Source of the DNA: a virus
IMG/VR virus record: IMGVR_UViG_3300047472_000084
Coordinates: 1-47,501 of that record
Length of the DNA: 47,501 nucleotides
Direction: 5' to 3' (one strand)
Numbering within the stretch: the first letter of the stretch is position 1; the number at the start of each line of letters is the position of its first letter. Positions 1 to 47,501 of the stretch are shown piece after piece. The translations under genes were made by a program, and so were the position numbers. Under the pieces are notes generated by a model. It was not told where the DNA came from. It worked only from the letters and a program-made list of their open reading frames with translations, and searched no databases.

Positions 1-127
1 AGGAGCACCCTTCGTGCAGTATGGAACCGTAACCGGCCGCTTCCTGGCCACCGTCGCTGACACCACCGGCGACCCCGACAACTTCCCCGACGAAGTGCCG
101 GTCACCGGCAAGGTGCGGTTCACCCCC
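1..127. repeat. Terminal direct repeat, left copy
   Basis: Bases 1-127 are identical to 47375-47501. The repeat includes the first codons of the tail-fibre gene, whose upstream context at the right end joins directly to the preceding membrane gene. A length of exactly 127 matches the largest k-mer commonly used by de Bruijn assemblers, so I read it as the closure overlap of a circular contig rather than a biological terminal repeat. Confidence 0.95.
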
Positions 128-1378
128 TCAGTCTCTGCGGTCATCGCGGAGACTGAGGGGGCCATCGTGCTCCCGACCCCAATCACGGCCGACCTCGACT
201 CCGAGGGCTACATCAGCCTCAACGGCGTGCGCGGTGTCTCCCTGATCGCCACGAACAGCACCGGGATCAACCCGACTGACTTCACGTACACGCTGGCCTT
301 CATCGACCTCAAGTACGGCACCACGGCGCTCACCTACCGCTCGTTCAACATCGAACTCCCGGCGAACACGACTGTCGACCTCTCCGACGTCACGCCCATC
401 CCCGTCTCGGGCGGCGTGTCCATCACCCGCGGCGAGAAGGGCGACCCCGGAGATCCCGGCGACCCGGGACAGCCTGGCGACCCGGGAGCCCCTGGGATCA
501 GCGCGTACGAGGTTGCCGTGGCCAACGGGTACAGCGGCACGCAGGCGCAGTGGCTTGCCTCGCTCGTAGGCCCTCCCGGCTCCGGGGGCACCCCCACGAC
601 GCGGGTGATCTCAGCAGGGACCGGCCTGACCGGCGGCGGGGATCTCAGCGCCGACCGCGTCATCGCCCTCTCAGCGGCCACGGTTGCGTCGCTCGCCAAG
701 GCCGACACCGCGCTCCAGTCGGCGCCCGTCACGGCCGTAGCAGGCCGCTCCGGTGACGTCACACTGGCCAAGTCGGACGTAGGCCTCGCCAACGTCGACA
801 ACACGGCTGACACGGCGAAGCCCGTCTCGACCGCCCAGCAGACGGCCCTGAACCTCAAGGCTCCGCTGGCGTCCCCCGCGTTCACCGGCACGGTGACAGG
901 CATCACGGCTACGATGGTCGGGCTCGGCAGCGTCAACAACACCGCCGACACGGCCAAGCCGGTCAGCACCGCGCAGCAGACCGCGCTGAACCTCAAGGCT
1001 CCGCTGGCTAGCCCGGCGTTCACTGGAACCGTCACGGGCATCACTGCTACGATGGTCGGTCTCGACCAGGTCACCAACACCTCTGACGCGAACAAGCCGG
1101 TCTCGACGGCGCAGGCTACCGCCCTCGCTGCCAAGGCACCCCTCGCCAGCCCGGCCTTCACGGGCACCGTCACCGGCATCACCGCCGCGATGGTTGGTCT
1201 CGGCAACGTGACCAACACGGCTGACTCCGCTAAGCCTGTTTCAACGGCTCAGCAGACTGCCCTCGACGCCAAGGTCAATGCCCCTACGGCTATCAAGTCG
1301 ATCCAGCAGATCACCGCAGCGGCATATGCCGCGCTCGGCACGAAGGACGCGTCGGTACTCTACGTGGTGGTCGGCTAG
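14..1378 (+). CDS. Tail fibre with collagen-like segment and tandem repeats
   Basis: A 454-residue virion protein expected at the tail tip, contacting the host. The N-terminal ~130 residues are a beta-rich attachment-type domain. Residues ~143-160 are a collagen-like Gly-X-Y stretch (GDPGDPGQPGDPGAPG), a common trimerising stalk in phage fibres. From about residue 257 there are nearly four copies of a 46-residue repeat (NTADTAKPVSTAQQTAL, then ASPAFTGTVTGIT), the type seen in long tail fibres. The GTG start at 14 follows AGGAGC. The stop overlaps the next start (TAGTG), so the two fibre genes are translationally coupled. The gene is split by the window's artificial ends only in its upstream context. 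Confidence 0.85.
   Translation: MQYGTVTGRFLATVADTTGDPDNFPDEVPVTGKVRFTPSVSAVIAETEGAIVLPTPITADLDSEGYISLNGVRGVSLIATNSTGINPTDFTYTLAFIDLKYGTTALTYRSFNIELPANTTVDLSDVTPIPVSGGVSITRGEKGDPGDPGDPGQPGDPGAPGISAYEVAVANGYSGTQAQWLASLVGPPGSGGTPTTRVISAGTGLTGGGDLSADRVIALSAATVASLAKADTALQSAPVTAVAGRSGDVTLAKSDVGLANVDNTADTAKPVSTAQQTALNLKAPLASPAFTGTVTGITATMVGLGSVNNTADTAKPVSTAQQTALNLKAPLASPAFTGTVTGITATMVGLDQVTNTSDANKPVSTAQATALAAKAPLASPAFTGTVTGITAAMVGLGNVTNTADSAKPVSTAQQTALDAKVNAPTAIKSIQQITAAAYAALGTKDASVLYVVVG
782..1270 (+). repeat. Four tandem 138-bp units in the tail fibre
   Basis: Four in-frame units of about 138 bp (46 residues) lie in tandem, each running from a Gly-Leu-x-x-Val-x-Asn motif through APLASPAFTGTVTGIT. 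The amino acids are far better conserved than the third codon positions, so this is an old duplication held by protein selection. The last copy is truncated. Such repeats can change number by recombination and alter fibre length. Confidence 0.85.
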
Positions 1379-2877
1379 TGCCAGTCTACGCGGGAGCAAC
1401 CGCGCCGTCTGCGTTCAAGGTCGGCTCGGCCGACTGCTCGGCAATCTACGCAGGCTCCACCCTCGTGTGGTCCGCTGCCGTCGCCCCGACGACCCAGGCG
1501 TACTACAGCGACACGTTCTCCTCGACCCTCTCGCCCGTGTGGAAGAAGGCGGGAGCCAACGGTACCGTCACCATCGTCAGCGGCAAGATGGTCATCAACC
1601 CGGGCACTACCGCGGCCTACACGGGCGGCGTGGGCGTGCTCCTGGGCGACCCGGCGAACCTCGGCGGCAACTCCACAACTGGAGCCCCGGCAGCTATCTC
1701 GGACATCGACATGACGTTCGATGTGACGCTCGTGAACCTCCTGGAGCAGTACCCCGCCATCACGCTCGGAGCCCGCACCGCGGACCTCTGGGTCGGTGGC
1801 GCGGGTGACGGCTCGCCGAAGTCCGGCAGCATGATCATCCTGGAGCCCGGCGCGAACGGCGGGCAGATCGAGTTCCAGAACGGCTACGCCGCGGGCACCA
1901 CGACAGGCACCACGCCCTTCACGTTCCCCGGCACGTCGTTCACCATGCGCATCGTCGCAACCGGCAAGCGGCTCCAGATCCGCGCCTGGACCGTGGGCGG
2001 CACGCAGCCAACCACCTGGGGTTACGACAACGCCAACCACATCATCGACCAGTCCGACGGCTTCGTGCTGTTCACCGCGTCGAACGGTGGCCAGACCGGC
2101 ACGGGCAACCAGCAGGCGAAGACGTTCTCCATCGACAACTTCGTCTCGACCGTCCCCATCCGCCAACTCGGCACGGCAGTCGCCGCTCCCACGACGGATC
2201 CCGCTGGCTTCACGCGGCTCATGACGGAGAACTTCGACACCGCCGCCGCAGCAGGCACGGGCGCCGGGCAGTTCATGACCGTCTACGCCAACTCGTTCCA
2301 GCCGTACGACGAGGCGTCCCCGTACTTCCCGCGGGCGATGAACTCGGCCCACGATGGCGTCCTCGACATCACCCTCGACGGCACCCGCGGGTCGGCCGGT
2401 TCGTTTGGCTCCCCGTCGAACTACTTCAACCGTCTCGGCGGCAGGTTCGCCATGCGAGCCAAGGCCATCGGCGGCATCGGCAACGGCCCGGCGTTCATGC
2501 TCTGGCCGTCCTCCGGCGTCTGGGCTGACGGCGAGGTCGACTTCCCCGAGTCGGTATCCAGTTCCGGCGGGCAGTACGGCTTCCAGGACTCCCCCTGGAT
2601 CCACCAGCACTCCATGGTGGTCGGGTCGGAGGCCAACGCACAGGACGTCAACCTCGGCGTCTCCTGGCGTGACTGGCACGTCTACGCGGTCGAGTGGAAG
2701 CCGGGCACGTCGGCGAACGTCGGCGGCTCGCTGAAATACTACGTCGACGACGTCCTCGTTTACACGTCCACGACTGACATCCCGTTCACGACCCACCGGT
2801 TCATGTACCAGGTCGGCAACTACGGCGGTGCCGGTCACCTCTACATCGACTGGGTTACGATCTCGACCCTCTCGTAG
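1378..2877 (+). CDS. Minor tail/fibre protein with GH16-like glycanase domain
   Basis: 499 residues. The first ~40 residues (VYAGATAPSAFKVGSAD...) resemble short attachment domains of actinophage tail proteins. Residues ~45-260 form a beta-sandwich-like region. From ~280 to the end the sequence resembles glycoside hydrolase family 16: the motif GEVDFPES places E386, D388 and E391 in the E-x-D-x-x-E pattern that carries the GH16 nucleophile and acid/base. A typical GH16 C-terminal sequence follows (WHVYAVEW, YYVDDV). Likely role: a tail-borne depolymerase that cuts a host surface glycan during adsorption. GTG start 1378 overlaps the upstream stop. Substrate unknown. This is the last gene before a terminator, closing the late operon. 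Confidence 0.8.
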   Translation: MPVYAGATAPSAFKVGSADCSAIYAGSTLVWSAAVAPTTQAYYSDTFSSTLSPVWKKAGANGTVTIVSGKMVINPGTTAAYTGGVGVLLGDPANLGGNSTTGAPAAISDIDMTFDVTLVNLLEQYPAITLGARTADLWVGGAGDGSPKSGSMIILEPGANGGQIEFQNGYAAGTTTGTTPFTFPGTSFTMRIVATGKRLQIRAWTVGGTQPTTWGYDNANHIIDQSDGFVLFTASNGGQTGTGNQQAKTFSIDNFVSTVPIRQLGTAVAAPTTDPAGFTRLMTENFDTAAAAGTGAGQFMTVYANSFQPYDEASPYFPRAMNSAHDGVLDITLDGTRGSAGSFGSPSNYFNRLGGRFAMRAKAIGGIGNGPAFMLWPSSGVWADGEVDFPESVSSSGGQYGFQDSPWIHQHSMVVGSEANAQDVNLGVSWRDWHVYAVEWKPGTSANVGGSLKYYVDDVLVYTSTTDIPFTTHRFMYQVGNYGGAGHLYIDWVTISTLS

Positions 2878-2890
2878 CACGACCTGCCCC

Positions 2891-2916
2891 CGGCTTCGGC
2901 TGGGGGCTTGTCGTCG
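2891..2916 (+). terminator. Terminator-like hairpin closing the late operon
   Basis: Just after the stop of the GH16 fibre gene, GCCCCCGGC and GGCTGGGGGC pair around a short TTC-containing loop. The following bases are only moderately T-rich. The position at the end of the late genes and before a leaderless promoter supports termination. Confidence 0.6.
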
Positions 2917-2930
2917 TTCACAGGACCTGC

Positions 2931-2942
2931 TACCCTTGACGC
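2931..2942 (+). promoter_or_regulatory. Leaderless promoter (-10 TACCCT)
   Basis: TACCCT at 2931-2936 is followed by six bases and the ATG at 2943. This -10/six bases/start geometry recurs at eight other genes here and implies transcription starting on or next to the start codon. No ribosome-binding site fits between them. Confidence 0.5.
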
Positions 2943-3119
2943 ATGCGACCATACCGACACATCCCGACCGCCGACCTCGTCTCGTGGCGTGACGACTCCT
3001 TCCGAAAGATCCAGTGGCTCATCATCGGCCACCACACCAGTGCCCTCGTCCGTCCCGTCCGCCGGGAACTCGCGCGTCTCCAGCGTGAACTCGACCGCCG
3101 TTCGGAGGAGGCCAAGTGA
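2943..3119 (+). CDS. Small basic protein, first gene after late terminator
   Basis: 58 residues beginning MRPYRHIPTADLVSWRDDSF. It is rich in Arg with a probable amphipathic C-terminal helix (RRELARLQRELDRRSEEAK). No family recognised. Its ATG lies exactly six bases after a TACCCT -10 box, so it is probably translated from a leaderless mRNA. Its stop overlaps the GTG of the next gene as AAGTGA, starting a translationally coupled three-gene run that ends with the nucleotide kinase. The conclusion that it is real rests on this geometry and coupling, not on homology. Confidence 0.65.
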   Translation: MRPYRHIPTADLVSWRDDSFRKIQWLIIGHHTSALVRPVRRELARLQRELDRRSEEAK

Positions 3120-3295
3120 CCCACTCGTTCTGGCTCAACTTCCTCATCATCCTGGGGATCTTCACGGGGGGCGTCGGAGTGATCGTCGGCTTTGCTGTGC
3201 TCCTCGCCTTCGCCCCCACGTGGGTGTATGGCATCGCGATCGGCGGCATCCTCATCGCCTACATCGCCTACCTGGCAAAGGTGGTGACCAAGTGA
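3116..3295 (+). CDS. Small two-helix membrane protein
   Basis: 59 residues starting VTHSFWLNFLIILGIFTGG. Two hydrophobic segments are visible at about residues 8-33 and 38-55, separated by FAPTWVYG, with a short Lys-containing C-terminus. It overlaps both neighbours by four bases (GTGA), so translation is coupled. No family recognised. Its place in an early-type operon before a nucleotide kinase does not suggest a lysis role; an effect on the host membrane is possible but speculative. Confidence 0.65.
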   Translation: MTHSFWLNFLIILGIFTGGVGVIVGFAVLLAFAPTWVYGIAIGGILIAYIAYLAKVVTK

Positions 3296-3864
3296 CCGCG
3301 CTCCCGCCCCTCGTGGGCCTCATCGGCAAGAAGCGTGTCGGCAAGGACACCTTCGCCGCCGTCCTCGTCGAGGAGTTCGGCTTCGCCCGCGTGGCGTTCG
3401 CCGACCCGCTCAAGGAGATGGCGCTGACCATCGACCCGCTGCTTCCGTCGGATGGCCTCTACACGTACCACCTTGCAGAGGCTGTCGATGATCTAGGCTG
3501 GGAGCACGTCAAGGACACCTACCCCGAAGCCCGTCGCTTCCTCCAGCGCCTGGGCGACGGCGTCCGCCAGTTCGACGAGGACTTCTGGGTCGCCGCGGGG
3601 ATGCAGGAAGCCTCTAGCAACCGAGCCGAAGGCTTCCCTGTCGTCATCACCGACGTGCGCTACCCGAACGAGGCCGATGCCATTCGCGAGGCAGGTGGCA
3701 CGCTGGTTCGCATCACGCGACCTGGCGTCGACGACGGCGACACCCACGCGAGCGAGACGGCGCTGGTCGGCTACGAGACCGAGGAAGAGTTCCACAACGC
3801 CTCCTCTGTCAGCGACCTCAAGGACTGGGTCCGCGCGCTGGCGCAGATCGAACTCGGACTCTAA
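3292..3864 (+). CDS. Deoxynucleoside monophosphate kinase-like protein
   Basis: 190 residues from the GTG at 3292, which overlaps the upstream stop. The N-terminus LVGLIGKKRVGKDTFA is a P-loop (residues ~12-20, GxxxxGKDT) of the kind seen in phage dNMP kinases and AAA-like adenylate kinase relatives. It continues with ADPLKEM, a central helical lid region, and VVITDVRYPNEADAIREAGG, the second Walker-type strand typical of this group. Expected reaction: ATP-dependent phosphorylation of a deoxynucleoside monophosphate, feeding DNA synthesis. The exact base specificity cannot be read from sequence. Confidence 0.82.
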   Translation: MTALPPLVGLIGKKRVGKDTFAAVLVEEFGFARVAFADPLKEMALTIDPLLPSDGLYTYHLAEAVDDLGWEHVKDTYPEARRFLQRLGDGVRQFDEDFWVAAGMQEASSNRAEGFPVVITDVRYPNEADAIREAGGTLVRITRPGVDDGDTHASETALVGYETEEEFHNASSVSDLKDWVRALAQIELGL

Positions 3865-3933
3865 CCTGAACGCCAGCCGAGTACCGGGTCGGCGGGACCT
3901 GCACGCGGGGTACATCCTGGGCGTCCGCTGTAC

Positions 3934-4067
3934 GAAATAGTGACAAAAGTGACATAAGTGACCCCTAATCTCTATCTCTCCTTATAGACTTTAACATCTA
4001 TAGGAAGTAATAGGAAAACCCGTCACTTATGTCACTTTTGTCACTCGTACCGATCCGGTACTATCTC
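3934..4067 (+). promoter_or_regulatory. Duplicated iteron/inverted-repeat promoter element, copy 1
   Basis: A 134-bp intergenic element nearly identical to 19741-19876. Its left arm (3939-3962) is three 9-bp direct units (AGTGACAAA, AGTGACATA, AGTGAC). The right arm (4022-4045) is its perfect 24-base reverse complement. The 59-base AT-rich centre holds a smaller inverted repeat (TTATAGA, TCTATAG). Downstream lie a 15-bp palindrome GTACCGATCCGGTAC (4047-4061) and a -10-like TACTAT preceded by TTGTCA, but with only 15 bases between the boxes, against 17 in copy 2. It precedes the Cas4/RecB-like exonuclease. A dimeric or cooperative DNA-binding protein is expected to use it. Confidence 0.85.
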
Positions 4068-4092
4068 AGGCCGCCCGCCCTACCCCGCGCTT

Positions 4093-4101
4093 GTGTAGTA
4101 T
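4093..4101 (+). promoter_or_regulatory. Promoter GTGTAGTAT for the exonuclease
   Basis: An exact copy of the GTGTAGTAT box found eight times in the window. The -10 hexamer TAGTAT ends five bases before the GTG start at 4107, so the transcript is probably leaderless. It sits 25 bases after the duplicated iteron element. Confidence 0.6.
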
Positions 4102-4106
4102 GTCAC

Positions 4107-4958
4107 GTGACTACTCCCAAGGTAAAGACCATCAAGCGCCAGGACACCCGCTTCTACGTCGACCCCGACGACGCGGCCGTCAAGGTCCCCGGCGTGACCT
4201 CCGTCCTCAACATGATCGGCAAGCCCTTCCTCCAGCACTGGGCGGCGAAACTCGTCGCTGAGTACGCCGTCGACAACATGGGCCCGATCACCCAACTCGT
4301 CCTCAACGGGGACCGCCAGGGTGCCATCGACCTCGCCAAGGGCGCTCCGCGCCGTAACACGGCCCAGGCTGCCGACACCGGCACCGCCGCGCACGCCGCG
4401 TTCGAGCGCATGGCCAAGGGCCTCGGTCCGGGCCGCGTGACCCCTGACATCCAGGTCTTCGTCGAGCACTTCGACAAGTTCCTCAACGACCAGCAGCCCG
4501 AGTACGTGTTCCTCGAAGAGACCGTCTGGTCTGACACCTACGGCTACGCCGGATCCTTCGACGCCTACATGATCCTCAACGGCAAGCGCTACTTCGTCGA
4601 CAACAAGACGACCCGCAGCGGCATCCACGCCGAGGTCGGCATCCAGTTGGCCGCGTACCGCTACTCCGACAACATCATCCGCCAGGACGGCACCCGCGTC
4701 CCGACGCCGGAGGCGGACGGTGGCCTGGTGATCCACGTACGACCCGAAGGGCTCAAGGTCGTCGAGGTCCAGGCCGACGAGGAGTGCTTCGAGGTGTTCA
4801 AGGCCCTTCGCCAGGTCTTCGACTACGACAAGGGCCTCTCGAAGCAGATCGTCTCCGAGACCGAACTCTTCACGACCTACGTCGACGAGGACGCCCTCCC
4901 GACCGGCCCGCAGCGCCGTCGCCCGCGTGCCCCGAAGCGTGCTACAATTCCAGCATGA
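4107..4958 (+). CDS. Cas4/RecB-like PD-(D/E)XK exonuclease
   Basis: 283 residues from the GTG at 4107; an upstream in-frame ATG at 4029 lies inside the inverted repeat and is rejected. Nuclease signature: GTAAHAAFE with H96, YAGSFDAY with D152, YFVDNKTT with D165 and K167, then EVGIQLAAYRY with Q180 and Y184 (the QxxxY motif of RecB/Cas4 nucleases). Expected function: metal-dependent exonuclease in phage recombination or end processing. The C-terminus is basic (RRRPRAPKRA) and may bind DNA. The preceding regulatory element is duplicated in front of the endonuclease VII gene at 19896, suggesting co-regulated recombination nucleases. The stop overlaps the next ATG (ATGA). Confidence 0.85.
   Translation: MTTPKVKTIKRQDTRFYVDPDDAAVKVPGVTSVLNMIGKPFLQHWAAKLVAEYAVDNMGPITQLVLNGDRQGAIDLAKGAPRRNTAQAADTGTAAHAAFERMAKGLGPGRVTPDIQVFVEHFDKFLNDQQPEYVFLEETVWSDTYGYAGSFDAYMILNGKRYFVDNKTTRSGIHAEVGIQLAAYRYSDNIIRQDGTRVPTPEADGGLVIHVRPEGLKVVEVQADEECFEVFKALRQVFDYDKGLSKQIVSETELFTTYVDEDALPTGPQRRRPRAPKRATIPA
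4943..4954 (+). promoter_or_regulatory. Leaderless promoter (-10 TACAAT)
   Basis: TACAAT at 4943-4948, six bases, then ATG at 4955. It lies inside the end of the exonuclease coding region, so the next gene could be expressed both by coupling and by its own leaderless transcript. Confidence 0.5.
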
Positions 4959-5260
4959 GCATTCGCAGCGTAATCGAATCCAATGGCCTCGAAGAGGTCG
5001 CCGAACTCTCCTCCGGGGACTGGGACTGGTCCACAACGGGGGTCTACTTCCAACGCTCCTCCGGCCTGTTCTTCATCCTGGAGGACGGCGGCTGTTCCTG
5101 CAACTACTACGGCGAGGACGTCAACGACCTGAGTGACCTCGATCAGGTCTCCCGGGAGCGCGCCATCAGTGCCATCGTGGACTTCGCCGGAGGCGGCTAC
5201 CTCGCTGCCTCGGCCGACGACGTCCAGCGCGAGATCGCCAAGGTGAGGGACTTCCGGTGA
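4955..5260 (+). CDS. Hypothetical protein with SGDWDW motif
   Basis: 101 residues starting MSIRSVIESNGLEEVAELSS, then GDWDWSTTGVYFQRSSGLFF and a small GGCSCNYYGED segment. Short proteins with this GDW...VY...GCSC layout are frequent in actinophage genomes, but I know no function. An internal promoter of the leaderless type sits immediately upstream and the ATG overlaps the exonuclease stop. Cys-x-Cys is too little to claim a metal site. Confidence 0.75.
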   Translation: MSIRSVIESNGLEEVAELSSGDWDWSTTGVYFQRSSGLFFILEDGGCSCNYYGEDVNDLSDLDQVSRERAISAIVDFAGGGYLAASADDVQREIAKVRDFR

Positions 5261-5481
5261 GCCGCCAGATGCCCGACACCGACGCCGCGTACCGCGTCCG
5301 CATGATCGAGGCCGGCCGCATCACGGACGGCGTCGAGCGCGTGGTCATCTTCGGACCCTACGCCACCGTTGGCGCGGCCCGTGGCCAGGCCACGCGCCTC
5401 AAGCCGAAGCGCCGCAACCCCGCGCACCAGTGGGACCGAGAGATCACGGTCGAGCGCGCGACCGGATGGGAGACAGTGTGA
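5257..5481 (+). CDS. Hypothetical basic protein
   Basis: 74 residues starting MSRQMPDTDAAYRVRMIEAG. The pattern RVRMIEAGRITDGVERVVIFGPYATVGAARGQATR followed by a Trp-Asp-Arg segment is compact and mixed alpha/beta; similar small proteins occur in actinophages, without known role. GTGA overlap with the gene before and TGTGA overlap with the gene after show translational coupling. Confidence 0.7.
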   Translation: MSRQMPDTDAAYRVRMIEAGRITDGVERVVIFGPYATVGAARGQATRLKPKRRNPAHQWDREITVERATGWETV

Positions 5482-5579
5482 AACCAGACGACGACCTCGA
5501 AGACGAACTCCGCGGCAAGGCCATCGCCCGCGCCGAAGACTACGACGAAGACGAAGGGAAGCCCGAGTTTTGGGACTGA
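5478..5579 (+). CDS. Very small acidic protein
   Basis: 33 residues (MKPDDDLEDELRGKAIARAE, then DYDEDEGKPEFWD), more than a third Asp/Glu. It is supported only by its four-base overlap with the previous stop and by sitting in an unbroken coupled series. No function can be proposed from sequence; acidic miniproteins can mimic DNA, but nothing specific shows it. Confidence 0.5.
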   Translation: MKPDDDLEDELRGKAIARAEDYDEDEGKPEFWD

Positions 5580-5758
5580 GCACCCGCGCCGCCCGGCAGA
5601 TCCGTGAGGGCATCCTGATCGCCAGACAGTTCCTTCGCAAGGAACGTCTCGGCCCGCGCCGCTTCTCATCTGCGCTGTCCGCGCAAGCGTACGCGGAGTA
5701 CCGATATCACCACACGTACTGGCCCGAAGTTCGATCCTTCTCTCCTCGCCGCCCATAG
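5570..5758 (+). CDS. Hypothetical basic protein, TTG start
   Basis: 62 residues from TTG 5570 (LGLSTRAARQIREGILIARQ, then many Arg/Tyr/His). It overlaps the previous gene by ten bases. The frame ends directly before a strong terminator, which is why I accept it. No family recognised; the start is uncertain because no ATG or GTG precedes the helical N-terminus. Confidence 0.5.
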   Translation: MGLSTRAARQIREGILIARQFLRKERLGPRRFSSALSAQAYAEYRYHHTYWPEVRSFSPRRP

Positions 5759-5765
5759 ACCCACA

Positions 5766-5808
5766 CGGCCCCCTGCCTGATCCCATCGGAACTCAGCCAG
5801 GGGGCCGC
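5766..5808 (+). terminator. Terminator hairpin
   Basis: GGCCCCCTG and CAGGGGGCC flank a ~23-base loop and are followed by GCTGTGATATAT. It closes the operon that starts with the exonuclease and precedes a GTGTAGTAT promoter. Confidence 0.65.
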
Positions 5809-5838
5809 TGTGATATATCGCCCAAGCCGCCCCGCTCA

Positions 5839-5847
5839 GTGTAGTAT
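5839..5847 (+). promoter_or_regulatory. Promoter GTGTAGTAT
   Basis: Exact GTGTAGTAT box after a terminator; start codon 31 bases downstream, with an AAGGAGG ribosome site (5868-5874), so this transcript has a short leader. Confidence 0.6.
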
Positions 5848-5878
5848 CTCCCTGCAACCCCACTACCAAGGAGGACGC

Positions 5879-6424
5879 GTGAGCGTTTACACCACGTACG
5901 ACGACGGCATCTACCAGGACAGCGACGGGGACATCGTCCTGGTCGACGACAACCAGGCCGCCCTCATCGGCACCGGTCACAACGGTGACACGTACATCGA
6001 CCTGAGCCGGTCGAAGAAGATCGCCGACCTCCCGCGCAACCAGAACGTGAGCCTGCCCGCCCCGGCGCCGGAGCCGGTCAAGCCGCCCCGTCTCGCCGAC
6101 GGCGTCTACCAGTACATCGACGGGGAGATCGTACAGAGCATCGACGGGGAAATCCACACCCTCCTCTCGTCTGACTCCTGCCCGGACCACGACGTCTTCT
6201 GGAACAGCCTCGACCTCGACGACTTCGACGACCTGGTCCGCCTGACTGCCGCTCCCTTCGAGACCCCGCGCGACGGTGTCTACACCGACAAGGATGGGGA
6301 CTTCACCCTGTTCAAGGACGGCCAGGGCTACTGGCTCACCCCGATCGAGGCACCGGACTTCTCCGACCCGTACCCCGCCCCCGAGTTCTACGCGCCCTAC
6401 ACCCCCCTCGTGGAGGCCAAGTAA
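5879..6424 (+). CDS. Acidic protein with three DG(I/V)Y repeats
   Basis: 181 residues from the GTG at 5879, chosen because AAGGAGG lies four bases upstream. Three related motifs are spaced along it: DGIYQDSDGDIVLVDD near the N-terminus, DGVYQYIDGEIVQSIDGE in the middle and DGVYTDKDGDFTLFKDG near the C-terminus, joined by a Pro-rich linker (APAPEPVKPP). This suggests three small beta-hairpin modules. The protein is strongly acidic. No known family recognised. Codons 3-5 of the gene contain a GTTTACAC motif. Confidence 0.75.
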   Translation: MSVYTTYDDGIYQDSDGDIVLVDDNQAALIGTGHNGDTYIDLSRSKKIADLPRNQNVSLPAPAPEPVKPPRLADGVYQYIDGEIVQSIDGEIHTLLSSDSCPDHDVFWNSLDLDDFDDLVRLTAAPFETPRDGVYTDKDGDFTLFKDGQGYWLTPIEAPDFSDPYPAPEFYAPYTPLVEAK

Positions 6425-6426
6425 CA

Positions 6427-6822
6427 GTGGCGCTCAAGGGTAACCACGACGACCTCATGTGGTTCGTCGGCCTCTGCGAAGGCGAAGCGTGCATCGACCT
6501 CTCCAAGGGGCGCTACGCACGCATCCGCCTCGCCATGACCGACCGCGACGTCGTCGGCCGTGCGGCGACCATGATGGACACCTCGATCCGCCTGTCCCTC
6601 AAGAAGGCCCCCGCGGCCCCCACCTGGCACGCCGAGATCTCCGGCCCTCGCGCCGAAGCCATCATCCGCGAGATCCTTCCCCACATGGGGACCCGGCGCT
6701 CGCAGAAGGCAGCCGAAGTCCTCGCCGCCGTCGAGTACCGCCGCGACGAGCGCGGACGCAAGTCCATCCCCGGCCCGGCGGTCACCCGCCCGGCAGGCAT
6801 CATGGCAGGAGAGCCCGCGTGA
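6427..6822 (+). CDS. LAGLIDADG-like homing endonuclease-type protein
   Basis: 131 residues (GTG start). WFVGLCEGEACIDLSKGRYAR, RIRLAMTDRDVVGRAATMM, WHAEISGPRAEAI and LPHMGTRRSQKA follow the order of motifs in single-domain LAGLIDADG proteins, where the first motif normally reads like AGLFEGEGC and carries the catalytic acid. Here the acid E is kept. No intron or intein is seen in neighbouring genes, so it is free-standing; in actinophages such proteins are widespread and may be domesticated DNA-binding proteins. Catalysis is unproven. Confidence 0.72.
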   Translation: MALKGNHDDLMWFVGLCEGEACIDLSKGRYARIRLAMTDRDVVGRAATMMDTSIRLSLKKAPAAPTWHAEISGPRAEAIIREILPHMGTRRSQKAAEVLAAVEYRRDERGRKSIPGPAVTRPAGIMAGEPA

Positions 6823-7037
6823 GCCCATTCGAGCGGCACAGCACGGCGACCACTGAGTCGCTACAGGCGCTCTGGGGGGTCGCCCTGGACCTCGACGAGC
6901 CGGAAGACGCGCTTCTCTCCGTCCCGGACGGCGACGGCGGCTTGGCGATTGTCGCCCTGACGTACGAGGAGTTCTACGAACTCCACGAGGCCGTCAACGC
7001 CCTCTACGCCCACATCCGACAGGAGAACTCCAACTGA
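6819..7037 (+). CDS. Hypothetical small protein
   Basis: 72 residues starting VSPFERHSTATTESLQALWG. The C-terminus (VALTYEEFYELHEAVNALYAHI) looks like one amphipathic helix. GTGA overlap with the gene before; the TGA stop overlaps the CTG start of the NrdH gene. No family recognised. Confidence 0.65.
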   Translation: MSPFERHSTATTESLQALWGVALDLDEPEDALLSVPDGDGGLAIVALTYEEFYELHEAVNALYAHIRQENSN

Positions 7038-7315
7038 GTGACACCCAGGCCACGGCCATCACCCTCTACACCAAGCCGAACTGCGTGCAGTGCACGGCGA
7101 CCAAGCGCTTCCTCGACAGCCGTGGCCTGGAGTACACCACGGTCGACGTCACCGAAGAGCCCGACGCCCTCGCGTTCATCAAGGGCCTCGGCTACCTCGC
7201 AGCCCCGGTCGTTTACACCCAGCGCGAGCACGAATACGATCCCGGCAAGACAACCACCATCGTCGAACACTGGTCCGGCAATCAGCCCGACCGCATCAAA
7301 GCGATCATCAAGTAG
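7034..7315 (+). CDS. nrdH: NrdH-type glutaredoxin, probable CTG start
   Basis: 93 residues if read from CTG 7034. The fold signature is complete: ITLYTKPNCVQCTATKRFL gives the CxxC active site (C17, C20), and LGYLAAPVVYT supplies the cis-Pro loop before a beta strand. NrdH proteins pass electrons from thioredoxin reductase to ribonucleotide reductase, supporting dNTP supply; no reductase gene is in this phage, so the host enzyme would be the partner. No ATG or GTG precedes the first Cys in this frame; the only other start (GTG 7085) lies between the two active-site Cys. AGGAG at 7021-7025 is well placed for the CTG. Confidence 0.85.
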   Translation: MSDTQATAITLYTKPNCVQCTATKRFLDSRGLEYTTVDVTEEPDALAFIKGLGYLAAPVVYTQREHEYDPGKTTTIVEHWSGNQPDRIKAIIK

Positions 7316-7321
7316 CCATCT

Positions 7322-7352
7322 GGCCCCTGCCCCTTCCGGGTGGGGGCCTTTT
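7322..7352 (+). terminator. Intrinsic terminator
   Basis: GGCCCCTGCCCC pairs with GGGTGGGGGCC around TTCC and is followed by TTTT, which runs directly into GGTGTAGTAT. The T-tract of the terminator is therefore also the spacer of the next promoter. Confidence 0.8.
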
Positions 7353-7353
7353 G

Positions 7354-7368
7354 GTGTAGTATCGACGC
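7354..7368 (+). promoter_or_regulatory. Leaderless promoter GTGTAGTAT
   Basis: GTGTAGTAT at 7354-7362, then CGACGC and the ATG at 7369: six bases between the -10 box and the start codon. A TTCCGG at 7334-7339 lies 17 bases upstream of TAGTAT but is a weak -35. Confidence 0.65.
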
Positions 7369-7638
7369 ATGGAGCCAGAACTCTTCACCCACGACGAGGT
7401 CCCCGCCACCTCGCGCCTCACGCACGCCGACCGTTGCGACGTTCGCAACTGCGGTGCCCAAGCCTACGTCACCGTCGGCATGTGGCCCGAGTCCGGCGGC
7501 CCCGTCGAACTCATCTTCTGCGGCCACCACTTCACTCACTACGAAGCCGGGCTTCGCGTCGTCGCCACGCACATCTTCGACGAGCGTGCCCGCCTCACCT
7601 CCGCCGAGGGTAGCCGCAAGGAGTTCTACGTGGGCTGA
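7369..7638 (+). CDS. Zinc-ribbon-like protein resembling a small actinobacterial family
   Basis: 89 residues. The core LTHADRCDVRNCGAQAYVTV, ELIFCGHHFTHYEAGLR and IFDE matches a small cellular family of Actinobacteria with the pattern ADRCD..CGAQAYV...G..L.FC.HH. The Cys/His set (C at ~24 and ~29, then CGHH) can bind one zinc ion. Function unknown. It was probably acquired from a host, and has a leaderless promoter of its own right after a terminator. Confidence 0.8.
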   Translation: MEPELFTHDEVPATSRLTHADRCDVRNCGAQAYVTVGMWPESGGPVELIFCGHHFTHYEAGLRVVATHIFDERARLTSAEGSRKEFYVG

Positions 7639-7656
7639 CGCCATCTTACGTCCTAG

Positions 7657-7665
7657 GTGTAGTAT
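7657..7665 (+). promoter_or_regulatory. Promoter GTGTAGTAT
   Basis: Exact box; the next start is TTG 7716, so a ~45-base leader is expected. The leader contains a possible hairpin (GTGCCCC with GGGGCCC). Confidence 0.55.
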
Positions 7666-7715
7666 ACCGGTGCCCCTCACGGGGCCCACTCTACACTCAC
7701 ATCTAAGGACACCAC

Positions 7716-8417
7716 TTGCCCCAGCGAATCAGCCTCTTCGACGACGAGCAGCGCACCAGCCCGTCCAACCCCTACCGCGACGACCTGGTGGGTAAACTGT
7801 CCGCCGGGTACGTGAACAACGGCCGTCCCGTCTCCCTCGACGAGTGGCGCTTCGTCAGCGACGACGAGGTCGTGGCCCAGCGGGTCGCCGAACTCTACGG
7901 CGGCGACGTCCAGGAGATCACGAAGACCAAGGGCAACGGCGACGAGATCGTCGAGCACGAGGTCTTCACGAAGTCCAAGGCCCTGACCATCATCATCGAC
8001 AGCCCCGAGGCCGTCTCCGTCGAGTACACCTGGTGGGCCAACGGCGAACTCCTCGGCAAGGGCGACGGCACCACCATGGAGGACGGCACGGCCGACCCGG
8101 GCGCCGGTCTCGACCTCAACGAGCGCAAGGACAAGGCCAAGAAGGGTCTCGTCCCCGCGCCGGAGACCACGGTCTACTTCCGCCTCGCGGATGACCCGGA
8201 CCTTGGCGTCTTCCGCTACGTCAAGTCGCAGGCATGGGGCTTCGAGCGCAACCTCGCGCGCAACGGCTTCTACGACGACCTCGACGACAGCGAGGGCCCG
8301 ATCAAGGCCAAGATCGGTCGCAACCCGGTCGAGTTCACCGCCAAGTCCGGCCCCCGTGCTGGCAAGGTCGTCAACTACACCGAGACCACCCTCGAATTCC
8401 TAGGAGCCGCCGAGTGA
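7716..8417 (+). CDS. phiC31 gp3-like protein (recombination directionality factor family)
   Basis: 233 residues from TTG 7716 (AAGGAC upstream). The family pattern is clear: RISLFD, DDLVGKLSAGYVNNGRPVSL with DEWRF, VAELYGG, then a variable part ending in VYFRLADDPDLGVFRYVKSQ and a final beta strand. In phiC31, gp3 turns the serine integrase from integration to excision. Here no integrase is present, so this copy probably serves another purpose, as in many lytic actinophages where the gene lies next to replication or repair genes. A DNA-metabolism role (for example ssDNA or recombination accessory) is inference. Confidence 0.75.
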   Translation: MPQRISLFDDEQRTSPSNPYRDDLVGKLSAGYVNNGRPVSLDEWRFVSDDEVVAQRVAELYGGDVQEITKTKGNGDEIVEHEVFTKSKALTIIIDSPEAVSVEYTWWANGELLGKGDGTTMEDGTADPGAGLDLNERKDKAKKGLVPAPETTVYFRLADDPDLGVFRYVKSQAWGFERNLARNGFYDDLDDSEGPIKAKIGRNPVEFTAKSGPRAGKVVNYTETTLEFLGAAE

Positions 8418-8653
8418 CCGCCAAGAAGCAGCCCGACATCGAGCCGTCCCACGAGGCGGAGACCGAGAAGGACGTCGTCGGCGAGGCCAAGCCCGCACGT
8501 CGCGCGACCGCAGAGGGAATTGCGGCCGACATCGCCGCGGACTACATCAAGGCGACGGCAGACGGCAACCGCGTCACCATCACCATCGACGGCCCGAACG
8601 GCCTCATCCAGACCTTCCACGCGACGGTCGAAGAGGGCATCCGTGAGTTCTGA
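8414..8653 (+). CDS. Hypothetical small protein
   Basis: 79 residues starting VTAKKQPDIEPSHEAETEKD. A charged disordered first half precedes a compact half with ADYIKATADGNRVTITIDGP. Coupled to the gp3-like gene by a GTGA overlap, which suggests a related job. No family recognised. Confidence 0.7.
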   Translation: MTAKKQPDIEPSHEAETEKDVVGEAKPARRATAEGIAADIAADYIKATADGNRVTITIDGPNGLIQTFHATVEEGIREF

Positions 8654-9032
8654 GTCGACGGACGACGAGTTCCTGACGATGATGGAGGAGGCGGGCTTCA
8701 CGGTCACTGACTCCGGCACCGTCGAGGACATCACCATCGAGTACACCGGCGTCACCGTCACGTACTACACCGAGCAGGGATACCCGGTCTCCCTCCGCAT
8801 CGAGTTCCCCGTCGGCCAGGCCATGGACGCAGCCCGCGCTGCCGTCCTCTCCGGCACCGCCGCCAACGTGAACAACCTGCTCGCCGGTGCCGTCCTCATG
8901 GGCGACGCCAGCGTGTTCGGCTACCTCGAAGCCAACGGCATCGACCCGGCCACCTTCTCCGAGGACGTCTTCCGGGACGCCCCCACCGAGGCCCCGCCGC
9001 TCAGCGACGCTGACGAGTTCTTCACCCTGTAA
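8643..9032 (+). CDS. Hypothetical acidic protein
   Basis: 129 residues starting VSSESTDDEFLTMMEEAGFT. A beta-rich segment (DITIEYTGVTVTYYTEQGYP) is followed by Ala-rich helices (AMDAARAAVLSGTAANVNNL) and an acidic tail ending DADEFFTL. It overlaps the previous gene by 11 bases. The very acidic DEFF-type C-terminus resembles the protein-interaction tails of single-stranded DNA-binding proteins, but no OB-fold is evident, so this is only a remark. Confidence 0.7.
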   Translation: MSSESTDDEFLTMMEEAGFTVTDSGTVEDITIEYTGVTVTYYTEQGYPVSLRIEFPVGQAMDAARAAVLSGTAANVNNLLAGAVLMGDASVFGYLEANGIDPATFSEDVFRDAPTEAPPLSDADEFFTL

Positions 9033-9046
9033 CAACCACCCCGACC

Positions 9047-9095
9047 CGCCGGGTCTGGCAGCCACTACTCCGGCAGCCAGGCCCGGCGTTTCGTC
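9047..9095 (+). terminator. Terminator hairpin
   Basis: CGCCGGGTCTGGC (9047-9059) pairs with GCCAGGCCCGGCG (9076-9088) with one G-T pair, followed by TTTCGTCGTT. It ends the gp3-like operon. Confidence 0.75.
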
Positions 9096-9109
9096 GTTAG
9101 GAGACGACC

Positions 9110-9295
9110 TTGCTTCACTACGTTTCAGGCATGTACCAGACGCCCGACGAGCAGTACCAGGCAGTGCAGGACGCCGTCAGCCTGCTACTCGATGGCCTTC
9201 GCGAGCACGGCAGCCCCGAACTCGACACCGATCGCTTCATCACCATCCGGTCCTACGAGGATGGCGAAGTCACTGCTGAGGTCGTCGAGCGGTGA
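9110..9295 (+). CDS. Hypothetical small protein, TTG start
   Basis: 61 residues starting MLHYVSGMYQTPDEQYQAVQ. TTG 9110 follows TAGGAGACGACC. The middle is one long helix and the end is beta. The stop overlaps the nuclease start (GGTGACC). No family recognised. Confidence 0.7.
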   Translation: MLHYVSGMYQTPDEQYQAVQDAVSLLLDGLREHGSPELDTDRFITIRSYEDGEVTAEVVER

Positions 9296-9636
9296 CCAAC
9301 CCCAACAAGGCCAAGGGCACCGCCCTCGAAACCGCGGTCGTGACCTACCTCAAGGAGCACGGCATCCCGGCCTACCGCCCCGCCCAGGCAGGCTACAAGG
9401 ACACCGGCGATATCCACGGCGTCTCGCCCGTCATCATCCAGGCCAAGAACTGGAAGGACATCCCCTCCGCACTCCGCGAGGGCGTCGACGGCGCCAACAA
9501 GCAGCGTGTAAACGCCGGTGAGCGCTGGGGAGTCGCCGCCATCAAGCGCCCACGCAAGGGGGTCGCCGACACCTACGTCGTCATGGATCTCGCCACTTTC
9601 GCAGAAGTGCTTGCCGAACTCCGCGACCACGTGTAG
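9292..9636 (+). CDS. Hjc-like PD-(D/E)XK nuclease (Holliday junction resolvase type)
   Basis: 114 residues. KGTALETAVVTYLKEHG supplies the N-terminal catalytic Glu (E13), GYKDTGDIHG the Asp (D40) and PVIIQAKNW the Q-x-K pair (Q50, K52), which is the fold signature of archaeal Hjc-type resolvases and of phage nucleases annotated as resolvases. Length suits a dimeric junction resolvase. Likely role: resolving branched replication or recombination DNA before packaging. A promoter overlaps its stop codon. A GTTTACAC site in reverse orientation lies at 9506. Confidence 0.8.
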   Translation: MTNPNKAKGTALETAVVTYLKEHGIPAYRPAQAGYKDTGDIHGVSPVIIQAKNWKDIPSALREGVDGANKQRVNAGERWGVAAIKRPRKGVADTYVVMDLATFAEVLAELRDHV

Positions 9637-9645
9637 TATCGAGCC
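9631..9645 (+). promoter_or_regulatory. Leaderless promoter GTGTAGTAT
   Basis: GTGTAGTAT 9631-9639, six bases, ATG 9646. TTGCCG lies 17 bases upstream of TAGTAT, so both boxes are recognisable. The box shares its TAG with the stop codon of the nuclease gene. Confidence 0.7.
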
Positions 9646-10056
9646 ATGACCAAGACAGCAGCCGCCAAGCGCTTCGCAGAGAAGTACGGAACGTACGACC
9701 ACGGCCACGGCACCTACACCCTCCTCCTCTCCTCCACCGGCCCCGGAGGCAGTGTCTACCGCGACCGCTACGAGAAGGCGGTGGAGAGGCGACAGCAGGA
9801 ATCCGCCCAGCACGCCGCCGACCTCCGCGTCGTCATGGCCCTCCTCGGAGTCGAGGAGCAGTACGAGGACACCGTCGAAGAGCGAGTCACGCGTTACTCG
9901 GCCTACTCGTCGCACGTGGAAGAGGTCGTCGTCAAGTCCGGCGCCCAGAAGTTCGCCGAAGACCTCCGCGCCGCCCAGTCCGCCATCAACGGCGAGGCCG
10001 CCCTCAAGCGCCTCCGCAAGGCCGTTAAGACCACCCAGAAGGAGCAGTCCAAGTGA
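9646..10056 (+). CDS. Hypothetical helical protein
   Basis: 136 residues starting MTKTAAAKRFAEKYGTYDHG. After a short beta part (GTYTLLLSSTGPGGSVY) it is largely helical and highly charged to the C-terminus (KTTQKEQSK). It contains VVVKSGAQKFAEDL; a related SxGAQKF string occurs in the next gene (VSTGAQKFRV), hinting at shared ancestry or a common partner. Leaderless promoter; GTGA coupling to the following gene. Function unknown. Confidence 0.72.
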   Translation: MTKTAAAKRFAEKYGTYDHGHGTYTLLLSSTGPGGSVYRDRYEKAVERRQQESAQHAADLRVVMALLGVEEQYEDTVEERVTRYSAYSSHVEEVVVKSGAQKFAEDLRAAQSAINGEAALKRLRKAVKTTQKEQSK

Positions 10057-10241
10057 CCCAGCCATTCACCGCCGACGAGATCGCTGACGAGATCGCGGCA
10101 GCACTCGACAGCCGCATGGTCCGCGAGGGCACCGAGGACCCCACCTGGATCGGCGCCTACTCCGCCACCCTGAACGAGGTCGAGGTCAGCACTGGGGCTC
10201 AGAAGTTCCGCGTGACCGTCGAGGAGGTGCTGTCCGAGTGA
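10053..10241 (+). CDS. Hypothetical small protein
   Basis: 62 residues starting VTQPFTADEIADEIAAALDS. An acidic helix precedes a beta-type segment with VEVSTGAQKFRVTVEEVL. Coupled at both ends by GTGA overlaps. See the note on the shared GAQKF motif with the upstream protein. No family recognised. Confidence 0.68.
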   Translation: MTQPFTADEIADEIAAALDSRMVREGTEDPTWIGAYSATLNEVEVSTGAQKFRVTVEEVLSE

Positions 10242-10597
10242 CCGACGCAACCGTCCCTGTGCCCGTCGCCCTGCTCAAGCGCCTCAAGGGCGAGCGGGAA
10301 CTCCGCTTCATCGACAACCAGGGTGCGCTGTACAGCGTCCGTGACGACGACATGGCAGGCCTCCTGGCCCTCATCCCCGCCGAACCCAAGGTCGGAGACC
10401 TCGTGAACGAGGACAACGTCCGGGATCTCCCCGTCGGGACCGTCCTCCGCGACAAGGTGGGTGACATCTGGTTCGTCGCAGGAGACAAGCGGCTGCGCTA
10501 CATCAATCCTCGTAAGACCGACCCGGCAGTGTCCGGCATCGACGACCCCGCGTTCTCCTACTACGAGCCCGTCGTCGTCTCGCTTCCCCGTGACTAA
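10238..10597 (+). CDS. Hypothetical protein, paralogue of the product at 13214
   Basis: 119 residues starting VTDATVPVPVALLKRLKGER. It matches the product at 13214 in layout: TVxVPVxLLxxL helix, LIP(A/E)E.KVGD, LP.G/RxVxxDxxGDxWxV, then a variable end with YxPVV. A third, more distant relative may start at 17683. The family looks like a small beta domain with an N-terminal helix for pairing. Function unknown. Confidence 0.72.
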   Translation: MTDATVPVPVALLKRLKGERELRFIDNQGALYSVRDDDMAGLLALIPAEPKVGDLVNEDNVRDLPVGTVLRDKVGDIWFVAGDKRLRYINPRKTDPAVSGIDDPAFSYYEPVVVSLPRD

Positions 10598-10742
10598 GGG
10601 CGGCGATCCCGACTTCGCGCACCGCACGCGAACGAACCGCAGGGAGGAGCCGTTGCCAGTCGAACGGCTCCTCCAGTACCTCGACATACACTTCCCAGAC
10701 GACCCGGAGACAGATGCCAACCCCACCGAAGACCCTTCCTGA
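10590..10742 (+). CDS. Hypothetical small protein
   Basis: 50 residues starting VTKGGDPDFAHRTRTNRREE. It overlaps the previous gene by eight bases and the primase-helicase gene by 29 bases. Mostly charged, with PVERLLQYLDIHFP in the middle. The protein is plausible from its position only. Confidence 0.5.
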   Translation: MTKGGDPDFAHRTRTNRREEPLPVERLLQYLDIHFPDDPETDANPTEDPS

Positions 10743-13182
10743 TCTTCTCGACCGCCTCGCCGAAGTCTCCGAGGAGTCTGACGGCTGGCTCGCCGTCTGC
10801 CCCGGCCACGCCGACTCCAAGCCGTCCCTCCGCGTCTCCGTCGGCCAGACCAGCAAGGTGCTCCTCAAGTGCCGCGCAGGCTGCACCACCGAGCACGTCC
10901 TCGACAGCCTCGGCATGGACATGGCTGACCTGACGCACATGGCCCAGGGTGACGCCACCCCGCCGACCACTGCGCGCTCCACGTCCGCCCAGGCCACCCC
11001 CGGCGCCATCGCGGGCCTCGCCATGCGTCTCGACGGCTACGAGAGTGCGTTCGGCTTCGACGCAGGCCCCGCGGTCGACGCTCGGCTGTATGCCCTGCAC
11101 CGATTCGGTCTGGAGTTCGCCGACGCTTACCGGCTCGGTCTCGGCTACACCGACGACCTCGGCGGCAACGTCCCACGCCTCGTCGTGCCCTTCCGCACCC
11201 CCCAGGGTGTTGCCCGCAACTTCCAGGCGCGCGCTCTCGACCCGTCGGCCAAGGTCCGCTGGCAGGGCCCGAAGAGCCCCGAGGGTGGCTCCTGGTCGCC
11301 CCTCGGCTGGTTCCCCGGCGAGTCCGGCTGGTCTGAGGTCGTCATCGCTGAGGGCCCGGGCGACGCCCTGACCGCCGCTGCCGTCGGCTACGACACCATC
11401 GGGGTAGCAGGTGCTGCCCGAGTCAACAACCCGGCCATCGTCGCTGAGATCGCCCAGTGGACCACGGGACGCCCCGTCGTCATCGCAGGCGACGGTGACG
11501 CCGCAGGCCGCCAGTTCTCCGCGACCCTCGCCAAGGGCCTCATCGAACTCGGCGCCCACGTCCGCGTCCTCAACCTGCCCGACGGCGTCGACCTGAACGA
11601 CTGGCGCCTCACCGACCCGGCAGGGTTCCAAACGGCCCTCATCCGTGCCATCGAGAACGCCGAGACCACCACCACCTCGGCCACCGTCCGCGCCCGCTGG
11701 GACGACGCCAAGTACGAGATGACCGACCTCGGCAACGCCCAGTACCTCCGTGACTGGGTCGCTGGCCAGGGCTCCGGCGTTAAGTACAGCGCCGAGACCG
11801 GCTTCTACATCCTCCAGGACGGCATCTGGCGCCGCGACATCTCCGAGCAGATCCGCAAGGCCGCCCAGAGCGTCGCCAAGGATCTCGCCGCCCTCGCCAA
11901 GGACGCCCGCATCGAGGCCAGCAAGGAAGGTGCCGACGCCAAGATCATCGGCTTCTCCAAGGCCATGACCGCGCACTCCCGCTACACCCAGTCGACCAAG
12001 GGCATCGACTCGATGATCCGCGAACTCCGGCCCATGGTCGCCGTCGCACTCACCGAGTTCGACGCGCACCACCACCTCCTCGCCGTCAAGAACGGCGTGG
12101 TCGACCTGCGCACCGGCGAACTCCTCGCGCACGACCCGACGTACCTCATCACGCGCCAGGTCGAATTCAACTACCGGCCCGAGGCCACCGCCCCGCGCTG
12201 GGCCCAGTTCCTCACCGAGGTCTTCCCCGGCCAGTCCGGCATGCCCGAGTACATGCAACGCCTGACCGGCTACGGTGTCTCGGGTGAGACGGACGAGCAG
12301 TGCTTCTGCATATTCTACGGCACCGGCTCCAACGGCAAGAGCGTTTACACGGACACTCTCACCCGGATCTTCCAGGACATCACCACCACGACGCCCTTCT
12401 CGACCTTCGAGCAGAAGCCGAATGGCGGCATCCCGAACGACATCGCAGCCCTCAATGGGGCCCGCATGGTCGTCGCGTCCGAGGGCGAGGCCGGACGGTT
12501 CATGAACGAGTCGCTGATCAAGCGAGCCACCGGTAAGGACCCCCTCACCGCCCGCTTCCTCAACCGCGAGTTCTTCACGTTCTACCCGGAGTTCCTGCTC
12601 ACCCTCCTCACCAACGCCAAGCCCACCTTCCGCGGCGCTGACGAGGGCCTGTGGCGCCGTGTCAAGTTGATCGCCTGGGAACGGCACTTCGCCCCGTCCG
12701 AGCGCGATCCCCGACTCCCCGCGAAGTTGCTCGCCGAGGCCGAAGGCATCCTCGCCTGGGTCGTCCGCGGCGCCGTCGACTGGTATGCCAACGGGCTTCA
12801 GGATCCCGGCCGCATCAAGGACGCCACCGCCGAGTACCGTGCTACGAGCGACATCATGGATGGCTTCCTCCCCGGCGTCTTCATCAAGGACGAGAACGGC
12901 AAGGTCGAAGCCACCAGCGTGTTCAAGGCGTTCCAGGAGTGGGCCGACAGTGAGAACCACCTCGACCTCAAGAAGTGGTCCTCCCGTGCCTTCTACGGCG
13001 CCATGGAGGAGCGTCAGGTGATCCGCAAGCGGTCCACCGGCGGCAAGTTCGTCCTCCAGGGCATCCGCCGCGCTCCCCGCACGGCCGACAACCCCGAGTG
13101 GGCCGCAGCCCAGGAGCCCGCCGTCGAGCGGATCCTCGAAGGCGGCGGACCGATGCAAGGTGCAGACCTCGACATCGTGTGA
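10714..13182 (+). CDS. Primase-helicase (zinc finger, Toprim, SF3 D5/P4-type)
   Basis: 822 residues that should prime and unwind DNA at the phage fork. A zinc finger lies at C29, H32, C53, C57 (CPGH...CRAGC). A Toprim domain (~205-285) has EGPGDAL and AGDGDAAG, the acidic residues of DnaG-type primases. After a linker comes a D5-type helicase: Walker A GTGSNGKS (536-543), a Walker B-like VVASEGE, and LTNAKPTFRGADEGLWRRVKLI, the conserved stretch of SF3 helicases. ATG 10714 (CGGAGA upstream) is chosen over later starts because it keeps the zinc finger. A GTTTACAC motif lies directly in the Walker A coding region. DNA polymerase follows downstream. Confidence 0.9.
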   Translation: MPTPPKTLPDLLDRLAEVSEESDGWLAVCPGHADSKPSLRVSVGQTSKVLLKCRAGCTTEHVLDSLGMDMADLTHMAQGDATPPTTARSTSAQATPGAIAGLAMRLDGYESAFGFDAGPAVDARLYALHRFGLEFADAYRLGLGYTDDLGGNVPRLVVPFRTPQGVARNFQARALDPSAKVRWQGPKSPEGGSWSPLGWFPGESGWSEVVIAEGPGDALTAAAVGYDTIGVAGAARVNNPAIVAEIAQWTTGRPVVIAGDGDAAGRQFSATLAKGLIELGAHVRVLNLPDGVDLNDWRLTDPAGFQTALIRAIENAETTTTSATVRARWDDAKYEMTDLGNAQYLRDWVAGQGSGVKYSAETGFYILQDGIWRRDISEQIRKAAQSVAKDLAALAKDARIEASKEGADAKIIGFSKAMTAHSRYTQSTKGIDSMIRELRPMVAVALTEFDAHHHLLAVKNGVVDLRTGELLAHDPTYLITRQVEFNYRPEATAPRWAQFLTEVFPGQSGMPEYMQRLTGYGVSGETDEQCFCIFYGTGSNGKSVYTDTLTRIFQDITTTTPFSTFEQKPNGGIPNDIAALNGARMVVASEGEAGRFMNESLIKRATGKDPLTARFLNREFFTFYPEFLLTLLTNAKPTFRGADEGLWRRVKLIAWERHFAPSERDPRLPAKLLAEAEGILAWVVRGAVDWYANGLQDPGRIKDATAEYRATSDIMDGFLPGVFIKDENGKVEATSVFKAFQEWADSENHLDLKKWSSRAFYGAMEERQVIRKRSTGGKFVLQGIRRAPRTADNPEWAAAQEPAVERILEGGGPMQGADLDIV

Positions 13183-13188
13183 TACACT
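13183..13188 (+). promoter_or_regulatory. Promoter -10 box TACACT
   Basis: TACACT overlaps the end of the primase-helicase gene (GTGTGATACACT). The next gene starts 25 bases later with GAAAGGA as ribosome site. Confidence 0.4.
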
Positions 13189-13213
13189 CTACTCACCAAC
13201 GAAAGGAACTCCC

Positions 13214-13561
13214 GTGACCGACAAGACCGTGTCCGTGCCCGTCGAACTGCTCCAGGAACTCAAGGCAGAACTCCCGATCACCGCGAGCAGCGAGGGATCC
13301 ATCATCAACCGACTCGCCGCCCTAATCCCCGAGGAGGCCAAGGTCGGCGACAGCCTCACCGAGGAGCAGATCGGCGCCCTCCCCCGCCGCTCTGTCATCA
13401 TCGACCAGGACGGCGACGTCTGGGTCGTCGGCAACGATCACAACGTGGCCATGGTGAGCGCCTTCTGGGACGGCAGCATGGACATCTCAACGGAGAAGTA
13501 CGACGCGAGCCTCGCCAACTACACACCCGTCCTCCTGCACATCGGCAAGGAGAACGTGTAG
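13214..13561 (+). CDS. Hypothetical protein, paralogue of the product at 10238
   Basis: 115 residues from GTG 13214 (GAAAGGAACTCCC upstream). Starts VTDKTVSVPVELLQELKAEL and continues with ALIPEEAKVGD, ALPRRSVIIDQDGDVWVVG and NYTPVLLHIGKE, parallel to the product at 10238. It lies between primase-helicase and polymerase, the earlier copy lies just before the primase, so the pair brackets the helicase gene. Its stop codon is part of a GTGTAGTAT box. Function unknown. Confidence 0.75.
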   Translation: MTDKTVSVPVELLQELKAELPITASSEGSIINRLAALIPEEAKVGDSLTEEQIGALPRRSVIIDQDGDVWVVGNDHNVAMVSAFWDGSMDISTEKYDASLANYTPVLLHIGKENV

Positions 13562-13617
13562 TATCCCTACAGCCGGAACGGGACGCGACCTTCGACGTCC
13601 TCCCGTTCCGGCTTTTT
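13556..13617 (+). ncRNA. Promoter followed at once by a terminator; possible short RNA
   Basis: GTGTAGTAT (13556-13564) would start transcription near 13571. There AGCCGGAACGGGA (13571-13583) begins and pairs perfectly with TCCCGTTCCGGCT (13601-13613), followed by a run of T. A transcript from this promoter would be only about 45-50 nt, mainly one hairpin. Alternatively the hairpin is just the terminator of the upstream operon and the box is not used, or read-through is regulated as an attenuator for the polymerase gene. Confidence 0.45.
13571..13617 (+). terminator. Intrinsic terminator before DNA polymerase
   Basis: A 13-bp perfect stem with a 17-base loop followed by CTTTTTC. It is the strongest intrinsic terminator in the replication region. 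Confidence 0.85.
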
Positions 13618-13632
13618 CACTGTACAGTGAAA
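13615..13632. promoter_or_regulatory. 18-bp perfect palindrome upstream of DNA polymerase
   Basis: TTTCACTGTACAGTGAAA is a perfect 18-bp palindrome immediately after the terminator and ~64 bases before the polymerase start. No second copy was noticed. It has the shape of an operator for a homodimeric helix-turn-helix protein. Confidence 0.6.
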
Positions 13633-13695
13633 CACGCTCCACACTGAAAACCACCCGCGCATGGTCCACTTGCGCCCGACCCGGAAGGGCACCAC

Positions 13696-15540
13696 TTGCT
13701 CCACCAGACCCACACCGTCGCTGGCACCGTCTGCGACATTTACACGCCCGAGAACCGCCGTGACCTCGAAGGCTTCTTCGACTTCCTCCGCAAGATGGAC
13801 CGCGTCATCGGCCTCGACACCGAGACCTCCGGCCTCAACATCTTCTCCCCCGGCTTCGAACTCCGCCTCGTGCAGTTCGGCAACGACCGCGAGGCATGGG
13901 ACCTCCGCGCCGACCTCTTCCGCGAGGAGATCCGCGCCACGCTCCAGAGTGACCGTCTGTTCGCCGTGCACAACGCACCGTTCGACCTCCTCGTCATCGA
14001 CAAGCACCTCGGCGTGCCTGTCGAGACCCTGGCTCCCCGCGTCTTCGACACCCGCATCTTCGCCCACCTCATCGACCCCCGACAGGAGTCCGAGGGCGGC
14101 GCCGGGCTGTCCCTCAAGCCGCTCTCCGCGATCTACGTCGACCCCGACGCCCCGGACACGCAGACCGGCCTCTACGCCGAGTTCCGCAAGATCGGCAAGA
14201 CCAAGGACACCGGCTGGGCCTTCATCGACATCATGAACCCGTTGTACAACCGCTACGCGGGCCTCGACGTCATCTTCGTGACGCGCCTGTTCTACCAGTT
14301 GTCCGAGATCGTCAAGGGCATCGGCCTCTCGCGCCTCTCGAAGTTCGAGCACCTGTTCCAGTCCTACATCATGCTCCTCCAGCGCCGCGGCATGCTGGTC
14401 GACCTAGAGTACGCGGAGCGCCTGGACACGGACCTCTCCGTCGAGGCTGCCGAGGCCCGCCAGACCGCCGCGAAGTACGGCGTCGAGAACGTCAACTCCA
14501 CGGCGCAAATCGCCGAAGCACTCGTCGGCATGGGCGTCGGCCTTATCGAGCGCACGCCGTCCGGCGCCCTCAAGGTCGACAAGGGCGTCCTCCTGCCCCT
14601 CGCGGACATGGACCCCACGTGGAAGGATCTCGGCCTCCGCACGCCCAACCCGCTCGCCCTCGCCGTCCTCCACGCTAAGCGCGCCGAGAAGTGGCGTGTC
14701 GCTTACGTGGACGCATTCCGCACCCGCGCCGACAGCGACGGTCGCATACACCCGAACATCGGCACGCTCCAGGCGCGCACAGCCCGCATGTCCGTGAGCA
14801 ACCCCCCGCTCCAGCAGTTGCCCTCCAAGGAGTGGCGCGTCCGCCGCGCGATCCTGGCCGACCCTGGCATGCTCATGATGTCCGCTGACTACGACCAGGT
14901 CGAGTTCCGCGTCCTCGCGGCCCTAGCCGACGTCAAGGGCATGAAAACGGCTATCGCCGAAGGCATCGACCTCCACGACTTCACGGCCGAGATGCTGTAC
15001 GGCCCGGACTTCACGAAGTTCCAGCGCTCCCTCGGCAAGGGTGTCGGCTTCGGCAAGGTGTTCGGCGGTGGGGCTCCCACCCTGGCTCGACAGACCGGCG
15101 CTCCCATCGAGCAGGTCCGCGAGGCCATCGCGAAGTACGACGCCGTGTACCCCGAGATCAAGAAGTTCGGCCGGATGCTCCAGCGCAAGGCTGAGTACGG
15201 CAAGCGCGAGGTCGTTACGGTATCCGGCCGACACCTGCCCCTCGACAAGGACCGGCTCTACGCTGCCGTCAACTACGTCGTGCAGTCCACGGCTCGCGAC
15301 GTCATCGCAGAGTCCATCGTCGACATGTTCGACGCCGGGCTCGGCGACTACCTTATCTTGCCGATCCACGACGAAGTCCTGTTCCAGGCTCCCGCAGCCG
15401 ACGCCGAGGAAGTCGGCCGCGAGATCGGCAAGGTCATGTCGAAGCCGTTCATGGGCGTGCCCCTGACCGCGTCGGCCGAGGTCTACGGCAAGAACTGGGG
15501 CGGCGGCTACGGCGCGAACAAGGAGGAGGGCTCGTGGTAG
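13696..15540 (+). CDS. polA: Family A DNA polymerase with 3'-5' exonuclease
   Basis: 614 residues from TTG 13696 (GGAAGGGCACCAC upstream, like the TTG start at 7716). The exonuclease domain shows GLDTETSG (D41, E43), AVHNAPFDLLV and YAGLDVIFV. The polymerase domain shows motif A SADYDQVEFRVLAALAD (D398), motif B around LGKGVGFGKVFGGGAP, and motif C PIHDEV (H558, D559, E560). No 5'-3' exonuclease domain, as usual in phage. Motif B departs from the usual NFGxxYG: it reads GFGKVFG, with Phe at the place of the Tyr. It should be the replicative polymerase with the primase-helicase upstream. A one-mismatch GTTTACAC variant lies at 13738. Confidence 0.92.
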   Translation: MLHQTHTVAGTVCDIYTPENRRDLEGFFDFLRKMDRVIGLDTETSGLNIFSPGFELRLVQFGNDREAWDLRADLFREEIRATLQSDRLFAVHNAPFDLLVIDKHLGVPVETLAPRVFDTRIFAHLIDPRQESEGGAGLSLKPLSAIYVDPDAPDTQTGLYAEFRKIGKTKDTGWAFIDIMNPLYNRYAGLDVIFVTRLFYQLSEIVKGIGLSRLSKFEHLFQSYIMLLQRRGMLVDLEYAERLDTDLSVEAAEARQTAAKYGVENVNSTAQIAEALVGMGVGLIERTPSGALKVDKGVLLPLADMDPTWKDLGLRTPNPLALAVLHAKRAEKWRVAYVDAFRTRADSDGRIHPNIGTLQARTARMSVSNPPLQQLPSKEWRVRRAILADPGMLMMSADYDQVEFRVLAALADVKGMKTAIAEGIDLHDFTAEMLYGPDFTKFQRSLGKGVGFGKVFGGGAPTLARQTGAPIEQVREAIAKYDAVYPEIKKFGRMLQRKAEYGKREVVTVSGRHLPLDKDRLYAAVNYVVQSTARDVIAESIVDMFDAGLGDYLILPIHDEVLFQAPAADAEEVGREIGKVMSKPFMGVPLTASAEVYGKNWGGGYGANKEEGSW

Positions 15541-15611
15541 TCGCGCTCGTTATCGTCACGTACATCGTCGTCATGGGCCTCGTTATCTGGATAATCTCTA
15601 AATCGGTCTAG
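15534..15611 (+). CDS. 25-residue single-pass membrane miniprotein
   Basis: MVVALVIVTYIVVMGLVIWI plus ISKSV: one hydrophobic helix with a short basic end. GTG 15534 overlaps the polymerase stop and is preceded by AAGGAGGAGGG, one of the best ribosome sites in the window, which is the main argument that it is real. Role unknown. Confidence 0.6.
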   Translation: MVVALVIVTYIVVMGLVIWIISKSV

Positions 15612-15616
15612 ACACC

Positions 15617-15661
15617 GCCCCCGGGTGTGGTACGCTGAGTTCATCAGCCCCACCCGGGGGC
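15617..15661 (+). promoter_or_regulatory. Hairpin carrying a promoter-like box in its loop
   Basis: GCCCCCGGGTG (15617-15627) pairs with CACCCGGGGGC (15651-15661). The loop contains TACGCT (15631-15636) preceded by GTGTGG, resembling the local -10 class. It may be the terminator of the polymerase operon combined with the promoter of the next gene. Confidence 0.5.
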
Positions 15662-15680
15662 TTCGTCACAAGGAGCCATC

Positions 15681-15869
15681 ATGAGCCGCCGCCACTCCTC
15701 CCGGAGCCTCATCGCCTGCACCACGCCCTGGAAGGTAGCCATCGGCACGCAGGAGCGCGCCGAGAAGCGGATCTACGAGATCAACGCCACCGACACCCAC
15801 CACACCAAGACCCCGCAGCGCGCCTACCACTGCCAGTGCGGCGCCTGGCACCTCACCTCCCGCGCCTAG
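15681..15869 (+). CDS. Small basic protein with CxCGxWHLT motif
   Basis: 62 residues starting MSRRHSSRSLIACTTPWKVA. The C-terminal AYHCQCGAWHLTSRA matches a motif found in many small actinophage proteins, probably half of a zinc site with an upstream Cys or His. ATG 15681 follows AAGGAGCCATC. Its own terminator follows. Nucleic-acid binding is plausible from charge and zinc-type motif; not shown. Confidence 0.75.
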   Translation: MSRRHSSRSLIACTTPWKVAIGTQERAEKRIYEINATDTHHTKTPQRAYHCQCGAWHLTSRA

Positions 15870-15883
15870 GCGTCTACACCCTC

Positions 15884-15912
15884 AGCCCGTCCCGTCACTG
15901 GGGCGGGCTTTT
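15884..15912 (+). terminator. Intrinsic terminator
   Basis: AGCCCGTCCC pairs with GGGGCGGGCT around GTCACT and is followed by TTTT, leading directly into GGTGTAGTAT. The arrangement repeats that at 7322. Confidence 0.8.
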
Positions 15913-15913
15913 G

Positions 15914-15922
15914 GTGTAGTAT
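15914..15922 (+). promoter_or_regulatory. Promoter GTGTAGTAT
   Basis: Exact box fused to the preceding terminator's T-tract. The next start codon is 46 bases downstream with CGAAAGG as ribosome site. Confidence 0.6.
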
Positions 15923-15968
15923 ATCACCGTACCGCGGCCCCGCCGCTCCTCGACGAAAGGCTCGGCCC

Positions 15969-16178
15969 ATGATCGACTACATCGGCAAACTGATCGGCAC
16001 CTACATCTCCACCGTCCTCGGCCTGCTCCTCATCAAGTTGCTGGGCTGGTTCGGCGCCGGGTCGCTCACCTTCGGCGGCATCTTCCTCCTCGGCCTGGGC
16101 CCCATCGTCCTGAGCCTGCTGATCTTCCTGATCGTCCTCGTCGCTGGCCTGCTCACACTGGCAACGGCCAAGGCATGA
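15969..16178 (+). CDS. Small membrane protein
   Basis: 69 residues, almost wholly hydrophobic: MIDYIGKLIGTYISTVLGLL and the following segment to ~30, then a long stretch ~35-66 rich in Leu/Ile. Two or three helices. Overlaps the next gene as ATGA. Distant from the lysis genes, so holin activity is not implied. No family recognised. Confidence 0.7.
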   Translation: MIDYIGKLIGTYISTVLGLLLIKLLGWFGAGSLTFGGIFLLGLGPIVLSLLIFLIVLVAGLLTLATAKA

Positions 16179-16492
16179 CCCGTCACCTGACCCACCCGGA
16201 ACTCGCCGCCACCGTCTCCCTCAGCCTGCAACTCCAGGCGCTCCTCGCGGAGGCCGACACGGCACAGTGGCAGCGCTCCCGCGTGATCTCCGGCGAGGAG
16301 GACGACCCGGGGATCCGCAGCAAGGGCGAGCACGGCGACCCCACGTTCGACACCACGAGCGACCCCGCCCGACTCGCTCTCCGCGCCTCCGTCATCGAGG
16401 CAGAGGACGTGCTTGGCCGCCACTACTCCGAACTCACCGAGGCGGCGCACAAGTTGCAGCGCAGCCTAGACCGTTGGAACGGCGGCCTCTAA
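16175..16492 (+). CDS. Hypothetical protein with GEHGDPT motif
   Basis: 105 residues starting MTRHLTHPELAATVSLSLQL. It reads as a helix, a loop (PGIRSKGEHGDPTFDTTSDP) and two more helices. Proteins with the loop pattern followed by DP.RL.LR occur widely in actinophages; function unknown. ATGA overlap with the membrane gene. Confidence 0.72.
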   Translation: MTRHLTHPELAATVSLSLQLQALLAEADTAQWQRSRVISGEEDDPGIRSKGEHGDPTFDTTSDPARLALRASVIEAEDVLGRHYSELTEAAHKLQRSLDRWNGGL

Positions 16493-16500
16493 CTCCCCAC

Positions 16501-16535
16501 TTGACAGCCCCGCTGGTTGCCCTTAGACTCTGAAT
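16501..16535 (+). promoter_or_regulatory. Consensus sigma-70-type leaderless promoter
   Basis: TTGACA (16501-16506), a 17-base spacer, TAGACT (16524-16529), six bases, ATG 16536. It is the clearest two-box promoter seen and shares the six-base leaderless spacing. It drives the operon containing the sigma-like factor. Confidence 0.8.
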
Positions 16536-16904
16536 ATGACAGAGAACAAGGACATCAGCGGGGCTTCTCGCGTTTCCAAGGTGCGGACCTTCCTGGCAGA
16601 GCACTACGCTGCCGACGCCGAGGAGGGACGCGACGGCAACAGGGAGTTCACCTGGGTTGACCGTCCCTCCGGCACGTACGCCCTCGCGGGAGCAGACATC
16701 ATGGCGGTACTCCTCGCCCTCGACGTCGCCCGTCACCGCTCCGAAGACTACGAACTCCGCGCCGGGGCCGCCGAGGCCACGCTGGCCCAAGTGCGCGAGT
16801 GGGCGCAGGAAGTCAACGCCACGCCCGTCACCGGCACGTTCGCCTTCGGCAAGATCGCCGGTGCCATGATCGTCCTCAACATCCTCGACGGAGTGTCCGC
16901 GTGA
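16536..16904 (+). CDS. Hypothetical protein upstream of sigma-like factor
   Basis: 122 residues starting MTENKDISGASRVSKVRTFL. Mixed, mostly helical, with FTWVDRPSGTYALAGADIMA and a hydrophobic C-terminal part (KIAGAMIVLNILDG). Its TGA overlaps the GTG of the sigma-like gene, so the two are co-translated; a regulatory partner (such as an anti-sigma) would fit the position but has no sequence support. Confidence 0.7.
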   Translation: MTENKDISGASRVSKVRTFLAEHYAADAEEGRDGNREFTWVDRPSGTYALAGADIMAVLLALDVARHRSEDYELRAGAAEATLAQVREWAQEVNATPVTGTFAFGKIAGAMIVLNILDGVSA

Positions 16905-17686
16905 CCCACAACATCATCGACACCCTCGACCGCATCCCTAACCCGCCGCGCTCGGACGTCGAACGCGCCGAACTGATCGAACTCTCCCGTATCGGTGACG
17001 AGAGCGCCAAACTGGCCCTTCTCCGCATCTACCTCGCGCCCATCCTCAAGGAAGTCACCCGTGCCACCCGCAACGCCATCGGCGCCGGGCTGGTCTCCCA
17101 GGCGGACTTCGCGTCCACGCAGGAGGAGATCCTGAGCGAGGCCATCCTGGTCTTCTACCGTGTCGTCGAAGCCTTCGACCCCGCCCGCGGCATGCGGGGA
17201 TTCGTCACCTTCCTCACCCGAGCCCTGCGCAACGACGAGGGTGTAAACTCCGCCTCGAACCGTGCCCGCCCCATGCGGGTGCCGATGAACACGGCCATCA
17301 TGCGCACTCACGCCATCAAGGCCGCCGACGGCGACATCGACAAGGCCCGTGACCTCGCGCCGCAGTTCGGCCTCACCAAGAGCACTTTCGACGCCATCAC
17401 CCGCGTCTTCCAGTCGGACGTCCCCATCGACGACGCCACGGCAACGGGCATGGACCGCAACTACGTCCGCATCGAACACCTCCAGGACACGGGCCGCGCT
17501 CTTGCCGCCCTCGACTTCACCACCCGCATGATCGTCGAGTCCTCCTACGGTCTCAACGGGCAGCCCCAGCAGTCCAACCATGAGATCGCTGCGAACCTGG
17601 GAATCAGCCGACGTACCGTGCAGCGGCGCCTGGAGTCGGCTATGCTGACCATGCGTAACGAACTCAACCCCGAGGAGGAATCGTGA
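16901..17686 (+). CDS. Sigma-70-like transcription factor
   Basis: 261 residues. The N-terminal half has the helical outline of sigma region 2 (LLRIYLAPILKEVTRATRNA, then EEILSEAILVFYRVVEAFDP and RGMRGFVTFLTRALRNDEGV). The C-terminus resembles region 4: ALAALDFTTRMIVESSYGLN, SNHEIAANLGISRRTVQRRL, ending with a basic helix. It should bind host RNA polymerase and -35-like DNA. The region linking the halves has a second HTH-like segment (AAPQFGLTKSTF-like, LAPQFGLTKSTFDAI). A phage sigma factor here could direct late transcription. A reverse GTTTACAC site lies at 17241. Confidence 0.72.
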   Translation: MTHNIIDTLDRIPNPPRSDVERAELIELSRIGDESAKLALLRIYLAPILKEVTRATRNAIGAGLVSQADFASTQEEILSEAILVFYRVVEAFDPARGMRGFVTFLTRALRNDEGVNSASNRARPMRVPMNTAIMRTHAIKAADGDIDKARDLAPQFGLTKSTFDAITRVFQSDVPIDDATATGMDRNYVRIEHLQDTGRALAALDFTTRMIVESSYGLNGQPQQSNHEIAANLGISRRTVQRRLESAMLTMRNELNPEEES

Positions 17687-18153
17687 GCAACCCAGAGCCG
17701 ACCGTGCAGGTGCCCGTGTCGCTGATCGAGGACTGGGCGACGCAAGCCGAAGACGCAAAAGCGTGGAGTGCCGCCAATTCGATGCGCCACCTGCTCTCGC
17801 AGCCGACCCCGAGCGCCGAGCCGGTCAGCGCGGCACAGTTGCTCCGGGAACGAGCGGAGGCAGACCCGGGATCGCACCGCGAGAGTCTCGCACGTGGATA
17901 CGGCGTTGGTGACGCTCCGCCCCGCATCGAGGACATGGCACCGGGGACGACGTTCACGTGCGAGTACCAGGACTGGGCCACAAACGGACGTCCGAAGCAG
18001 CGCTACCTCTGTGCGATTGCCCGCTCCGGGAGCACCAGCACCCGGCTGTGCTTCCTTGATCCTTCGGGGGCAAGCCTGCACATCCGAGAGGCGCAGCAGA
18101 CCATCGACCCGTCCACGATCCGCGACGTTACGCCACCGAAGGAGACCCCGTGA
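17683..18153 (+). CDS. Hypothetical protein, possible distant relative of the 10238/13214 family
   Basis: 156 residues starting MSNPEPTVQVPVSLIEDWAT. It opens with the same TVxVPVxLI helix as the products at 10238 and 13214 and later has MAPGTTFTCEYQDWATNGRP at the place of their LPxGTVxxDxxGDxW strand. Between them is an insertion of Ala-rich helix. AGGAGGAATC provides a ribosome site besides the GTGA overlap with the sigma-like gene. Function unknown. Confidence 0.7.
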   Translation: MSNPEPTVQVPVSLIEDWATQAEDAKAWSAANSMRHLLSQPTPSAEPVSAAQLLRERAEADPGSHRESLARGYGVGDAPPRIEDMAPGTTFTCEYQDWATNGRPKQRYLCAIARSGSTSTRLCFLDPSGASLHIREAQQTIDPSTIRDVTPPKETP

Positions 18154-18404
18154 ACGAGAACGCCCAGATCGCCCTGGCCATCCTGACCGACGTCCAGGAG
18201 ACCATCAACGGCGGCTACAGCCAAGACCTCGTACCCGTGCACGTCGCCCGAGCCCAGGTCTACGCCACGCTGGCCACCATCCCGTCCCAGCCGGACCTGG
18301 AAGACGTCCAGGACGCCATCTACGCCTCGCTGACGGCACGTAACGCCGACGTCGGGCTCCTGGACGCGGAAGCCGCTGCCAAGGCCGTCATGGGGCTCCT
18401 GTGA
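18150..18404 (+). CDS. Hypothetical helical protein
   Basis: 84 residues starting MNENAQIALAILTDVQETIN. Entirely helical prediction with ARAQVYATLATIPSQPDLED. Linked by GTGA overlaps on both sides. No family recognised. Confidence 0.68.
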   Translation: MNENAQIALAILTDVQETINGGYSQDLVPVHVARAQVYATLATIPSQPDLEDVQDAIYASLTARNADVGLLDAEAAAKAVMGLL

Positions 18405-18523
18405 CCTCGCGCCGCGTAGAGACCTGCCACGGCTGCGGCAAGGAGTGCATCCTGGTCCTCGAAACCGGGCTGTGCATCGGGTGCATCCTCTGGGACCCCG
18501 ACGACGAAGGAGACGACCTGTGA
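18401..18523 (+). CDS. Zinc-ribbon miniprotein 1
   Basis: 40 residues: MTSRRVETCHGCGKECILVL, then ETGLCIGCILWDPDDEGDDL. Two CxxC knuckles (CHGC, CIGC) form a complete zinc-ribbon with an acidic tail. First of five consecutive small Cys-rich products. GTGA overlaps on both sides. Confidence 0.72.
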   Translation: MTSRRVETCHGCGKECILVLETGLCIGCILWDPDDEGDDL

Positions 18524-18684
18524 CCCGCGACCGCTACAACCACCTGTCCTGCCGCGTCTGCGGCCGTCTCGCCAACCCGCTCTACGGCGGACTGTGCGTC
18601 CCCTGCCTGGACCTCCAGGACGAACTCGACGGCGTCGCCAACGCTGACGCTGAACTGGCCAACGACGAGAGGTACTTCCTGTGA
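18520..18684 (+). CDS. Zinc-ribbon miniprotein 2
   Basis: 54 residues starting VTRDRYNHLSCRVCGRLANP, then LYGGLCVPCLDLQDEL: knuckles CRVC and CVPC give a four-Cys zinc site, followed by an acidic helix. Coupled by GTGA overlaps. Related in layout to the protein encoded just upstream. Confidence 0.72.
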   Translation: MTRDRYNHLSCRVCGRLANPLYGGLCVPCLDLQDELDGVANADAELANDERYFL

Positions 18685-18980
18685 CCGCCCTCCTGGAAAC
18701 CCCCGCGCCCGCCGTCGAGATCATCGAGCAGCGCCAGCCCGACGTGCCCCTGACGTGCACCGAGAACGGCACCCTCGAAGGCCCTGACAAGGAAGAGTGC
18801 GGGCGCCGCGCCGTGTGGGAAGGCATGTGCATGGGCTGCGGATTCGTGTTCCGTCGCTGCCAGGAGCACTACGACGAGGAAGCGCTTGACGCCGCACTCG
18901 ACGACGACGGCGTCCCGTTCGCGTGCGCGTACTGCGACACCTGGTTCTACCTCGAACAGTATGTTAGGATCGGCGCATGA
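18681..18980 (+). CDS. Zinc-ribbon protein 3
   Basis: 99 residues. After a Pro-rich start come C (TCTENGT), C (EECGRRAVWEGMCMGCGF), C (FRRCQEHYDEE) and a final ACAYCDTWFY: enough Cys/His for two zinc sites. The central part resembles treble-clef or ribbon domains. A leaderless promoter for the next gene is embedded in its last codons. Function unknown. Confidence 0.72.
   Translation: MTALLETPAPAVEIIEQRQPDVPLTCTENGTLEGPDKEECGRRAVWEGMCMGCGFVFRRCQEHYDEEALDAALDDDGVPFACAYCDTWFYLEQYVRIGA
18965..18976 (+). promoter_or_regulatory. Leaderless promoter (-10 TAGGAT)
   Basis: TAGGAT 18965-18970, six bases, ATG 18977, inside the end of the upstream reading frame. Confidence 0.45.
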
Positions 18981-19426
18981 GCCTTCTCACCATCTACCGC
19001 GTCGAGGACGTCCACACCAAGGGCCCGTACGTTCACCAGCCGTACCGCACCGCACGCCAGGCCAAAGCCAGCCGTGCTCTCGCTCATCGGCACACCGACG
19101 CGTTCTACATCTGGGACAAGAGCGTACTCGACGCCCCGGAGATCCACCCCGGCCCCGACACCGACCCCGGGATGCGCGCCCGCTGGCAGTTCATGGACTG
19201 GTCCGCACGCCAGAGCAGCCGCAACTACAACTTCGGCTTCACCTCGATCGAGCGCCTGGGTCAGTGGTTCTTCGGCGAACTCGACACCCTGACCAAACTC
19301 AATATGCGCGTCGCGGCATATGAGGTCCCCCACCAGGCCGTCATCCGCGGGGAGTGGCAGGCCGCGTTTCGACGCCAGAGCGCAACTCTCGTGACCACGA
19401 TGCCCCTCGAAGGGCTGGTCGAGTGA
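18977..19426 (+). CDS. Hypothetical protein
   Basis: 149 residues starting MSLLTIYRVEDVHTKGPYVH. The N-terminal half (TIYRVEDVHTKGPY..PYR) and the middle FGFTSIERLGQWFFGELDTL, then VAAYEVP, resemble a small family in actinophages and bacteria in which a Tyr-Arg-Val start is followed by a GFxSxxQLxxWF element. That pattern suggests an enzyme-like or ADP-ribosyl-type fold in some relatives, but no catalytic residues can be assigned here. Confidence 0.72.
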   Translation: MSLLTIYRVEDVHTKGPYVHQPYRTARQAKASRALAHRHTDAFYIWDKSVLDAPEIHPGPDTDPGMRARWQFMDWSARQSSRNYNFGFTSIERLGQWFFGELDTLTKLNMRVAAYEVPHQAVIRGEWQAAFRRQSATLVTTMPLEGLVE

Positions 19427-19551
19427 TGCACTGCCCCGTGTGTGGAGATGAGTATGCCGATGACTTCACCGAGTGCTACCGGAAGCCCGACACCGAAGAC
19501 GGCCTCGTGAACGGCTGGTGCGCGACCGCGAGGCTCAAGTGGAGCGAGTGA
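19426..19551 (+). CDS. Zinc-ribbon miniprotein 4
   Basis: 41 residues starting MHCPVCGDEYADDFTECYRK, then WCATARLKWSE. CPVC plus two later Cys (TEC, WC) may bind zinc. The ATG at 19426 overlaps the upstream stop; GTG 19423 is an equally possible start. Base 19551 is shared by its TGA and the next ATG. Confidence 0.62.
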   Translation: MHCPVCGDEYADDFTECYRKPDTEDGLVNGWCATARLKWSE

Positions 19552-19727
19552 TGGTCAAGTGCACCGAGTGTGTAAACAGCCGTGACGGCTGGCTCAACCC
19601 GCGGGATGCCACGCTGACCTGGCACAAGGGGCTGTTCGACGAGCAGCATGTGTGTCCAAGATGTTACAGCAAACTGTACATGCGCTGTAAGCGCGGGTCA
19701 GGCGCGGGCGAGAACTGGCGTTCCTGA
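19551..19727 (+). CDS. Zinc-ribbon miniprotein 5
   Basis: 58 residues starting MVKCTECVNSRDGWLNPRDA, then CPRCYSKLYMRCKRG. CTEC and CPRC form a four-Cys ribbon with a basic C-terminus, fitting nucleic-acid or protein binding. It contains a reverse GTTTACAC motif (codons GTG-TGT-GTA-AAC region at 19570). Last gene before the second iteron element. Confidence 0.68.
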   Translation: MVKCTECVNSRDGWLNPRDATLTWHKGLFDEQHVCPRCYSKLYMRCKRGSGAGENWRS

Positions 19728-19740
19728 GTGGTTCCTGGGA

Positions 19741-19876
19741 GAAATAGTGACAAAAGTGACATAAGTGACACCTATTCTCTATCTCTCCTTATAGACTTTA
19801 ACATCTATAGGAAGTAATAGGAAAACCCGTCACTTCTGTCACTTTTGTCACTATCGTACCGATCCGGTACTATCTC
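19741..19876 (+). promoter_or_regulatory. Duplicated iteron/inverted-repeat promoter element, copy 2
   Basis: A 136-bp near copy of 3934-4067 differing at about three bases plus a two-base insertion. Left arm 19746-19769 and right arm 19829-19852 are inverted repeats of 24 bases with one mismatch, each made of three 9-bp units. Unlike copy 1, the TTGTCA in the right arm (19845-19850) is exactly 17 bases from TACTAT (19868-19873), giving a good promoter whose -35 box is inside the iteron arm. The 15-bp palindrome GTACCGATCCGGTAC lies in the spacer. It precedes the endonuclease VII gene. Confidence 0.85.
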
Positions 19877-19880
19877 TACG

Positions 19881-19895
19881 GTGTAGTAGACAGCC
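19881..19895 (+). promoter_or_regulatory. Leaderless promoter GTGTAGTAG
   Basis: GTGTAGTAG (one change from the family box), six bases, ATG 19896. It lies four bases after the duplicated element, so two promoters are stacked. Confidence 0.5.
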
Positions 19896-20279
19896 ATGCC
19901 CTCCCCCGGACGCTACGTACCTTGCACCGTCTCTGACTGCTCCCGCCCCGCCAAGTCCAAGACCCTCTGCCCGCGGCACGCCCGCGTCTGCCGGACGTAC
20001 TTTGAGAACGATCCCGCCTACACCGCAGCATGGCTGACCGCGCACCCCGCGTGCGACAGTTGTGGATCCCCCGCCGCCCTCCGCGTCGACCACGACCACT
20101 CGCACTGCCGCACAGGTTGCAAGACATGTGTCCGAGGCAGGCTCTGCCATGGGTGCAACGTCGCAGAGGGTTACCTGGGCGGAGACCCCGCCCGTGCGCA
20201 GGCCCTTGCTGAGTATATGGTGAGAACTGCCGTCCCCGCGCTTGCCGCACGGGTGCCCGAGGGTAGTATCGAGACATGA
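19896..20279 (+). CDS. Recombination endonuclease VII
   Basis: 127 residues. CDSCGSPAALRVDHDHSHCR followed by CVRGRLCHGCNVAEGYLGGD is the endonuclease VII core: zinc-binding Cys pairs and the catalytic HDH of the His-Me fold. An additional N-terminal Cys-rich part (CTVSDCSRPAKSKTLCPRHA) may be a separate zinc finger. Endonuclease VII resolves Holliday junctions and branched DNA before packaging. It is the second nuclease placed behind the iteron element. ATG 19896 is preceded by a leaderless box. Confidence 0.9.
   Translation: MPSPGRYVPCTVSDCSRPAKSKTLCPRHARVCRTYFENDPAYTAAWLTAHPACDSCGSPAALRVDHDHSHCRTGCKTCVRGRLCHGCNVAEGYLGGDPARAQALAEYMVRTAVPALAARVPEGSIET
20261..20275 (+). promoter_or_regulatory. 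Leaderless promoter GGGTAGTAT
   Basis: GGGTAGTAT, six bases, ATG 20276. TTGCCG lies 16 bases upstream of TAGTAT. Located within the end of the endonuclease gene. Confidence 0.6.
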
Positions 20280-20470
20280 CCCACATCGATGAAGCCCAGA
20301 ACACGGCCCACGACCTCGAAGACGTCGAGACCACCCACCCGGCGTACGTGCAACTGACCCTCCGCGGCATCCTCCACGCCCTCCTCGCACTGCACGAGCA
20401 GAACGAGCCCAAGCCCAAGCCCAAGGCCACCCCGGCCCCTCGCAAGGCAGCCCCCAAGGAGTCCAAGTGA
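20276..20470 (+). CDS. Hypothetical small protein with Lys-Pro tail
   Basis: 64 residues starting MTHIDEAQNTAHDLEDVETT. A helical middle (TLRGILHALLALHEQ) and a disordered KPKPKATPAPRKAAPKESK tail. ATGA overlap with endonuclease VII and GTGA overlap with the next gene. No family recognised. Confidence 0.7.
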   Translation: MTHIDEAQNTAHDLEDVETTHPAYVQLTLRGILHALLALHEQNEPKPKPKATPAPRKAAPKESK

Positions 20471-21042
20471 CCAAGTTCAACGTCGGCGACCGAGTCCGAC
20501 TCAGCCCGCAGGCGGACCTCGCGCGCCGTGCCGCTCTCGGCGACATGGAAGGTACCGTGAAGTCGACGCATGCCGCCAGTGGGTCCGTCGGCGTGGACTG
20601 GGATGTGCCCACCCCGAGGTGGGACGGCCCGGAGAGGGACGAGATCGAACTCGTCCCCGCGCCCCAGGCGATCAACGTCGGCGACCGTGTCCGCGTCGTT
20701 GCAGACACCTACCCTGCGCGGGCCCCGCGAGGGACTGTTGGAACGGTGACCAGCCCCCTGGACGGTGACGGCTACCTGGAAGTAGACATCCCCGGTTGGC
20801 ACTCCGATGTGTCGTTCACGGCCCAGGAGGTCGAACTCATCACCCCCGCCGCTCCCCTCGTCGACAACCCCGCCGCCCTCCGCCTCCGCGCCGACGAGAT
20901 CGACCGCAACGTCGTCGAGGACGTCAAGGCCACCGCGGAGAGCCTCCGCCTCATCGAGAAACAGCGCAAGGAAATCGCGCGCAAGCGTACCCTCGCGTCT
21001 CAGTACCGCGCCGTCGCCAACGACCTGGAGGCCAACTCGTGA
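20467..21042 (+). CDS. Protein with two SH3/KOW-like modules and a helical tail
   Basis: 191 residues. Two modules share VGDRVR(V/L), G(D/T)..GTV and a closing acidic (D/E)xELV/I: residues ~1-60 (FNVGDRVRLSPQADLARRAA...) and ~65-120 (INVGDRVRVVADTYPARAPR...). SH3/KOW-like barrels often bind nucleic acid or ribosome/RNA polymerase partners. A C-terminal coiled coil (RADEIDRNVVEDVKATAESL and onward) is basic near its end. Similar modules occur in the products at 21639, 22375 and 23380. Function unknown. Confidence 0.72.
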   Translation: MTKFNVGDRVRLSPQADLARRAALGDMEGTVKSTHAASGSVGVDWDVPTPRWDGPERDEIELVPAPQAINVGDRVRVVADTYPARAPRGTVGTVTSPLDGDGYLEVDIPGWHSDVSFTAQEVELITPAAPLVDNPAALRLRADEIDRNVVEDVKATAESLRLIEKQRKEIARKRTLASQYRAVANDLEANS

Positions 21043-21182
21043 CCATCTTCACCATCTTCTTCCTCGTCGCCGTGGCCTTCTTCGTCGCGTCGATCTTCGC
21101 TGACGCCGCCCGCTGGCCCCTCTGGTTCCTCGGCGCTGCCATCTGGATCGTCACGTTCATCTTCTGGGTGCAGACATGGTAG
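21039..21182 (+). CDS. Small two-helix membrane protein
   Basis: 47 residues starting VTIFTIFFLVAVAFFVASIF, followed by ADAARWPLWFLGAAIWIVTF and IFWVQTW. Two transmembrane helices. GTGA overlap before, seven-base overlap after. No family recognised. Confidence 0.65.
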   Translation: MTIFTIFFLVAVAFFVASIFADAARWPLWFLGAAIWIVTFIFWVQTW

Positions 21183-21367
21183 CCCTCTTCGTCCTCCAGA
21201 TCACCGTTCTCGCCATCGTCGGCGTGATCCTCGCGATCCTTATGATCCTGGCCATCTGGGATCACCACCGCGTTCGGTACACTGAGAACTTCCTGCTAGG
21301 CTCCGCCTACGGCTTGACTCTCGGAGTGGTTCTTGCCACGCTGTACACCGTAACCATCCCGAACTGA
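21176..21367 (+). CDS. Small membrane protein
   Basis: 63 residues with helices at ~3-27 (VALFVLQITVLAIVGVILAI onward) and ~41-59, split by a charged WDHHRVRYTENF turn. It forms a membrane pair with the preceding gene. No family recognised. Confidence 0.65.
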   Translation: MVALFVLQITVLAIVGVILAILMILAIWDHHRVRYTENFLLGSAYGLTLGVVLATLYTVTIPN

Positions 21368-21378
21368 AAGGGCCCACC

Positions 21379-21642
21379 GTGGCTATCCAGCAGATCCAGA
21401 AGTCCTCGGCGTTCAAGCCCGAGATGATCGGCGACCTCGTCGAGATCACCGTCTACAACCAGGCTGACGGCAGTCTCCGCACCGTGACCGGCATCCTCAG
21501 CGCGTACTCCACCCACTCCAAGGGCGTCGCCGCCGTCATCGACGGGGTGGGCTACCCCCAGGAGATCCCCTCCGAGGGCCACACCCTCTCCATCACCCAC
21601 TACGAGTTCATCCTCGACCTGCTCACGGGAGACACCGAGTGA
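21379..21642 (+). CDS. Hypothetical protein, small beta-rich
   Basis: 87 residues from GTG 21379, starting MAIQQIQKSSAFKPEMIGDL. VEITVYNQADGSLRTVTGIL and the later beta strands suggest a small barrel related to the neighbouring module proteins, but the VGDRV signature is replaced by IGDLVEI. Coupled by GTGA to the next gene. Confidence 0.68.
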   Translation: MAIQQIQKSSAFKPEMIGDLVEITVYNQADGSLRTVTGILSAYSTHSKGVAAVIDGVGYPQEIPSEGHTLSITHYEFILDLLTGDTE

Positions 21643-22205
21643 CCAAGTTCAACGTCGGCGACAAGATCGTCGTCCAGCCCCACCAGTGGAACATCGAGCG
21701 CCGCAACGTGACCGAAGCCATCACCGGCACGGTCGTCGCCGTCTGGGACGACTCCCACGTCGGCACTGAGTACCAGGTTGAGCACCAGGCCCCCAGCGGA
21801 CGGACCTCCCAGATCTGGACCGCGCGCTCCGAGGCCGACAACCTCGTCGCACCCGGGCCGCAGATCAAGGTCGGCGACAAGGTCGTTTACACCGGCCACG
21901 AGACCGCCCGCTTCCACGGCAAGACCGGCACCGTGCGGTACATCGAGCGGGGTTACCGCGGTCTCCGAGGAGACCGCCCGTGGGCCTCACTCGACGGCGA
22001 CTTCTTGGGCGCCTACCTCGACAACCTCTCCCTCGTCGTCGAGGAGCCCGAGACCACCGCCGCACCCCTCGCAGGCTCCACCCCGGAACTCCGCGAGCGC
22101 ATCCTCACCGAGGTCATGCGCAACAGCACAAGCGACACGGACTACGAGGCCATCCTCACCATGGCCCGCGCGTTCGAGGCGTACATCCTGGGAGGCACCA
22201 AGTGA
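21639..22205 (+). CDS. Protein with two SH3/KOW-like modules
   Basis: 188 residues. Module 1 (~1-75) begins TKFNVGDKIVVQPHQWNIER; module 2 (~80-140) begins QIKVGDKVVYTGHETARFHG with KTGTVRYI. The first residues match those of the 20467 product (TKFNVGDRVRL), so the genes are paralogues. A C-terminal helical stretch follows an acidic linker. A GTTTACAC motif falls in the second module start (VVYT codons at 21885). Confidence 0.72.
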   Translation: MTKFNVGDKIVVQPHQWNIERRNVTEAITGTVVAVWDDSHVGTEYQVEHQAPSGRTSQIWTARSEADNLVAPGPQIKVGDKVVYTGHETARFHGKTGTVRYIERGYRGLRGDRPWASLDGDFLGAYLDNLSLVVEEPETTAAPLAGSTPELRERILTEVMRNSTSDTDYEAILTMARAFEAYILGGTK

Positions 22206-22378
22206 CCGTCTTCGACCGCTACAGCACCCTCGCTGACGACACCGGCAACCTCGCCGTCTACGACAGCCACACCGGCCGCTACGCACCGTTCTACGGTGAC
22301 ACGGCCAACATGGTCGCCGCCGACCTCAACCAGGGCCTCGAACAGGCCAACCGTTTCAAGTGGGAGGACTCCCTGTGA
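22202..22378 (+). CDS. Hypothetical small protein
   Basis: 58 residues starting VTVFDRYSTLADDTGNLAVY. Contains DSHTGRYAPFYGDTANMVAA and a short helix. Coupled by GTGA overlaps. No family recognised. Confidence 0.65.
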   Translation: MTVFDRYSTLADDTGNLAVYDSHTGRYAPFYGDTANMVAADLNQGLEQANRFKWEDSL

Positions 22379-23199
22379 CCATCAAGACCCTCGCCTCCGT
22401 GGCCAACCAGAGGCCGTACAGCGCTACCGGCTCGGACTACGCCCGCGTGGATTTCATCCACCTCACCAGCCAGGGCGCCTACCGCCTCCGCGTCCGAGAC
22501 GTCAATGACAAGTTCGTGATGTACGCGACCAACACCGACGACATCCTCGCGTTCGGCATGGCCATCGTCGCCGCGCTGGAGCCCACCCCGGCCACGGACG
22601 AGTACCCCGTCGGCACCCGCGTGCTCCTCAAGGCGTCCTCCACCGCACTCGTCACCGCCCACGCCTACGTCGGTAAGTTCGGCACCGTCATCGCCGACCC
22701 GGACAACCTCAACGCCGACGAGGCGTACGCGCACTTCGTCCAGCCGGACGGCGTCGAGTACGGCGTCTGGTTCTACGCCGACGAGGTCGAACTCGCTGCC
22801 CCCGCCGCCCGCCTCTCCGACTACACCGCTGACGACCGCGTCCGCGTGACGAGCGACGTCTTCCCTGACGACGATGCCCCGGTCGGCTCCCTCGGCACGG
22901 TCGTCAACGTCTCCTCGTTCGTCAACGTGGTCATCGACGGCTACGACCCCGAGTACAGCCTGCCGTTCAAGCCCAGCGAGATCGAGCCCTACGACCTCCC
23001 CGCCCCGCGCGTCTACAAGTACCCCGAGGGCTTGTACAAGAGCCCGTACACTGAGGCGCGCGTCTTCATCAAGCACGAGGACGGCCCCCAGGGCTACGAG
23101 ATCACGTACCTCGACGTCGCCAACGCTGGTGTCCCCGTCGTCAACCGGAACATGAACGAAAACGTCGTCTCGTACTACACCCTGGTCGCCTCCGCGTGA
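22375..23199 (+). CDS. Larger module protein with two SH3/KOW-like repeats
   Basis: 274 residues. Residues 1-75 form a small alpha/beta part (SDYARVDFIHLTSQGAYRLR). Module A (~80-145) has YPVGTRVLLKASS, KFGTVI and DEVELAAP; module B (~150-215) has YTADDRVRVTSDVF, GSLGTVVNV and SEIEPYDLP. A C-terminal part (~220-274) continues with KYPEGLYKSPYTEARVFIKH. The closing motif (D/E)(V/I)E(L/P) recurs in the other module proteins. Function unknown. Confidence 0.7.
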   Translation: MTIKTLASVANQRPYSATGSDYARVDFIHLTSQGAYRLRVRDVNDKFVMYATNTDDILAFGMAIVAALEPTPATDEYPVGTRVLLKASSTALVTAHAYVGKFGTVIADPDNLNADEAYAHFVQPDGVEYGVWFYADEVELAAPAARLSDYTADDRVRVTSDVFPDDDAPVGSLGTVVNVSSFVNVVIDGYDPEYSLPFKPSEIEPYDLPAPRVYKYPEGLYKSPYTEARVFIKHEDGPQGYEITYLDVANAGVPVVNRNMNENVVSYYTLVASA

Positions 23200-23387
23200 G
23201 CCTCCTCCCCCGGTTCCACGCATCCACCACCTCGGGAGGCCCTGTCGTCATCGACCGCGACAGGGCCCTCCGGGCGGAGTTCGTCTACCCAGGAACTTCC
23301 CAGGCCGTCGCCTCGCTTCTCAACGCCGACCCGGCTAGAGTAGAGGAATTCTACTGGACCAACAACGAAGGAGAGCCCCGTGGCTAA
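23196..23387 (+). CDS. Hypothetical small protein
   Basis: 63 residues starting VSLLPRFHASTTSGGPVVID. Its DNA includes a TAGAGTAGAGGAATTCTACT-like inverted repeat near the end (about 23337-23356). Stop overlaps the next gene by eight bases. No family recognised. Confidence 0.6.
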   Translation: MSLLPRFHASTTSGGPVVIDRDRALRAEFVYPGTSQAVASLLNADPARVEEFYWTNNEGEPRG

Positions 23388-23754
23388 CATCGGAACCGCC
23401 ACCATCAAGATCATCCCCGAGTTCGACAGTGAGACCCTGGCTGCACTCGACGACACGCTCCGTGAGGCCGTCGCTGCGTCGCTCCGGCGCCTGGCCGACG
23501 GACTGACGGCCAAGGCCCAGGCAGCCGCCAGCGAGGACACCCCCGCCTCGCCGGAACCCGCCCTCTGGGGCTACAACATCGGCGACCGCGTGGCCTACAC
23601 CTCGCGCGGTCTCGGCGCGACCGGCACCGTCCGCGTCGTCGGCGCTGTCAGGCGTGACTTCGACGGGACGCCAAACCTCCGCCTCGACCACCCGGACCGC
23701 ACGGCCCCCGGAATCGGCCACGCCTACTCGCCCAGCGACATCCGCCCCGCGTAA
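23380..23754 (+). CDS. Protein with helical N-terminus and one SH3/KOW-like module
   Basis: 124 residues. Residues ~1-60 are helical (LAALDDTLREAVAASLRRLA). The C-terminal half reads YNIGDRVAYTSRGLGATGTV, then RVVGAVRRDFDGTPNLRLDH and SPSDIRP, the module seen three genes earlier. A terminator-like hairpin follows. Function unknown. Confidence 0.7.
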   Translation: MANIGTATIKIIPEFDSETLAALDDTLREAVAASLRRLADGLTAKAQAAASEDTPASPEPALWGYNIGDRVAYTSRGLGATGTVRVVGAVRRDFDGTPNLRLDHPDRTAPGIGHAYSPSDIRPA

Positions 23755-23762
23755 CACCCCTG

Positions 23763-23795
23763 GTGCCCGCTGATACCTCCCGTACCAGCGGGCAC
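23763..23795 (+). terminator. Terminator-like hairpin
   Basis: GTGCCCGCTG pairs perfectly with CAGCGGGCAC around a 13-base loop. It is followed not by T but by a C-rich repeated tract. Confidence 0.55.
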
Positions 23796-23870
23796 CTCCC
23801 CGTCTGAGGAACCTCCCCCTCTTGGGAAGACCCCCCTCTGGAAAATACCCCCCTCCTCGTTTTGAAAGGC
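23796..23870 (+). repeat. C-rich tract with repeated CCTCCCC units
   Basis: Between the hairpin and the next gene the + strand carries CTCCCCGT, CCTCCCCCTC, ACCCCCCTC and ACCCCCCTCCTC, separated by short purine-rich pieces. The run of C with few G resembles a Rho-loading pattern and may belong to the termination signal. Confidence 0.45.
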
Positions 23871-23875
23871 CCCCC

Positions 23876-24154
23876 GTGTCTGACGAACTGACCGAAGCCA
23901 TGATGCCGAACACCGACATCGACGCCCATCTCAAGATGCTTCGCAACATGCGACCGTCGACCGACCCGGCCGTCCTGGCCAAGTCTTCGGCCCGAGGGCG
24001 AGCCGTTGCACCGTCACACTGCGACACCGCGCACGCCATCGCCAACATGATCGACAACTACCGGATCCAGGGCTACAGCGCAGGCGAAGCCGTCGCTGCG
24101 ATCATCGGCATGCTCGAACCACTCGCCACGATGCCTGTCATCAGCACCGAGTAA
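23876..24154 (+). CDS. Hypothetical helical protein
   Basis: 92 residues from GTG 23876 (GAAAGGCCCCCC upstream), starting VSDELTEAMMPNTDIDAHLK. Helices around MLRNMRPSTDP and AGEAVAAIIGMLEPL. Last gene before the first AT-rich island. No family recognised. Confidence 0.65.
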   Translation: MSDELTEAMMPNTDIDAHLKMLRNMRPSTDPAVLAKSSARGRAVAPSHCDTAHAIANMIDNYRIQGYSAGEAVAAIIGMLEPLATMPVISTE

Positions 24155-24615
24155 GCCCTGACACTTGTAGCCCGTAATCTAGATGCATGAGATTACGGGC
24201 TACAAGTGTGTCTACACTACTGTATATTATCATACGCGCACATACGCGCGCGAACTAAACTAGAACTCCAGACTAGGGCTTCAAACTGCTCTGGACTGAT
24301 ATGTGATATCTGAAATACTGATATTTCATATTTCGTATTTCACATATCACATATCGCATATCAGATATCACATCCAACATGCCACATACCAGTATTTCAC
24401 CGGCCACGCGATCCCGGACGCCGTTGTCCGGCCGCTGTGGCCATGGATCAAGTCTCTGACGCCGAAACCCCTATAGCCAAGCCCGGCAAGCCGTATCGGG
24501 GTACAAATACCTGGCAAAGACCTGGGAAACCAGGGTTTACACGCTCACCGGCCCCGGAACGCCGTAATGTCGTCCTTGTCACCAACCGGGTGGCCCGACA
24601 GACAGGACAGAGATC
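24155..24615. other. Non-coding AT-rich island 1
   Basis: 461 bases without a credible gene. It holds a 20-bp perfect hairpin (24161-24209), an AT-rich block 24290-24375 made of repeated GATAT/ATATC words (ATGTGATATCTGA and its reverse complement TCAGATATCACAT flank its core), a more GC-rich stretch with CCTGGGAAA, and a GTTTACAC site at 24535. The composition contrasts sharply with the rest of the genome. Candidate replication origin or cassette border. Confidence 0.75.
24161..24209. repeat. 20-bp perfect inverted repeat
   Basis: ACACTTGTAGCCCGTAATCT (24161-24180) is followed after AGATGCATG by its exact reverse complement (24190-24209). No T-tract follows, so a simple intrinsic terminator is less likely than a cruciform or protein site. 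Confidence 0.85.
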
Positions 24616-24993
24616 ATGAGCAACATTGACACCCGCGACCTCGAAGACCGCGCCCTCGCCCTCCAGACCACCGCGGCGATGGACTACACGCCGGACGAAC
24701 TGGATGACCTGGTCGGGCGTAAGATCGAGGACGCCCCGTTCAGCGGGGACGCCATGGCACGCCGCATCCGAGCCCGTAACGGGGCCGCACGCGCCAACCG
24801 CGTGCCGCGCCCGTACCGGTATGTACTGATCAACCTGACCGCCGCCCGGAACCTCTGGCCCGCTGCGCAGTTCGGAGAGGACCTGACCGGCAACCGCCGC
24901 ATGGCCGCGGTCGGCGGCTCGGCCATTGAGCCCGGGAACGAGCGAGAGTCGTGGTCCGACACCCGCGGCCACTCGTTCCCCGATGAGCGCTAG
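24616..24993 (+). CDS. Hypothetical protein, first gene of the ATG cassette
   Basis: 125 residues starting MSNIDTRDLEDRALALQTTA. Acidic helical first half, then Arg-rich (AMARRIRARNGAARANRVPR), ending in a disordered ESWSDTRGHSFPDER tail. No family recognised. Its ribosome site is weak. First of eight ATG-start genes lying between the two AT-rich islands. Confidence 0.65.
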   Translation: MSNIDTRDLEDRALALQTTAAMDYTPDELDDLVGRKIEDAPFSGDAMARRIRARNGAARANRVPRPYRYVLINLTAARNLWPAAQFGEDLTGNRRMAAVGGSAIEPGNERESWSDTRGHSFPDER

Positions 24994-25077
24994 CACCACC
25001 GCCCCGGATGGCGTAAGCGCGGATCGTTCCCGCGCCGGGGCACTCGCACCAACCAATCACGACGAAAGGCCCACATC

Positions 25078-25392
25078 ATGTTCGGCATCACTCAGGACGG
25101 CACGTACCGCGCCGAAAACATCGGCTTCTCGACCCCGGAACTGACCACGGGCTACGTCGTCGGCGTCCGCAGCGTCCAGCACGAATTGGACGTCCTGCCC
25201 GGCGAGGACGGCACGGTCTACTGGGACGTCGTCGAGGTGTTCGAAGACCAGTGGGACGCCGTGCTCCTTGCGGACACCCGCGGCGAACTCGCCATCTGGG
25301 ACGCCGCCGCCGGACAGGCCATCAGCATCGACCGGGTCACGGTCTCCGACGCCTGGGACGCCATGATGGTCGCGGACGGGATCGCGGAATGA
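25078..25392 (+). CDS. Hypothetical protein
   Basis: 104 residues starting MFGITQDGTYRAENIGFSTP. Beta-rich and acidic with repeated W-D/A-x-x pairs (EDQWDAVLLAD, SDAWDAMMVAD). ATG 25078 follows ACGAAAGGCCCACATC, a ribosome-site style shared within this cassette. ATGA overlap with the next gene. No family recognised. Confidence 0.68.
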   Translation: MFGITQDGTYRAENIGFSTPELTTGYVVGVRSVQHELDVLPGEDGTVYWDVVEVFEDQWDAVLLADTRGELAIWDAAAGQAISIDRVTVSDAWDAMMVADGIAE

Positions 25393-25712
25393 CCGCCCTG
25401 GACTTGCCCCTCATCGAAGGCATGCCGTCCGCCACGACGGACACACAGCGCCTGGCGGTAGCCGCACACTACGGCGTTGGCTACTTCTACACCACAACGG
25501 CCTACAGCCCCGTGGACGGCCGCCCTATCGCACGAATGGCGCTCCAAGGGCCTAAGTGGCTCGTGTGGCTCGTGGCCGTCGTGTGGCTCGTATTCTACGG
25601 CCTGGCGCTCATCCCCTGGACGCCCGTAAAGCGCATCGGCGTCGCCGCTCAGCGCTACGGCATTGCCCGCCGCCCAATCATCTACATTGACGCCGACGGC
25701 GTCGCCCGCTAG
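25389..25712 (+). CDS. Single-pass membrane protein
   Basis: 107 residues. One hydrophobic helix at about residues 55-77 (KWLVWLVAVVWLVFYGLALI) follows a soluble N-terminal part; the C-terminus (KRIGVAAQRYGIARRPIIYI) is basic and may face the cytoplasm. No family recognised. Confidence 0.68.
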   Translation: MTALDLPLIEGMPSATTDTQRLAVAAHYGVGYFYTTTAYSPVDGRPIARMALQGPKWLVWLVAVVWLVFYGLALIPWTPVKRIGVAAQRYGIARRPIIYIDADGVAR

Positions 25713-25721
25713 TTAGGAATC

Positions 25722-26309
25722 ATGTCGACCCCCGCGTTCCACTCGACCCGTGAGGCATGGCTCACAGCAGCCGTCCGCGACCTCGCTCCCCTCTTCGACG
25801 CCGTAGGCGAGTCCCTGCCGCCCGTTCGCGTCTCCGTGGGATGGCCGGGTGGCCGGGGGCGTAAAAACGCCGTCATCGGCCAGTGCTGGGCTCCTGACGC
25901 CGCAACCGATGGCGTGTCCCAACTCTTCATCAGCCCGACGCTGAATGACCCGGCCGTGATCCTCTCGACGCTGGTCCACGAACTGGTTCACGCGGTCGAC
26001 CGCAACACGTCCGGCCACCGCGGCCGATTCGCCAAGATCGCCCGTGCGGTCGGTCTGACCGGCAAGATGACCGCCACGACGGCCGGAGAGGCCCTAGCCG
26101 CCCGTCTAACGGCCGTTGCGGCCGGGCTTGGCACATTTCCCCATGCGGCCCTACGTTCGGGCGCTGACGGGGCGCACAAGCCGCAGGGGACCCGCATGCT
26201 CAAAGTAGAGTGCCCGAACTGCGGCTACATCGTCCGCACGACGGCCAAGTGGCTGGACCAGGGCGTGCCGACTTGCCCGTGCGGCGCGCACATGATGGCG
26301 GATGCCTGA
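25722..26309 (+). CDS. SprT-like zinc metallopeptidase
   Basis: 195 residues. LSTLVHELVHAVD carries the HExxH zinc site (H86, E87, H90); the N-terminal half (VSVGWPGGRGRKNAVIGQCW, then VSQLFISPTL) follows the SprT fold order; a C-terminal zinc-ribbon shows CPNCGYIVR and CPCG. SprT/SPRTN-family proteases can digest proteins cross-linked to DNA. In a phage this might remove roadblocks during replication or act on a host protein; the substrate is not known. ATG 25722 is adopted. Confidence 0.8.
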   Translation: MSTPAFHSTREAWLTAAVRDLAPLFDAVGESLPPVRVSVGWPGGRGRKNAVIGQCWAPDAATDGVSQLFISPTLNDPAVILSTLVHELVHAVDRNTSGHRGRFAKIARAVGLTGKMTATTAGEALAARLTAVAAGLGTFPHAALRSGADGAHKPQGTRMLKVECPNCGYIVRTTAKWLDQGVPTCPCGAHMMADA

Positions 26310-26398
26310 ACCTGGGAAAGTGCCTAGAGACTCGTTTACACCCTCGCGATGGGCCTAGGTTGGTCTTATCAAGTTAGATCAACGAAAGGGTCGAAACC

Positions 26399-26542
26399 AT
26401 GTACCAGGTCATCGCAGTCCACCCCGCGGGCGACGAGCGAGTCGTGAACACGTTCAACGACTGGGTCGCCGCAACCGAATACGCCGAAGCACTCCAGGCG
26501 GACGAGGTCTGGTACATGTACTACGCCAGAGAGGCCGAATAA
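26399..26542 (+). CDS. Small acidic protein
   Basis: 47 residues starting MYQVIAVHPAGDERVVNTFN, then DWVAATEYAEALQADEVWYM. ATG follows ACGAAAGGGTCGAAACC. A compact beta-helix-beta outline. It overlaps the next start by one base. No family recognised. A GTTTACAC motif and a possible promoter box (TAGGTT near 26356) lie upstream. Confidence 0.62.
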   Translation: MYQVIAVHPAGDERVVNTFNDWVAATEYAEALQADEVWYMYYAREAE

Positions 26543-26631
26543 TGGTCCAGCAGTACCCCGCCGATTTCGACGCCCATCGCACGCGGACCAACCGCCGCCC
26601 CGCCCCTCAGCCCGTCAAGCCCGTCAAGTAA
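26542..26631 (+). CDS. 29-residue hypothetical peptide
   Basis: MVQQYPADFDAHRTRTNRRP followed by a Pro/Lys end (APQPVKPVK). It is accepted because its ATG overlaps the previous TAA (TAATG) and the frame ends just before the next ribosome site AAGGACCGAAATC. Low confidence. Confidence 0.45.
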   Translation: MVQQYPADFDAHRTRTNRRPAPQPVKPVK

Positions 26632-26642
26632 GGACCGAAATC

Positions 26643-27017
26643 ATGTACCGCATTCTCGCCCTCATCGCCGCTCTCATCGTCGTCGTTGTCGCCGCCATCG
26701 CCCTGGTCACCGGCGCGTTCGGCTCGGCAACGCCCGGACAGGATGGCGTGCCCGCCACGTCGGCCGCTGCCTACCCGTGCAGTGACTACGCGGACGGCAC
26801 GGCCCCGTCCAACGCCGTCGACGGCGCTTGCTACCTCCCGACGATGTACCACGGCAGCCCGACCCTGGACACGGCCGAATACGGCACCGACATCCCGCGC
26901 TGCGCTTCCGACGATTGGAACGCCGACCACGTCGCCCGGTGCTACACCGAACGCGTCACGGACGGCGCTGTTCTGATCATCGACGCATCCGACACCGTCA
27001 TCGCCACTCTCAAGTAA
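26643..27017 (+). CDS. Secreted or membrane-anchored Cys-containing protein
   Basis: 124 residues. MYRILALIAALIVVVVAAIA and the next few residues form a signal anchor (~4-27). The exported part has four Cys (YPCSDYADG, DGACYLP, PRCASDD, ARCYTER), suggesting two disulphides outside the cytoplasm. No family recognised. Such proteins in phages may be superinfection-exclusion or surface factors, an inference only. Confidence 0.7.
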   Translation: MYRILALIAALIVVVVAAIALVTGAFGSATPGQDGVPATSAAAYPCSDYADGTAPSNAVDGACYLPTMYHGSPTLDTAEYGTDIPRCASDDWNADHVARCYTERVTDGAVLIIDASDTVIATLK

Positions 27018-27027
27018 GGATCGAACC

Positions 27028-27174
27028 ATGGACACATTCATCCCCCAGACACGCACCCTCTACCGCGACGGTGTGGCATGGGTCGCAATCGAAGATGAGG
27101 CGGGCGAAGAGATCATGTTCCCGGTCAGCGAGGCCGCAGATCTCGGAAGGTTCCTGCTCCGACTCCAGCCCTAA
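27028..27174 (+). CDS. Hypothetical small protein
   Basis: 48 residues starting MDTFIPQTRTLYRDGVAWVA, then IEDEAGEEIMFPVSEAADLG. A small beta-type sheet with a final helix. AAGGATCGAACC upstream. Last gene of the ATG cassette, before a terminator. Confidence 0.6.
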   Translation: MDTFIPQTRTLYRDGVAWVAIEDEAGEEIMFPVSEAADLGRFLLRLQP

Positions 27175-27193
27175 CCACCGGTCCCCACAGCAC

Positions 27194-27222
27194 AGCCCCT
27201 GGCCTCACCGCCGGGGGCTTTT
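27194..27222 (+). terminator. Intrinsic terminator
   Basis: AGCCCCTGGC and GCCGGGGGCT pair (one T-G) and are followed by TTTT. It ends the ATG cassette. Confidence 0.8.
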
Positions 27223-27687
27223 GCTATGCCCGGCCTACCACGGGCACCCCCATATAGGGCCCCCTATACAGGGCCCCTATATAGCACCCCCCATATACAG
27301 GGCCCTGTATGCAAGGGCCTATATGCTAGGGGGTGCATACGCATGCTCATACATGCATGCATGCATCGTAAGCATAGATATCGTACTGACATATCAGTAT
27401 GGTACAACACACAATCATGTGATGTATCACACAGAATTGTATGCAATACATTACACATTACATTGCACATGTTCAATGCAAGATGCAATGTCATAGTCAA
27501 TGATGTATCAAATAAAATAAATAAAATATTACATCAACTAACATGATATATCAGACACGACATATAACATTGAAATATTACCGGCGACATTTCACATCCG
27601 GCATATCAAATTTGAAATGACTCCCCCTGGCATATCACTTTTTTTGCCGAAGCGGCATAGCGCCTCAGTACGCGCGCGGGTCTGGAA
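27223..27687. other. Non-coding AT-rich island 2 with nested repeats
   Basis: No credible gene. The left part (27245-27340) packs alternating TATA and poly-C/G words with palindromes such as TACAGGGCCCTGTA, and an imperfect inverted repeat between GCACCCCCCATATA and TATATGCTAGGGGGTGC. Then follow ATGCATGCATGCAT and about 200 bases of AT-rich sequence with ACATTACA-type words and AATAAAATAAATAAAATA. The sequence has the properties of an easily unwound region. Candidate origin or recombination junction; no start codon or ribosome site in it is convincing. Confidence 0.75.
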
Positions 27688-27703
27688 GGTTAGGGCCCTA
27701 ACC
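27688..27703. promoter_or_regulatory. 16-bp palindromic operator at the late-type promoter
   Basis: GGTTAGGGCCCTAACC is a perfect 16-bp palindrome ending 16 bases before the TAGTAT of the next promoter, so it covers the -35 region. A repressor or activator dimer is the natural expectation. Confidence 0.65.
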
Positions 27704-27716
27704 ATTGCGCCCCCAT

Positions 27717-27725
27717 GTGTAGTAT
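27717..27725 (+). promoter_or_regulatory. Promoter GTGTAGTAT for HNH/late genes
   Basis: Exact family box. No ORF starts nearby; a structured ~110-base leader follows, with CCGGCTC and GAGCCGG as a 7-bp stem, to TTG 27840. It is the only visible promoter ahead of the terminase genes. Confidence 0.65.
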
Positions 27726-27839
27726 ATTACTGGACACACCGGCCAGTCATACCGCCCGGACCCTGTCCAGGCCGCTCCGGCTCCCTCGTACAGCGGGGTA
27801 GAGCCGGGGCGCTGCCCTCAACCCCTCTGGAGACACACC

Positions 27840-28175
27840 TTGGCCTGGAACACATCGGATCGCCGCGACCGGCTGCCCGACGACTGGGCCATCCGCCGCG
27901 TCCGCGTGCTCCGGCGCGATGCCTACCGCTGCCAAGCCCACGACTCACAGGGCGTCAAGTGCGACCAGCACGGCAACCAGGTCGACCACGTCGAGCGCGG
28001 CGACAACCACGATCTCACCAATCTCCAGACGCTCTGCGAGTGGCATCACAAGCAGAAGACGGCGCAGGAAGCCGCCGAGGCCCGCAAGGCCAAGGGCTTC
28101 CCAACACAGAAGCGCGAGCCAGAGGAGCATCCTCTAGCCCGCGCCAAGCGGCTTACCATGCCGCCTCCATTTTAA
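27840..28175 (+). CDS. HNH endonuclease next to terminase
   Basis: 111 residues from TTG 27840 (CTGGAGACACACC upstream). VLRRDAYRCQAHDSQGVKCD, QVDHVERGDNHDLTNLQTLC and EWHHKQKTAQEA give the HNH metal site (DH, N, H) plus Cys residues of a zinc knuckle. In HK97-like phages an HNH protein beside the terminase is required for specific DNA end cutting at packaging, the likely role here. Its stop abuts the tRNA gene. Confidence 0.87.
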   Translation: MAWNTSDRRDRLPDDWAIRRVRVLRRDAYRCQAHDSQGVKCDQHGNQVDHVERGDNHDLTNLQTLCEWHHKQKTAQEAAEARKAKGFPTQKREPEEHPLARAKRLTMPPPF

Positions 28176-28260
28176 GGCGTGTGAAGTCCCAGCGGTGGGA
28201 CACTGGCTTCGAAACCCAGGGGTCGCTCACACGGCAGGGGTTCGACTCCTCCGCACGCCG
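28176..28260 (+). tRNA. tRNA-Ser (anticodon CGA)
   Basis: An 85-base cloverleaf. Acceptor GGCGTGT pairs with GCACGCC (one T-G), discriminator G. D-stem GTCC/GGAC. Anticodon arm CTGG.../...CCAG around TTCGAAA with anticodon CGA (serine UCG), with a C-C mismatch at the loop edge. A long variable arm (GTCG and CGGC) as expected for serine, T-loop TTCGACT. Three bases rather than two precede the D-stem and there is one T-stem mismatch, so it may be weak. No encoded CCA. It could serve UCG-rich late genes. Confidence 0.72.
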
Positions 28261-28261
28261 C

Positions 28262-28519
28262 TCAGAAGTACCGCCGACGCGAGTTCTCGCGCTCCACCTG
28301 ACCCTTAAGGGTGAACAGGTCATAGATGACCCCCACGCCGAACAGTCCAGCGGTCAGCAGGTAAACGACCCCGATGAAGGGCTTCCCCAGGTAGAACTTG
28401 TGCCCGCCGATGAGCCCCAGCAGGAGCCACAGCAGGTAAGCGACGCCTACGTCAAGATGACGCGGCCCACGCGAGTGCCGGTCGAACGGCGCAACGCCGT
28501 CAAAGTAGTGATATGCCAT
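28262..28519 (-). CDS. TM2-domain membrane protein, only minus-strand gene
   Basis: 85 residues from the ATG at 28519 ([20 protein letters not shown]...). [20 protein letters not shown], then [20 protein letters not shown] and YDLFTL is the TM2 domain: two helices with a GxHxFYLGK turn between them. It lies opposite every other gene, tail-to-tail with the tRNA. A -10-like TATCGT lies seven bases before its start. Isolated reverse genes in late regions are often morons expressed separately from the lytic programme. The longer ORF extending to 28576 is possible but lacks support. Confidence 0.72.
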
Positions 28520-28554
28520 AGGGCACACGATACCACGCATCATGGAGGTGCACA

Positions 28555-28998
28555 ATGGCAGGAAACGGCCCCGCACCCAAGATGCAACGGCAGCGCGAGC
28601 GCGACACCAAGCGCCGCGACAGCGAGTTCACCGACATCGTCCCGGACAAGCGCAAGCGCGGCCCGGCGCTCCCCAAGGATCACGGCTTCGATGACAACGT
28701 CGTCGCCATCTACGAGGACATGCGCAAGTGGCCCCAGGCGCAGACCTGGACAGGATCCGAATGGCTCCTCATCCGCACGCTTCTCCTCCCGCTCTACGAC
28801 ACGTTCCTCAACGGCCGCGGGAAGAACGGCAACACCGCCGGAGAGATCCGGCAGTTGCTCGCATCACTCGGAACGACCCTGCCTGACCGGCAGCGCGCGC
28901 GTATCCGCATCGCCGACGAGAAGGACCGCGAGACCCAGGAGGTCCCGGTCACCGCTGGCGTCTACGACCTCATGGAACTCATGAGCCGCAACAAGTAG
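28555..28998 (+). CDS. terS: Terminase small subunit
   Basis: 147 residues from ATG 28555 (GGAGGTGCACA upstream). A basic N-terminus ([16 protein letters not shown]) and helical centre ([20 protein letters not shown]) with a long charged C-terminal half fit phage small terminase subunits, which recognise packaging sites as ring oligomers. Identification leans on the position directly before the large subunit. Confidence 0.75.
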
Positions 28999-29014
28999 GT
29001 CCAGGAGGCCCACT

Positions 29015-30682
29015 TTGGAGGCCATCCTCACCCAACCTGATTTCCCGCTAGACAACAGCATCAAGTCCCTCGGCTGGGGCGTAGCCGTCTGGATGCAGGC
29101 GTACCTACTCGACCCCGAGGGCGCTGGCCCGTTTACACTCACCCGTGAGCAGTTGAACTTCCTGCTCTGGTTCTACGCAGTCGGCGACGACGGCCGGTTC
29201 CTCTACCGCCGCGCCACGCTCCGCCGCGCTAAGGGCTGGGGTAAGTCCCCGCTCCTCGCGGCCATCGCGCTCGCAGAGTTCGCCGGTCCCGTCCGCTTCT
29301 GGCACCTCGACGAGAACGGCTACGCCGTCGGCCAGGCCGTCAGCATGCCGGTCATCCAGATCGCCGGTATCGCGTTCTCGCAGACGAAGAACACCATGGA
29401 CGTCATCCGTGCCATGGCCCAGAGCCCCGCGCTCGCCGAACTGTGTGGCTTCGACGCCAACAGCATCGGCCTGACGCGCATCATCTCGCCCGACGGCGCC
29501 CAGATCTACCCCATCACCGCCTCTGCCCGCGCGCAGGAAGGCGCCCGTCCGACGTTCATCATCATGGACGAGACGCACCACTGGACTGAGTCCAACCGCG
29601 GCTGGGATCTCGCCGACGTCATCCGCCGTAACCTCACGAAGGTCGACGCTCGCTCCATCGAGACGACCAACGCGCACGAGCCCGGCGAGGACAGCGTCGC
29701 TGAGAAGTCCTACCTGGCCTACCTCTCGCAGCGCGAGGGCAAGACCCTCGACGAGACGATCCTCTACGACTGCCGTGAGGCACCCGGCGACATCGACCTC
29801 GGCGACCCCGAGCAGGTCCGCGAAGGGCTCATCGCAGCCTACGGAGACGCCCACTGGGTCAACCTAGACCGCATCCTCTCCGAGATCTACGACCCGAACA
29901 CGGCGCCGGAAGAGGCTCGCCGCTTCTACCTAAACCAGATTGTCGCCTCGGCGGACTCCTGGGTCGCCCCGCACGAGTGGGACGCCAACTACAGCGCTGA
30001 GACCGCCCCGCTCAAGTTCGGCCCCGCCGACCGCCGCATGGGCTGGAAGCAGGGCGACACCGTCACCCTCGGGTTCGACGGATCGCTCACCGACGACTCC
30101 ACGGCGCTCGTAGCCACTCGGCTCAGCGACGGCGCAGGTTTCCTCCTGGCTGTCTGGGAGAAGCCCGAAGGGCCACTCGGCCGCAACTGGGAAGTCCCCA
30201 AGGACGTCGCCCGCGGCGTGGTCGAGAACGTCTTCGCCACCCTCGACGTCGTCGCATTCTTCGCTGACGTCGCCCTCTGGGAGACAGACGTGGACGCCTG
30301 GCGCGACGAGTACGCTGAACGGCTGGTCGTCAAGGCTACCACCAAGCACGCCGTCGGCTGGGACATGCGTGGCCACCAGTTGGACACCACTCGCGCCGTC
30401 GAAGCCCTCAACCGGGCCATCGTCGAGCACGAGACGCCCTGGGGCCCTCACTTCCTCCTCAACGACCCCACGGTCCGAGCGGACGAAGTGCTCAAGCGCC
30501 ACGTCCTCAACGGCCGTCGCCGCCTCAACCGCTGGGGCGTCTACTTCGGCAAGGAGAGCCGCGAGTCGCCTAAGAAGGTCGACGCTCTCGCCGCCCTCAT
30601 GCTCTCTCGAATGGCCCGTGCCCGCGTCCTCGCGGACGGGTCGTACCGTCGTCGCTCGTCCGGTCGAGTCTACGGCTTCTGA
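29015..30682 (+). CDS. terL: Terminase large subunit
   Basis: 555 residues from TTG 29015 (CCAGGAGGCCCAC upstream). ATPase: Walker A AKGWGKS (72-78) and Walker B TFIIMDE (D185, E186). C-terminal RNase H-like nuclease: LGFDGSLTDDSTAL (D355), VAFFADVALWETDVDAW and SPKKVDALAALMLS. It pumps DNA into the prohead and cuts concatemers. A GTTTACAC site at 29131 is kept with the rare codons TTT-ACA. Confidence 0.93.
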   Translation: MEAILTQPDFPLDNSIKSLGWGVAVWMQAYLLDPEGAGPFTLTREQLNFLLWFYAVGDDGRFLYRRATLRRAKGWGKSPLLAAIALAEFAGPVRFWHLDENGYAVGQAVSMPVIQIAGIAFSQTKNTMDVIRAMAQSPALAELCGFDANSIGLTRIISPDGAQIYPITASARAQEGARPTFIIMDETHHWTESNRGWDLADVIRRNLTKVDARSIETTNAHEPGEDSVAEKSYLAYLSQREGKTLDETILYDCREAPGDIDLGDPEQVREGLIAAYGDAHWVNLDRILSEIYDPNTAPEEARRFYLNQIVASADSWVAPHEWDANYSAETAPLKFGPADRRMGWKQGDTVTLGFDGSLTDDSTALVATRLSDGAGFLLAVWEKPEGPLGRNWEVPKDVARGVVENVFATLDVVAFFADVALWETDVDAWRDEYAERLVVKATTKHAVGWDMRGHQLDTTRAVEALNRAIVEHETPWGPHFLLNDPTVRADEVLKRHVLNGRRRLNRWGVYFGKESRESPKKVDALAALMLSRMARARVLADGSYRRRSSGRVYGF

Positions 30683-30705
30683 CACACCCTTGGAGGTGCT
30701 CCCGG

Positions 30706-32187
30706 ATGGTCGACATCACCCCGACCCTCGCCGAAGAGGCAAGCAGCACGCTCCGTGCGCAGTTCATCAACGACTCCGCGCTGGCGAAGGTCAAGTCGTA
30801 CCTCAGCGGCGACCAGGATCTCCCGTACATGCCCTCGTCGCAGTCCTACCGGATCTCGAACGAGTACAGCGACATCGCTCGCCGGGCAGTCTCCAACTGG
30901 CTGCCGCTCGTGTCGGACACGTTCGTCAAGCGCCTCTTCGTGGAGGGCTACCGCCCCACGGACGCGTTCGACAACTCGAAGCCCTGGGAATACTGGCAGG
31001 CCAACGGCCTCGACGCACGCCAGACCATCGTGCACCGCGCGGCCATCGAGTACGGCGTCTCGTACGTCCTCGTCCTCCCTGGCAACCTCGGCGCCAACCC
31101 GTCCCCGATGCCGTACATCAAGCCGCTCTCGCCCTTCCGCGCGATGGCCTGGTACAACGACCCGGACGACGAGTGGGCGCAGTACGCGGTCGAACTCGCG
31201 GGCCAGGACGTCAACGGCAACGAGATCGTCAAGTTGTACGACGACCAGAACGTTTACACGTTCATCAAGCAGCCCTCGACCACCGTCGACGGCACGCACG
31301 GCGGCGTCACCGCGCCGACCATCGTGCACCCCGAGTTCACGCTGTCTGACACGCAGCGTCACGGCCTCGGCGTCGTCCCGCTCGTCCGCTTCCGTGAGCG
31401 CCTGGAGGACAACCCCTACGGGGCCCTGTTCCCGCTCCTCAAGGACCAGGACAAGATCAACGAGATCACGTTCTCGATCCACATGGCGTTCCAGTACGGC
31501 GTGTTTCGTCAGCGCTGGGTCTCCGGCATGGCCGTCCCCGTCGACGACAACGAGAACGCGCTCCCGCCCTTCCAGGCTGGCATCGACCGCCTGTGGGTCG
31601 CGGAGAGCCCGGACACCAAGTTCGGCGAGTTCCAGCAGACCGACGTCTCTAACCACCTGATCGCCTACCGCGACGCCGTCAAGACGTTCGCGGCTCACGC
31701 GGCCATCGACCCGAACATGCTCACCGGCGACGTCGTCAACGTCTCCGCTGCGTCCCTCGGCTCCCTCAAGGACTCGACGACCCAGCAGGTCGAGCAGTAC
31801 AAGATGATCTTCGGAGAGTCCTGGGAGCAGGTGTTCCGCCTCGCGGCCACGGCCGACCCCACGGCACCGGTCAGTGACCGCGAAGACCTCATGGCCCAGA
31901 CGCGCTGGCGCGACGACACGTCGAGCGAGTTCCTACAGACCATCGAAGGTCTCGCCATGCTGTCCGAGAAACTGGGTGTCCCCGGCGAGGCCCTGTGGGA
32001 GAAGATCCCCGGCATGTCCGACCAGGACATCCGCCACTGGCACGAGGTCGCCGACCAGCAGGCCGACAACGACCCCATCGCCACGCTCGCAGCGCAGTTG
32101 CAGAAGAACGGCGCCACGCCGAACCTGAACCCGGAGGATGAGACCGCAGATGTCGACGCCCCCGCTTCTGGACCAGTCACAGGCTGA
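30706..32187 (+). CDS. Portal protein
   Basis: 493 residues from ATG 30706 (GGAGGTGCTCCCGG upstream). Position, length and the sequence of helices (NWLPLVSDTFVKRLFVEGYR, KDQDKINEITFSIHMAFQYG, VSAASLGSLKDSTTQQVEQY) fit SPP1/HK97-type portals. It forms the dodecameric DNA gate. A GTTTACAC site lies at 31252. Confidence 0.88.
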   Translation: MVDITPTLAEEASSTLRAQFINDSALAKVKSYLSGDQDLPYMPSSQSYRISNEYSDIARRAVSNWLPLVSDTFVKRLFVEGYRPTDAFDNSKPWEYWQANGLDARQTIVHRAAIEYGVSYVLVLPGNLGANPSPMPYIKPLSPFRAMAWYNDPDDEWAQYAVELAGQDVNGNEIVKLYDDQNVYTFIKQPSTTVDGTHGGVTAPTIVHPEFTLSDTQRHGLGVVPLVRFRERLEDNPYGALFPLLKDQDKINEITFSIHMAFQYGVFRQRWVSGMAVPVDDNENALPPFQAGIDRLWVAESPDTKFGEFQQTDVSNHLIAYRDAVKTFAAHAAIDPNMLTGDVVNVSAASLGSLKDSTTQQVEQYKMIFGESWEQVFRLAATADPTAPVSDREDLMAQTRWRDDTSSEFLQTIEGLAMLSEKLGVPGEALWEKIPGMSDQDIRHWHEVADQQADNDPIATLAAQLQKNGATPNLNPEDETADVDAPASGPVTG

Positions 32188-32962
32188 CGCTCTCGTTCGC
32201 CTGAGCATCGCACACTCGCAGTCGCAGGTCGGTAAGGTCGCACAGACCCAGACCGACCTGCGGCGCCTGTGGGCTCAGGTACTCGACCCCGCGGACTTCG
32301 CCGGATCGTACACCAAGTTCGCACTCGGCGCAAGTTACCTCATCCAGCAGGCTCGTTCTGACGCCATGCCGGTAGCCACCCGATTCCTCCGCGACTCGCA
32401 GGAGATCGCGGGCTACACGCGGGCTGAGGACGACCAGACGCCGCTCCCCGTCATCAACTCCCTCGAAGCCGACCTCACCGCGCTCTACGTGACCGGCTTC
32501 GTCACGATCCAGAAGCAGATCAACGCTGGTGCGTCGACTGACTTCGCCGAGCGAGCAGGCCAGGCGGCCATGCTCCGCTCCGCACAGCGTCGCATCCTCG
32601 ACGCGCCCCGGCGGGGCATCATCGACCGCTCGTTCAAGTCCGACAGCACCGTCGGCTGGGCCCGCGTCGGCGACGGACACCCCTGCTACTTCTGCGCAAT
32701 GCTCATCTCGCGCGGCCCGGTCTACAGCGAGAGCACGGTGAACTTCCGCGCTCACGATGGCTGCGGCTGCGGCGCCAAGATGTGCTTCCGCAACGACCCG
32801 TCCCGCGGCTGGACCGACCAGAGCCGTCTCCTCCGTGGCTTCTACGACGAGAACAAGGCCAACTGGCGCTCCTCGTACAACAAGGCCATGAAGGACCCCG
32901 AATCTCCCGTAAGCCGAGCGATGTACGCCGTACCTCGCGCGGACTACGGACTGGCAGCGTAG
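32150..32962 (+). CDS. MuF-like capsid maturation protein
   Basis: 270 residues from ATG 32150 (MSTPPLLDQSQADALVRLSI). ATG 32138 is closer to GGAGG than a ribosome site allows. The C-terminal domain has GWARVGDGHPCYFCAMLISR, then FRAHDGCGCGAKMCF, the CxxC...H..C.C signature of MuF minor head proteins. It overlaps the portal gene, usual for this pair. It probably sits in the head near the portal. Confidence 0.85.
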   Translation: MSTPPLLDQSQADALVRLSIAHSQSQVGKVAQTQTDLRRLWAQVLDPADFAGSYTKFALGASYLIQQARSDAMPVATRFLRDSQEIAGYTRAEDDQTPLPVINSLEADLTALYVTGFVTIQKQINAGASTDFAERAGQAAMLRSAQRRILDAPRRGIIDRSFKSDSTVGWARVGDGHPCYFCAMLISRGPVYSESTVNFRAHDGCGCGAKMCFRNDPSRGWTDQSRLLRGFYDENKANWRSSYNKAMKDPESPVSRAMYAVPRADYGLAA

Positions 32963-33054
32963 TCATTACCCGTCCTAACGACGAGTAACCTCGCCGCAAC
33001 TCACTCGCTCGCAGGCCGAGCGTTTACACCTACGGCACAGGAGGCCGCAACACA

Positions 33055-33585
33055 ATGCCCGAACCAGAAGAGATCACTCCGACCACCCCGGTCCAGACGA
33101 CCCCCGTCACCCCCGAGCCCACCAAGGTGGAAACCCCGCCGTGGGGCTCCGACGAGGACTTCGACCCCGCCCGCGCATGGGCCCTCATCCAGGGCCTCCG
33201 CACGGACAAGACGAAGACGCAGGCAGAGCGCGACGAACTCGCCGCTCGCGTCCAGGCCGAGGAGGACGCGGCCCTCTCCGAGCAGGAGAAGGTCAAGCGT
33301 GAACTGGAGCAGACCCGTCAGGAACTCGCCGCACAGCGCCGCGAGAACGCACTGACGAAGTACGAACTCCCCGAGAGTGCTCTCGTCTTCCTCACTGCGG
33401 AGTCCGCAGAGGACATCGAAGCCCAGGCTTCCGCGCTTGCGGGCCTGACCCCCAAGAAGGAGCCGGAAGCCCCCAAGGCACCCGCCTCCGCTCGCGTGAC
33501 GCCTGCCCTTCCGAACGGGCAGACCGACGTTCCTGAACCGTTCGACCCCGCGGCCATCGCACGTGCCGCGCGGAGCCGACGGTAA
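33055..33585 (+). CDS. Scaffolding protein
   Basis: 176 residues. A disordered Pro/Thr N-terminus, a long charged coiled coil (~55-110: LRTDKTKTQAERDELAARVQ, EDAALSEQEKVKRELEQTRQ) and a Pro-rich end with a basic tail (AAIARAARSRR) match scaffolds of HK97-like phages located just before the capsid gene. A GTTTACAC site lies 33 bases before the ATG. Confidence 0.83.
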   Translation: MPEPEEITPTTPVQTTPVTPEPTKVETPPWGSDEDFDPARAWALIQGLRTDKTKTQAERDELAARVQAEEDAALSEQEKVKRELEQTRQELAAQRRENALTKYELPESALVFLTAESAEDIEAQASALAGLTPKKEPEAPKAPASARVTPALPNGQTDVPEPFDPAAIARAARSRR

Positions 33586-33610
33586 ACCCCAACCCTAAGG
33601 AGTAGCCACC

Positions 33611-34558
33611 GTGGCTAACAACTTCTACCAGGCGCCGCAGGTGGCCCGAGTCGCAGTCGAACTGGCTGCCGAAGACGCGTACCTGTCTGCGCTCGTCAAC
33701 CGTAACTACGAGAACGACCTCCTCGGCGGCGGTGGGCGTGGCCGTACGGTCAACGTCCGCATCCCCGGCGCGCTGATCGCTCGTGACCGTGGCATCGACG
33801 ACAAGACGACCGCCATCGTCCTCGACGAACTGTCCGAGAGCACCGTGCCGATCACCCTCGGTACGCACGCCTACTCGGCCGTGTCCCTCTCCGAAGGTGA
33901 CATGTCGCTCAACCTGGAGTCCTTCTCCGGCCAGGTGCTCGCGCCCCAGGTCGACGCAGTCGTGGACTTCATCGAGCACAACTTCGTCACGACCCTCAAG
34001 ACGACCCAGGGCGTCCAGACCGGCGAGACCCTGCCGACCTACGACGCGGCCAACCCGGTCGCCACCTTCGTCGCGCTCCGCAAGATCCTGCGCGACCGTG
34101 GCGTCAACCCGGCGTCGCTCCAGGTCATCGTCGGCACCCAGGTCTACGCCGACCTGATCTCCTCGAAGCAGTTGATCGACGCCTCGCAGTCCGGCTCCAC
34201 CGCCGCGCTGCGCGAGGGTGCCGTCGGCCGCGTCCAGGGCTTCACCGTCGTCGAGTCCACCCGCGTCGGTGAGACCGAGATCTACGCGTTCTCGCGTGAC
34301 TCGTTCACCATCGCCGTGCGTGCGCCGCTCATCCCGGCCGGTGCGCCCTTCGGTGCCATCGAGTCGAGCAACGGCTTCTCGCTGCGCTACCTGCGCGACT
34401 ACGACGTGATGCACACCGTCGACCGCTCGCTCGTGTCGACCTTCGTCGGCTCGGCGGCCCTGCCGCTCAAGAAGATCGTCCGTGACTACACGGCGACGAC
34501 CGCTTCGGTGGTCGACGTCCCGGGTGGCGCTGCGGTCTTCATCGACACCGCCGAGTAA
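33611..34558 (+). CDS. Major capsid protein
   Basis: 315 residues from GTG 33611 (AAGGAGTAGCCACC upstream). It starts VANNFYQAPQVARVAVELAA and contains SEGDMSLNLESFSGQVLAPQ and AFSRDSFTIAVRAPLIPAG. Position after the scaffold, size and the high-expression codon use support the HK97-type coat protein. A strong hairpin follows the stop codon. Confidence 0.88.
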   Translation: MANNFYQAPQVARVAVELAAEDAYLSALVNRNYENDLLGGGGRGRTVNVRIPGALIARDRGIDDKTTAIVLDELSESTVPITLGTHAYSAVSLSEGDMSLNLESFSGQVLAPQVDAVVDFIEHNFVTTLKTTQGVQTGETLPTYDAANPVATFVALRKILRDRGVNPASLQVIVGTQVYADLISSKQLIDASQSGSTAALREGAVGRVQGFTVVESTRVGETEIYAFSRDSFTIAVRAPLIPAGAPFGAIESSNGFSLRYLRDYDVMHTVDRSLVSTFVGSAALPLKKIVRDYTATTASVVDVPGGAAVFIDTAE

Positions 34559-34565
34559 GACCCTC

Positions 34566-34603
34566 CCTAAGTGGCGGTAACCAATCGGTTGCCGCCACTT
34601 AGG
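34566..34603 (+). terminator. Strong hairpin after the capsid gene
   Basis: CCTAAGTGGCGGTAACC pairs with GGTTGCCGCCACTTAGG across an AATC loop (17 bp, one T-G). No T-run follows. It likely acts as partial terminator or mRNA stabiliser that raises capsid over downstream products. Confidence 0.75.
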
Positions 34604-34633
34604 CCCCTAACTGTCACTACTTCGGAGGCCCGC

Positions 34634-35053
34634 ATGACCGCACTCCCCCTGCCCGTCTCGGGCCTCGAAACTCGGCTCCGGCTGGAGGTCGGCTCCCTCT
34701 CCGGCGCTGACCTCGCCGCTGCCGAAGTCTACATCGGTGACGCCACGGCGCTCGTCCTCGACGAAGTGCCCGCAGACACCGAGACGGCCTGGACGGCAGA
34801 CCTGCCGCGCACCGTCGAACTCATCATCTACAAGGCAGCCCGCCGTGAGTGGGAGAACCCCTCCGGCCTGTCCCAGGAGATCTCCGGCGAACACACCATC
34901 ACGACCTCGGCAACCTCGGGCGTCTTCCTGACGCAGAACGAGATCGCCAAGGTCCGCAACGCCGCGGGTGTATCCTCCAGCGCCGTCGGATCCGTCCGCA
35001 TCGGCGCGCCAGACACCCCGTTCACCCCCTACTGGTGGCGGCGCGGATGGTAG
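34634..35053 (+). CDS. Head-tail adaptor (gp6-like connector)
   Basis: 139 residues from ATG 34634 (CTTCGGAGGCCCGC upstream). LRLEVGSLSGADLAAAEVYI and LPRTVELIIYKAARREWENP are helices of the HK97 gp6/SPP1 gp15-like adaptor that binds below the portal. The C-terminal tail ends with TPYWWRRGW. Confidence 0.8.
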   Translation: MTALPLPVSGLETRLRLEVGSLSGADLAAAEVYIGDATALVLDEVPADTETAWTADLPRTVELIIYKAARREWENPSGLSQEISGEHTITTSATSGVFLTQNEIAKVRNAAGVSSSAVGSVRIGAPDTPFTPYWWRRGW

Positions 35054-35217
35054 CACCCTGGGGCACCATCTTCATCCCAGGCGAGTTCCCGTCCTCCGAC
35101 TGGATCGCCTGGCTAGACGAAGCCGAATACAACATCTACGCTGAGGAGGCCGCACGTGCTGCGCGAAACCAGCCGACAGTCCCCGGTGTACCTTCTGGTC
35201 CCGAGTCAGGGAACTGA
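35047..35217 (+). CDS. Small structural-region protein
   Basis: 56 residues starting MVAPWGTIFIPGEFPSSDWI. It overlaps the adaptor by seven and the next gene by 62 bases. Small ORFs at this spot in the connector cluster are common; function unknown. Confidence 0.55.
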   Translation: MVAPWGTIFIPGEFPSSDWIAWLDEAEYNIYAEEAARAARNQPTVPGVPSGPESGN

Positions 35218-35539
35218 CTCCTACGGCGACCCGCTGCCGACGTGGGCCGAGCCCACTCGAATCCTGATCCCCGGAGCGGAACTCCAGCGCAACACCACGG
35301 AGGACAAGGATCTCAACACCGGCACCCAGACGGACCGCCTCGGCAAGATGATAGCCACTGGCCGCGGGCCGGAGATGCTGATCTACAGCATGGTCAACGA
35401 GTCCTCGCGCATCGAGCAGGACGGCAAGGTCTGGCGAGTCACCGGCGAGCCCAACATCAAGCAGGGTCTCATCAACGGGAACACGCACCTCACGGCCTCG
35501 CTGACCCGGACGACGGTAGGTGACCCAAGTGGCTTCTAG
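35156..35539 (+). CDS. Head closure (stopper) protein
   Basis: 127 residues from GTG 35156 (GAGGAGGCCGCAC upstream). SPVYLLVPSQGTDSYGDPLP, GAELQRNTTEDKDLNTGTQT and KVWRVTGEPNIKQGLINGNT form the small beta barrel expected for stoppers of the SPP1 gp16/HK97 gp7 group. Position between adaptor and tail-component genes agrees. Confidence 0.78.
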   Translation: MLRETSRQSPVYLLVPSQGTDSYGDPLPTWAEPTRILIPGAELQRNTTEDKDLNTGTQTDRLGKMIATGRGPEMLIYSMVNESSRIEQDGKVWRVTGEPNIKQGLINGNTHLTASLTRTTVGDPSGF

Positions 35540-35828
35540 GACCCGATTCACGCTGAACTCCGCGGGCATCGAAGAACTGCTCAAGTCGGAGCCCGGCATT
35601 TACGGCCTCATCGAGGCGGGCACTGCCGCCGCCGCCGCGGACGCCCGCGAGGGCTACGGCGAGCAGCGCGTCCCATCCCAATACGTCCTAAACGGTGTGG
35701 TCATCACGGACCGCCCGCAGGGAAATATCACCGTTGCCGTGCGCCGCGCTGAGGCCATCGAGGGCAAGTACGGCTACCTGTCCAAGGCAGTACAGGCCGC
35801 TGGCTTCGAGATGGGACGTGGCAAGTAA
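35520..35828 (+). CDS. Tail component, HK97 gp10-like
   Basis: 102 residues from GTG 35520. SAGIEELLKSEPGIYGLIEA followed by YVLNGVVITDRPQGNITVAV is the pattern of HK97 gp10-like tail-completion proteins. The stop overlaps the next ATG. Confidence 0.77.
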   Translation: MTQVASRTRFTLNSAGIEELLKSEPGIYGLIEAGTAAAAADAREGYGEQRVPSQYVLNGVVITDRPQGNITVAVRRAEAIEGKYGYLSKAVQAAGFEMGRGK

Positions 35829-36223
35829 TGGACACCCCGATCCTCTTCGGTGACGGCCGCCTCATCGTCCGTGATCGCCTCCGGCTCCTCATGCCGGACG
35901 TCACAGTGTCGACCCGCGACTTCCCGAACAACGACTCTCAGGCCCCTACAGTCCCGTACATCCAGGTCAAGTCGGACGGCTCGTCCCGGAACTCCACGCT
36001 CAACGGGCGAGACACGATCCGCTTCCTGTGCTATGGCGCGGACGATGGCCTCACCACGACCCTCGCGCGCCGCGCGGAGGCGCTGATCCTTGCCGACACC
36101 GGCGGGGAACTGCGCGGTTGCTCCTCACAGCAATCGACCTTCCCGACCTACGACCCCGACCTCGGGCGTCCGATGGCCTACTTCACTATCACGGCACGGC
36201 TCCGGCCGCGCAATCTCATCTAA
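35828..36223 (+). CDS. Tail terminator protein
   Basis: 131 residues starting MDTPILFGDGRLIVRDRLRL. DFPNNDSQAPTVPYIQVKSD and YFTITARLRPRN fit tail-terminator (gpU-like) proteins that cap the tube and join it to the head. Overlaps the previous stop (TAATG). Confidence 0.77.
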   Translation: MDTPILFGDGRLIVRDRLRLLMPDVTVSTRDFPNNDSQAPTVPYIQVKSDGSSRNSTLNGRDTIRFLCYGADDGLTTTLARRAEALILADTGGELRGCSSQQSTFPTYDPDLGRPMAYFTITARLRPRNLI

Positions 36224-36232
36224 GGAGAACCT

Positions 36233-36790
36233 GTGGCTGGAAACGCCGATAACACCTCCCTTTGGACCGGCGCGGACGTTTACACCGCTCCCAAGGGCAC
36301 CGCTGGTCCCACCGACCTGACTGCTGTCTGGCCCGTTGCCTGGAAGGCTCTCGGCCTTCTCGACGGTGGCGAAGGCTTCGTCGAGTCTCGTGACCAGACG
36401 ACCAACAACCACTACGCCTGGGGCGGCATCCTCTACCGCAAGTCGGTCTCGGAGCAGTCTCGAACGTTCGAGTTCACGGCGCTGGAGGACAACGACACCG
36501 TCTTCCTCCTCGCCAACCCCGGCTCGACGTCGACCACCGCCGCTGGTGTGCGCACGCGCACGTCCATCACCCCCAAGGCGGGCTTCCACTTCGCCCTCGG
36601 CCTCGAAACCCGTGATGGGGATCGCATCAAGCGCCGTGTCCTCCCGGACTGCGAGGTCGAAGAGATCGATGACATCACGGAGAACGAAGAGGACCCGACG
36701 GTCTACAAGTTCACTGTGACCGTGTACCCGAACGCCGACGGCGTCCTGTACACGACCATCGAGACCGACCCGTCCACCCTGGACGACTAA
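36233..36790 (+). CDS. Major tail protein
   Basis: 185 residues from GTG 36233 (AAGGAGAACCT upstream). DNTSLWTGADVYTAPKGTAG and the later beta pattern (SRTFEFTALEDNDTVFLLAN, YKFTVTVYPNADGVL) fit the tube-forming V protein. A GTTTACAC motif lies in the codons for VYT. The terminator-like hairpin after it suggests extra expression. Confidence 0.85.
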   Translation: MAGNADNTSLWTGADVYTAPKGTAGPTDLTAVWPVAWKALGLLDGGEGFVESRDQTTNNHYAWGGILYRKSVSEQSRTFEFTALEDNDTVFLLANPGSTSTTAAGVRTRTSITPKAGFHFALGLETRDGDRIKRRVLPDCEVEEIDDITENEEDPTVYKFTVTVYPNADGVLYTTIETDPSTLDD

Positions 36791-36796
36791 CAGACC

Positions 36797-36831
36797 GGCC
36801 GGGTAGTGCTCGCGTGGGGCGCTACCCGGCC
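36797..36831 (+). terminator. Hairpin after the major tail protein
   Basis: GGCCGGGTAG pairs perfectly with CTACCCGGCC across a 15-base loop. It is followed by CCTTCCCAC and no T-run. Partial terminator or stabiliser. Confidence 0.65.
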
Positions 36832-36876
36832 TCATCCCTTCCCACGCACTCCCACCCACGCTAAGGAGACCCTACC

Positions 36877-37131
36877 GTGACTGCCAAGGCAGAAGCCACC
36901 AACGCCCCCCTCGACTTCACCTTCGAGAACACCAAGTACCAGATCCTTCCGACCAACGAGTGGCCCTTCGAGGCCCTGGAGGCCATGGAGGACGGCAAGG
37001 TGCTCACCATCCTCCGTCACGTCCTCGTCGGTGATGGATACAAGACGTTTGCCGCGACCAAGCCCAACGTGGGCCGGGTCACCGCGTTCTACGAGGACGC
37101 ACAGAAGGTACTCGGTATCGCGGGAAACTGA
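36877..37131 (+). CDS. Tail assembly chaperone, short form
   Basis: 84 residues from GTG 36877 (AAGGAGACCCTACC upstream), starting MTAKAEATNAPLDFTFENTK. This is the gpG-like half; about 208 residues result when ribosomes shift at 37122. It lies between the tube and tape-measure genes, the invariant place of this gene pair. It coats the tape measure during assembly. Confidence 0.85.
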   Translation: MTAKAEATNAPLDFTFENTKYQILPTNEWPFEALEAMEDGKVLTILRHVLVGDGYKTFAATKPNVGRVTAFYEDAQKVLGIAGN

Positions 37132-37502
37132 CGCTGCTCGCCGCGCTTCTCCGCGAGGCATCTGACGAAGTAGAGGCTGACCTCCAGCGCTACTACCAGG
37201 TGGACCTCGCGGAGTTGTGGCGCGGCGGGCTCTCGGTCCGGCGTCTCAGCGTGCTCATCTCACACCTGCCCGAGGGCAGCGCGGTATGGAGCAAGCGCTC
37301 GGACATCCCCCGCGGATGGACCACCCAGTCGTGGCTCATGGCCGACCTGTTCCAGGCGATGTCCGGCGAGGCGCACCCTGCTCGTCCCAAGCCTGGCTCC
37401 GGTAACGCCGAGGCCCGCAAGTTCAACCGCACCGCCGCACTCCTCGACCACAAGCGTCGCATGGCAGAGCGCGAAGCCCTCCTCACGGAGGCTCAACCCT
37501 AG
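36877..37502 (+). CDS. Tail assembly chaperone, frameshifted long form
   Basis: The G-T fusion of about 208 residues made by a -1 shift at GGGAAAC: 84 residues in the first frame, then 124 encoded by 37128-37502. The second part has DLAELWRGGLSVRRLSVLIS and RKFNRTAALLDHKRRMAERE, typical of gpT-type domains that bind the tape measure. The second frame has no good start of its own. Confidence 0.82.
37122..37128 (+). other. -1 ribosomal frameshift site GGGAAAC
   Basis: GGGAAAC fits X_XXY_YYZ in the short chaperone's frame (G-GGA-AAC) and is followed at once by its TGA. Slipping back one base moves into the second frame, giving LTLLAALLREASDEVEAD and on into the T half. Confidence 0.85.
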
Positions 37503-37510
37503 GAGCGCGA

Positions 37511-40018
37511 ATGGCCGTTGTCGGTTACGCTACCATCCAACTCATCCCCTCCCTCCAGGGGTTCGCAGGGGCCGTCAACTCCCAACTGACTCCGGCCGCC
37601 AACAAGGCGGGCTCCACCGCGGGTAAGTCCTCCGGCGGCCTGTTCTCTGGCGGCTTCATCGGTGCGGTCACCAAGATCGCCTCGGCGGCGGGTATCTACT
37701 CGGCCATCTCCGGCATCGCTAGCGGCTTCTCCAACGCCATCAAGACCGGCCTCCAGGGCAACGCTAACCTCCAAGCATACTCCATCTCCTTCGAGACCCT
37801 GCTCGGCTCTGCCAGCAAGGCCAAGGACATGATCTCGGAACTCTACACGTTCGCCGCGGCAACGCCGTTCGACGTGGAGGGTTCCGTCGTCGGCGCCCAG
37901 AAACTCCTCGGCGTGGGAGTCGCGGCCAAGGACATCATCCCGACCCTGACCACCCTCGGTGACGCCGTCGGTGCGCTCGGTGGAGGCACGGAACAGTTCA
38001 ACGCCGTTCTCCTCGCGTACAGCCAGATCATGGCGCGTGGCAAGGTCTCGACGCAGGATCTCTACCAGATCTCCAACACCGGTATCCCGATCTTCCAACT
38101 GCTCTCCCAGGCACTCGGCAAGCCCGTCGGGGAGATCCAGAAACTGATCGAGACCGGCAACCTGGCGTCTAAGGACGTCCTGCCCCAACTGCTCAAGGTC
38201 ATGAACCAGGACTACGGCGGGGCTATGTCCAAGCAGGCGGCTACGCTCGGCGGGCTCTGGTCGACGTTCAAGGACACGCTCACCCAGACGCTCACCACGG
38301 CCCTCCAGCCGACGGCTGCGTTCCTCCAGGGCGTACTTCCCGGCGCTACTACGGCGGCATCCGGTGCCATCCTTGGCCTCGCCAAGGGTGTCGGCGCTAT
38401 CGGCGGAGTGTTCAAGGCCGTCTTCACCAGCGACACGTTCATGGCGTTTGTCAACCCCATCGTCACGATGGTAAAGACCATCGGTAACGCACTCGCTCCG
38501 CTGGGCGCGCAGTTCGGCAAGGCATTCGATTCTATCGGCGGCTCGCTCTCTGGCGTGCTCCCGCTGTTCACGCCGTTCTCGACCCTGCTCTCCTCGATGC
38601 TCCCGCTCGTGACCCCACTGGTCTCCCTCATCGGCGGGGCCCTGGCGGACGCGTTCGGCATCGTCGCCAAGGTGCTCGTTGCACTGGAGCCGGTGGGTCA
38701 GACCTTCGGCCGACTCTTGACCGCCCTTGGAACTACCCTGACGGGTGCGCTCCTCCCGGTGTTCCGGCAGATCATTCCGGCGATCCAACCGCTCCTGGAC
38801 ATGTTCATCAGTATGGCCTCAACGGTTATCCCCCCGCTGGCCACGGCGTTCAACCAGATCGTCAGCGCAGTGGGCGGCGCGTTCCTCCAGGTGTTTACAC
38901 AACTGTCGAGCGTTGTCTTCCCGCTGTTCGTCTCGGTTCTCCAGACGATCATCCCAGTCATCATGCAGGTCGTACAGGCGATCATCCCGTTTGTCACGAC
39001 GCTGGTCTCCCAACTGGCGCCTGTGTTCGTGCAACTGATCACTACGCTCCTCCCGCCGATCATGAGCCTGTTCAACGCGCTCGTGCCGATCCTCCAGGCG
39101 ATCATCCCGCCGGTGCTCAGCATCGTCTCGACGATTGCAGGCTTGCTCCTGCCGATCTTCCAGGCTATCATGCCGGTCATCTCGGCGGTCGTCAACGCCG
39201 TGGTACCGATCATCAAGTCCCTCGCTACCATCATCGCGGGGGTCGTGAACATCATCACGGGTCTGCTGACGGGTAACTTCTCGCAGGCATGGAAGGGCGC
39301 CCAGCAGGTCGTTTCCGGTGTCTGGGGCGTAATCAAGGGCGTCGTCGTCGGCGCTGTGAACATCATCAAGGCTGCCATCACCGCTGCCCTCAGCATCATC
39401 AAGACGGTGTGGAACGCCACCTGGACAATCGTCGGCACGGCGCTCAAGGCAGCGTGGGACGCGGCAGTCGCCGTCGTCAAGACAGGCGTCGACCTCGTAC
39501 TGGGTGCCGTCCGCGGCATCAAGAGCAAGGTTGCCGACTTCTTCAACGGCGCTGGCTCCTGGCTCCTGAACTCTGGTAAGGCACTCGTCGAGGGGTTCAT
39601 CAAGGGTATCACGAACGCCGCGGGCGCGGTCGGCGACGCGGTCGGCAAGGTCGTCCAGAAGGCCCGTGACTTCTTCCCGTTCTCCCCGGCTAAGACCGGA
39701 CCGTTCTCGGGCAAGGGCTGGACGCTTTACTCCGGCCGCTCCCTGGTCGATGGCTTCGCTGACGGCATCGGGGACCGCACCGGCGCACTCCGCAAGGTAA
39801 TGGACAACACGTTCTCGACGCCTGACGTCGCAGCCGTGGACGTCAGCACCACCGCGGGTAAGGGCGTCTCCGGGGCGCTCTCCGACGTGTCCACGGCGCT
39901 GTCCACTAAGGGCGGCGCCTACATCGGCGCGGTCAACTTCCAGGGCTCGGACACGAACGCCGCGATGGTAGGGGACCTCAACTTCTACCTGCGCAACTAC
40001 GCCCGAGGAGGCCGCTAA
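37511..40018 (+). CDS. Tape measure protein
   Basis: 835 residues from ATG 37511 (AGGAGCGCG upstream). The N-terminal third has the phage tape-measure core (AYSISFETLLGSASKAKDMI, YQISNTGIPIFQLLSQALGK). The middle consists of hydrophobic helices with repeated LLP/IIP patterns. The C-terminus has FFPFSPAKTGPFSGKGWTLY, a motif common in actinophage tape measures. At about 0.15 nm per residue, a tail near 125 nm is expected. A GTTTACAC site lies at 38893. Confidence 0.92.
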   Translation: MAVVGYATIQLIPSLQGFAGAVNSQLTPAANKAGSTAGKSSGGLFSGGFIGAVTKIASAAGIYSAISGIASGFSNAIKTGLQGNANLQAYSISFETLLGSASKAKDMISELYTFAAATPFDVEGSVVGAQKLLGVGVAAKDIIPTLTTLGDAVGALGGGTEQFNAVLLAYSQIMARGKVSTQDLYQISNTGIPIFQLLSQALGKPVGEIQKLIETGNLASKDVLPQLLKVMNQDYGGAMSKQAATLGGLWSTFKDTLTQTLTTALQPTAAFLQGVLPGATTAASGAILGLAKGVGAIGGVFKAVFTSDTFMAFVNPIVTMVKTIGNALAPLGAQFGKAFDSIGGSLSGVLPLFTPFSTLLSSMLPLVTPLVSLIGGALADAFGIVAKVLVALEPVGQTFGRLLTALGTTLTGALLPVFRQIIPAIQPLLDMFISMASTVIPPLATAFNQIVSAVGGAFLQVFTQLSSVVFPLFVSVLQTIIPVIMQVVQAIIPFVTTLVSQLAPVFVQLITTLLPPIMSLFNALVPILQAIIPPVLSIVSTIAGLLLPIFQAIMPVISAVVNAVVPIIKSLATIIAGVVNIITGLLTGNFSQAWKGAQQVVSGVWGVIKGVVVGAVNIIKAAITAALSIIKTVWNATWTIVGTALKAAWDAAVAVVKTGVDLVLGAVRGIKSKVADFFNGAGSWLLNSGKALVEGFIKGITNAAGAVGDAVGKVVQKARDFFPFSPAKTGPFSGKGWTLYSGRSLVDGFADGIGDRTGALRKVMDNTFSTPDVAAVDVSTTAGKGVSGALSDVSTALSTKGGAYIGAVNFQGSDTNAAMVGDLNFYLRNYARGGR

Positions 40019-40891
40019 GTGCTCACCGACTGGCGCCTGTCGTACGGGAGCACGAACTTCGCATTTGGCACTATCGCCTCGAAGTTCGTGTTCCCGCAGG
40101 ACGGGCCCCCCGCCATCAGCAACGTCACCATCGACGACGAGGACGCAACGCGCCCCCGCGGCGATGGGACGCTGTTCGGCCAGGACTACCACAGCGGCAC
40201 CACGATCACCTTCGACATCGAAGTGAACGGCGCCGACGAGACCGAGTCCTGGTCCCTCTACCAGCAACTCATGAACGCCTGGCGAGCCGATTCCGTCCGC
40301 TCCGTCGCGGGTGCGACTGCCACGCTGACCTCGCACACGGGCCGCATCACCTACGGCCGACCCCGGCGGATCCAGCCGAAACTCGACCTCACCCCGTTCG
40401 GCATCACCGCCGTCACCTGTGACTTCGAGACGGCGGACGACCTGTGGTACGGCCCCTCGCAGTTCGCTACGGTGAAACTGGTGCCGGATCTCGGCGGCGG
40501 TCTCGTGGCCCCGCTGGCTTCGCCGCTGTCAACCACGGCAACCTCGGACCGCTCGCAGACCTTCGAGGTCGACGGGCTCTTGCCGGTCTGGCCGGTCATC
40601 ACGATCAACGGCCCCATCGCCAACCCGTCCATCGAGGTCGTCGGCGTGTTCAAGATGACGTTCAACACCACCCTGGCCTACGACCAGAAACTCGTCATCG
40701 ACACCCGGCCCTGGGCCCGTTCGATCAAGCGCAACAGCGCGAGCATCGCCGGAACCCTCGACCCGCGGACGAACCGCCTCTCCGAGGCTGCGATCCCGCC
40801 GGGCACCTACAACCTCTCGCTGCGTGGCACCTCCGCTACCGGCACTCCCCAGGCGCAACTCACCTGGCGGAACGCATACCCAACGATGTAA
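40019..40891 (+). CDS. Distal tail protein (Dit-like)
   Basis: 290 residues from GTG 40019 immediately after the tape-measure stop. LTDWRLSYGSTNFAFGTIAS, TFDIEVNGADETESWSLYQQ and RRIQPKLDLTPFGITAVTCD are like the Dit domain that forms the tail-tip hub. C-terminal beta-sandwich follows. Confidence 0.82.
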   Translation: MLTDWRLSYGSTNFAFGTIASKFVFPQDGPPAISNVTIDDEDATRPRGDGTLFGQDYHSGTTITFDIEVNGADETESWSLYQQLMNAWRADSVRSVAGATATLTSHTGRITYGRPRRIQPKLDLTPFGITAVTCDFETADDLWYGPSQFATVKLVPDLGGGLVAPLASPLSTTATSDRSQTFEVDGLLPVWPVITINGPIANPSIEVVGVFKMTFNTTLAYDQKLVIDTRPWARSIKRNSASIAGTLDPRTNRLSEAAIPPGTYNLSLRGTSATGTPQAQLTWRNAYPTM

Positions 40892-40901
40892 GGAGCCACC
40901 T

Positions 40902-41897
40902 GTGGCATTCGATCCGGTCCCGTGGTTCGTCGGCGGAGGTGCACAGCACTCTCCCGAGGTCGCACGCACCCTGGCCTACGCGGCCACCGGCGGCGCTGAG
41001 GGCGTCGTCACTCCGGGCGACCTCAAGGTCACCCCGACGTCCGTCCCGGGCAACAAGGTCCAGGTCGCGGACGGCGCAGCGCTGATCCTCAACCGCGCAG
41101 CCGCGTCCGACAACCAGACCTACGTCGCGCGCATGAGCACGGCCGACCAGGTCGCCATCGCGGCAACCACCTCCAGCGGCGGCCGTACCGACCTCATCGT
41201 CGCGCAGATCGAGGACCCCTGGCTCTCCGGCGAGCCCTGGCAGGATCCGGTAGACCCGACCGTTGGACCGTACGTGTTTACACGCGTGATCTCGAACGTC
41301 CCGGCAGGCACCACTCGCCTCCAGGACGTCTCGGGCTACGCGGGTCGCACGGCTGTCACGCTCGCTCGCGTCACCATCCCAGCGTCCACCGCGACGATCA
41401 CCGCGTCCATGATCACCGACCTGCGTACCCTCGCTCGTCCCCGCTCGCAGCGGATCGTCGCCAAGGGCACCATGGCGGCTCAGACGCTGACGATCTCGAC
41501 CGGCTGGCAGAACTTCCCGCAGAACCCCATCACGAACATCCAGGTCCCCACGTGGGCGACCCACGCGACCATCGTGATGAACAGCACGCTCCGCTACCTC
41601 AGCGGCAACGCAGCGGGTAACCTCCAGTCCTTCCTCGGGCCGGTGAACCAGTTCGACGACACCACCCTCTACGGCGACCAGTACCTCGACACCACCGTCG
41701 TCGGCGGCGAGTACCGACAGCCCATGATGAACCCGTCAGACGGCTACTGGGCCATCCCGGCGTCCATGCGTGGCACCACCGTCGCGCTGTCCAGCCGGTT
41801 CAAGGGCGCCAGCACGGCGACCAACGGGGCCCAGATCCGAACCGGCGACGGCGACTACTACTTCGCCGACATCACCTTTGTGGAGCGTACAGTCTAA
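40902..41897 (+). CDS. Minor tail (baseplate) protein
   Basis: 331 residues from GTG 40902 (AAGGAGCCACCT upstream), starting VAFDPVPWFVGGGAQHSPEV. ADGAALILNRAAASDNQTYV and VSGYAGRTAVTLARVTIPAS are shared with baseplate/minor tail proteins of actinophages. The C-terminal half is beta-rich, possibly a receptor-facing domain. A GTTTACAC site at 41276 uses rare TTT-ACA codons. Confidence 0.78.
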   Translation: MAFDPVPWFVGGGAQHSPEVARTLAYAATGGAEGVVTPGDLKVTPTSVPGNKVQVADGAALILNRAAASDNQTYVARMSTADQVAIAATTSSGGRTDLIVAQIEDPWLSGEPWQDPVDPTVGPYVFTRVISNVPAGTTRLQDVSGYAGRTAVTLARVTIPASTATITASMITDLRTLARPRSQRIVAKGTMAAQTLTISTGWQNFPQNPITNIQVPTWATHATIVMNSTLRYLSGNAAGNLQSFLGPVNQFDDTTLYGDQYLDTTVVGGEYRQPMMNPSDGYWAIPASMRGTTVALSSRFKGASTATNGAQIRTGDGDYYFADITFVERTV

Positions 41898-43354
41898 TGA
41901 CCAAGTGGCGGTACATCGCGCAGCGCGCAACGACAGGGCAGATCCTGGAACTCGAAGTCCCGTTCCTGACCCGAAGCGAACTGACGTGGTCACTCTCCGC
42001 CGCAGGCTCGCTCAAGGGCACGGTCTCCCCTCAGACTGGGGCGCTCACCGCAATGGATGGGCGCCCCATGTTCGAGGAGTGGAACACGCTCCTCTACGCC
42101 GAGGCGGACGGTCAGATCCGCTGGGGCGGCATCGTCATCTCCTCAGAGGCCACGGGATCCACCTGGAGCATCGAGGCGGCCACCTTCGCCACCTACCCCG
42201 CGGGCATGCCGTACCTCGGCGAATACTACGGGGCAGAGGTCGACGTCGCTGACGTCATCCGCGAGATCTGGTCGCACCTCCAGTCGTTCGACACGGGCGA
42301 CCTCGGCGTGCAGGTCACGGGCACCACCGGCGTCACCGTAGGTAGCCACTCGGAGGACGCCGCCAACGCAGCGACCGCCGCGTACAACGCTGCCTACAAG
42401 ACCTACACGACCGAGCGTGACAAGTACACCGCGCTCCGTGCCACGGCGACCGCGCTGAGCAAGACGAAGTCCGACAAGATCGCCACTCGCACCACGGCCT
42501 CCAAGAACCTCACGGCTGCCAAGGCGATCAAGCCCAAGAACCAGACGGCCATCAACAACGCACAGGCAGCCTACAACACTGCGAACGCCGCCGTCACCAC
42601 CGCGACGAACAACTACGCCGCTGCCGACGCCGCTGCCGACGCACAGGCCAAGGTCCGCGACGCGGCCAAGGTCAAGTCCGACAACGCCAGCGATGCCAAG
42701 AAGAAGGCCCTCGACGTCCAGAAGGACGACGGCGGCGCCTACAAACTGCTCTGGTGGGAAGCCCCGGACTGCGGAGCGAAGATCAAGGATCTCGCCTCCT
42801 CGACCCCGTTCGACTACACCGAGATCCACTCCTGGAACTCGGACAAGACCGGCATCGACCACACCATCCAGGTCCAGTACCCGCGTGCTGGCCGACGCCG
42901 CGACGACCTCGCGTTCATCATGGGCGACAACGTCACCCTCGTGCCGACCGCGAAGTCCAACGGCGACGACTACGCCAACACGATCTTCGGCCTCGGCAAC
43001 GGCGAGGGTGAGGCGATGATCCACACCACCTCCGCGGTCAACGACGGCCGTCTCCGCCGTGTAAACGTCCTGAGCAACAAGGACACGAAGCAACTCTCAC
43101 TGCTCCAGGCCCAGGCTCGCCAGGCGCTCCTCCAGGCCGTCGCCAACCTGACCATCGACCAGATCTCCGTCAAGGACCACCCGAACGCCATTATCGGCTC
43201 GTGGGCCCTCGGCGACGACATCCTCGTCCAAGCCGACCTCCCCTGGCTCGGGCGTCTCAGCATCTGGCACCGCATCGTCTCCTGGTCGCTCACCTCGGAC
43301 TCCACTGCGACGCTCAAGTTGGAGCGAACGGACTCCTTCACCTACGGAAAGTAG
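41897..43354 (+). CDS. Minor tail protein with inserted coiled coil
   Basis: 485 residues. N- and C-terminal parts resemble tail-tip proteins of the Gp37-like (ReqiPepy6-type) group (TGQILELEVPFLTRSELTWS; NAIIGSWALGDDILVQADLP). Between them residues ~150-280 are a long Ala/Lys/Thr coiled coil, unusual in length, which would protrude from the hub. A reverse GTTTACAC site lies at 43059. ATG overlaps the previous TAA. Confidence 0.77.
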   Translation: MTKWRYIAQRATTGQILELEVPFLTRSELTWSLSAAGSLKGTVSPQTGALTAMDGRPMFEEWNTLLYAEADGQIRWGGIVISSEATGSTWSIEAATFATYPAGMPYLGEYYGAEVDVADVIREIWSHLQSFDTGDLGVQVTGTTGVTVGSHSEDAANAATAAYNAAYKTYTTERDKYTALRATATALSKTKSDKIATRTTASKNLTAAKAIKPKNQTAINNAQAAYNTANAAVTTATNNYAAADAAADAQAKVRDAAKVKSDNASDAKKKALDVQKDDGGAYKLLWWEAPDCGAKIKDLASSTPFDYTEIHSWNSDKTGIDHTIQVQYPRAGRRRDDLAFIMGDNVTLVPTAKSNGDDYANTIFGLGNGEGEAMIHTTSAVNDGRLRRVNVLSNKDTKQLSLLQAQARQALLQAVANLTIDQISVKDHPNAIIGSWALGDDILVQADLPWLGRLSIWHRIVSWSLTSDSTATLKLERTDSFTYGK

Positions 43355-43360
43355 ACCCAC

Positions 43361-45220
43361 GTGACTGAAATCGAAGACCTTGCGAAGCAGATCGCAGATC
43401 TCAAGTCGCAGGTCTCCATCCTCACGCGCACCAGCGGTATCGCCAACACCTCCCTCACTCAGGGCGGCGAAACCACGAACATCGCCGACGCGGTCGGGTT
43501 CGCCCAGCAGATCCCGGACTTCCTCCCCGGCCTCGAAGACCTGCTCGCCGCCAACGAGGACGCCATCGCGGCCAACGCTATCGCTGTCCAGGAGGCCACG
43601 GACGCCGCGGCACAGGCAGCCCTCGATGGGGTGGCCGCGGGGGAACTCGCCTCCGACGCCGCCGCGGATGCCCTGGAGAAGGCACAGGAAGCCCTCGACG
43701 CCGCCGCTGCGGCTGGGGGTGGCGCCACCTACTCGGGAGCGGCCCCCGCCGTCGGCACTCCCGGCGTGGAGGGTCAGCAGTGGTTCGTGTGGGACTCGGG
43801 CTACAACATCACCGACTACTACGTGTACGACGCGGAGACCTCGGCCTGGGTAAAGACGGTCATCACGGACGCCGTGCTCGGCAACCTGGACGCGGGGTCC
43901 ATCACCTCCGGCTTCCTCGGGGCCGACCGCATCGCTGCGGCATCCCTCACCGCTGCCGTGCTCGCTGCGGACACCCTCACCTCGCGTGAGATCGGCGCAG
44001 ATGCCATCCTGGCCCGTAACATCAAGGCGCTGGAGATCACGGCCGACAAGATCGCTGCCGCCACGATCACCGGTGACAAGATGGTCGCCGACACGGTCAC
44101 AGCCCGCGAGATCAAGGCCGGAACGATCACCGCGAACGAGATCGCCGCGGGCTCCATCACCGCCACCGAGATCAACCTCGATTCGCTGAACGGTAAGACC
44201 ATCACCGGCGCCACCATCCGGTCAGCCGCGTCCGGCCAGCGACTCGAAATGCTCGGCACCCGTATCGACGTGTACTCGACCCTGAGCACCAAGGCCGCCG
44301 GAAGCATCTACGGCTACGCCGACGGCACGTTCTCGACGATCACGATTGCCAACAACTACACCACGACGCCCACCACCGCTGCGTTCACTGTCCCTCGTAA
44401 CCCCAACGCGGGGGCGGCAACGGGGGCGGTCGCGCTGTCCCGGCCCTGCAACCTGGTCCTGTCGCACGGAATCATCGCACCGACGGTCCATTTCGGGCAA
44501 CTCACCGTCGACGGTGTGGACACCCCCGTCATCGACGCCACTTCTGGCTCCGTGCTCATGCGTAGCGACTCGATCACTTGGGGGTACAGCGCCGCCCGTA
44601 CAGAAGTGCTCGGTAAGGGTGGCCCTAACCGCGATCAGAACCGCCCGCGACTGACGGCCTCTGAACTGTATTACACGTACAGCGGATCCCCCGCGACCGT
44701 GCTGCCTGTGATGACGGCGTCGACAGATACCAGTTACACGACGCCCGACGTGACTATCACCGCACGAGACTTCCAGCGTCGAGACGGCACCTCTGTGGTT
44801 CCCTCGAACAATCACATCGAGTTCACTCGTACGCAGAGCGTCTCCACCGCGTCTGCCACCTTCATCACGAGTTGGCTCGTGGACACGGGTAACTCGTCAA
44901 ACACCTCCATCGTCACAGCAACGGGTAACGCCCTTCGCCTGAACAAGGTCGGTGTGTACTCCGTCGACATCTTCCTGGTCATCCCAACCACCACGGGAAA
45001 TCTGCAAGGACGTAACTTCCTCCAGATTCAGACGGGAGCCACGATGGACGACACCCGTCTGGCCCGAGTGGGAAATGCGGGAGAAGACGTCATTGCGGCG
45101 TCGGTGTCGAATGTATTCAATCCCACGGCCAACGGCACTTATCTCCGAATCGCAACCTATCAGACCTCAGGATCCACGCAGGCAATGCAGTTGTCAGCGC
45201 GCGTCACCCTACTGGGCTAA
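43361..45220 (+). CDS. Large minor tail protein / tail-tip fibre
   Basis: 619 residues from GTG 43361. N-terminal coiled coil (EDLAKQIADLKSQVSILTRT), Ala-rich helix, then from ~170 repeats of the pattern ITADKIAAATITGDKMVADT and AREIKAGTITANEIAAGSIT, which are beta-helix turns typical of central tail fibres. The C-terminal ~150 residues change to lower-GC codons and form a beta-sandwich-type domain, a likely host-binding tip. Confidence 0.8.
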   Translation: MTEIEDLAKQIADLKSQVSILTRTSGIANTSLTQGGETTNIADAVGFAQQIPDFLPGLEDLLAANEDAIAANAIAVQEATDAAAQAALDGVAAGELASDAAADALEKAQEALDAAAAAGGGATYSGAAPAVGTPGVEGQQWFVWDSGYNITDYYVYDAETSAWVKTVITDAVLGNLDAGSITSGFLGADRIAAASLTAAVLAADTLTSREIGADAILARNIKALEITADKIAAATITGDKMVADTVTAREIKAGTITANEIAAGSITATEINLDSLNGKTITGATIRSAASGQRLEMLGTRIDVYSTLSTKAAGSIYGYADGTFSTITIANNYTTTPTTAAFTVPRNPNAGAATGAVALSRPCNLVLSHGIIAPTVHFGQLTVDGVDTPVIDATSGSVLMRSDSITWGYSAARTEVLGKGGPNRDQNRPRLTASELYYTYSGSPATVLPVMTASTDTSYTTPDVTITARDFQRRDGTSVVPSNNHIEFTRTQSVSTASATFITSWLVDTGNSSNTSIVTATGNALRLNKVGVYSVDIFLVIPTTTGNLQGRNFLQIQTGATMDDTRLARVGNAGEDVIAASVSNVFNPTANGTYLRIATYQTSGSTQAMQLSARVTLLG

Positions 45221-45231
45221 GGAGGCCCCAC

Positions 45232-45987
45232 GTGCCCTACTCCGTAGGCAAATCATCCTACCCTGACCTCAAGGGGACCGAGCAGTTCGTCGAGTCCCTC
45301 GCGGTCGCCAACCAGGTCGCCTCGCTCTGCTACGAGTTCGACACGCAGGTCGCCAAGGACGGGGACCGCCTAACCGTGAACGAGGGCATCCGCTCCCGCG
45401 AGCGGCAGGCGTACCTGTACAACCAGTACCTGTACCACGGCGGAGCCCTCGCGGCCAACCCGTACACGTCGACCCACGACGCCTCCCGCGGATCCGCTCT
45501 TGACTTCGGCATCACCGACAAGAACGGCAACAACCGAGCCCTCACCCAGGCCGAGTTCGACTGGCTGCACATGCGGGCTCCGTACCGCGGCATCAAGTGG
45601 ACCGGCGCAGGGTTCGCCCGCGCCGAGCAGTGGCATCACAACGGTGGCTATGCCGCCGCCGTGGCACCCATCCCCTCCGTCAACCTCCCCGGCGCCTCGC
45701 TCGTCAAGGAGAGTTCCCGCGACCCCGAAACCCCCAAGACCGATGTGGAGACAGAAGACACAATGAAAATCACATGGGACGCCGCTGGCAAGGTCCCCAC
45801 GCTCTGGGTCGGCACCGGCTCGTGGCAGATGGGGAACGTGACCGTCGCAGGCGCAAAGATCCTTCTCCCGCAGGTGCTCGGCCTCATCCGCCGTTTCATC
45901 CGCGCGGACCAGTCCAAGGACTACGCCGAGAAGTTCAACGCTCTCGAACTCGCCATCATCAAGACCGTTCTCAAGAAGGTCAAGTAA
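45232..45987 (+). CDS. Endolysin, M15 L,D-/D-peptidase domain
   Basis: 251 residues from GTG 45232. The peptidase domain (~1-140) shows NEGIRSRERQAYLYNQYLY, SRGSALDFG with the metal-binding H...D pair (STHDASRGSALDFG) and AEQWHHN with the third His. M15 enzymes cut peptide cross-links of peptidoglycan. A linker with Glu/Thr (~160-170) leads to a ~75-residue C-terminal part, perhaps a cell-wall binding domain. An internal in-frame ATG at 45763 with its own GGAGA could make that part separately. It is the only lysin seen. Confidence 0.85.
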   Translation: MPYSVGKSSYPDLKGTEQFVESLAVANQVASLCYEFDTQVAKDGDRLTVNEGIRSRERQAYLYNQYLYHGGALAANPYTSTHDASRGSALDFGITDKNGNNRALTQAEFDWLHMRAPYRGIKWTGAGFARAEQWHHNGGYAAAVAPIPSVNLPGASLVKESSRDPETPKTDVETEDTMKITWDAAGKVPTLWVGTGSWQMGNVTVAGAKILLPQVLGLIRRFIRADQSKDYAEKFNALELAIIKTVLKKVK

Positions 45988-45996
45988 GGAGCCATC

Positions 45997-46419
45997 GTGG
46001 CAGACATCAACGTCGAGGACATCTGGTTCAAGTCCCAGCGCGTCCTCCGCACCATCGTCCAGGTCGGCATCCCCGCCTTCCTCGGGTTCGCCCTCGTGCT
46101 CCCGCAGATCATCAGCGCCGCTGGCCTCCCGGTCGACGGCCCGCTCTACGGGTGGCTCATCACCGCCGCGGGCGTCATCACCGCGGTCGCCGCGGGCCTC
46201 AGCCGCATCATGGCGATCCCCGCTGTAAACGCCTGGCTCACCAAGATCGGCCTCGGCTCCGTGCCGAAGTCCGAAGCGGTCTCCCCCGACCTGTCGCACC
46301 TGACGGTCAACGGTGAGCCCGTGAGTGACAACGCGACGCTCCCTGAGGCGCCGACCGACCCCGCAGACGTTAGCGTCCCGGGTGACGGCCTTGGCGTCGA
46401 CCAGGCCCCCACGAAGTAA
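45997..46419 (+). CDS. Holin-like membrane protein
   Basis: 140 residues from GTG 45997 (AAGGAGCCATC upstream). Two hydrophobic helices, ~21-42 and ~52-72, follow a short charged start; the tail is acidic and soluble. Placement straight after the endolysin suggests the holin. Confidence 0.72.
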   Translation: MADINVEDIWFKSQRVLRTIVQVGIPAFLGFALVLPQIISAAGLPVDGPLYGWLITAAGVITAVAAGLSRIMAIPAVNAWLTKIGLGSVPKSEAVSPDLSHLTVNGEPVSDNATLPEAPTDPADVSVPGDGLGVDQAPTK

Positions 46420-46433
46420 CCTGAGAGGGCACG

Positions 46434-46916
46434 ATGCCTAAGACAATCTGGTCGCGCAACGCGCTGCCGCTCGTGCCCTCTCGGTTCCGTAGTCTATTCA
46501 CGATCGTCATGCCGATCATCGACACGGGTGTTGTCGCCTTCGGCATATTCGCAATTGTGTTCGGCTCCCGTATCGTGGGGGACTTCACCATTCCACTATT
46601 CCTGCCGCTCTGGGCTGGAATGATCATCTTCGGTGCCTTCGCCGGGCTCGTAGGACTCATCTTCCTCCGATCCCGGCTCGAACTACTAGGCATCGGCGCG
46701 GCCTCCCTGGGGCTCACTGTCTATGCGGGACTAACCATCCTCTACATCATGGCAGGGTCAATCACCTCGATCCTGACGCTTGTGCTAATCATCATTCGCA
46801 TCGCGTTCTACCTGTGGCGATTCTTCGACCTACTTGGCCAGTTGCAGAGGGAGGAGGCGGGCAAGGCGGTCAGCACCGGCGAGATACCAACAGAGAGAGG
46901 CAAGCACCGTGAGTGA
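46434..46916 (+). CDS. Four-helix membrane protein in lysis cassette
   Basis: 160 residues, hydrophobic segments ~25-44, 55-78, 84-106 and 108-128, with a basic start and a charged C-terminus. Second membrane protein behind the endolysin; candidate additional holin or antiholin. No family recognised. Confidence 0.7.
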   Translation: MPKTIWSRNALPLVPSRFRSLFTIVMPIIDTGVVAFGIFAIVFGSRIVGDFTIPLFLPLWAGMIIFGAFAGLVGLIFLRSRLELLGIGAASLGLTVYAGLTILYIMAGSITSILTLVLIIIRIAFYLWRFFDLLGQLQREEAGKAVSTGEIPTERGKHRE

Positions 46917-47376
46917 CGCCGTCGTAGTTTCCAGTATCGGCGGCCTCGTCACCATCATCGGTGCCATCATCGGCTACCTCACCGTCCGCGCGCGACTCAA
47001 GTTTGCCCGCGAGAACCCACGCGCCATCGTCCCTGATGACGATGAGGAGCGCGAGGCAGAAGAGCGCTACGGCGCCGACCCCCGGCTGTTCATCAAGGAC
47101 ATCATGGAGGACCGTCGCCAGTACCGCGAGGAGGTCGCGGGCTACCGCGAAGAGGTCAACGGGCTCCGGAAGGAACTCAAGGACTTCCGCGAGAAGGACC
47201 GCAAGTTCCGCAACGCGCTCGCTCGCTGGTTCGTCGAGATCCTAGCGACCTTCGAGCACCACGGCATCCCCATGCCCTACCCCATCGAGCAGGACCAAGA
47301 GATCCTGGCCGACGTCATCCCGACCGCGCTAGAGGCCACTCGGCCGTCGCGGCCCCCCGCACCTCCACCCGAGTAG
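46909..47376 (+). CDS. Membrane-anchored coiled-coil protein in lysis cassette
   Basis: 155 residues from GTG 46909 (AGAGAGGCAAGCACC upstream). A single N-terminal helix (VSDAVVVSSIGGLVTIIGAI and on to ~25) is followed by a charged coiled coil (EEVAGYREEVNGLRKELKDF). The layout is like an i-spanin or LydB-type regulator, but Gram-positive hosts need no spanin; a holin-regulating role is possible. Its end overlaps the repeat that closes the genome and leads to the tail-fibre GTG. Confidence 0.7.
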   Translation: MSDAVVVSSIGGLVTIIGAIIGYLTVRARLKFARENPRAIVPDDDEEREAEERYGADPRLFIKDIMEDRRQYREEVAGYREEVNGLRKELKDFREKDRKFRNALARWFVEILATFEHHGIPMPYPIEQDQEILADVIPTALEATRPSRPPAPPPE

Positions 47377-47501
47377 GAGCACCCTTCGTGCAGTATGGAA
47401 CCGTAACCGGCCGCTTCCTGGCCACCGTCGCTGACACCACCGGCGACCCCGACAACTTCCCCGACGAAGTGCCGGTCACCGGCAAGGTGCGGTTCACCCC
47501 C
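47375..47501. repeat. Terminal direct repeat, right copy
   Basis: Identical to bases 1-127, including the ribosome site and start of the tail-fibre gene, which here follows the preceding membrane gene without a break. Confirms that the contig closes into a circle. Confidence 0.95.

Follow-up and report, generated by a model that had tools for sequence, protein, structure and literature searches.

The viral DNA analysed here (the window, i.e., the whole stretch of 47,501 nucleotides) raises the question of why one short word, GTTTACAC, recurs all round it and of what reads that word. From the letters alone, an earlier note had claimed at least 17 dispersed exact copies where less than one was expected, evenly spaced, lying for 13 of 17 on the coding strand and falling in three reading phases, all of which is borne out below.

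A dispersed octamer in the window

The window contains 17 exact copies of GTTTACAC (13 on the + strand and 4 on the - strand), against a mean of 0.26 and a maximum of 2 in 100 dinucleotide shuffles of the window and 0.15 expected under a second-order Markov model, by which it is the top-ranked 8-mer, while its 24 single-base neighbours sum up to 7 occurrences. Measured round the record, the gaps between sites range from 1326 to 7200 bp with a coefficient of variation of 0.48, an evenness equalled in 0 of 2000 random placements. Relative to genes predicted with a simple home-made caller, codon phases 0, 1 and 2 hold 7, 3 and 3 sites, respectively (those of phase 1 all being minus-strand words), and the remaining 4 sites lie outside called genes, one of them (19570) within an 84-aa ORF skipped by the caller. 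The sites and the gene discussed further on are as follows.

2758..2765, +: GTTTACAC site inside gene 1378-2877 (GH16-like domain)
5885..5892, +: site at the start of ORF 5879-6424, 37 bp past a GTGTAGTAT promoter-like element
7211..7218, +: site inside ORF 7085-7315
9506..9513, -: site in resolvase-like gene 9292-9636, exact in 4A and G026
12343..12350, +: site in primase/helicase gene (NGKS-VYTD), conserved in 10 other word-bearing genomes
17241..17248, -: site inside sigma-factor-like gene 16901-17686
19570..19577, -: site outside called genes, within uncalled ORF 19473-19727
21885..21892, +: site inside ORF 21639-22205
24535..24542, +: site outside called genes, 73 bp ahead of ORF 24616
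25722..26309, +: SprT-like metalloprotease-fold protein, 195 aa, HExxH...H and C-terminal zinc ribbon, candidate word reader
26334..26341, +: site 24 bp past the SprT stop codon, adjoining a TAGAGACT -10-like element and preceding ORF 26399
29131..29138, +: site in terminase large subunit gene, the word being 6 nt further on in 7 relatives
31252..31259, +: site in portal gene (VYTF), conserved in 12/12 other word-bearing genomes with VYTF
33022..33029, +: site outside called genes, 25 bp ahead of scaffolding-protein-like gene (33055)
36278..36285, +: site in major tail protein gene, conserved in 4A only
38893..38900, +: site in tape-measure gene
41276..41283, +: site in minor tail gene, conserved in G006, shifted 2 nt and in another frame in Cassia and G008
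43059..43066, -: site in minor tail gene

ORF 24616 opens a run of called genes that the SprT-like gene closes. The earlier note held that a census with many other words equally enriched would tell against it; GTTTACAC ranks first in this census, though the second-strongest 8-mer, ATACTACAC (GTGTAGTAT on the + strand, 8 copies), is enriched too. The latter looks like a promoter -10 element, is found mostly ahead of early genes and was set aside as a rival word. GTTTCACGTGAAAC of VroomVroom and G013 was set aside too, being a separate feature that matches the ParB site parS.

Conservation of the word and its position at promoters

Relatives of the window include the cluster AZ Arthrobacter phages, which share the word. 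Across 20 AZ/EH-like genomes, 370 exact copies contrast with 104 for all 24 single-base neighbours together, and SprT-bearing AZ, EH and Streptomyces phages of at least 30 kb carry 11-41 copies each (9 in the AZ-like record G038). Even spacing recurs in several relatives, and AZ relatives keep the orientation bias. In G021, 24/24 copies are on one strand. The word sequence varies with phage lineage. In the relatives G011 and G023, it is nearly absent (0-1 copies), and no replacement word of comparable strength was found in word-poor relatives.

That the word is kept by rare codons, as had been claimed, was followed in orthologues only, where the portal peptide VYT reads GTT TAC AC in word-bearing genomes but GTC TAC AC in word-poor ones; at these codons, the word is present in 12/12 further word-bearing genomes sharing the peptide and in 0/5 word-poor genomes, two of which (G005 and G024) look alike at that site. 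The claim that selection acts on the DNA word is supported, several sites having kept their place from one relative to the next, at times read in a different frame.

Of the 374 copies in AZ/EH phages, 79 lie on promoter-like elements versus 2.8 expected, with the site-promoter pairs falling chiefly 0/+1 (35) or -19 (24) relative to the -10 end. Sites upstream of genes amount to 14/25, 11/23 and 9/18 versus 13-14% expected. The same promoter scan gave little outside AZ/EH, namely 4/116 versus 0.8 in Streptomyces phages, 7/165 versus 1.5 in diverse phages and 1/86 versus 1.9 in the A-type. The promoter positions of the word fit the parallel with stoperators drawn in the earlier note. With -10 elements adjoining the word in AZ/EH phages and a sigma-like protein (16901-17686) encoded by the phages, the word might instead be a positive element, i.e., a discriminator or activator site needed by that protein, but this is quite improbable, considering that many copies are inside genes, that both orientations occur and that a sigma-like homologue is also encoded by the word-poor G011, G020 and G023. 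On the latter ground the sigma-like gene was ruled out as the word reader.

If the reader were an enzyme of recombination, replication or packaging (Chi, KOPS or primase type), whether from the host or the phage, this would account for the evenly placed sites of the window and of several relatives as well as for the strand bias in AZ phages. Streptomyces phages, however, have no consistent strand bias (Araceli, 19 + and 22 -; Marky, 13 + and 22 -), AZ/EH phages have preferred offsets to promoters, and G011 and G023 keep primase, polymerase and Cas4-like nuclease despite their 0-1 copies. Moreover, a Chi sequence would be over-represented throughout the host genome, whereas in four of four host genomes the word clusters at one SprT prophage region, in or near which lie 18/43, 14/44, 19/48 and 13/27 copies (in Arthrobacter sp. 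EPSL27, 18/43 within one 30.5-kb stretch), the genome-wide totals of 44, 43, 48 and 27 comparing with 53, 16, 48 and 20 for a reversed control pattern. Such an enzyme is therefore a very improbable reader, and the Chi-like, priming and exonuclease-control ideas of the earlier note are not supported, the word being concentrated in prophages and changing with phage lineage.

The SprT-like gene as candidate reader of the word

The earlier note had found no integrase and called the reader of the word unknown. The first part stands, searches with PF07508 and PF00589 having given none in the window, and several word-bearing phages, the window included, have no known integrase by a weak BLAST search with 6 queries, the Mica query being wrong-strand and full of stops. 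The second part is superseded by a strong candidate, namely the SprT-like gene at 25722-26309. Among 122 query genes (46 of Wildwest's 65 plus all 76 called in the window), it alone is present in 18/20 word-rich and 0/9 word-poor relatives. Amongst terminase-selected relatives of at least 30 kb, 14/14 with the gene are word-rich and 10/11 without it are not (whole records, 14/0 versus 1/10; Fisher 3e-6, relatedness ignored). SprT-like matches occur in 175 phage records, and unrelated SprT-bearing phages of Streptomyces, Burkholderia and Dinoroseobacter carry the word or its variant GTTTAAAC.

The association is not without exceptions. SprT-bearing phages with few or no words comprise (i) Dismas, Celaena and Didgeridoo (ribbon only), with 0, (ii) MW2 and Epa5, with 1 each, (iii) G055, with 3, and G068, with 0, and (iv) 6/17 host-genome SprT loci, with 0-1 copies of GTTTACAC plus GTTTAAAC; conversely, SprT is missing from G019 and from an AZ prophage remnant despite their 10 and 7 copies, respectively. 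The reversed control pattern used as a yardstick gave 2 matches in Mica, 0 in Persinger, 4 in PT1, 5 in ep3 and 1 in R5C, so that in ep3, with 4 GTTTAAAC (11 strand matches to GTTTANAC), the excess is not clear-cut.

Word and gene are also linked in ancestry and position. The word type (C, A or T) requires 4 changes on the SprT tree versus at least 5 (mean 8.4) in 500 shuffles. The word is just upstream of the SprT gene in 44 of 80 loci versus 6.2 expected, these loci being retained from 250 stretches, near-duplicates included, and overlapping a set of 43 genomes, in 26 of which it lies at most 100 bp upstream of start codons assigned by a simple rule (possibly wrong in some, such as G026, G018 and G070). 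The binomial calculation used 26/40, omitting three genomes in which the word occurs less than 4 times and ignoring relatedness. The 160 bp ahead of the gene are free of the word in both the window and 4A.

In 40 SprT-like sequences, H86, E87, H90 and H99 (HExxH and a third zinc ligand) are invariant. Because this active site is invariant, proteolysis is suggested to matter for the protein. Its PF10263 score is 13.9 bits in the window and 17.4 bits in Wildwest versus a gathering cut-off of 25.6, and VIA structural matches of the predicted fold reach Z of 8.0 for abylysin, 7.6 for SPRTN (6mdw) and 7.2 for Wss1 (5xbv). Foldseek returned no match to the predicted fold at E<=0.001, searching PDB chains by sequence with the SprT profile gave nothing relevant, and no helix-turn-helix (HTH) family match was found in the protein.

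In ImmA/ImmR-type immunity, a zinc-protease gene is tied to prophage control, as would be the case here. With such zinc-protease/repressor pairs known, the invariant HExxH and third histidine could mean that the SprT-like protein is a partner, i.e., a protease cleaving a separate word-binding repressor as ImmA does with ImmR. This is unlikely, though to be reckoned with: no second gene family common to all word-bearing lineages was found, since besides sprT antisense shadow frames none exceeds 5 other lineages (five reference genomes, BLAST), the runner-up being DNA polymerase with 5, and it is the SprT tree that the word variant tracks and the SprT gene that the word precedes in those 44/80 loci. 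Unlike in ImmA/ImmR, no conserved HTH repressor gene was found by BLAST to accompany the SprT-like gene across the lineages tested. Using structural genes of Mica and Araceli to reach independent relatives yielded 1 and 5 loci, too few for use. Given a predicted fold resembling those of SPRTN and Wss1, the word might also mark covalent enzyme-DNA sites cleared by the SprT-like protein as a repair protease, as Spartan does on DNA-protein crosslinks; no shared crosslinking enzyme was found, however, and the operator-like position of the word, at promoters as well as ahead of sprT, makes such a role extremely improbable.

A putative silencing system and its relation to known ones

What was directly observed is that the word is enriched and conserved, sits at promoters in AZ/EH phages, occurs together with the SprT-like gene, varies in step with the lineage of that gene and lies ahead of it. 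Taking all this together, the word is probably the operator/stoperator of a phage-coded repressor, most likely the phage's own SprT-like protein, silencing the genome. Because the word goes together with that gene, the SprT-like protein is the likely switch keeping these phages quiet, and we infer that it binds the word, represses and maintains lysogeny. Weighing against this reading are the exceptions listed above, the invariant active site in a protein with no HTH match, the word-free 160 bp in the window and 4A, the small promoter signal outside AZ/EH and the word-bearing phages in which no known integrase was found. The operator/stoperator would be YGTTTACACR (family consensus GTTTA[C/A/T]AC with palindromic flanks), where the repressor would occupy the -10/+1 region or the -35/-10 spacer of phage promoters and block initiation, its own promoter being among the targets in many phages (autoregulation). 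Copies inside genes would act as evenly spaced roadblocks halting leaky transcription of the silent genome, as do the stoperators of cluster A mycobacteriophages.

The latter are 13-bp asymmetric sites read by a protein with an HTH plus a stoperator domain (L5 gp71, TipsytheTRex repressor), with at least 20 copies of a short site likewise round the genome, some in promoters and others not, for the most part pointing along transcription, as in the AZ phages here, and with a phage-coded reader, as would be the case here (PMC9283540). The present word differs in being an 8-10-bp near-palindrome with many copies in genes, variants across very distant phages and no consistent strand bias in Streptomyces phages; its candidate reader, the only gene found tracking the word, has an SprT-like metalloprotease fold and no HTH hit. 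The start-associated sequences of cluster K mycobacteriophages are also dispersed, mostly one-way repeats, but of another sequence and typically 3-7 bp ahead of start codons; an SprT-related gene is mentioned there, with no link to it proposed in the available part of that text (PMC3203893). With SPRTN, Wss1 and SprT proteases (PMC5128726), the candidate shares HExxH and zinc ribbon and, by VIA but not by Foldseek, a fold match, but its Pfam score is below cut-off, and its ties are to a single DNA word and to promoters of phages. Among the papers listed by literature searches, none links SprT-like proteins or such words to phage repression, as judged by title and opening of the abstract, and among the matches listed, no paper containing the letters of the word is about it by title.

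More tentatively, a Spartan-like metalloprotease may have been turned into a new class of repressor, a sequence-specific, autoregulated silencer in phages from Actinobacteria to Proteobacteria, whose own protease would serve as induction switch, self-cleavage upon ssDNA or damaged DNA (reported for SPRTN) freeing all roadblocks simultaneously with no LexA/CI-type domain. A DNA-dependent protease fold acting as repressor would be a new coupling of DNA damage to prophage induction. If the SprT-like protein is indeed the repressor, the label "SprT-like protease", under which most of the family now goes, would hide immunity repressors, a lifestyle marker missed by annotation. The cluster AZ phage Powerpuff forms immune lysogens with no identifiable repressor (PMC8758107). 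The SprT-like gene (gene 49 in Powerpuff) may be this missing repressor, and the present analysis offers a candidate repressor gene and operators for it: Powerpuff, Lego and YesChef, excluded by Powerpuff lysogens, have 25-27 copies and the gene, while BlueFeather, which still infects these lysogens, has 0 copies.

Abundance and spacing of the word

Exact copies of GTTTACAC number 17 in the window (13 on the + strand, 4 on the - strand) versus a mean of 0.26 and a maximum of 2 in dinucleotide shuffles, while its 24 one-base neighbours total 7 occurrences altogether. None of 2000 random placements matched the evenness of its spacing, so that the many exact, evenly spaced copies reported in an earlier note are borne out, and the 8-mer census which that note called for places the word first among the over-represented 8-mers of the window. 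Likewise, 0/2000 random placements were as even as the spacing in Streptomyces phage Araceli and the relative G004; spacing was not unusually even in the relative G021 (607/2000) and the cluster EH phage Zeta1847 (255/2000). The first 127 bases of the window are found again at the record end, which suggests a complete genome.

BLAST groups the window with the Arthrobacter phages of cluster AZ and with Bacteriophage 4A, and GTTTACAC is the top 8-mer in each of 4A (13 copies), Wildwest (25), VroomVroom (18), and Cassia (23). A terminase search gave 62 loci, the 36 longer of which were taken to whole-record word counts; in the 25 records of at least 30 kb, counts are bimodal, i.e., 10-26 or 0-2. 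Twenty AZ/EH-like genomes together hold 370 exact copies, preceded by C/T in 356 and followed by G/A in 339, from which an extended site can be drawn, namely the imperfect palindrome YGTTTACACR.

Selection on the word and its relation to promoters

Where the portal peptide is VYTF, GTT TAC AC is found in the window and in 12/12 other word-bearing genomes, and GTC TAC AC in 5/5 word-poor ones; word-bearing genomes without VYTF at this position also lack the word there. In a minor tail gene, the word has moved 2 nt, into a different frame, in Cassia and the relative G008, and in the terminase it lies 6 nt further along in 7 relatives. By these alignments, the DNA word itself is the target of selection, and the earlier proposal to that effect is upheld by the portal codon choice, which follows word status, and by the frame-shifted copies in the minor tail gene. 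Conservation of position in relatives stands for the portal and fails for window sites such as 7211, 17241, 21885, 38893, and 43059, which have no exact aligned counterpart in any compared relative.

In the AZ/EH group, 79/374 words lie within promoter-like elements TTG[AC][CG]N / TAnnnT (2.8 expected), the favoured offsets being immediately after the -10 (35 site-promoter pairs) and 19 bp before the -10 end (24); little was seen in three other groups, with 4/116 (0.8 expected), 7/165 (1.5), and 1/86 (1.9). In three annotated phages, where 100-bp upstream windows make up 13-14% of the genome, 14/25, 11/23, and 9/18 sites fall within 100 bp upstream of genes. Separately, GTGTAGTAT, probably a phage promoter -10 element, has 8 copies in the window, mostly just upstream of early genes:

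4093, 5839, 7354, 7657, 9631, 13556, 15914, 27717; + strand; GTGTAGTAT

The SprT-like gene as candidate reader

25722-26309; + strand; SprT-like gene (sprT), coding for a metalloprotease-fold protein

Among the genes queried, i.e., 46 of the 65 Wildwest genes and 76 window genes, only this one (Wildwest gp46) is present in 18/20 word-rich relatives and in none of the 9 that are word-poor (5 long, 4 partial); the word-rich relatives that lack it are a 20-kb fragment (G002) and G019. All 14 whole records of at least 30 kb with the gene carry 11-26 copies of GTTTACAC, and 10/11 without it carry 0-2, the exception being G019 with 10. The word-poor G011 and G023 have a primase and polymerase nearer to those of Wildwest than the window's are. 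An integrase is no more than two genes away from the SprT-like gene in Mica, Persinger, Cassia, Wildwest, and Powerpuff.

Unrelated phages show the link as well. These further lineages were picked via SprT, using the best 80 of its 250 relatives from IMG/VR; the common presence of SprT is thus built in and the presence of words is informative. Araceli holds 41 GTTTACAC, 36 of them in a 50-kb part (0.05 expected there), Marky 35, Zeta1847 22, and Honk 33, the last two being EH phages. Most SprT-bearing genomes without GTTTACAC contain variants, namely GTTTAAAC (G053 21, R5C 17, Mica 7, PT1 6, Persinger 4, ep3 4) or GTTTATAC (G054 7, G070 6); a reversed control pattern matched 5 times in ep3, 4 in PT1, 2 in Mica, 1 in R5C, and 0 in Persinger, leaving any excess in ep3 unclear. 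Overall, 22/25 SprT-selected records of at least 30 kb have at least 6 sites of some type (below this, G055 has 3, G059 and G068 0). Celaena and Didgeridoo have 0 words, and MW2 and Epa5 1 each; by word count alone, the control phages BlueFeather (16-kb genome), Verse, Astro, Bradshaw, 3T, and Richie have 0 GTTTACAC and 0 GTTTAAAC. Also informative, gene families of the five listed reference genomes other than sprT were each found in at most 5 further lineages, once its antisense shadow frames are set aside. Scored over 36 rows of the SprT tree, with the 4 mixed and 3 word-poor ones excluded, word type (C, A, or T at the sixth base) requires 4 changes, and all 500 label shuffles needed at least 5. 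In the word-free Microbacterium phage Didgeridoo, the SprT-like gene is cut down to a zinc ribbon of 53 aa (2986-3147 of that genome), and three other records give weak matches limited to the zinc-ribbon end.

In 26/43 genomes, the word is found no more than 100 bp ahead of the SprT start, for example just after the -10 (AZ phages, Mica, PT1, G073) or within the -35/-10 spacer (G052, G061, G055, G021, Honk). Of those best 80 loci, 44 have the word no more than 180 bp ahead of the aligned start (6.2 expected from the remainder of each locus), 21 inside the gene, 25 within 180 bp downstream, and 62 in at least one of these places by our own tally. No word is seen in the 160 bp before the gene in the window or in 4A; the window copies closest to it are at 24535, preceding the called-gene run that ends with sprT, and at 26334, directly after it. 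In four low-copy loci (L302, L307, L310, L311), the sole GTTTACAC/GTTTAAAC of the examined sequence is inside sprT, at about codons 120-125.

There is good support for regarding the word as the site of an autoregulated control system coded by the phage, and the SprT-like protein, the best among available explanations for its DNA reader, is rather likely to fill that role. Such a system resembles the stoperators of cluster A mycobacteriophages, the parallel first proposed, in its manner of working, but falls outside that family because the candidate reader differs. Across 40 aligned SprT-like sequences, H86, E87, H90, and H99 do not vary, the stretch GKMTAT is conserved, and there is a zinc ribbon. 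The AlphaFold model (pLDDT 88.8) has abylysin (Z 8.0), SPRTN (7.6), and Wss1 (7.2) as top structural neighbours, Z values which, by the tool's own guidance, are not decisive alone. SPRTN is described as DNA-switched and self-cleaving (PMC5128726), which by analogy suggests that induction could proceed through DNA-triggered self-cleavage.

Prophages, lysogeny, and other features

Among 17 host-genome loci with the SprT-like gene, 11 have at least 3 GTTTACAC plus GTTTAAAC in the examined flanks, one of them weak (L308, 3 GTTTACAC, 0.47 expected), and 6 have 0-1. Of 43 genome-wide GTTTACAC in Arthrobacter sp. EPSL27, 18 lie within 30.5 kb around the gene and another 7 in the remnant of an AZ right arm that lacks it; Arthrobacter sp. 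B2a2-09 has 14/44 on the 45-kb contig carrying the gene, Kibdelosporangium 19/48 within 61.5 kb, and Catellatospora 13/27 in the first 34 kb of a contig with the gene at 39.8 kb. Such clustering at prophage regions marks the word as phage-borne.

We infer that the control system represses and governs lysogeny. Powerpuff has no identifiable repressor, its lysogens resist Powerpuff, Lego, and YesChef, and BlueFeather, Giantsbane, and Abba still infect them but with a lower efficiency of plaquing (PMC8758107). Powerpuff, Lego, and YesChef carry 27, 25, and 26 copies of GTTTACAC, and all three have the SprT-like gene; BlueFeather has 0 copies. VroomVroom has exact GTTTCACGTGAAAC, which we take to be the bacterial parS site, at 4447, 4968, 17372, 19115, 25325, and 42666, and the relative G013 has 5 such sites; since neither matched the AZ/EH serine integrase queries, both may be maintained as plasmid prophages via host ParB.

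Other features of the window are as follows:

1378-2877; possible depolymerase containing a GH16 glycosyl hydrolase domain, adjoining a tail gene; no match in the other genomes of the gene-word comparison
16901-17686; sigma-factor-like protein (Sigma70_r4, PHROG 351), whose homologue in Wildwest bears no annotation beyond 'DNA binding protein'
27170-27660; low-complexity island, AT-rich and CATG/TATA-rich, a little upstream of the packaging genes
3939-4045 and 19746-19852; CACTTTTGTCACT in inverted copies, as two pairs that lie 16 kb from one another and span about 107 bp apiece

Follow-up and report, generated by a model that had tools for sequence, protein, structure and literature searches.

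Paired inverted-iteron elements as putative replication origins in a tailed phage with a D5/P4-type primase-helicase

Two near-identical intergenic elements lie 15.8 kb apart in the virus record analysed here (the window, 47,501 bases, 64% GC), and we consider it very probable that each is a replication origin, which would serve as the binding site of an initiator of the D5/P4-type primase-helicase kind. The window carries a direct terminal repeat of 127 bp (1-127 and 47375-47501), and it is thus a complete genome, either circular or terminally redundant. A reading made from the letters of this genome (the sequence-only reading) had mentioned a twin origin in an aside; this is now the best-supported reading, owing to the recurrence of the architecture elsewhere and its linkage to SF3 initiator genes. 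From these comparisons we infer that the elements represent a P4/PICI-type origin that now exists in two copies and has come to lie away from its rep gene.

The stretches common to the two copies measure 134 bp for element 1 (3934-4067) and 136 bp for element 2 (19741-19876), and they are 95-96% identical; no third copy was found in the window. Each element is bounded by inverted arms, and every arm holds three 9-bp iterons of the form AGTGACxxA. The left arm of element 1 (3939-3962, plus strand, 24 nt) consists of AGTGACAAA AGTGACATA AGTGAC, and its right arm (4022-4045, minus strand) repeats the same three iterons in inverted orientation with 100% complementarity. In element 2 the left arm (19744-19769, plus strand) is 26 nt long, and the inverted iterons of the right arm (19829-19854, minus strand) show one mismatch to it (96% complementary). 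Between the arms lies an AT-rich centre of 59 nt, at 3963-4021 in element 1, where it is the proposed melting site and belongs to the four 60-bp stretches with the highest AT content in the genome, and at 19770-19828 in element 2. Both centres contain an inner inverted repeat with 17-nt arms matching at 76% (3972-3988/3997-4013 and 19779-19795/19804-19820). The arms are followed by a 15-bp palindrome with 6-bp arms, GTACCGATCCGGTAC, at 4047-4061 and, to the right of the arms of element 2, at 19856-19870; the first of these is retained at copy 1 of relatives. The likeness of the two elements continues beyond the arms, through GAAAT at the left and CGTACCGATCCGGTACTATCTC at the right. In all of these respects, namely two near-identical intergenic copies, inverted arms of three 9-bp units, an AT-rich centre with a second inverted repeat and a 15-bp palindrome, the sequence-only reading had described the elements correctly.

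The iterons are confined to these sites to a degree that chance does not reproduce. The sequence AGTGACNNAAGTGAC occurs eight times without mismatch in the window, every time inside the arms of the two elements. When up to two mismatches are allowed, nine occurrences are observed against an expectation of 0.71, a count that was not attained in any of 100 shuffles. As single-stranded DNA, the two elements also fold much better than shuffled sequences, with z values of -9.3 and -10.7.

It had been proposed that the element be sought in related phages and beyond, and it is indeed present in relatives, in distant phages and in genomes. A BLAST search with the element alone gave phage 4A as the sole credible match among named phages; wider recurrence emerged from pattern searches for the architecture. 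For viral contigs we used a pattern of two iterons per side, inverted, with 45-75 nt between the sides, which recovered 15 stretches in 13 contigs, mostly from phages that are not close to that of the window. Control searches matched one contig with a scrambled iteron and three with the iterons in direct orientation, compared with 13 for the real pattern. The lone match to the scrambled iteron (contig L132, 5511-5608) is itself an example of the inverted-iteron architecture, built from GTAGCCNNA units (GTAGC); an SF3 gene was not found on this 7-kb contig. A relaxed pattern, applied to 84,980 prokaryote species genomes, yielded 67 loci in many phyla, archaea included, which amount to 63 distinct elements when identical sequences in unrelated assemblies are collapsed. 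The element was not recognised in the related phages Gack and Dubu, in JCL1032 or in a Parageobacillus plasmid stretch. A search of the accessible literature found no paper on these phage elements.

The genes beside these elements give an indication of function. Using an iterated profile of the primase-helicase of the window on loci of up to 8 kb, we detected an SF3 primase-helicase gene of the D5/P4 type in 33 of the 67 genome loci, which correspond to 29 distinct elements. The element lies 0-224 bp from the 3′ end of that gene in 28 of these 33 loci. The background density of D5_N domains, 25 in about 153 Mb (34 of the genomes), predicts about 0.1 chance neighbours in the 0.54 Mb covered by the loci, a comparison that is conservative because the density was measured in genomes chosen for having the element. 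In the other 34 loci the profile finds no SF3 gene; some hold VapE/DUF5906 helicases, and some are probably unrelated repeats. Among the 13 viral contigs, ten encode a D5_N domain, another encodes a DUF5906/phage-primase protein, and in one more the element coincides with a match to DNA polymerase/primase. Three further phages have inverted 9-bp iterons next to their primase-helicase gene, namely mycobacteriophage Adephagia (GGCACAGAT), Rhodobacter phage RcapNL (GGGACGCAA) and Bordetella phage BMP-1 (CGAGGCAAA). Of four plasmids with a P4-family primase gene that we examined, three have such iterons near it, with the words GTGAACGAT, GGTTACTGA and GGGAC. Judging by these arrays, the design is common to other members of the initiator family while the iteron word differs.

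Two sets of genome loci deserve separate mention. Four (L040, L049, L050 and L060) share the same element and the same 875-aa primase-helicase gene in assemblies of unrelated taxa, which indicates either cross-contamination or a very mobile element. Eight others (L033, L035, L051, L053, L064, L065, L095 and L096), from Bacteroidota, Desulfobacterota and other genomes, carry inverted GTGACTAAA-type arrays but lack an SF3 gene within the locus, and these may be an unrelated repeat element.

The window is not alone in having two copies. Eight phage genomes carry two copies each, separated by 15.8 kb in the window, 16.7 kb in 4A (on the circle), 15.5 kb in 3300046518_000212, 17.4 kb in 3300013308_000029, 17.0 kb in Maureen, 16.8 kb in Emotion, 15.4 kb in Reedo and 15.5 kb in Tutumahutu, a range of 15.4-17.4 kb. 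Copy 1 precedes a Cas4-type exonuclease gene wherever the neighbours were read, and copy 2 follows a serine integrase in Maureen, Reedo and Tutumahutu. Likeness between the copies of one genome is 81-87% in 4A and 3300046518_000212 and 72-88% in the other five, compared with mostly 40-60% between genera. In a tree of the copies, the two from one genome are each other's nearest relatives in five of the eight cases; 4A and 3300046518_000212, which are a close pair, group by position, and the copies of Tutumahutu do not pair. The arms also drift together, with ATGAC in both Reedo and Tutumahutu and a mixture of GTGGC and GTGAC in Emotion, as would be expected if one protein must read both copies. 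The earlier proposal of strong selection or recent gene conversion therefore stands in a modified form, as concerted evolution, the copies being mostly more alike within a genome than between genera.

The same comparisons bear on two simpler explanations for the near-identity. An identity of 96% within a metagenomic virus record could reflect duplication during assembly, as the sequence-only reading had cautioned, but the copies differ, their flanks are unique, and two copies recur in independent genomes, including 4A, 3300046518_000212 and the isolated phages Emotion, Maureen, Reedo and Tutumahutu, with Arthrobacter phages among them. This possibility is refuted, and we assign it next to no probability. 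Hardly more credible is a MITE-like small mobile element that copied itself within the genome. The elements are short, intergenic and near-identical, with terminal inverted repeats, as such an element would be; however, target duplication is absent at their ends, the likeness extends past the arms, their positions are conserved across genera, and there are always two per genome and no matching transposase. Both explanations were rejected. At the same sites we observed that in 4A (L013) and in locus L015 a long inverted repeat, TTTGTACCCCGAA...TTTGGGGTACAA, precedes copy 1, and that a half-copy of it also precedes copy 2 in 4A; it is possibly a terminator or an operator.

The placement of the elements in front of genes raises the alternative that they constitute a shared promoter or operator switch that co-regulates recombination nucleases, with the iterons acting as operators for a phage regulator. 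The sequence-only reading favoured such a switch, and several of its observations were accurate. Element 1 lies upstream of a Cas4-type exonuclease gene (4107-4958, plus strand; phrog_298, E 1e-47), a linkage that is kept in relatives, and element 2 lies upstream of an endonuclease VII gene (19896-20279, plus strand; Pfam Endonuclease_7, E 2e-8). The spacing of the boxes was also given correctly, as TTGTCA-17-TACTAT in copy 2 and a spacer of 15 in copy 1. In addition, each copy stands upstream of a promoter-like motif, and the initiator could also autoregulate from the elements. Nevertheless, the components of the proposed switch are not kept in relatives. Phage 4A (LN889993) has both elements at syntenic places, but the second lacks the palindrome, the TACTAT box and the endonuclease VII gene, and in contig IMGVR 3300046518_000212 the second copy retains the element while the palindrome and TACTAT are gone. 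The proposed "-35" TTGTCA is part of an iteron and reads CCGTCA in both of these relatives, so that the -35 and -10 boxes are not conserved between copies and relatives in the way that would identify a sigma-70 promoter or operator. Moreover, in unrelated phages and genomes the element adjoins primase-helicase genes rather than nucleases, and since it lies 3′ of those genes it cannot be their promoter. An operator also would not need a 59-nt AT-rich centre. A role as a nuclease switch is therefore improbable, and it was rejected as the main function of the elements.

A different motif is plausibly the better promoter candidate. The sequence TGTAGTAT (4094-4101, plus strand) immediately precedes the start codon of the exonuclease gene, and its variant TGTAGTAG (19882-19889, plus strand) immediately precedes that of the endonuclease VII gene, each copy of the element being located just upstream of one such motif. 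There are nine occurrences in the window (one of them the variant), exclusively on the plus strand, at 4094, 5840, 7355, 7658, 9632, 13557, 15915, 19882 and 27718. Four of the nine stand 5-7 nt before an ATG or GTG start, which suggests a family of phage promoters with leaderless mRNAs. These candidate promoters adjoin the elements but do not account for them.

The window encodes one recognised gene for the kind of protein that would act at these origins. The putative initiator is an 822-aa Toprim, D5_N and SF3 (DUF5906) primase-helicase (10714-13182, plus strand; Pfam D5_N, E 1.3e-32; phrog_6088, E 1e-236), and its gene lies midway between the copies, about 6.6 kb from each. Downstream in the same replication module is a family A DNA polymerase gene (PolA; 13696-15540, plus strand; Pfam DNA_pol_A, E 3e-57), and these two are the main replication genes found in the window, with small open reading frames searched in part. 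A model of the SF3 and C-terminal part (pLDDT 86) matches ASFV C962R with a Z score of 31.4 and the SaPI5 primase-helicase with 29.0.

The C-terminal domain of this protein (12820-13083, plus strand; 88 residues) is modelled by AF2 as a winged helix (pLDDT 81) and is the proposed reader of the iterons. When it was modelled alone, the two nearest folds came from human RFX5 (Z 9.8) and RFX1 (Z 9.2), in each case from the DNA-binding domain, and the family profile matches RFX1 (1dp7) with an E value of 0.0029. Among homologues, Pfam recognises RFX_DNA_binding in 6 of 26 at a relaxed E of 0.1, and Pox_D5 is commoner (20 of 26). RFX proteins bind X-box half-sites with the sequence GTNRCC (PMC5752003), which is compatible with the iterons GTGAC, GTGGC and GTAGC. 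However, RFX proteins are eukaryotic transcription factors, and strict conformity of all iterons to the half-site GTNRC was rejected because GGGAC, ATGAC and GGCAC, found in related phages, do not fit. The likeness between the RFX motif and the iterons may be taken as a suggestive lead only.

Several characterised replicons share parts of this organisation. Among the closest are the origins of PICIs, in which two sets of iterons surround an AT-rich region 3′ of rep and deletion impairs replication (PMC6092414), an arrangement that the authors of that study knew from no other bacterial replicon (PMC6092414). As in PICIs and SaPIs with Pri-Rep (the SaPI5 primase-helicase, 7OLA), iteron sets flank an AT-rich region, and the putative initiator, of the P4/D5 type and encoded in the same replicon, belongs to the same SF3 primase-helicase family. 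In contrast, the window represents a tailed phage with two copies per genome, and each copy is about 6.6 kb from the initiator gene rather than directly 3′ of it, as it is in 28 of the 33 homologous genome loci. Because of this distance we classify the elements as a variant that would work like a PICI origin, and not as a PICI origin. Phage P4 provides a second parallel: its alpha protein is a P4/D5-type initiator with two separated cis regions, ori and crr. The record of crr, which is located just 3′ of alpha, states that replication needs it in cis; its type-1 repeats are inverted, spaced at 9 bp and arranged about an AT-rich centre. The P4 repeat is GGTGAACA, however, not AGTGACxxA, and ori and crr differ in layout whereas the copies in the window are near-identical. 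One further phage (L105, from G014; 17650-17876) carries two adjoining elements of the same type, which recalls the doubled crr of P4.

More distant comparisons are also informative. The stem-loop origin of plasmid pRN1, 100 bp long and located 3′ of the SF3 replication gene, is indispensable and still functions after being moved away from that gene (PMC4234260). It resembles the elements described here as an inverted structure of about 100 bp that serves an SF3 and winged-helix replication protein (PMC4234260), but it has no iterons, and the protein carries an archaeo-eukaryotic primase domain instead of Toprim. The 44-kb genome of phage SPP1 has two similar origins, oriL and oriR, separated by about 13 kb and containing repeats and an AT-rich region that melts (PMC6316719). 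A switch from theta to concatemeric replication has been proposed to occur there when forks stall at oriR bound by gp38 (PMC6316719). SPP1 thus shares with the window a pair of similar (here putative) origins far apart in one phage genome, but its initiation system (gp38, gp39 and the DnaB-type helicase gp40) is unrelated, and oriL lies inside gene 38.

If the elements are origins, their features suggest how initiation might proceed. The 822-aa primase-helicase would bind the inverted AGTGACxxA iterons through its C-terminal winged helix, and two initiator assemblies would thereby come to flank the AT-rich centre, which would then melt. The helicase, the primase and the phage PolA would begin synthesis. 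The copies are located about one third of the circle apart and flank the replication module; both might fire, or one might be a helper site like P4 crr or a fork barrier. Against the origin reading, the rep gene of the window lies apart from the elements, whereas in PICIs, in P4 (crr) and in most homologues the two adjoin. The 34 genome loci in which the profile finds no SF3 gene, and the failure to recognise such an element in Gack and Dubu, also count against it. The GC skew of the window is uniformly negative with no turning point, and is uninformative for locating an origin.

A related question is whether the two copies do the same thing. One may be an origin, with the other serving as an accessory site in cis, such as a helper resembling P4 crr or a fork barrier resembling SPP1 oriR; this is a form of the origin reading rather than an exclusive rival to it, and we would put the chance that the roles differ somewhat below even. 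Precedents exist in P4, which needs both ori and crr, each with type-1 repeats, and in SPP1, with its two origins about 13 kb apart (PMC6316719) compared with 15.4-17.4 kb here. The phage also encodes an exonuclease, a RusA-like resolvase and endonuclease VII, which would suit recombination-dependent replication. However, since the copies are near-identical, nothing in their sequence sets one apart from the other. A broader synthesis of the origin reading holds that tailed phages with a D5-type primase-helicase maintain two matching origins, separated by about one third of the genome and kept alike by concerted evolution, that forks meeting the initiator at the other copy would turn theta replication into recombination-dependent concatemer formation, and that an RFX-type helix reads the iterons in one grammar common to phages, satellites and plasmids, with possible common ancestry with RFX/X-box recognition. 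Taken as a whole, this synthesis is speculative and rather unlikely to hold in every part.

Origins are unannotated in the related phages examined, and a simple rule (inverted 9-bp iterons, an AT-rich centre and an SF3 primase-helicase nearby) finds candidates in genomes, plasmids and satellites as well as in distant phages. Autonomous phages and plasmids would thereby join the PICIs, to which this origin design was described as exclusive. The paired elements would also make up a two-origin system for which a candidate initiator is available, and they offer an explanation of concerted evolution that can be tested, and the RFX-like reader domain opens a possible protein-DNA code to direct testing.

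Other parts of the window have unusual structure as well. AT content is highest at 27380-27620, where it reaches 82% in 60 bp, and TATAGGGCCC-rich palindromes precede this stretch. At 24160-24385, a long near-perfect hairpin (GACACTTGTAGCCCGTAATC...) comes before an intergenic region of inverted repeats rich in ATATC. A tRNA-Ser(CGA) gene occupies 28176-28261 and has 95.5% identity in phage 4A.
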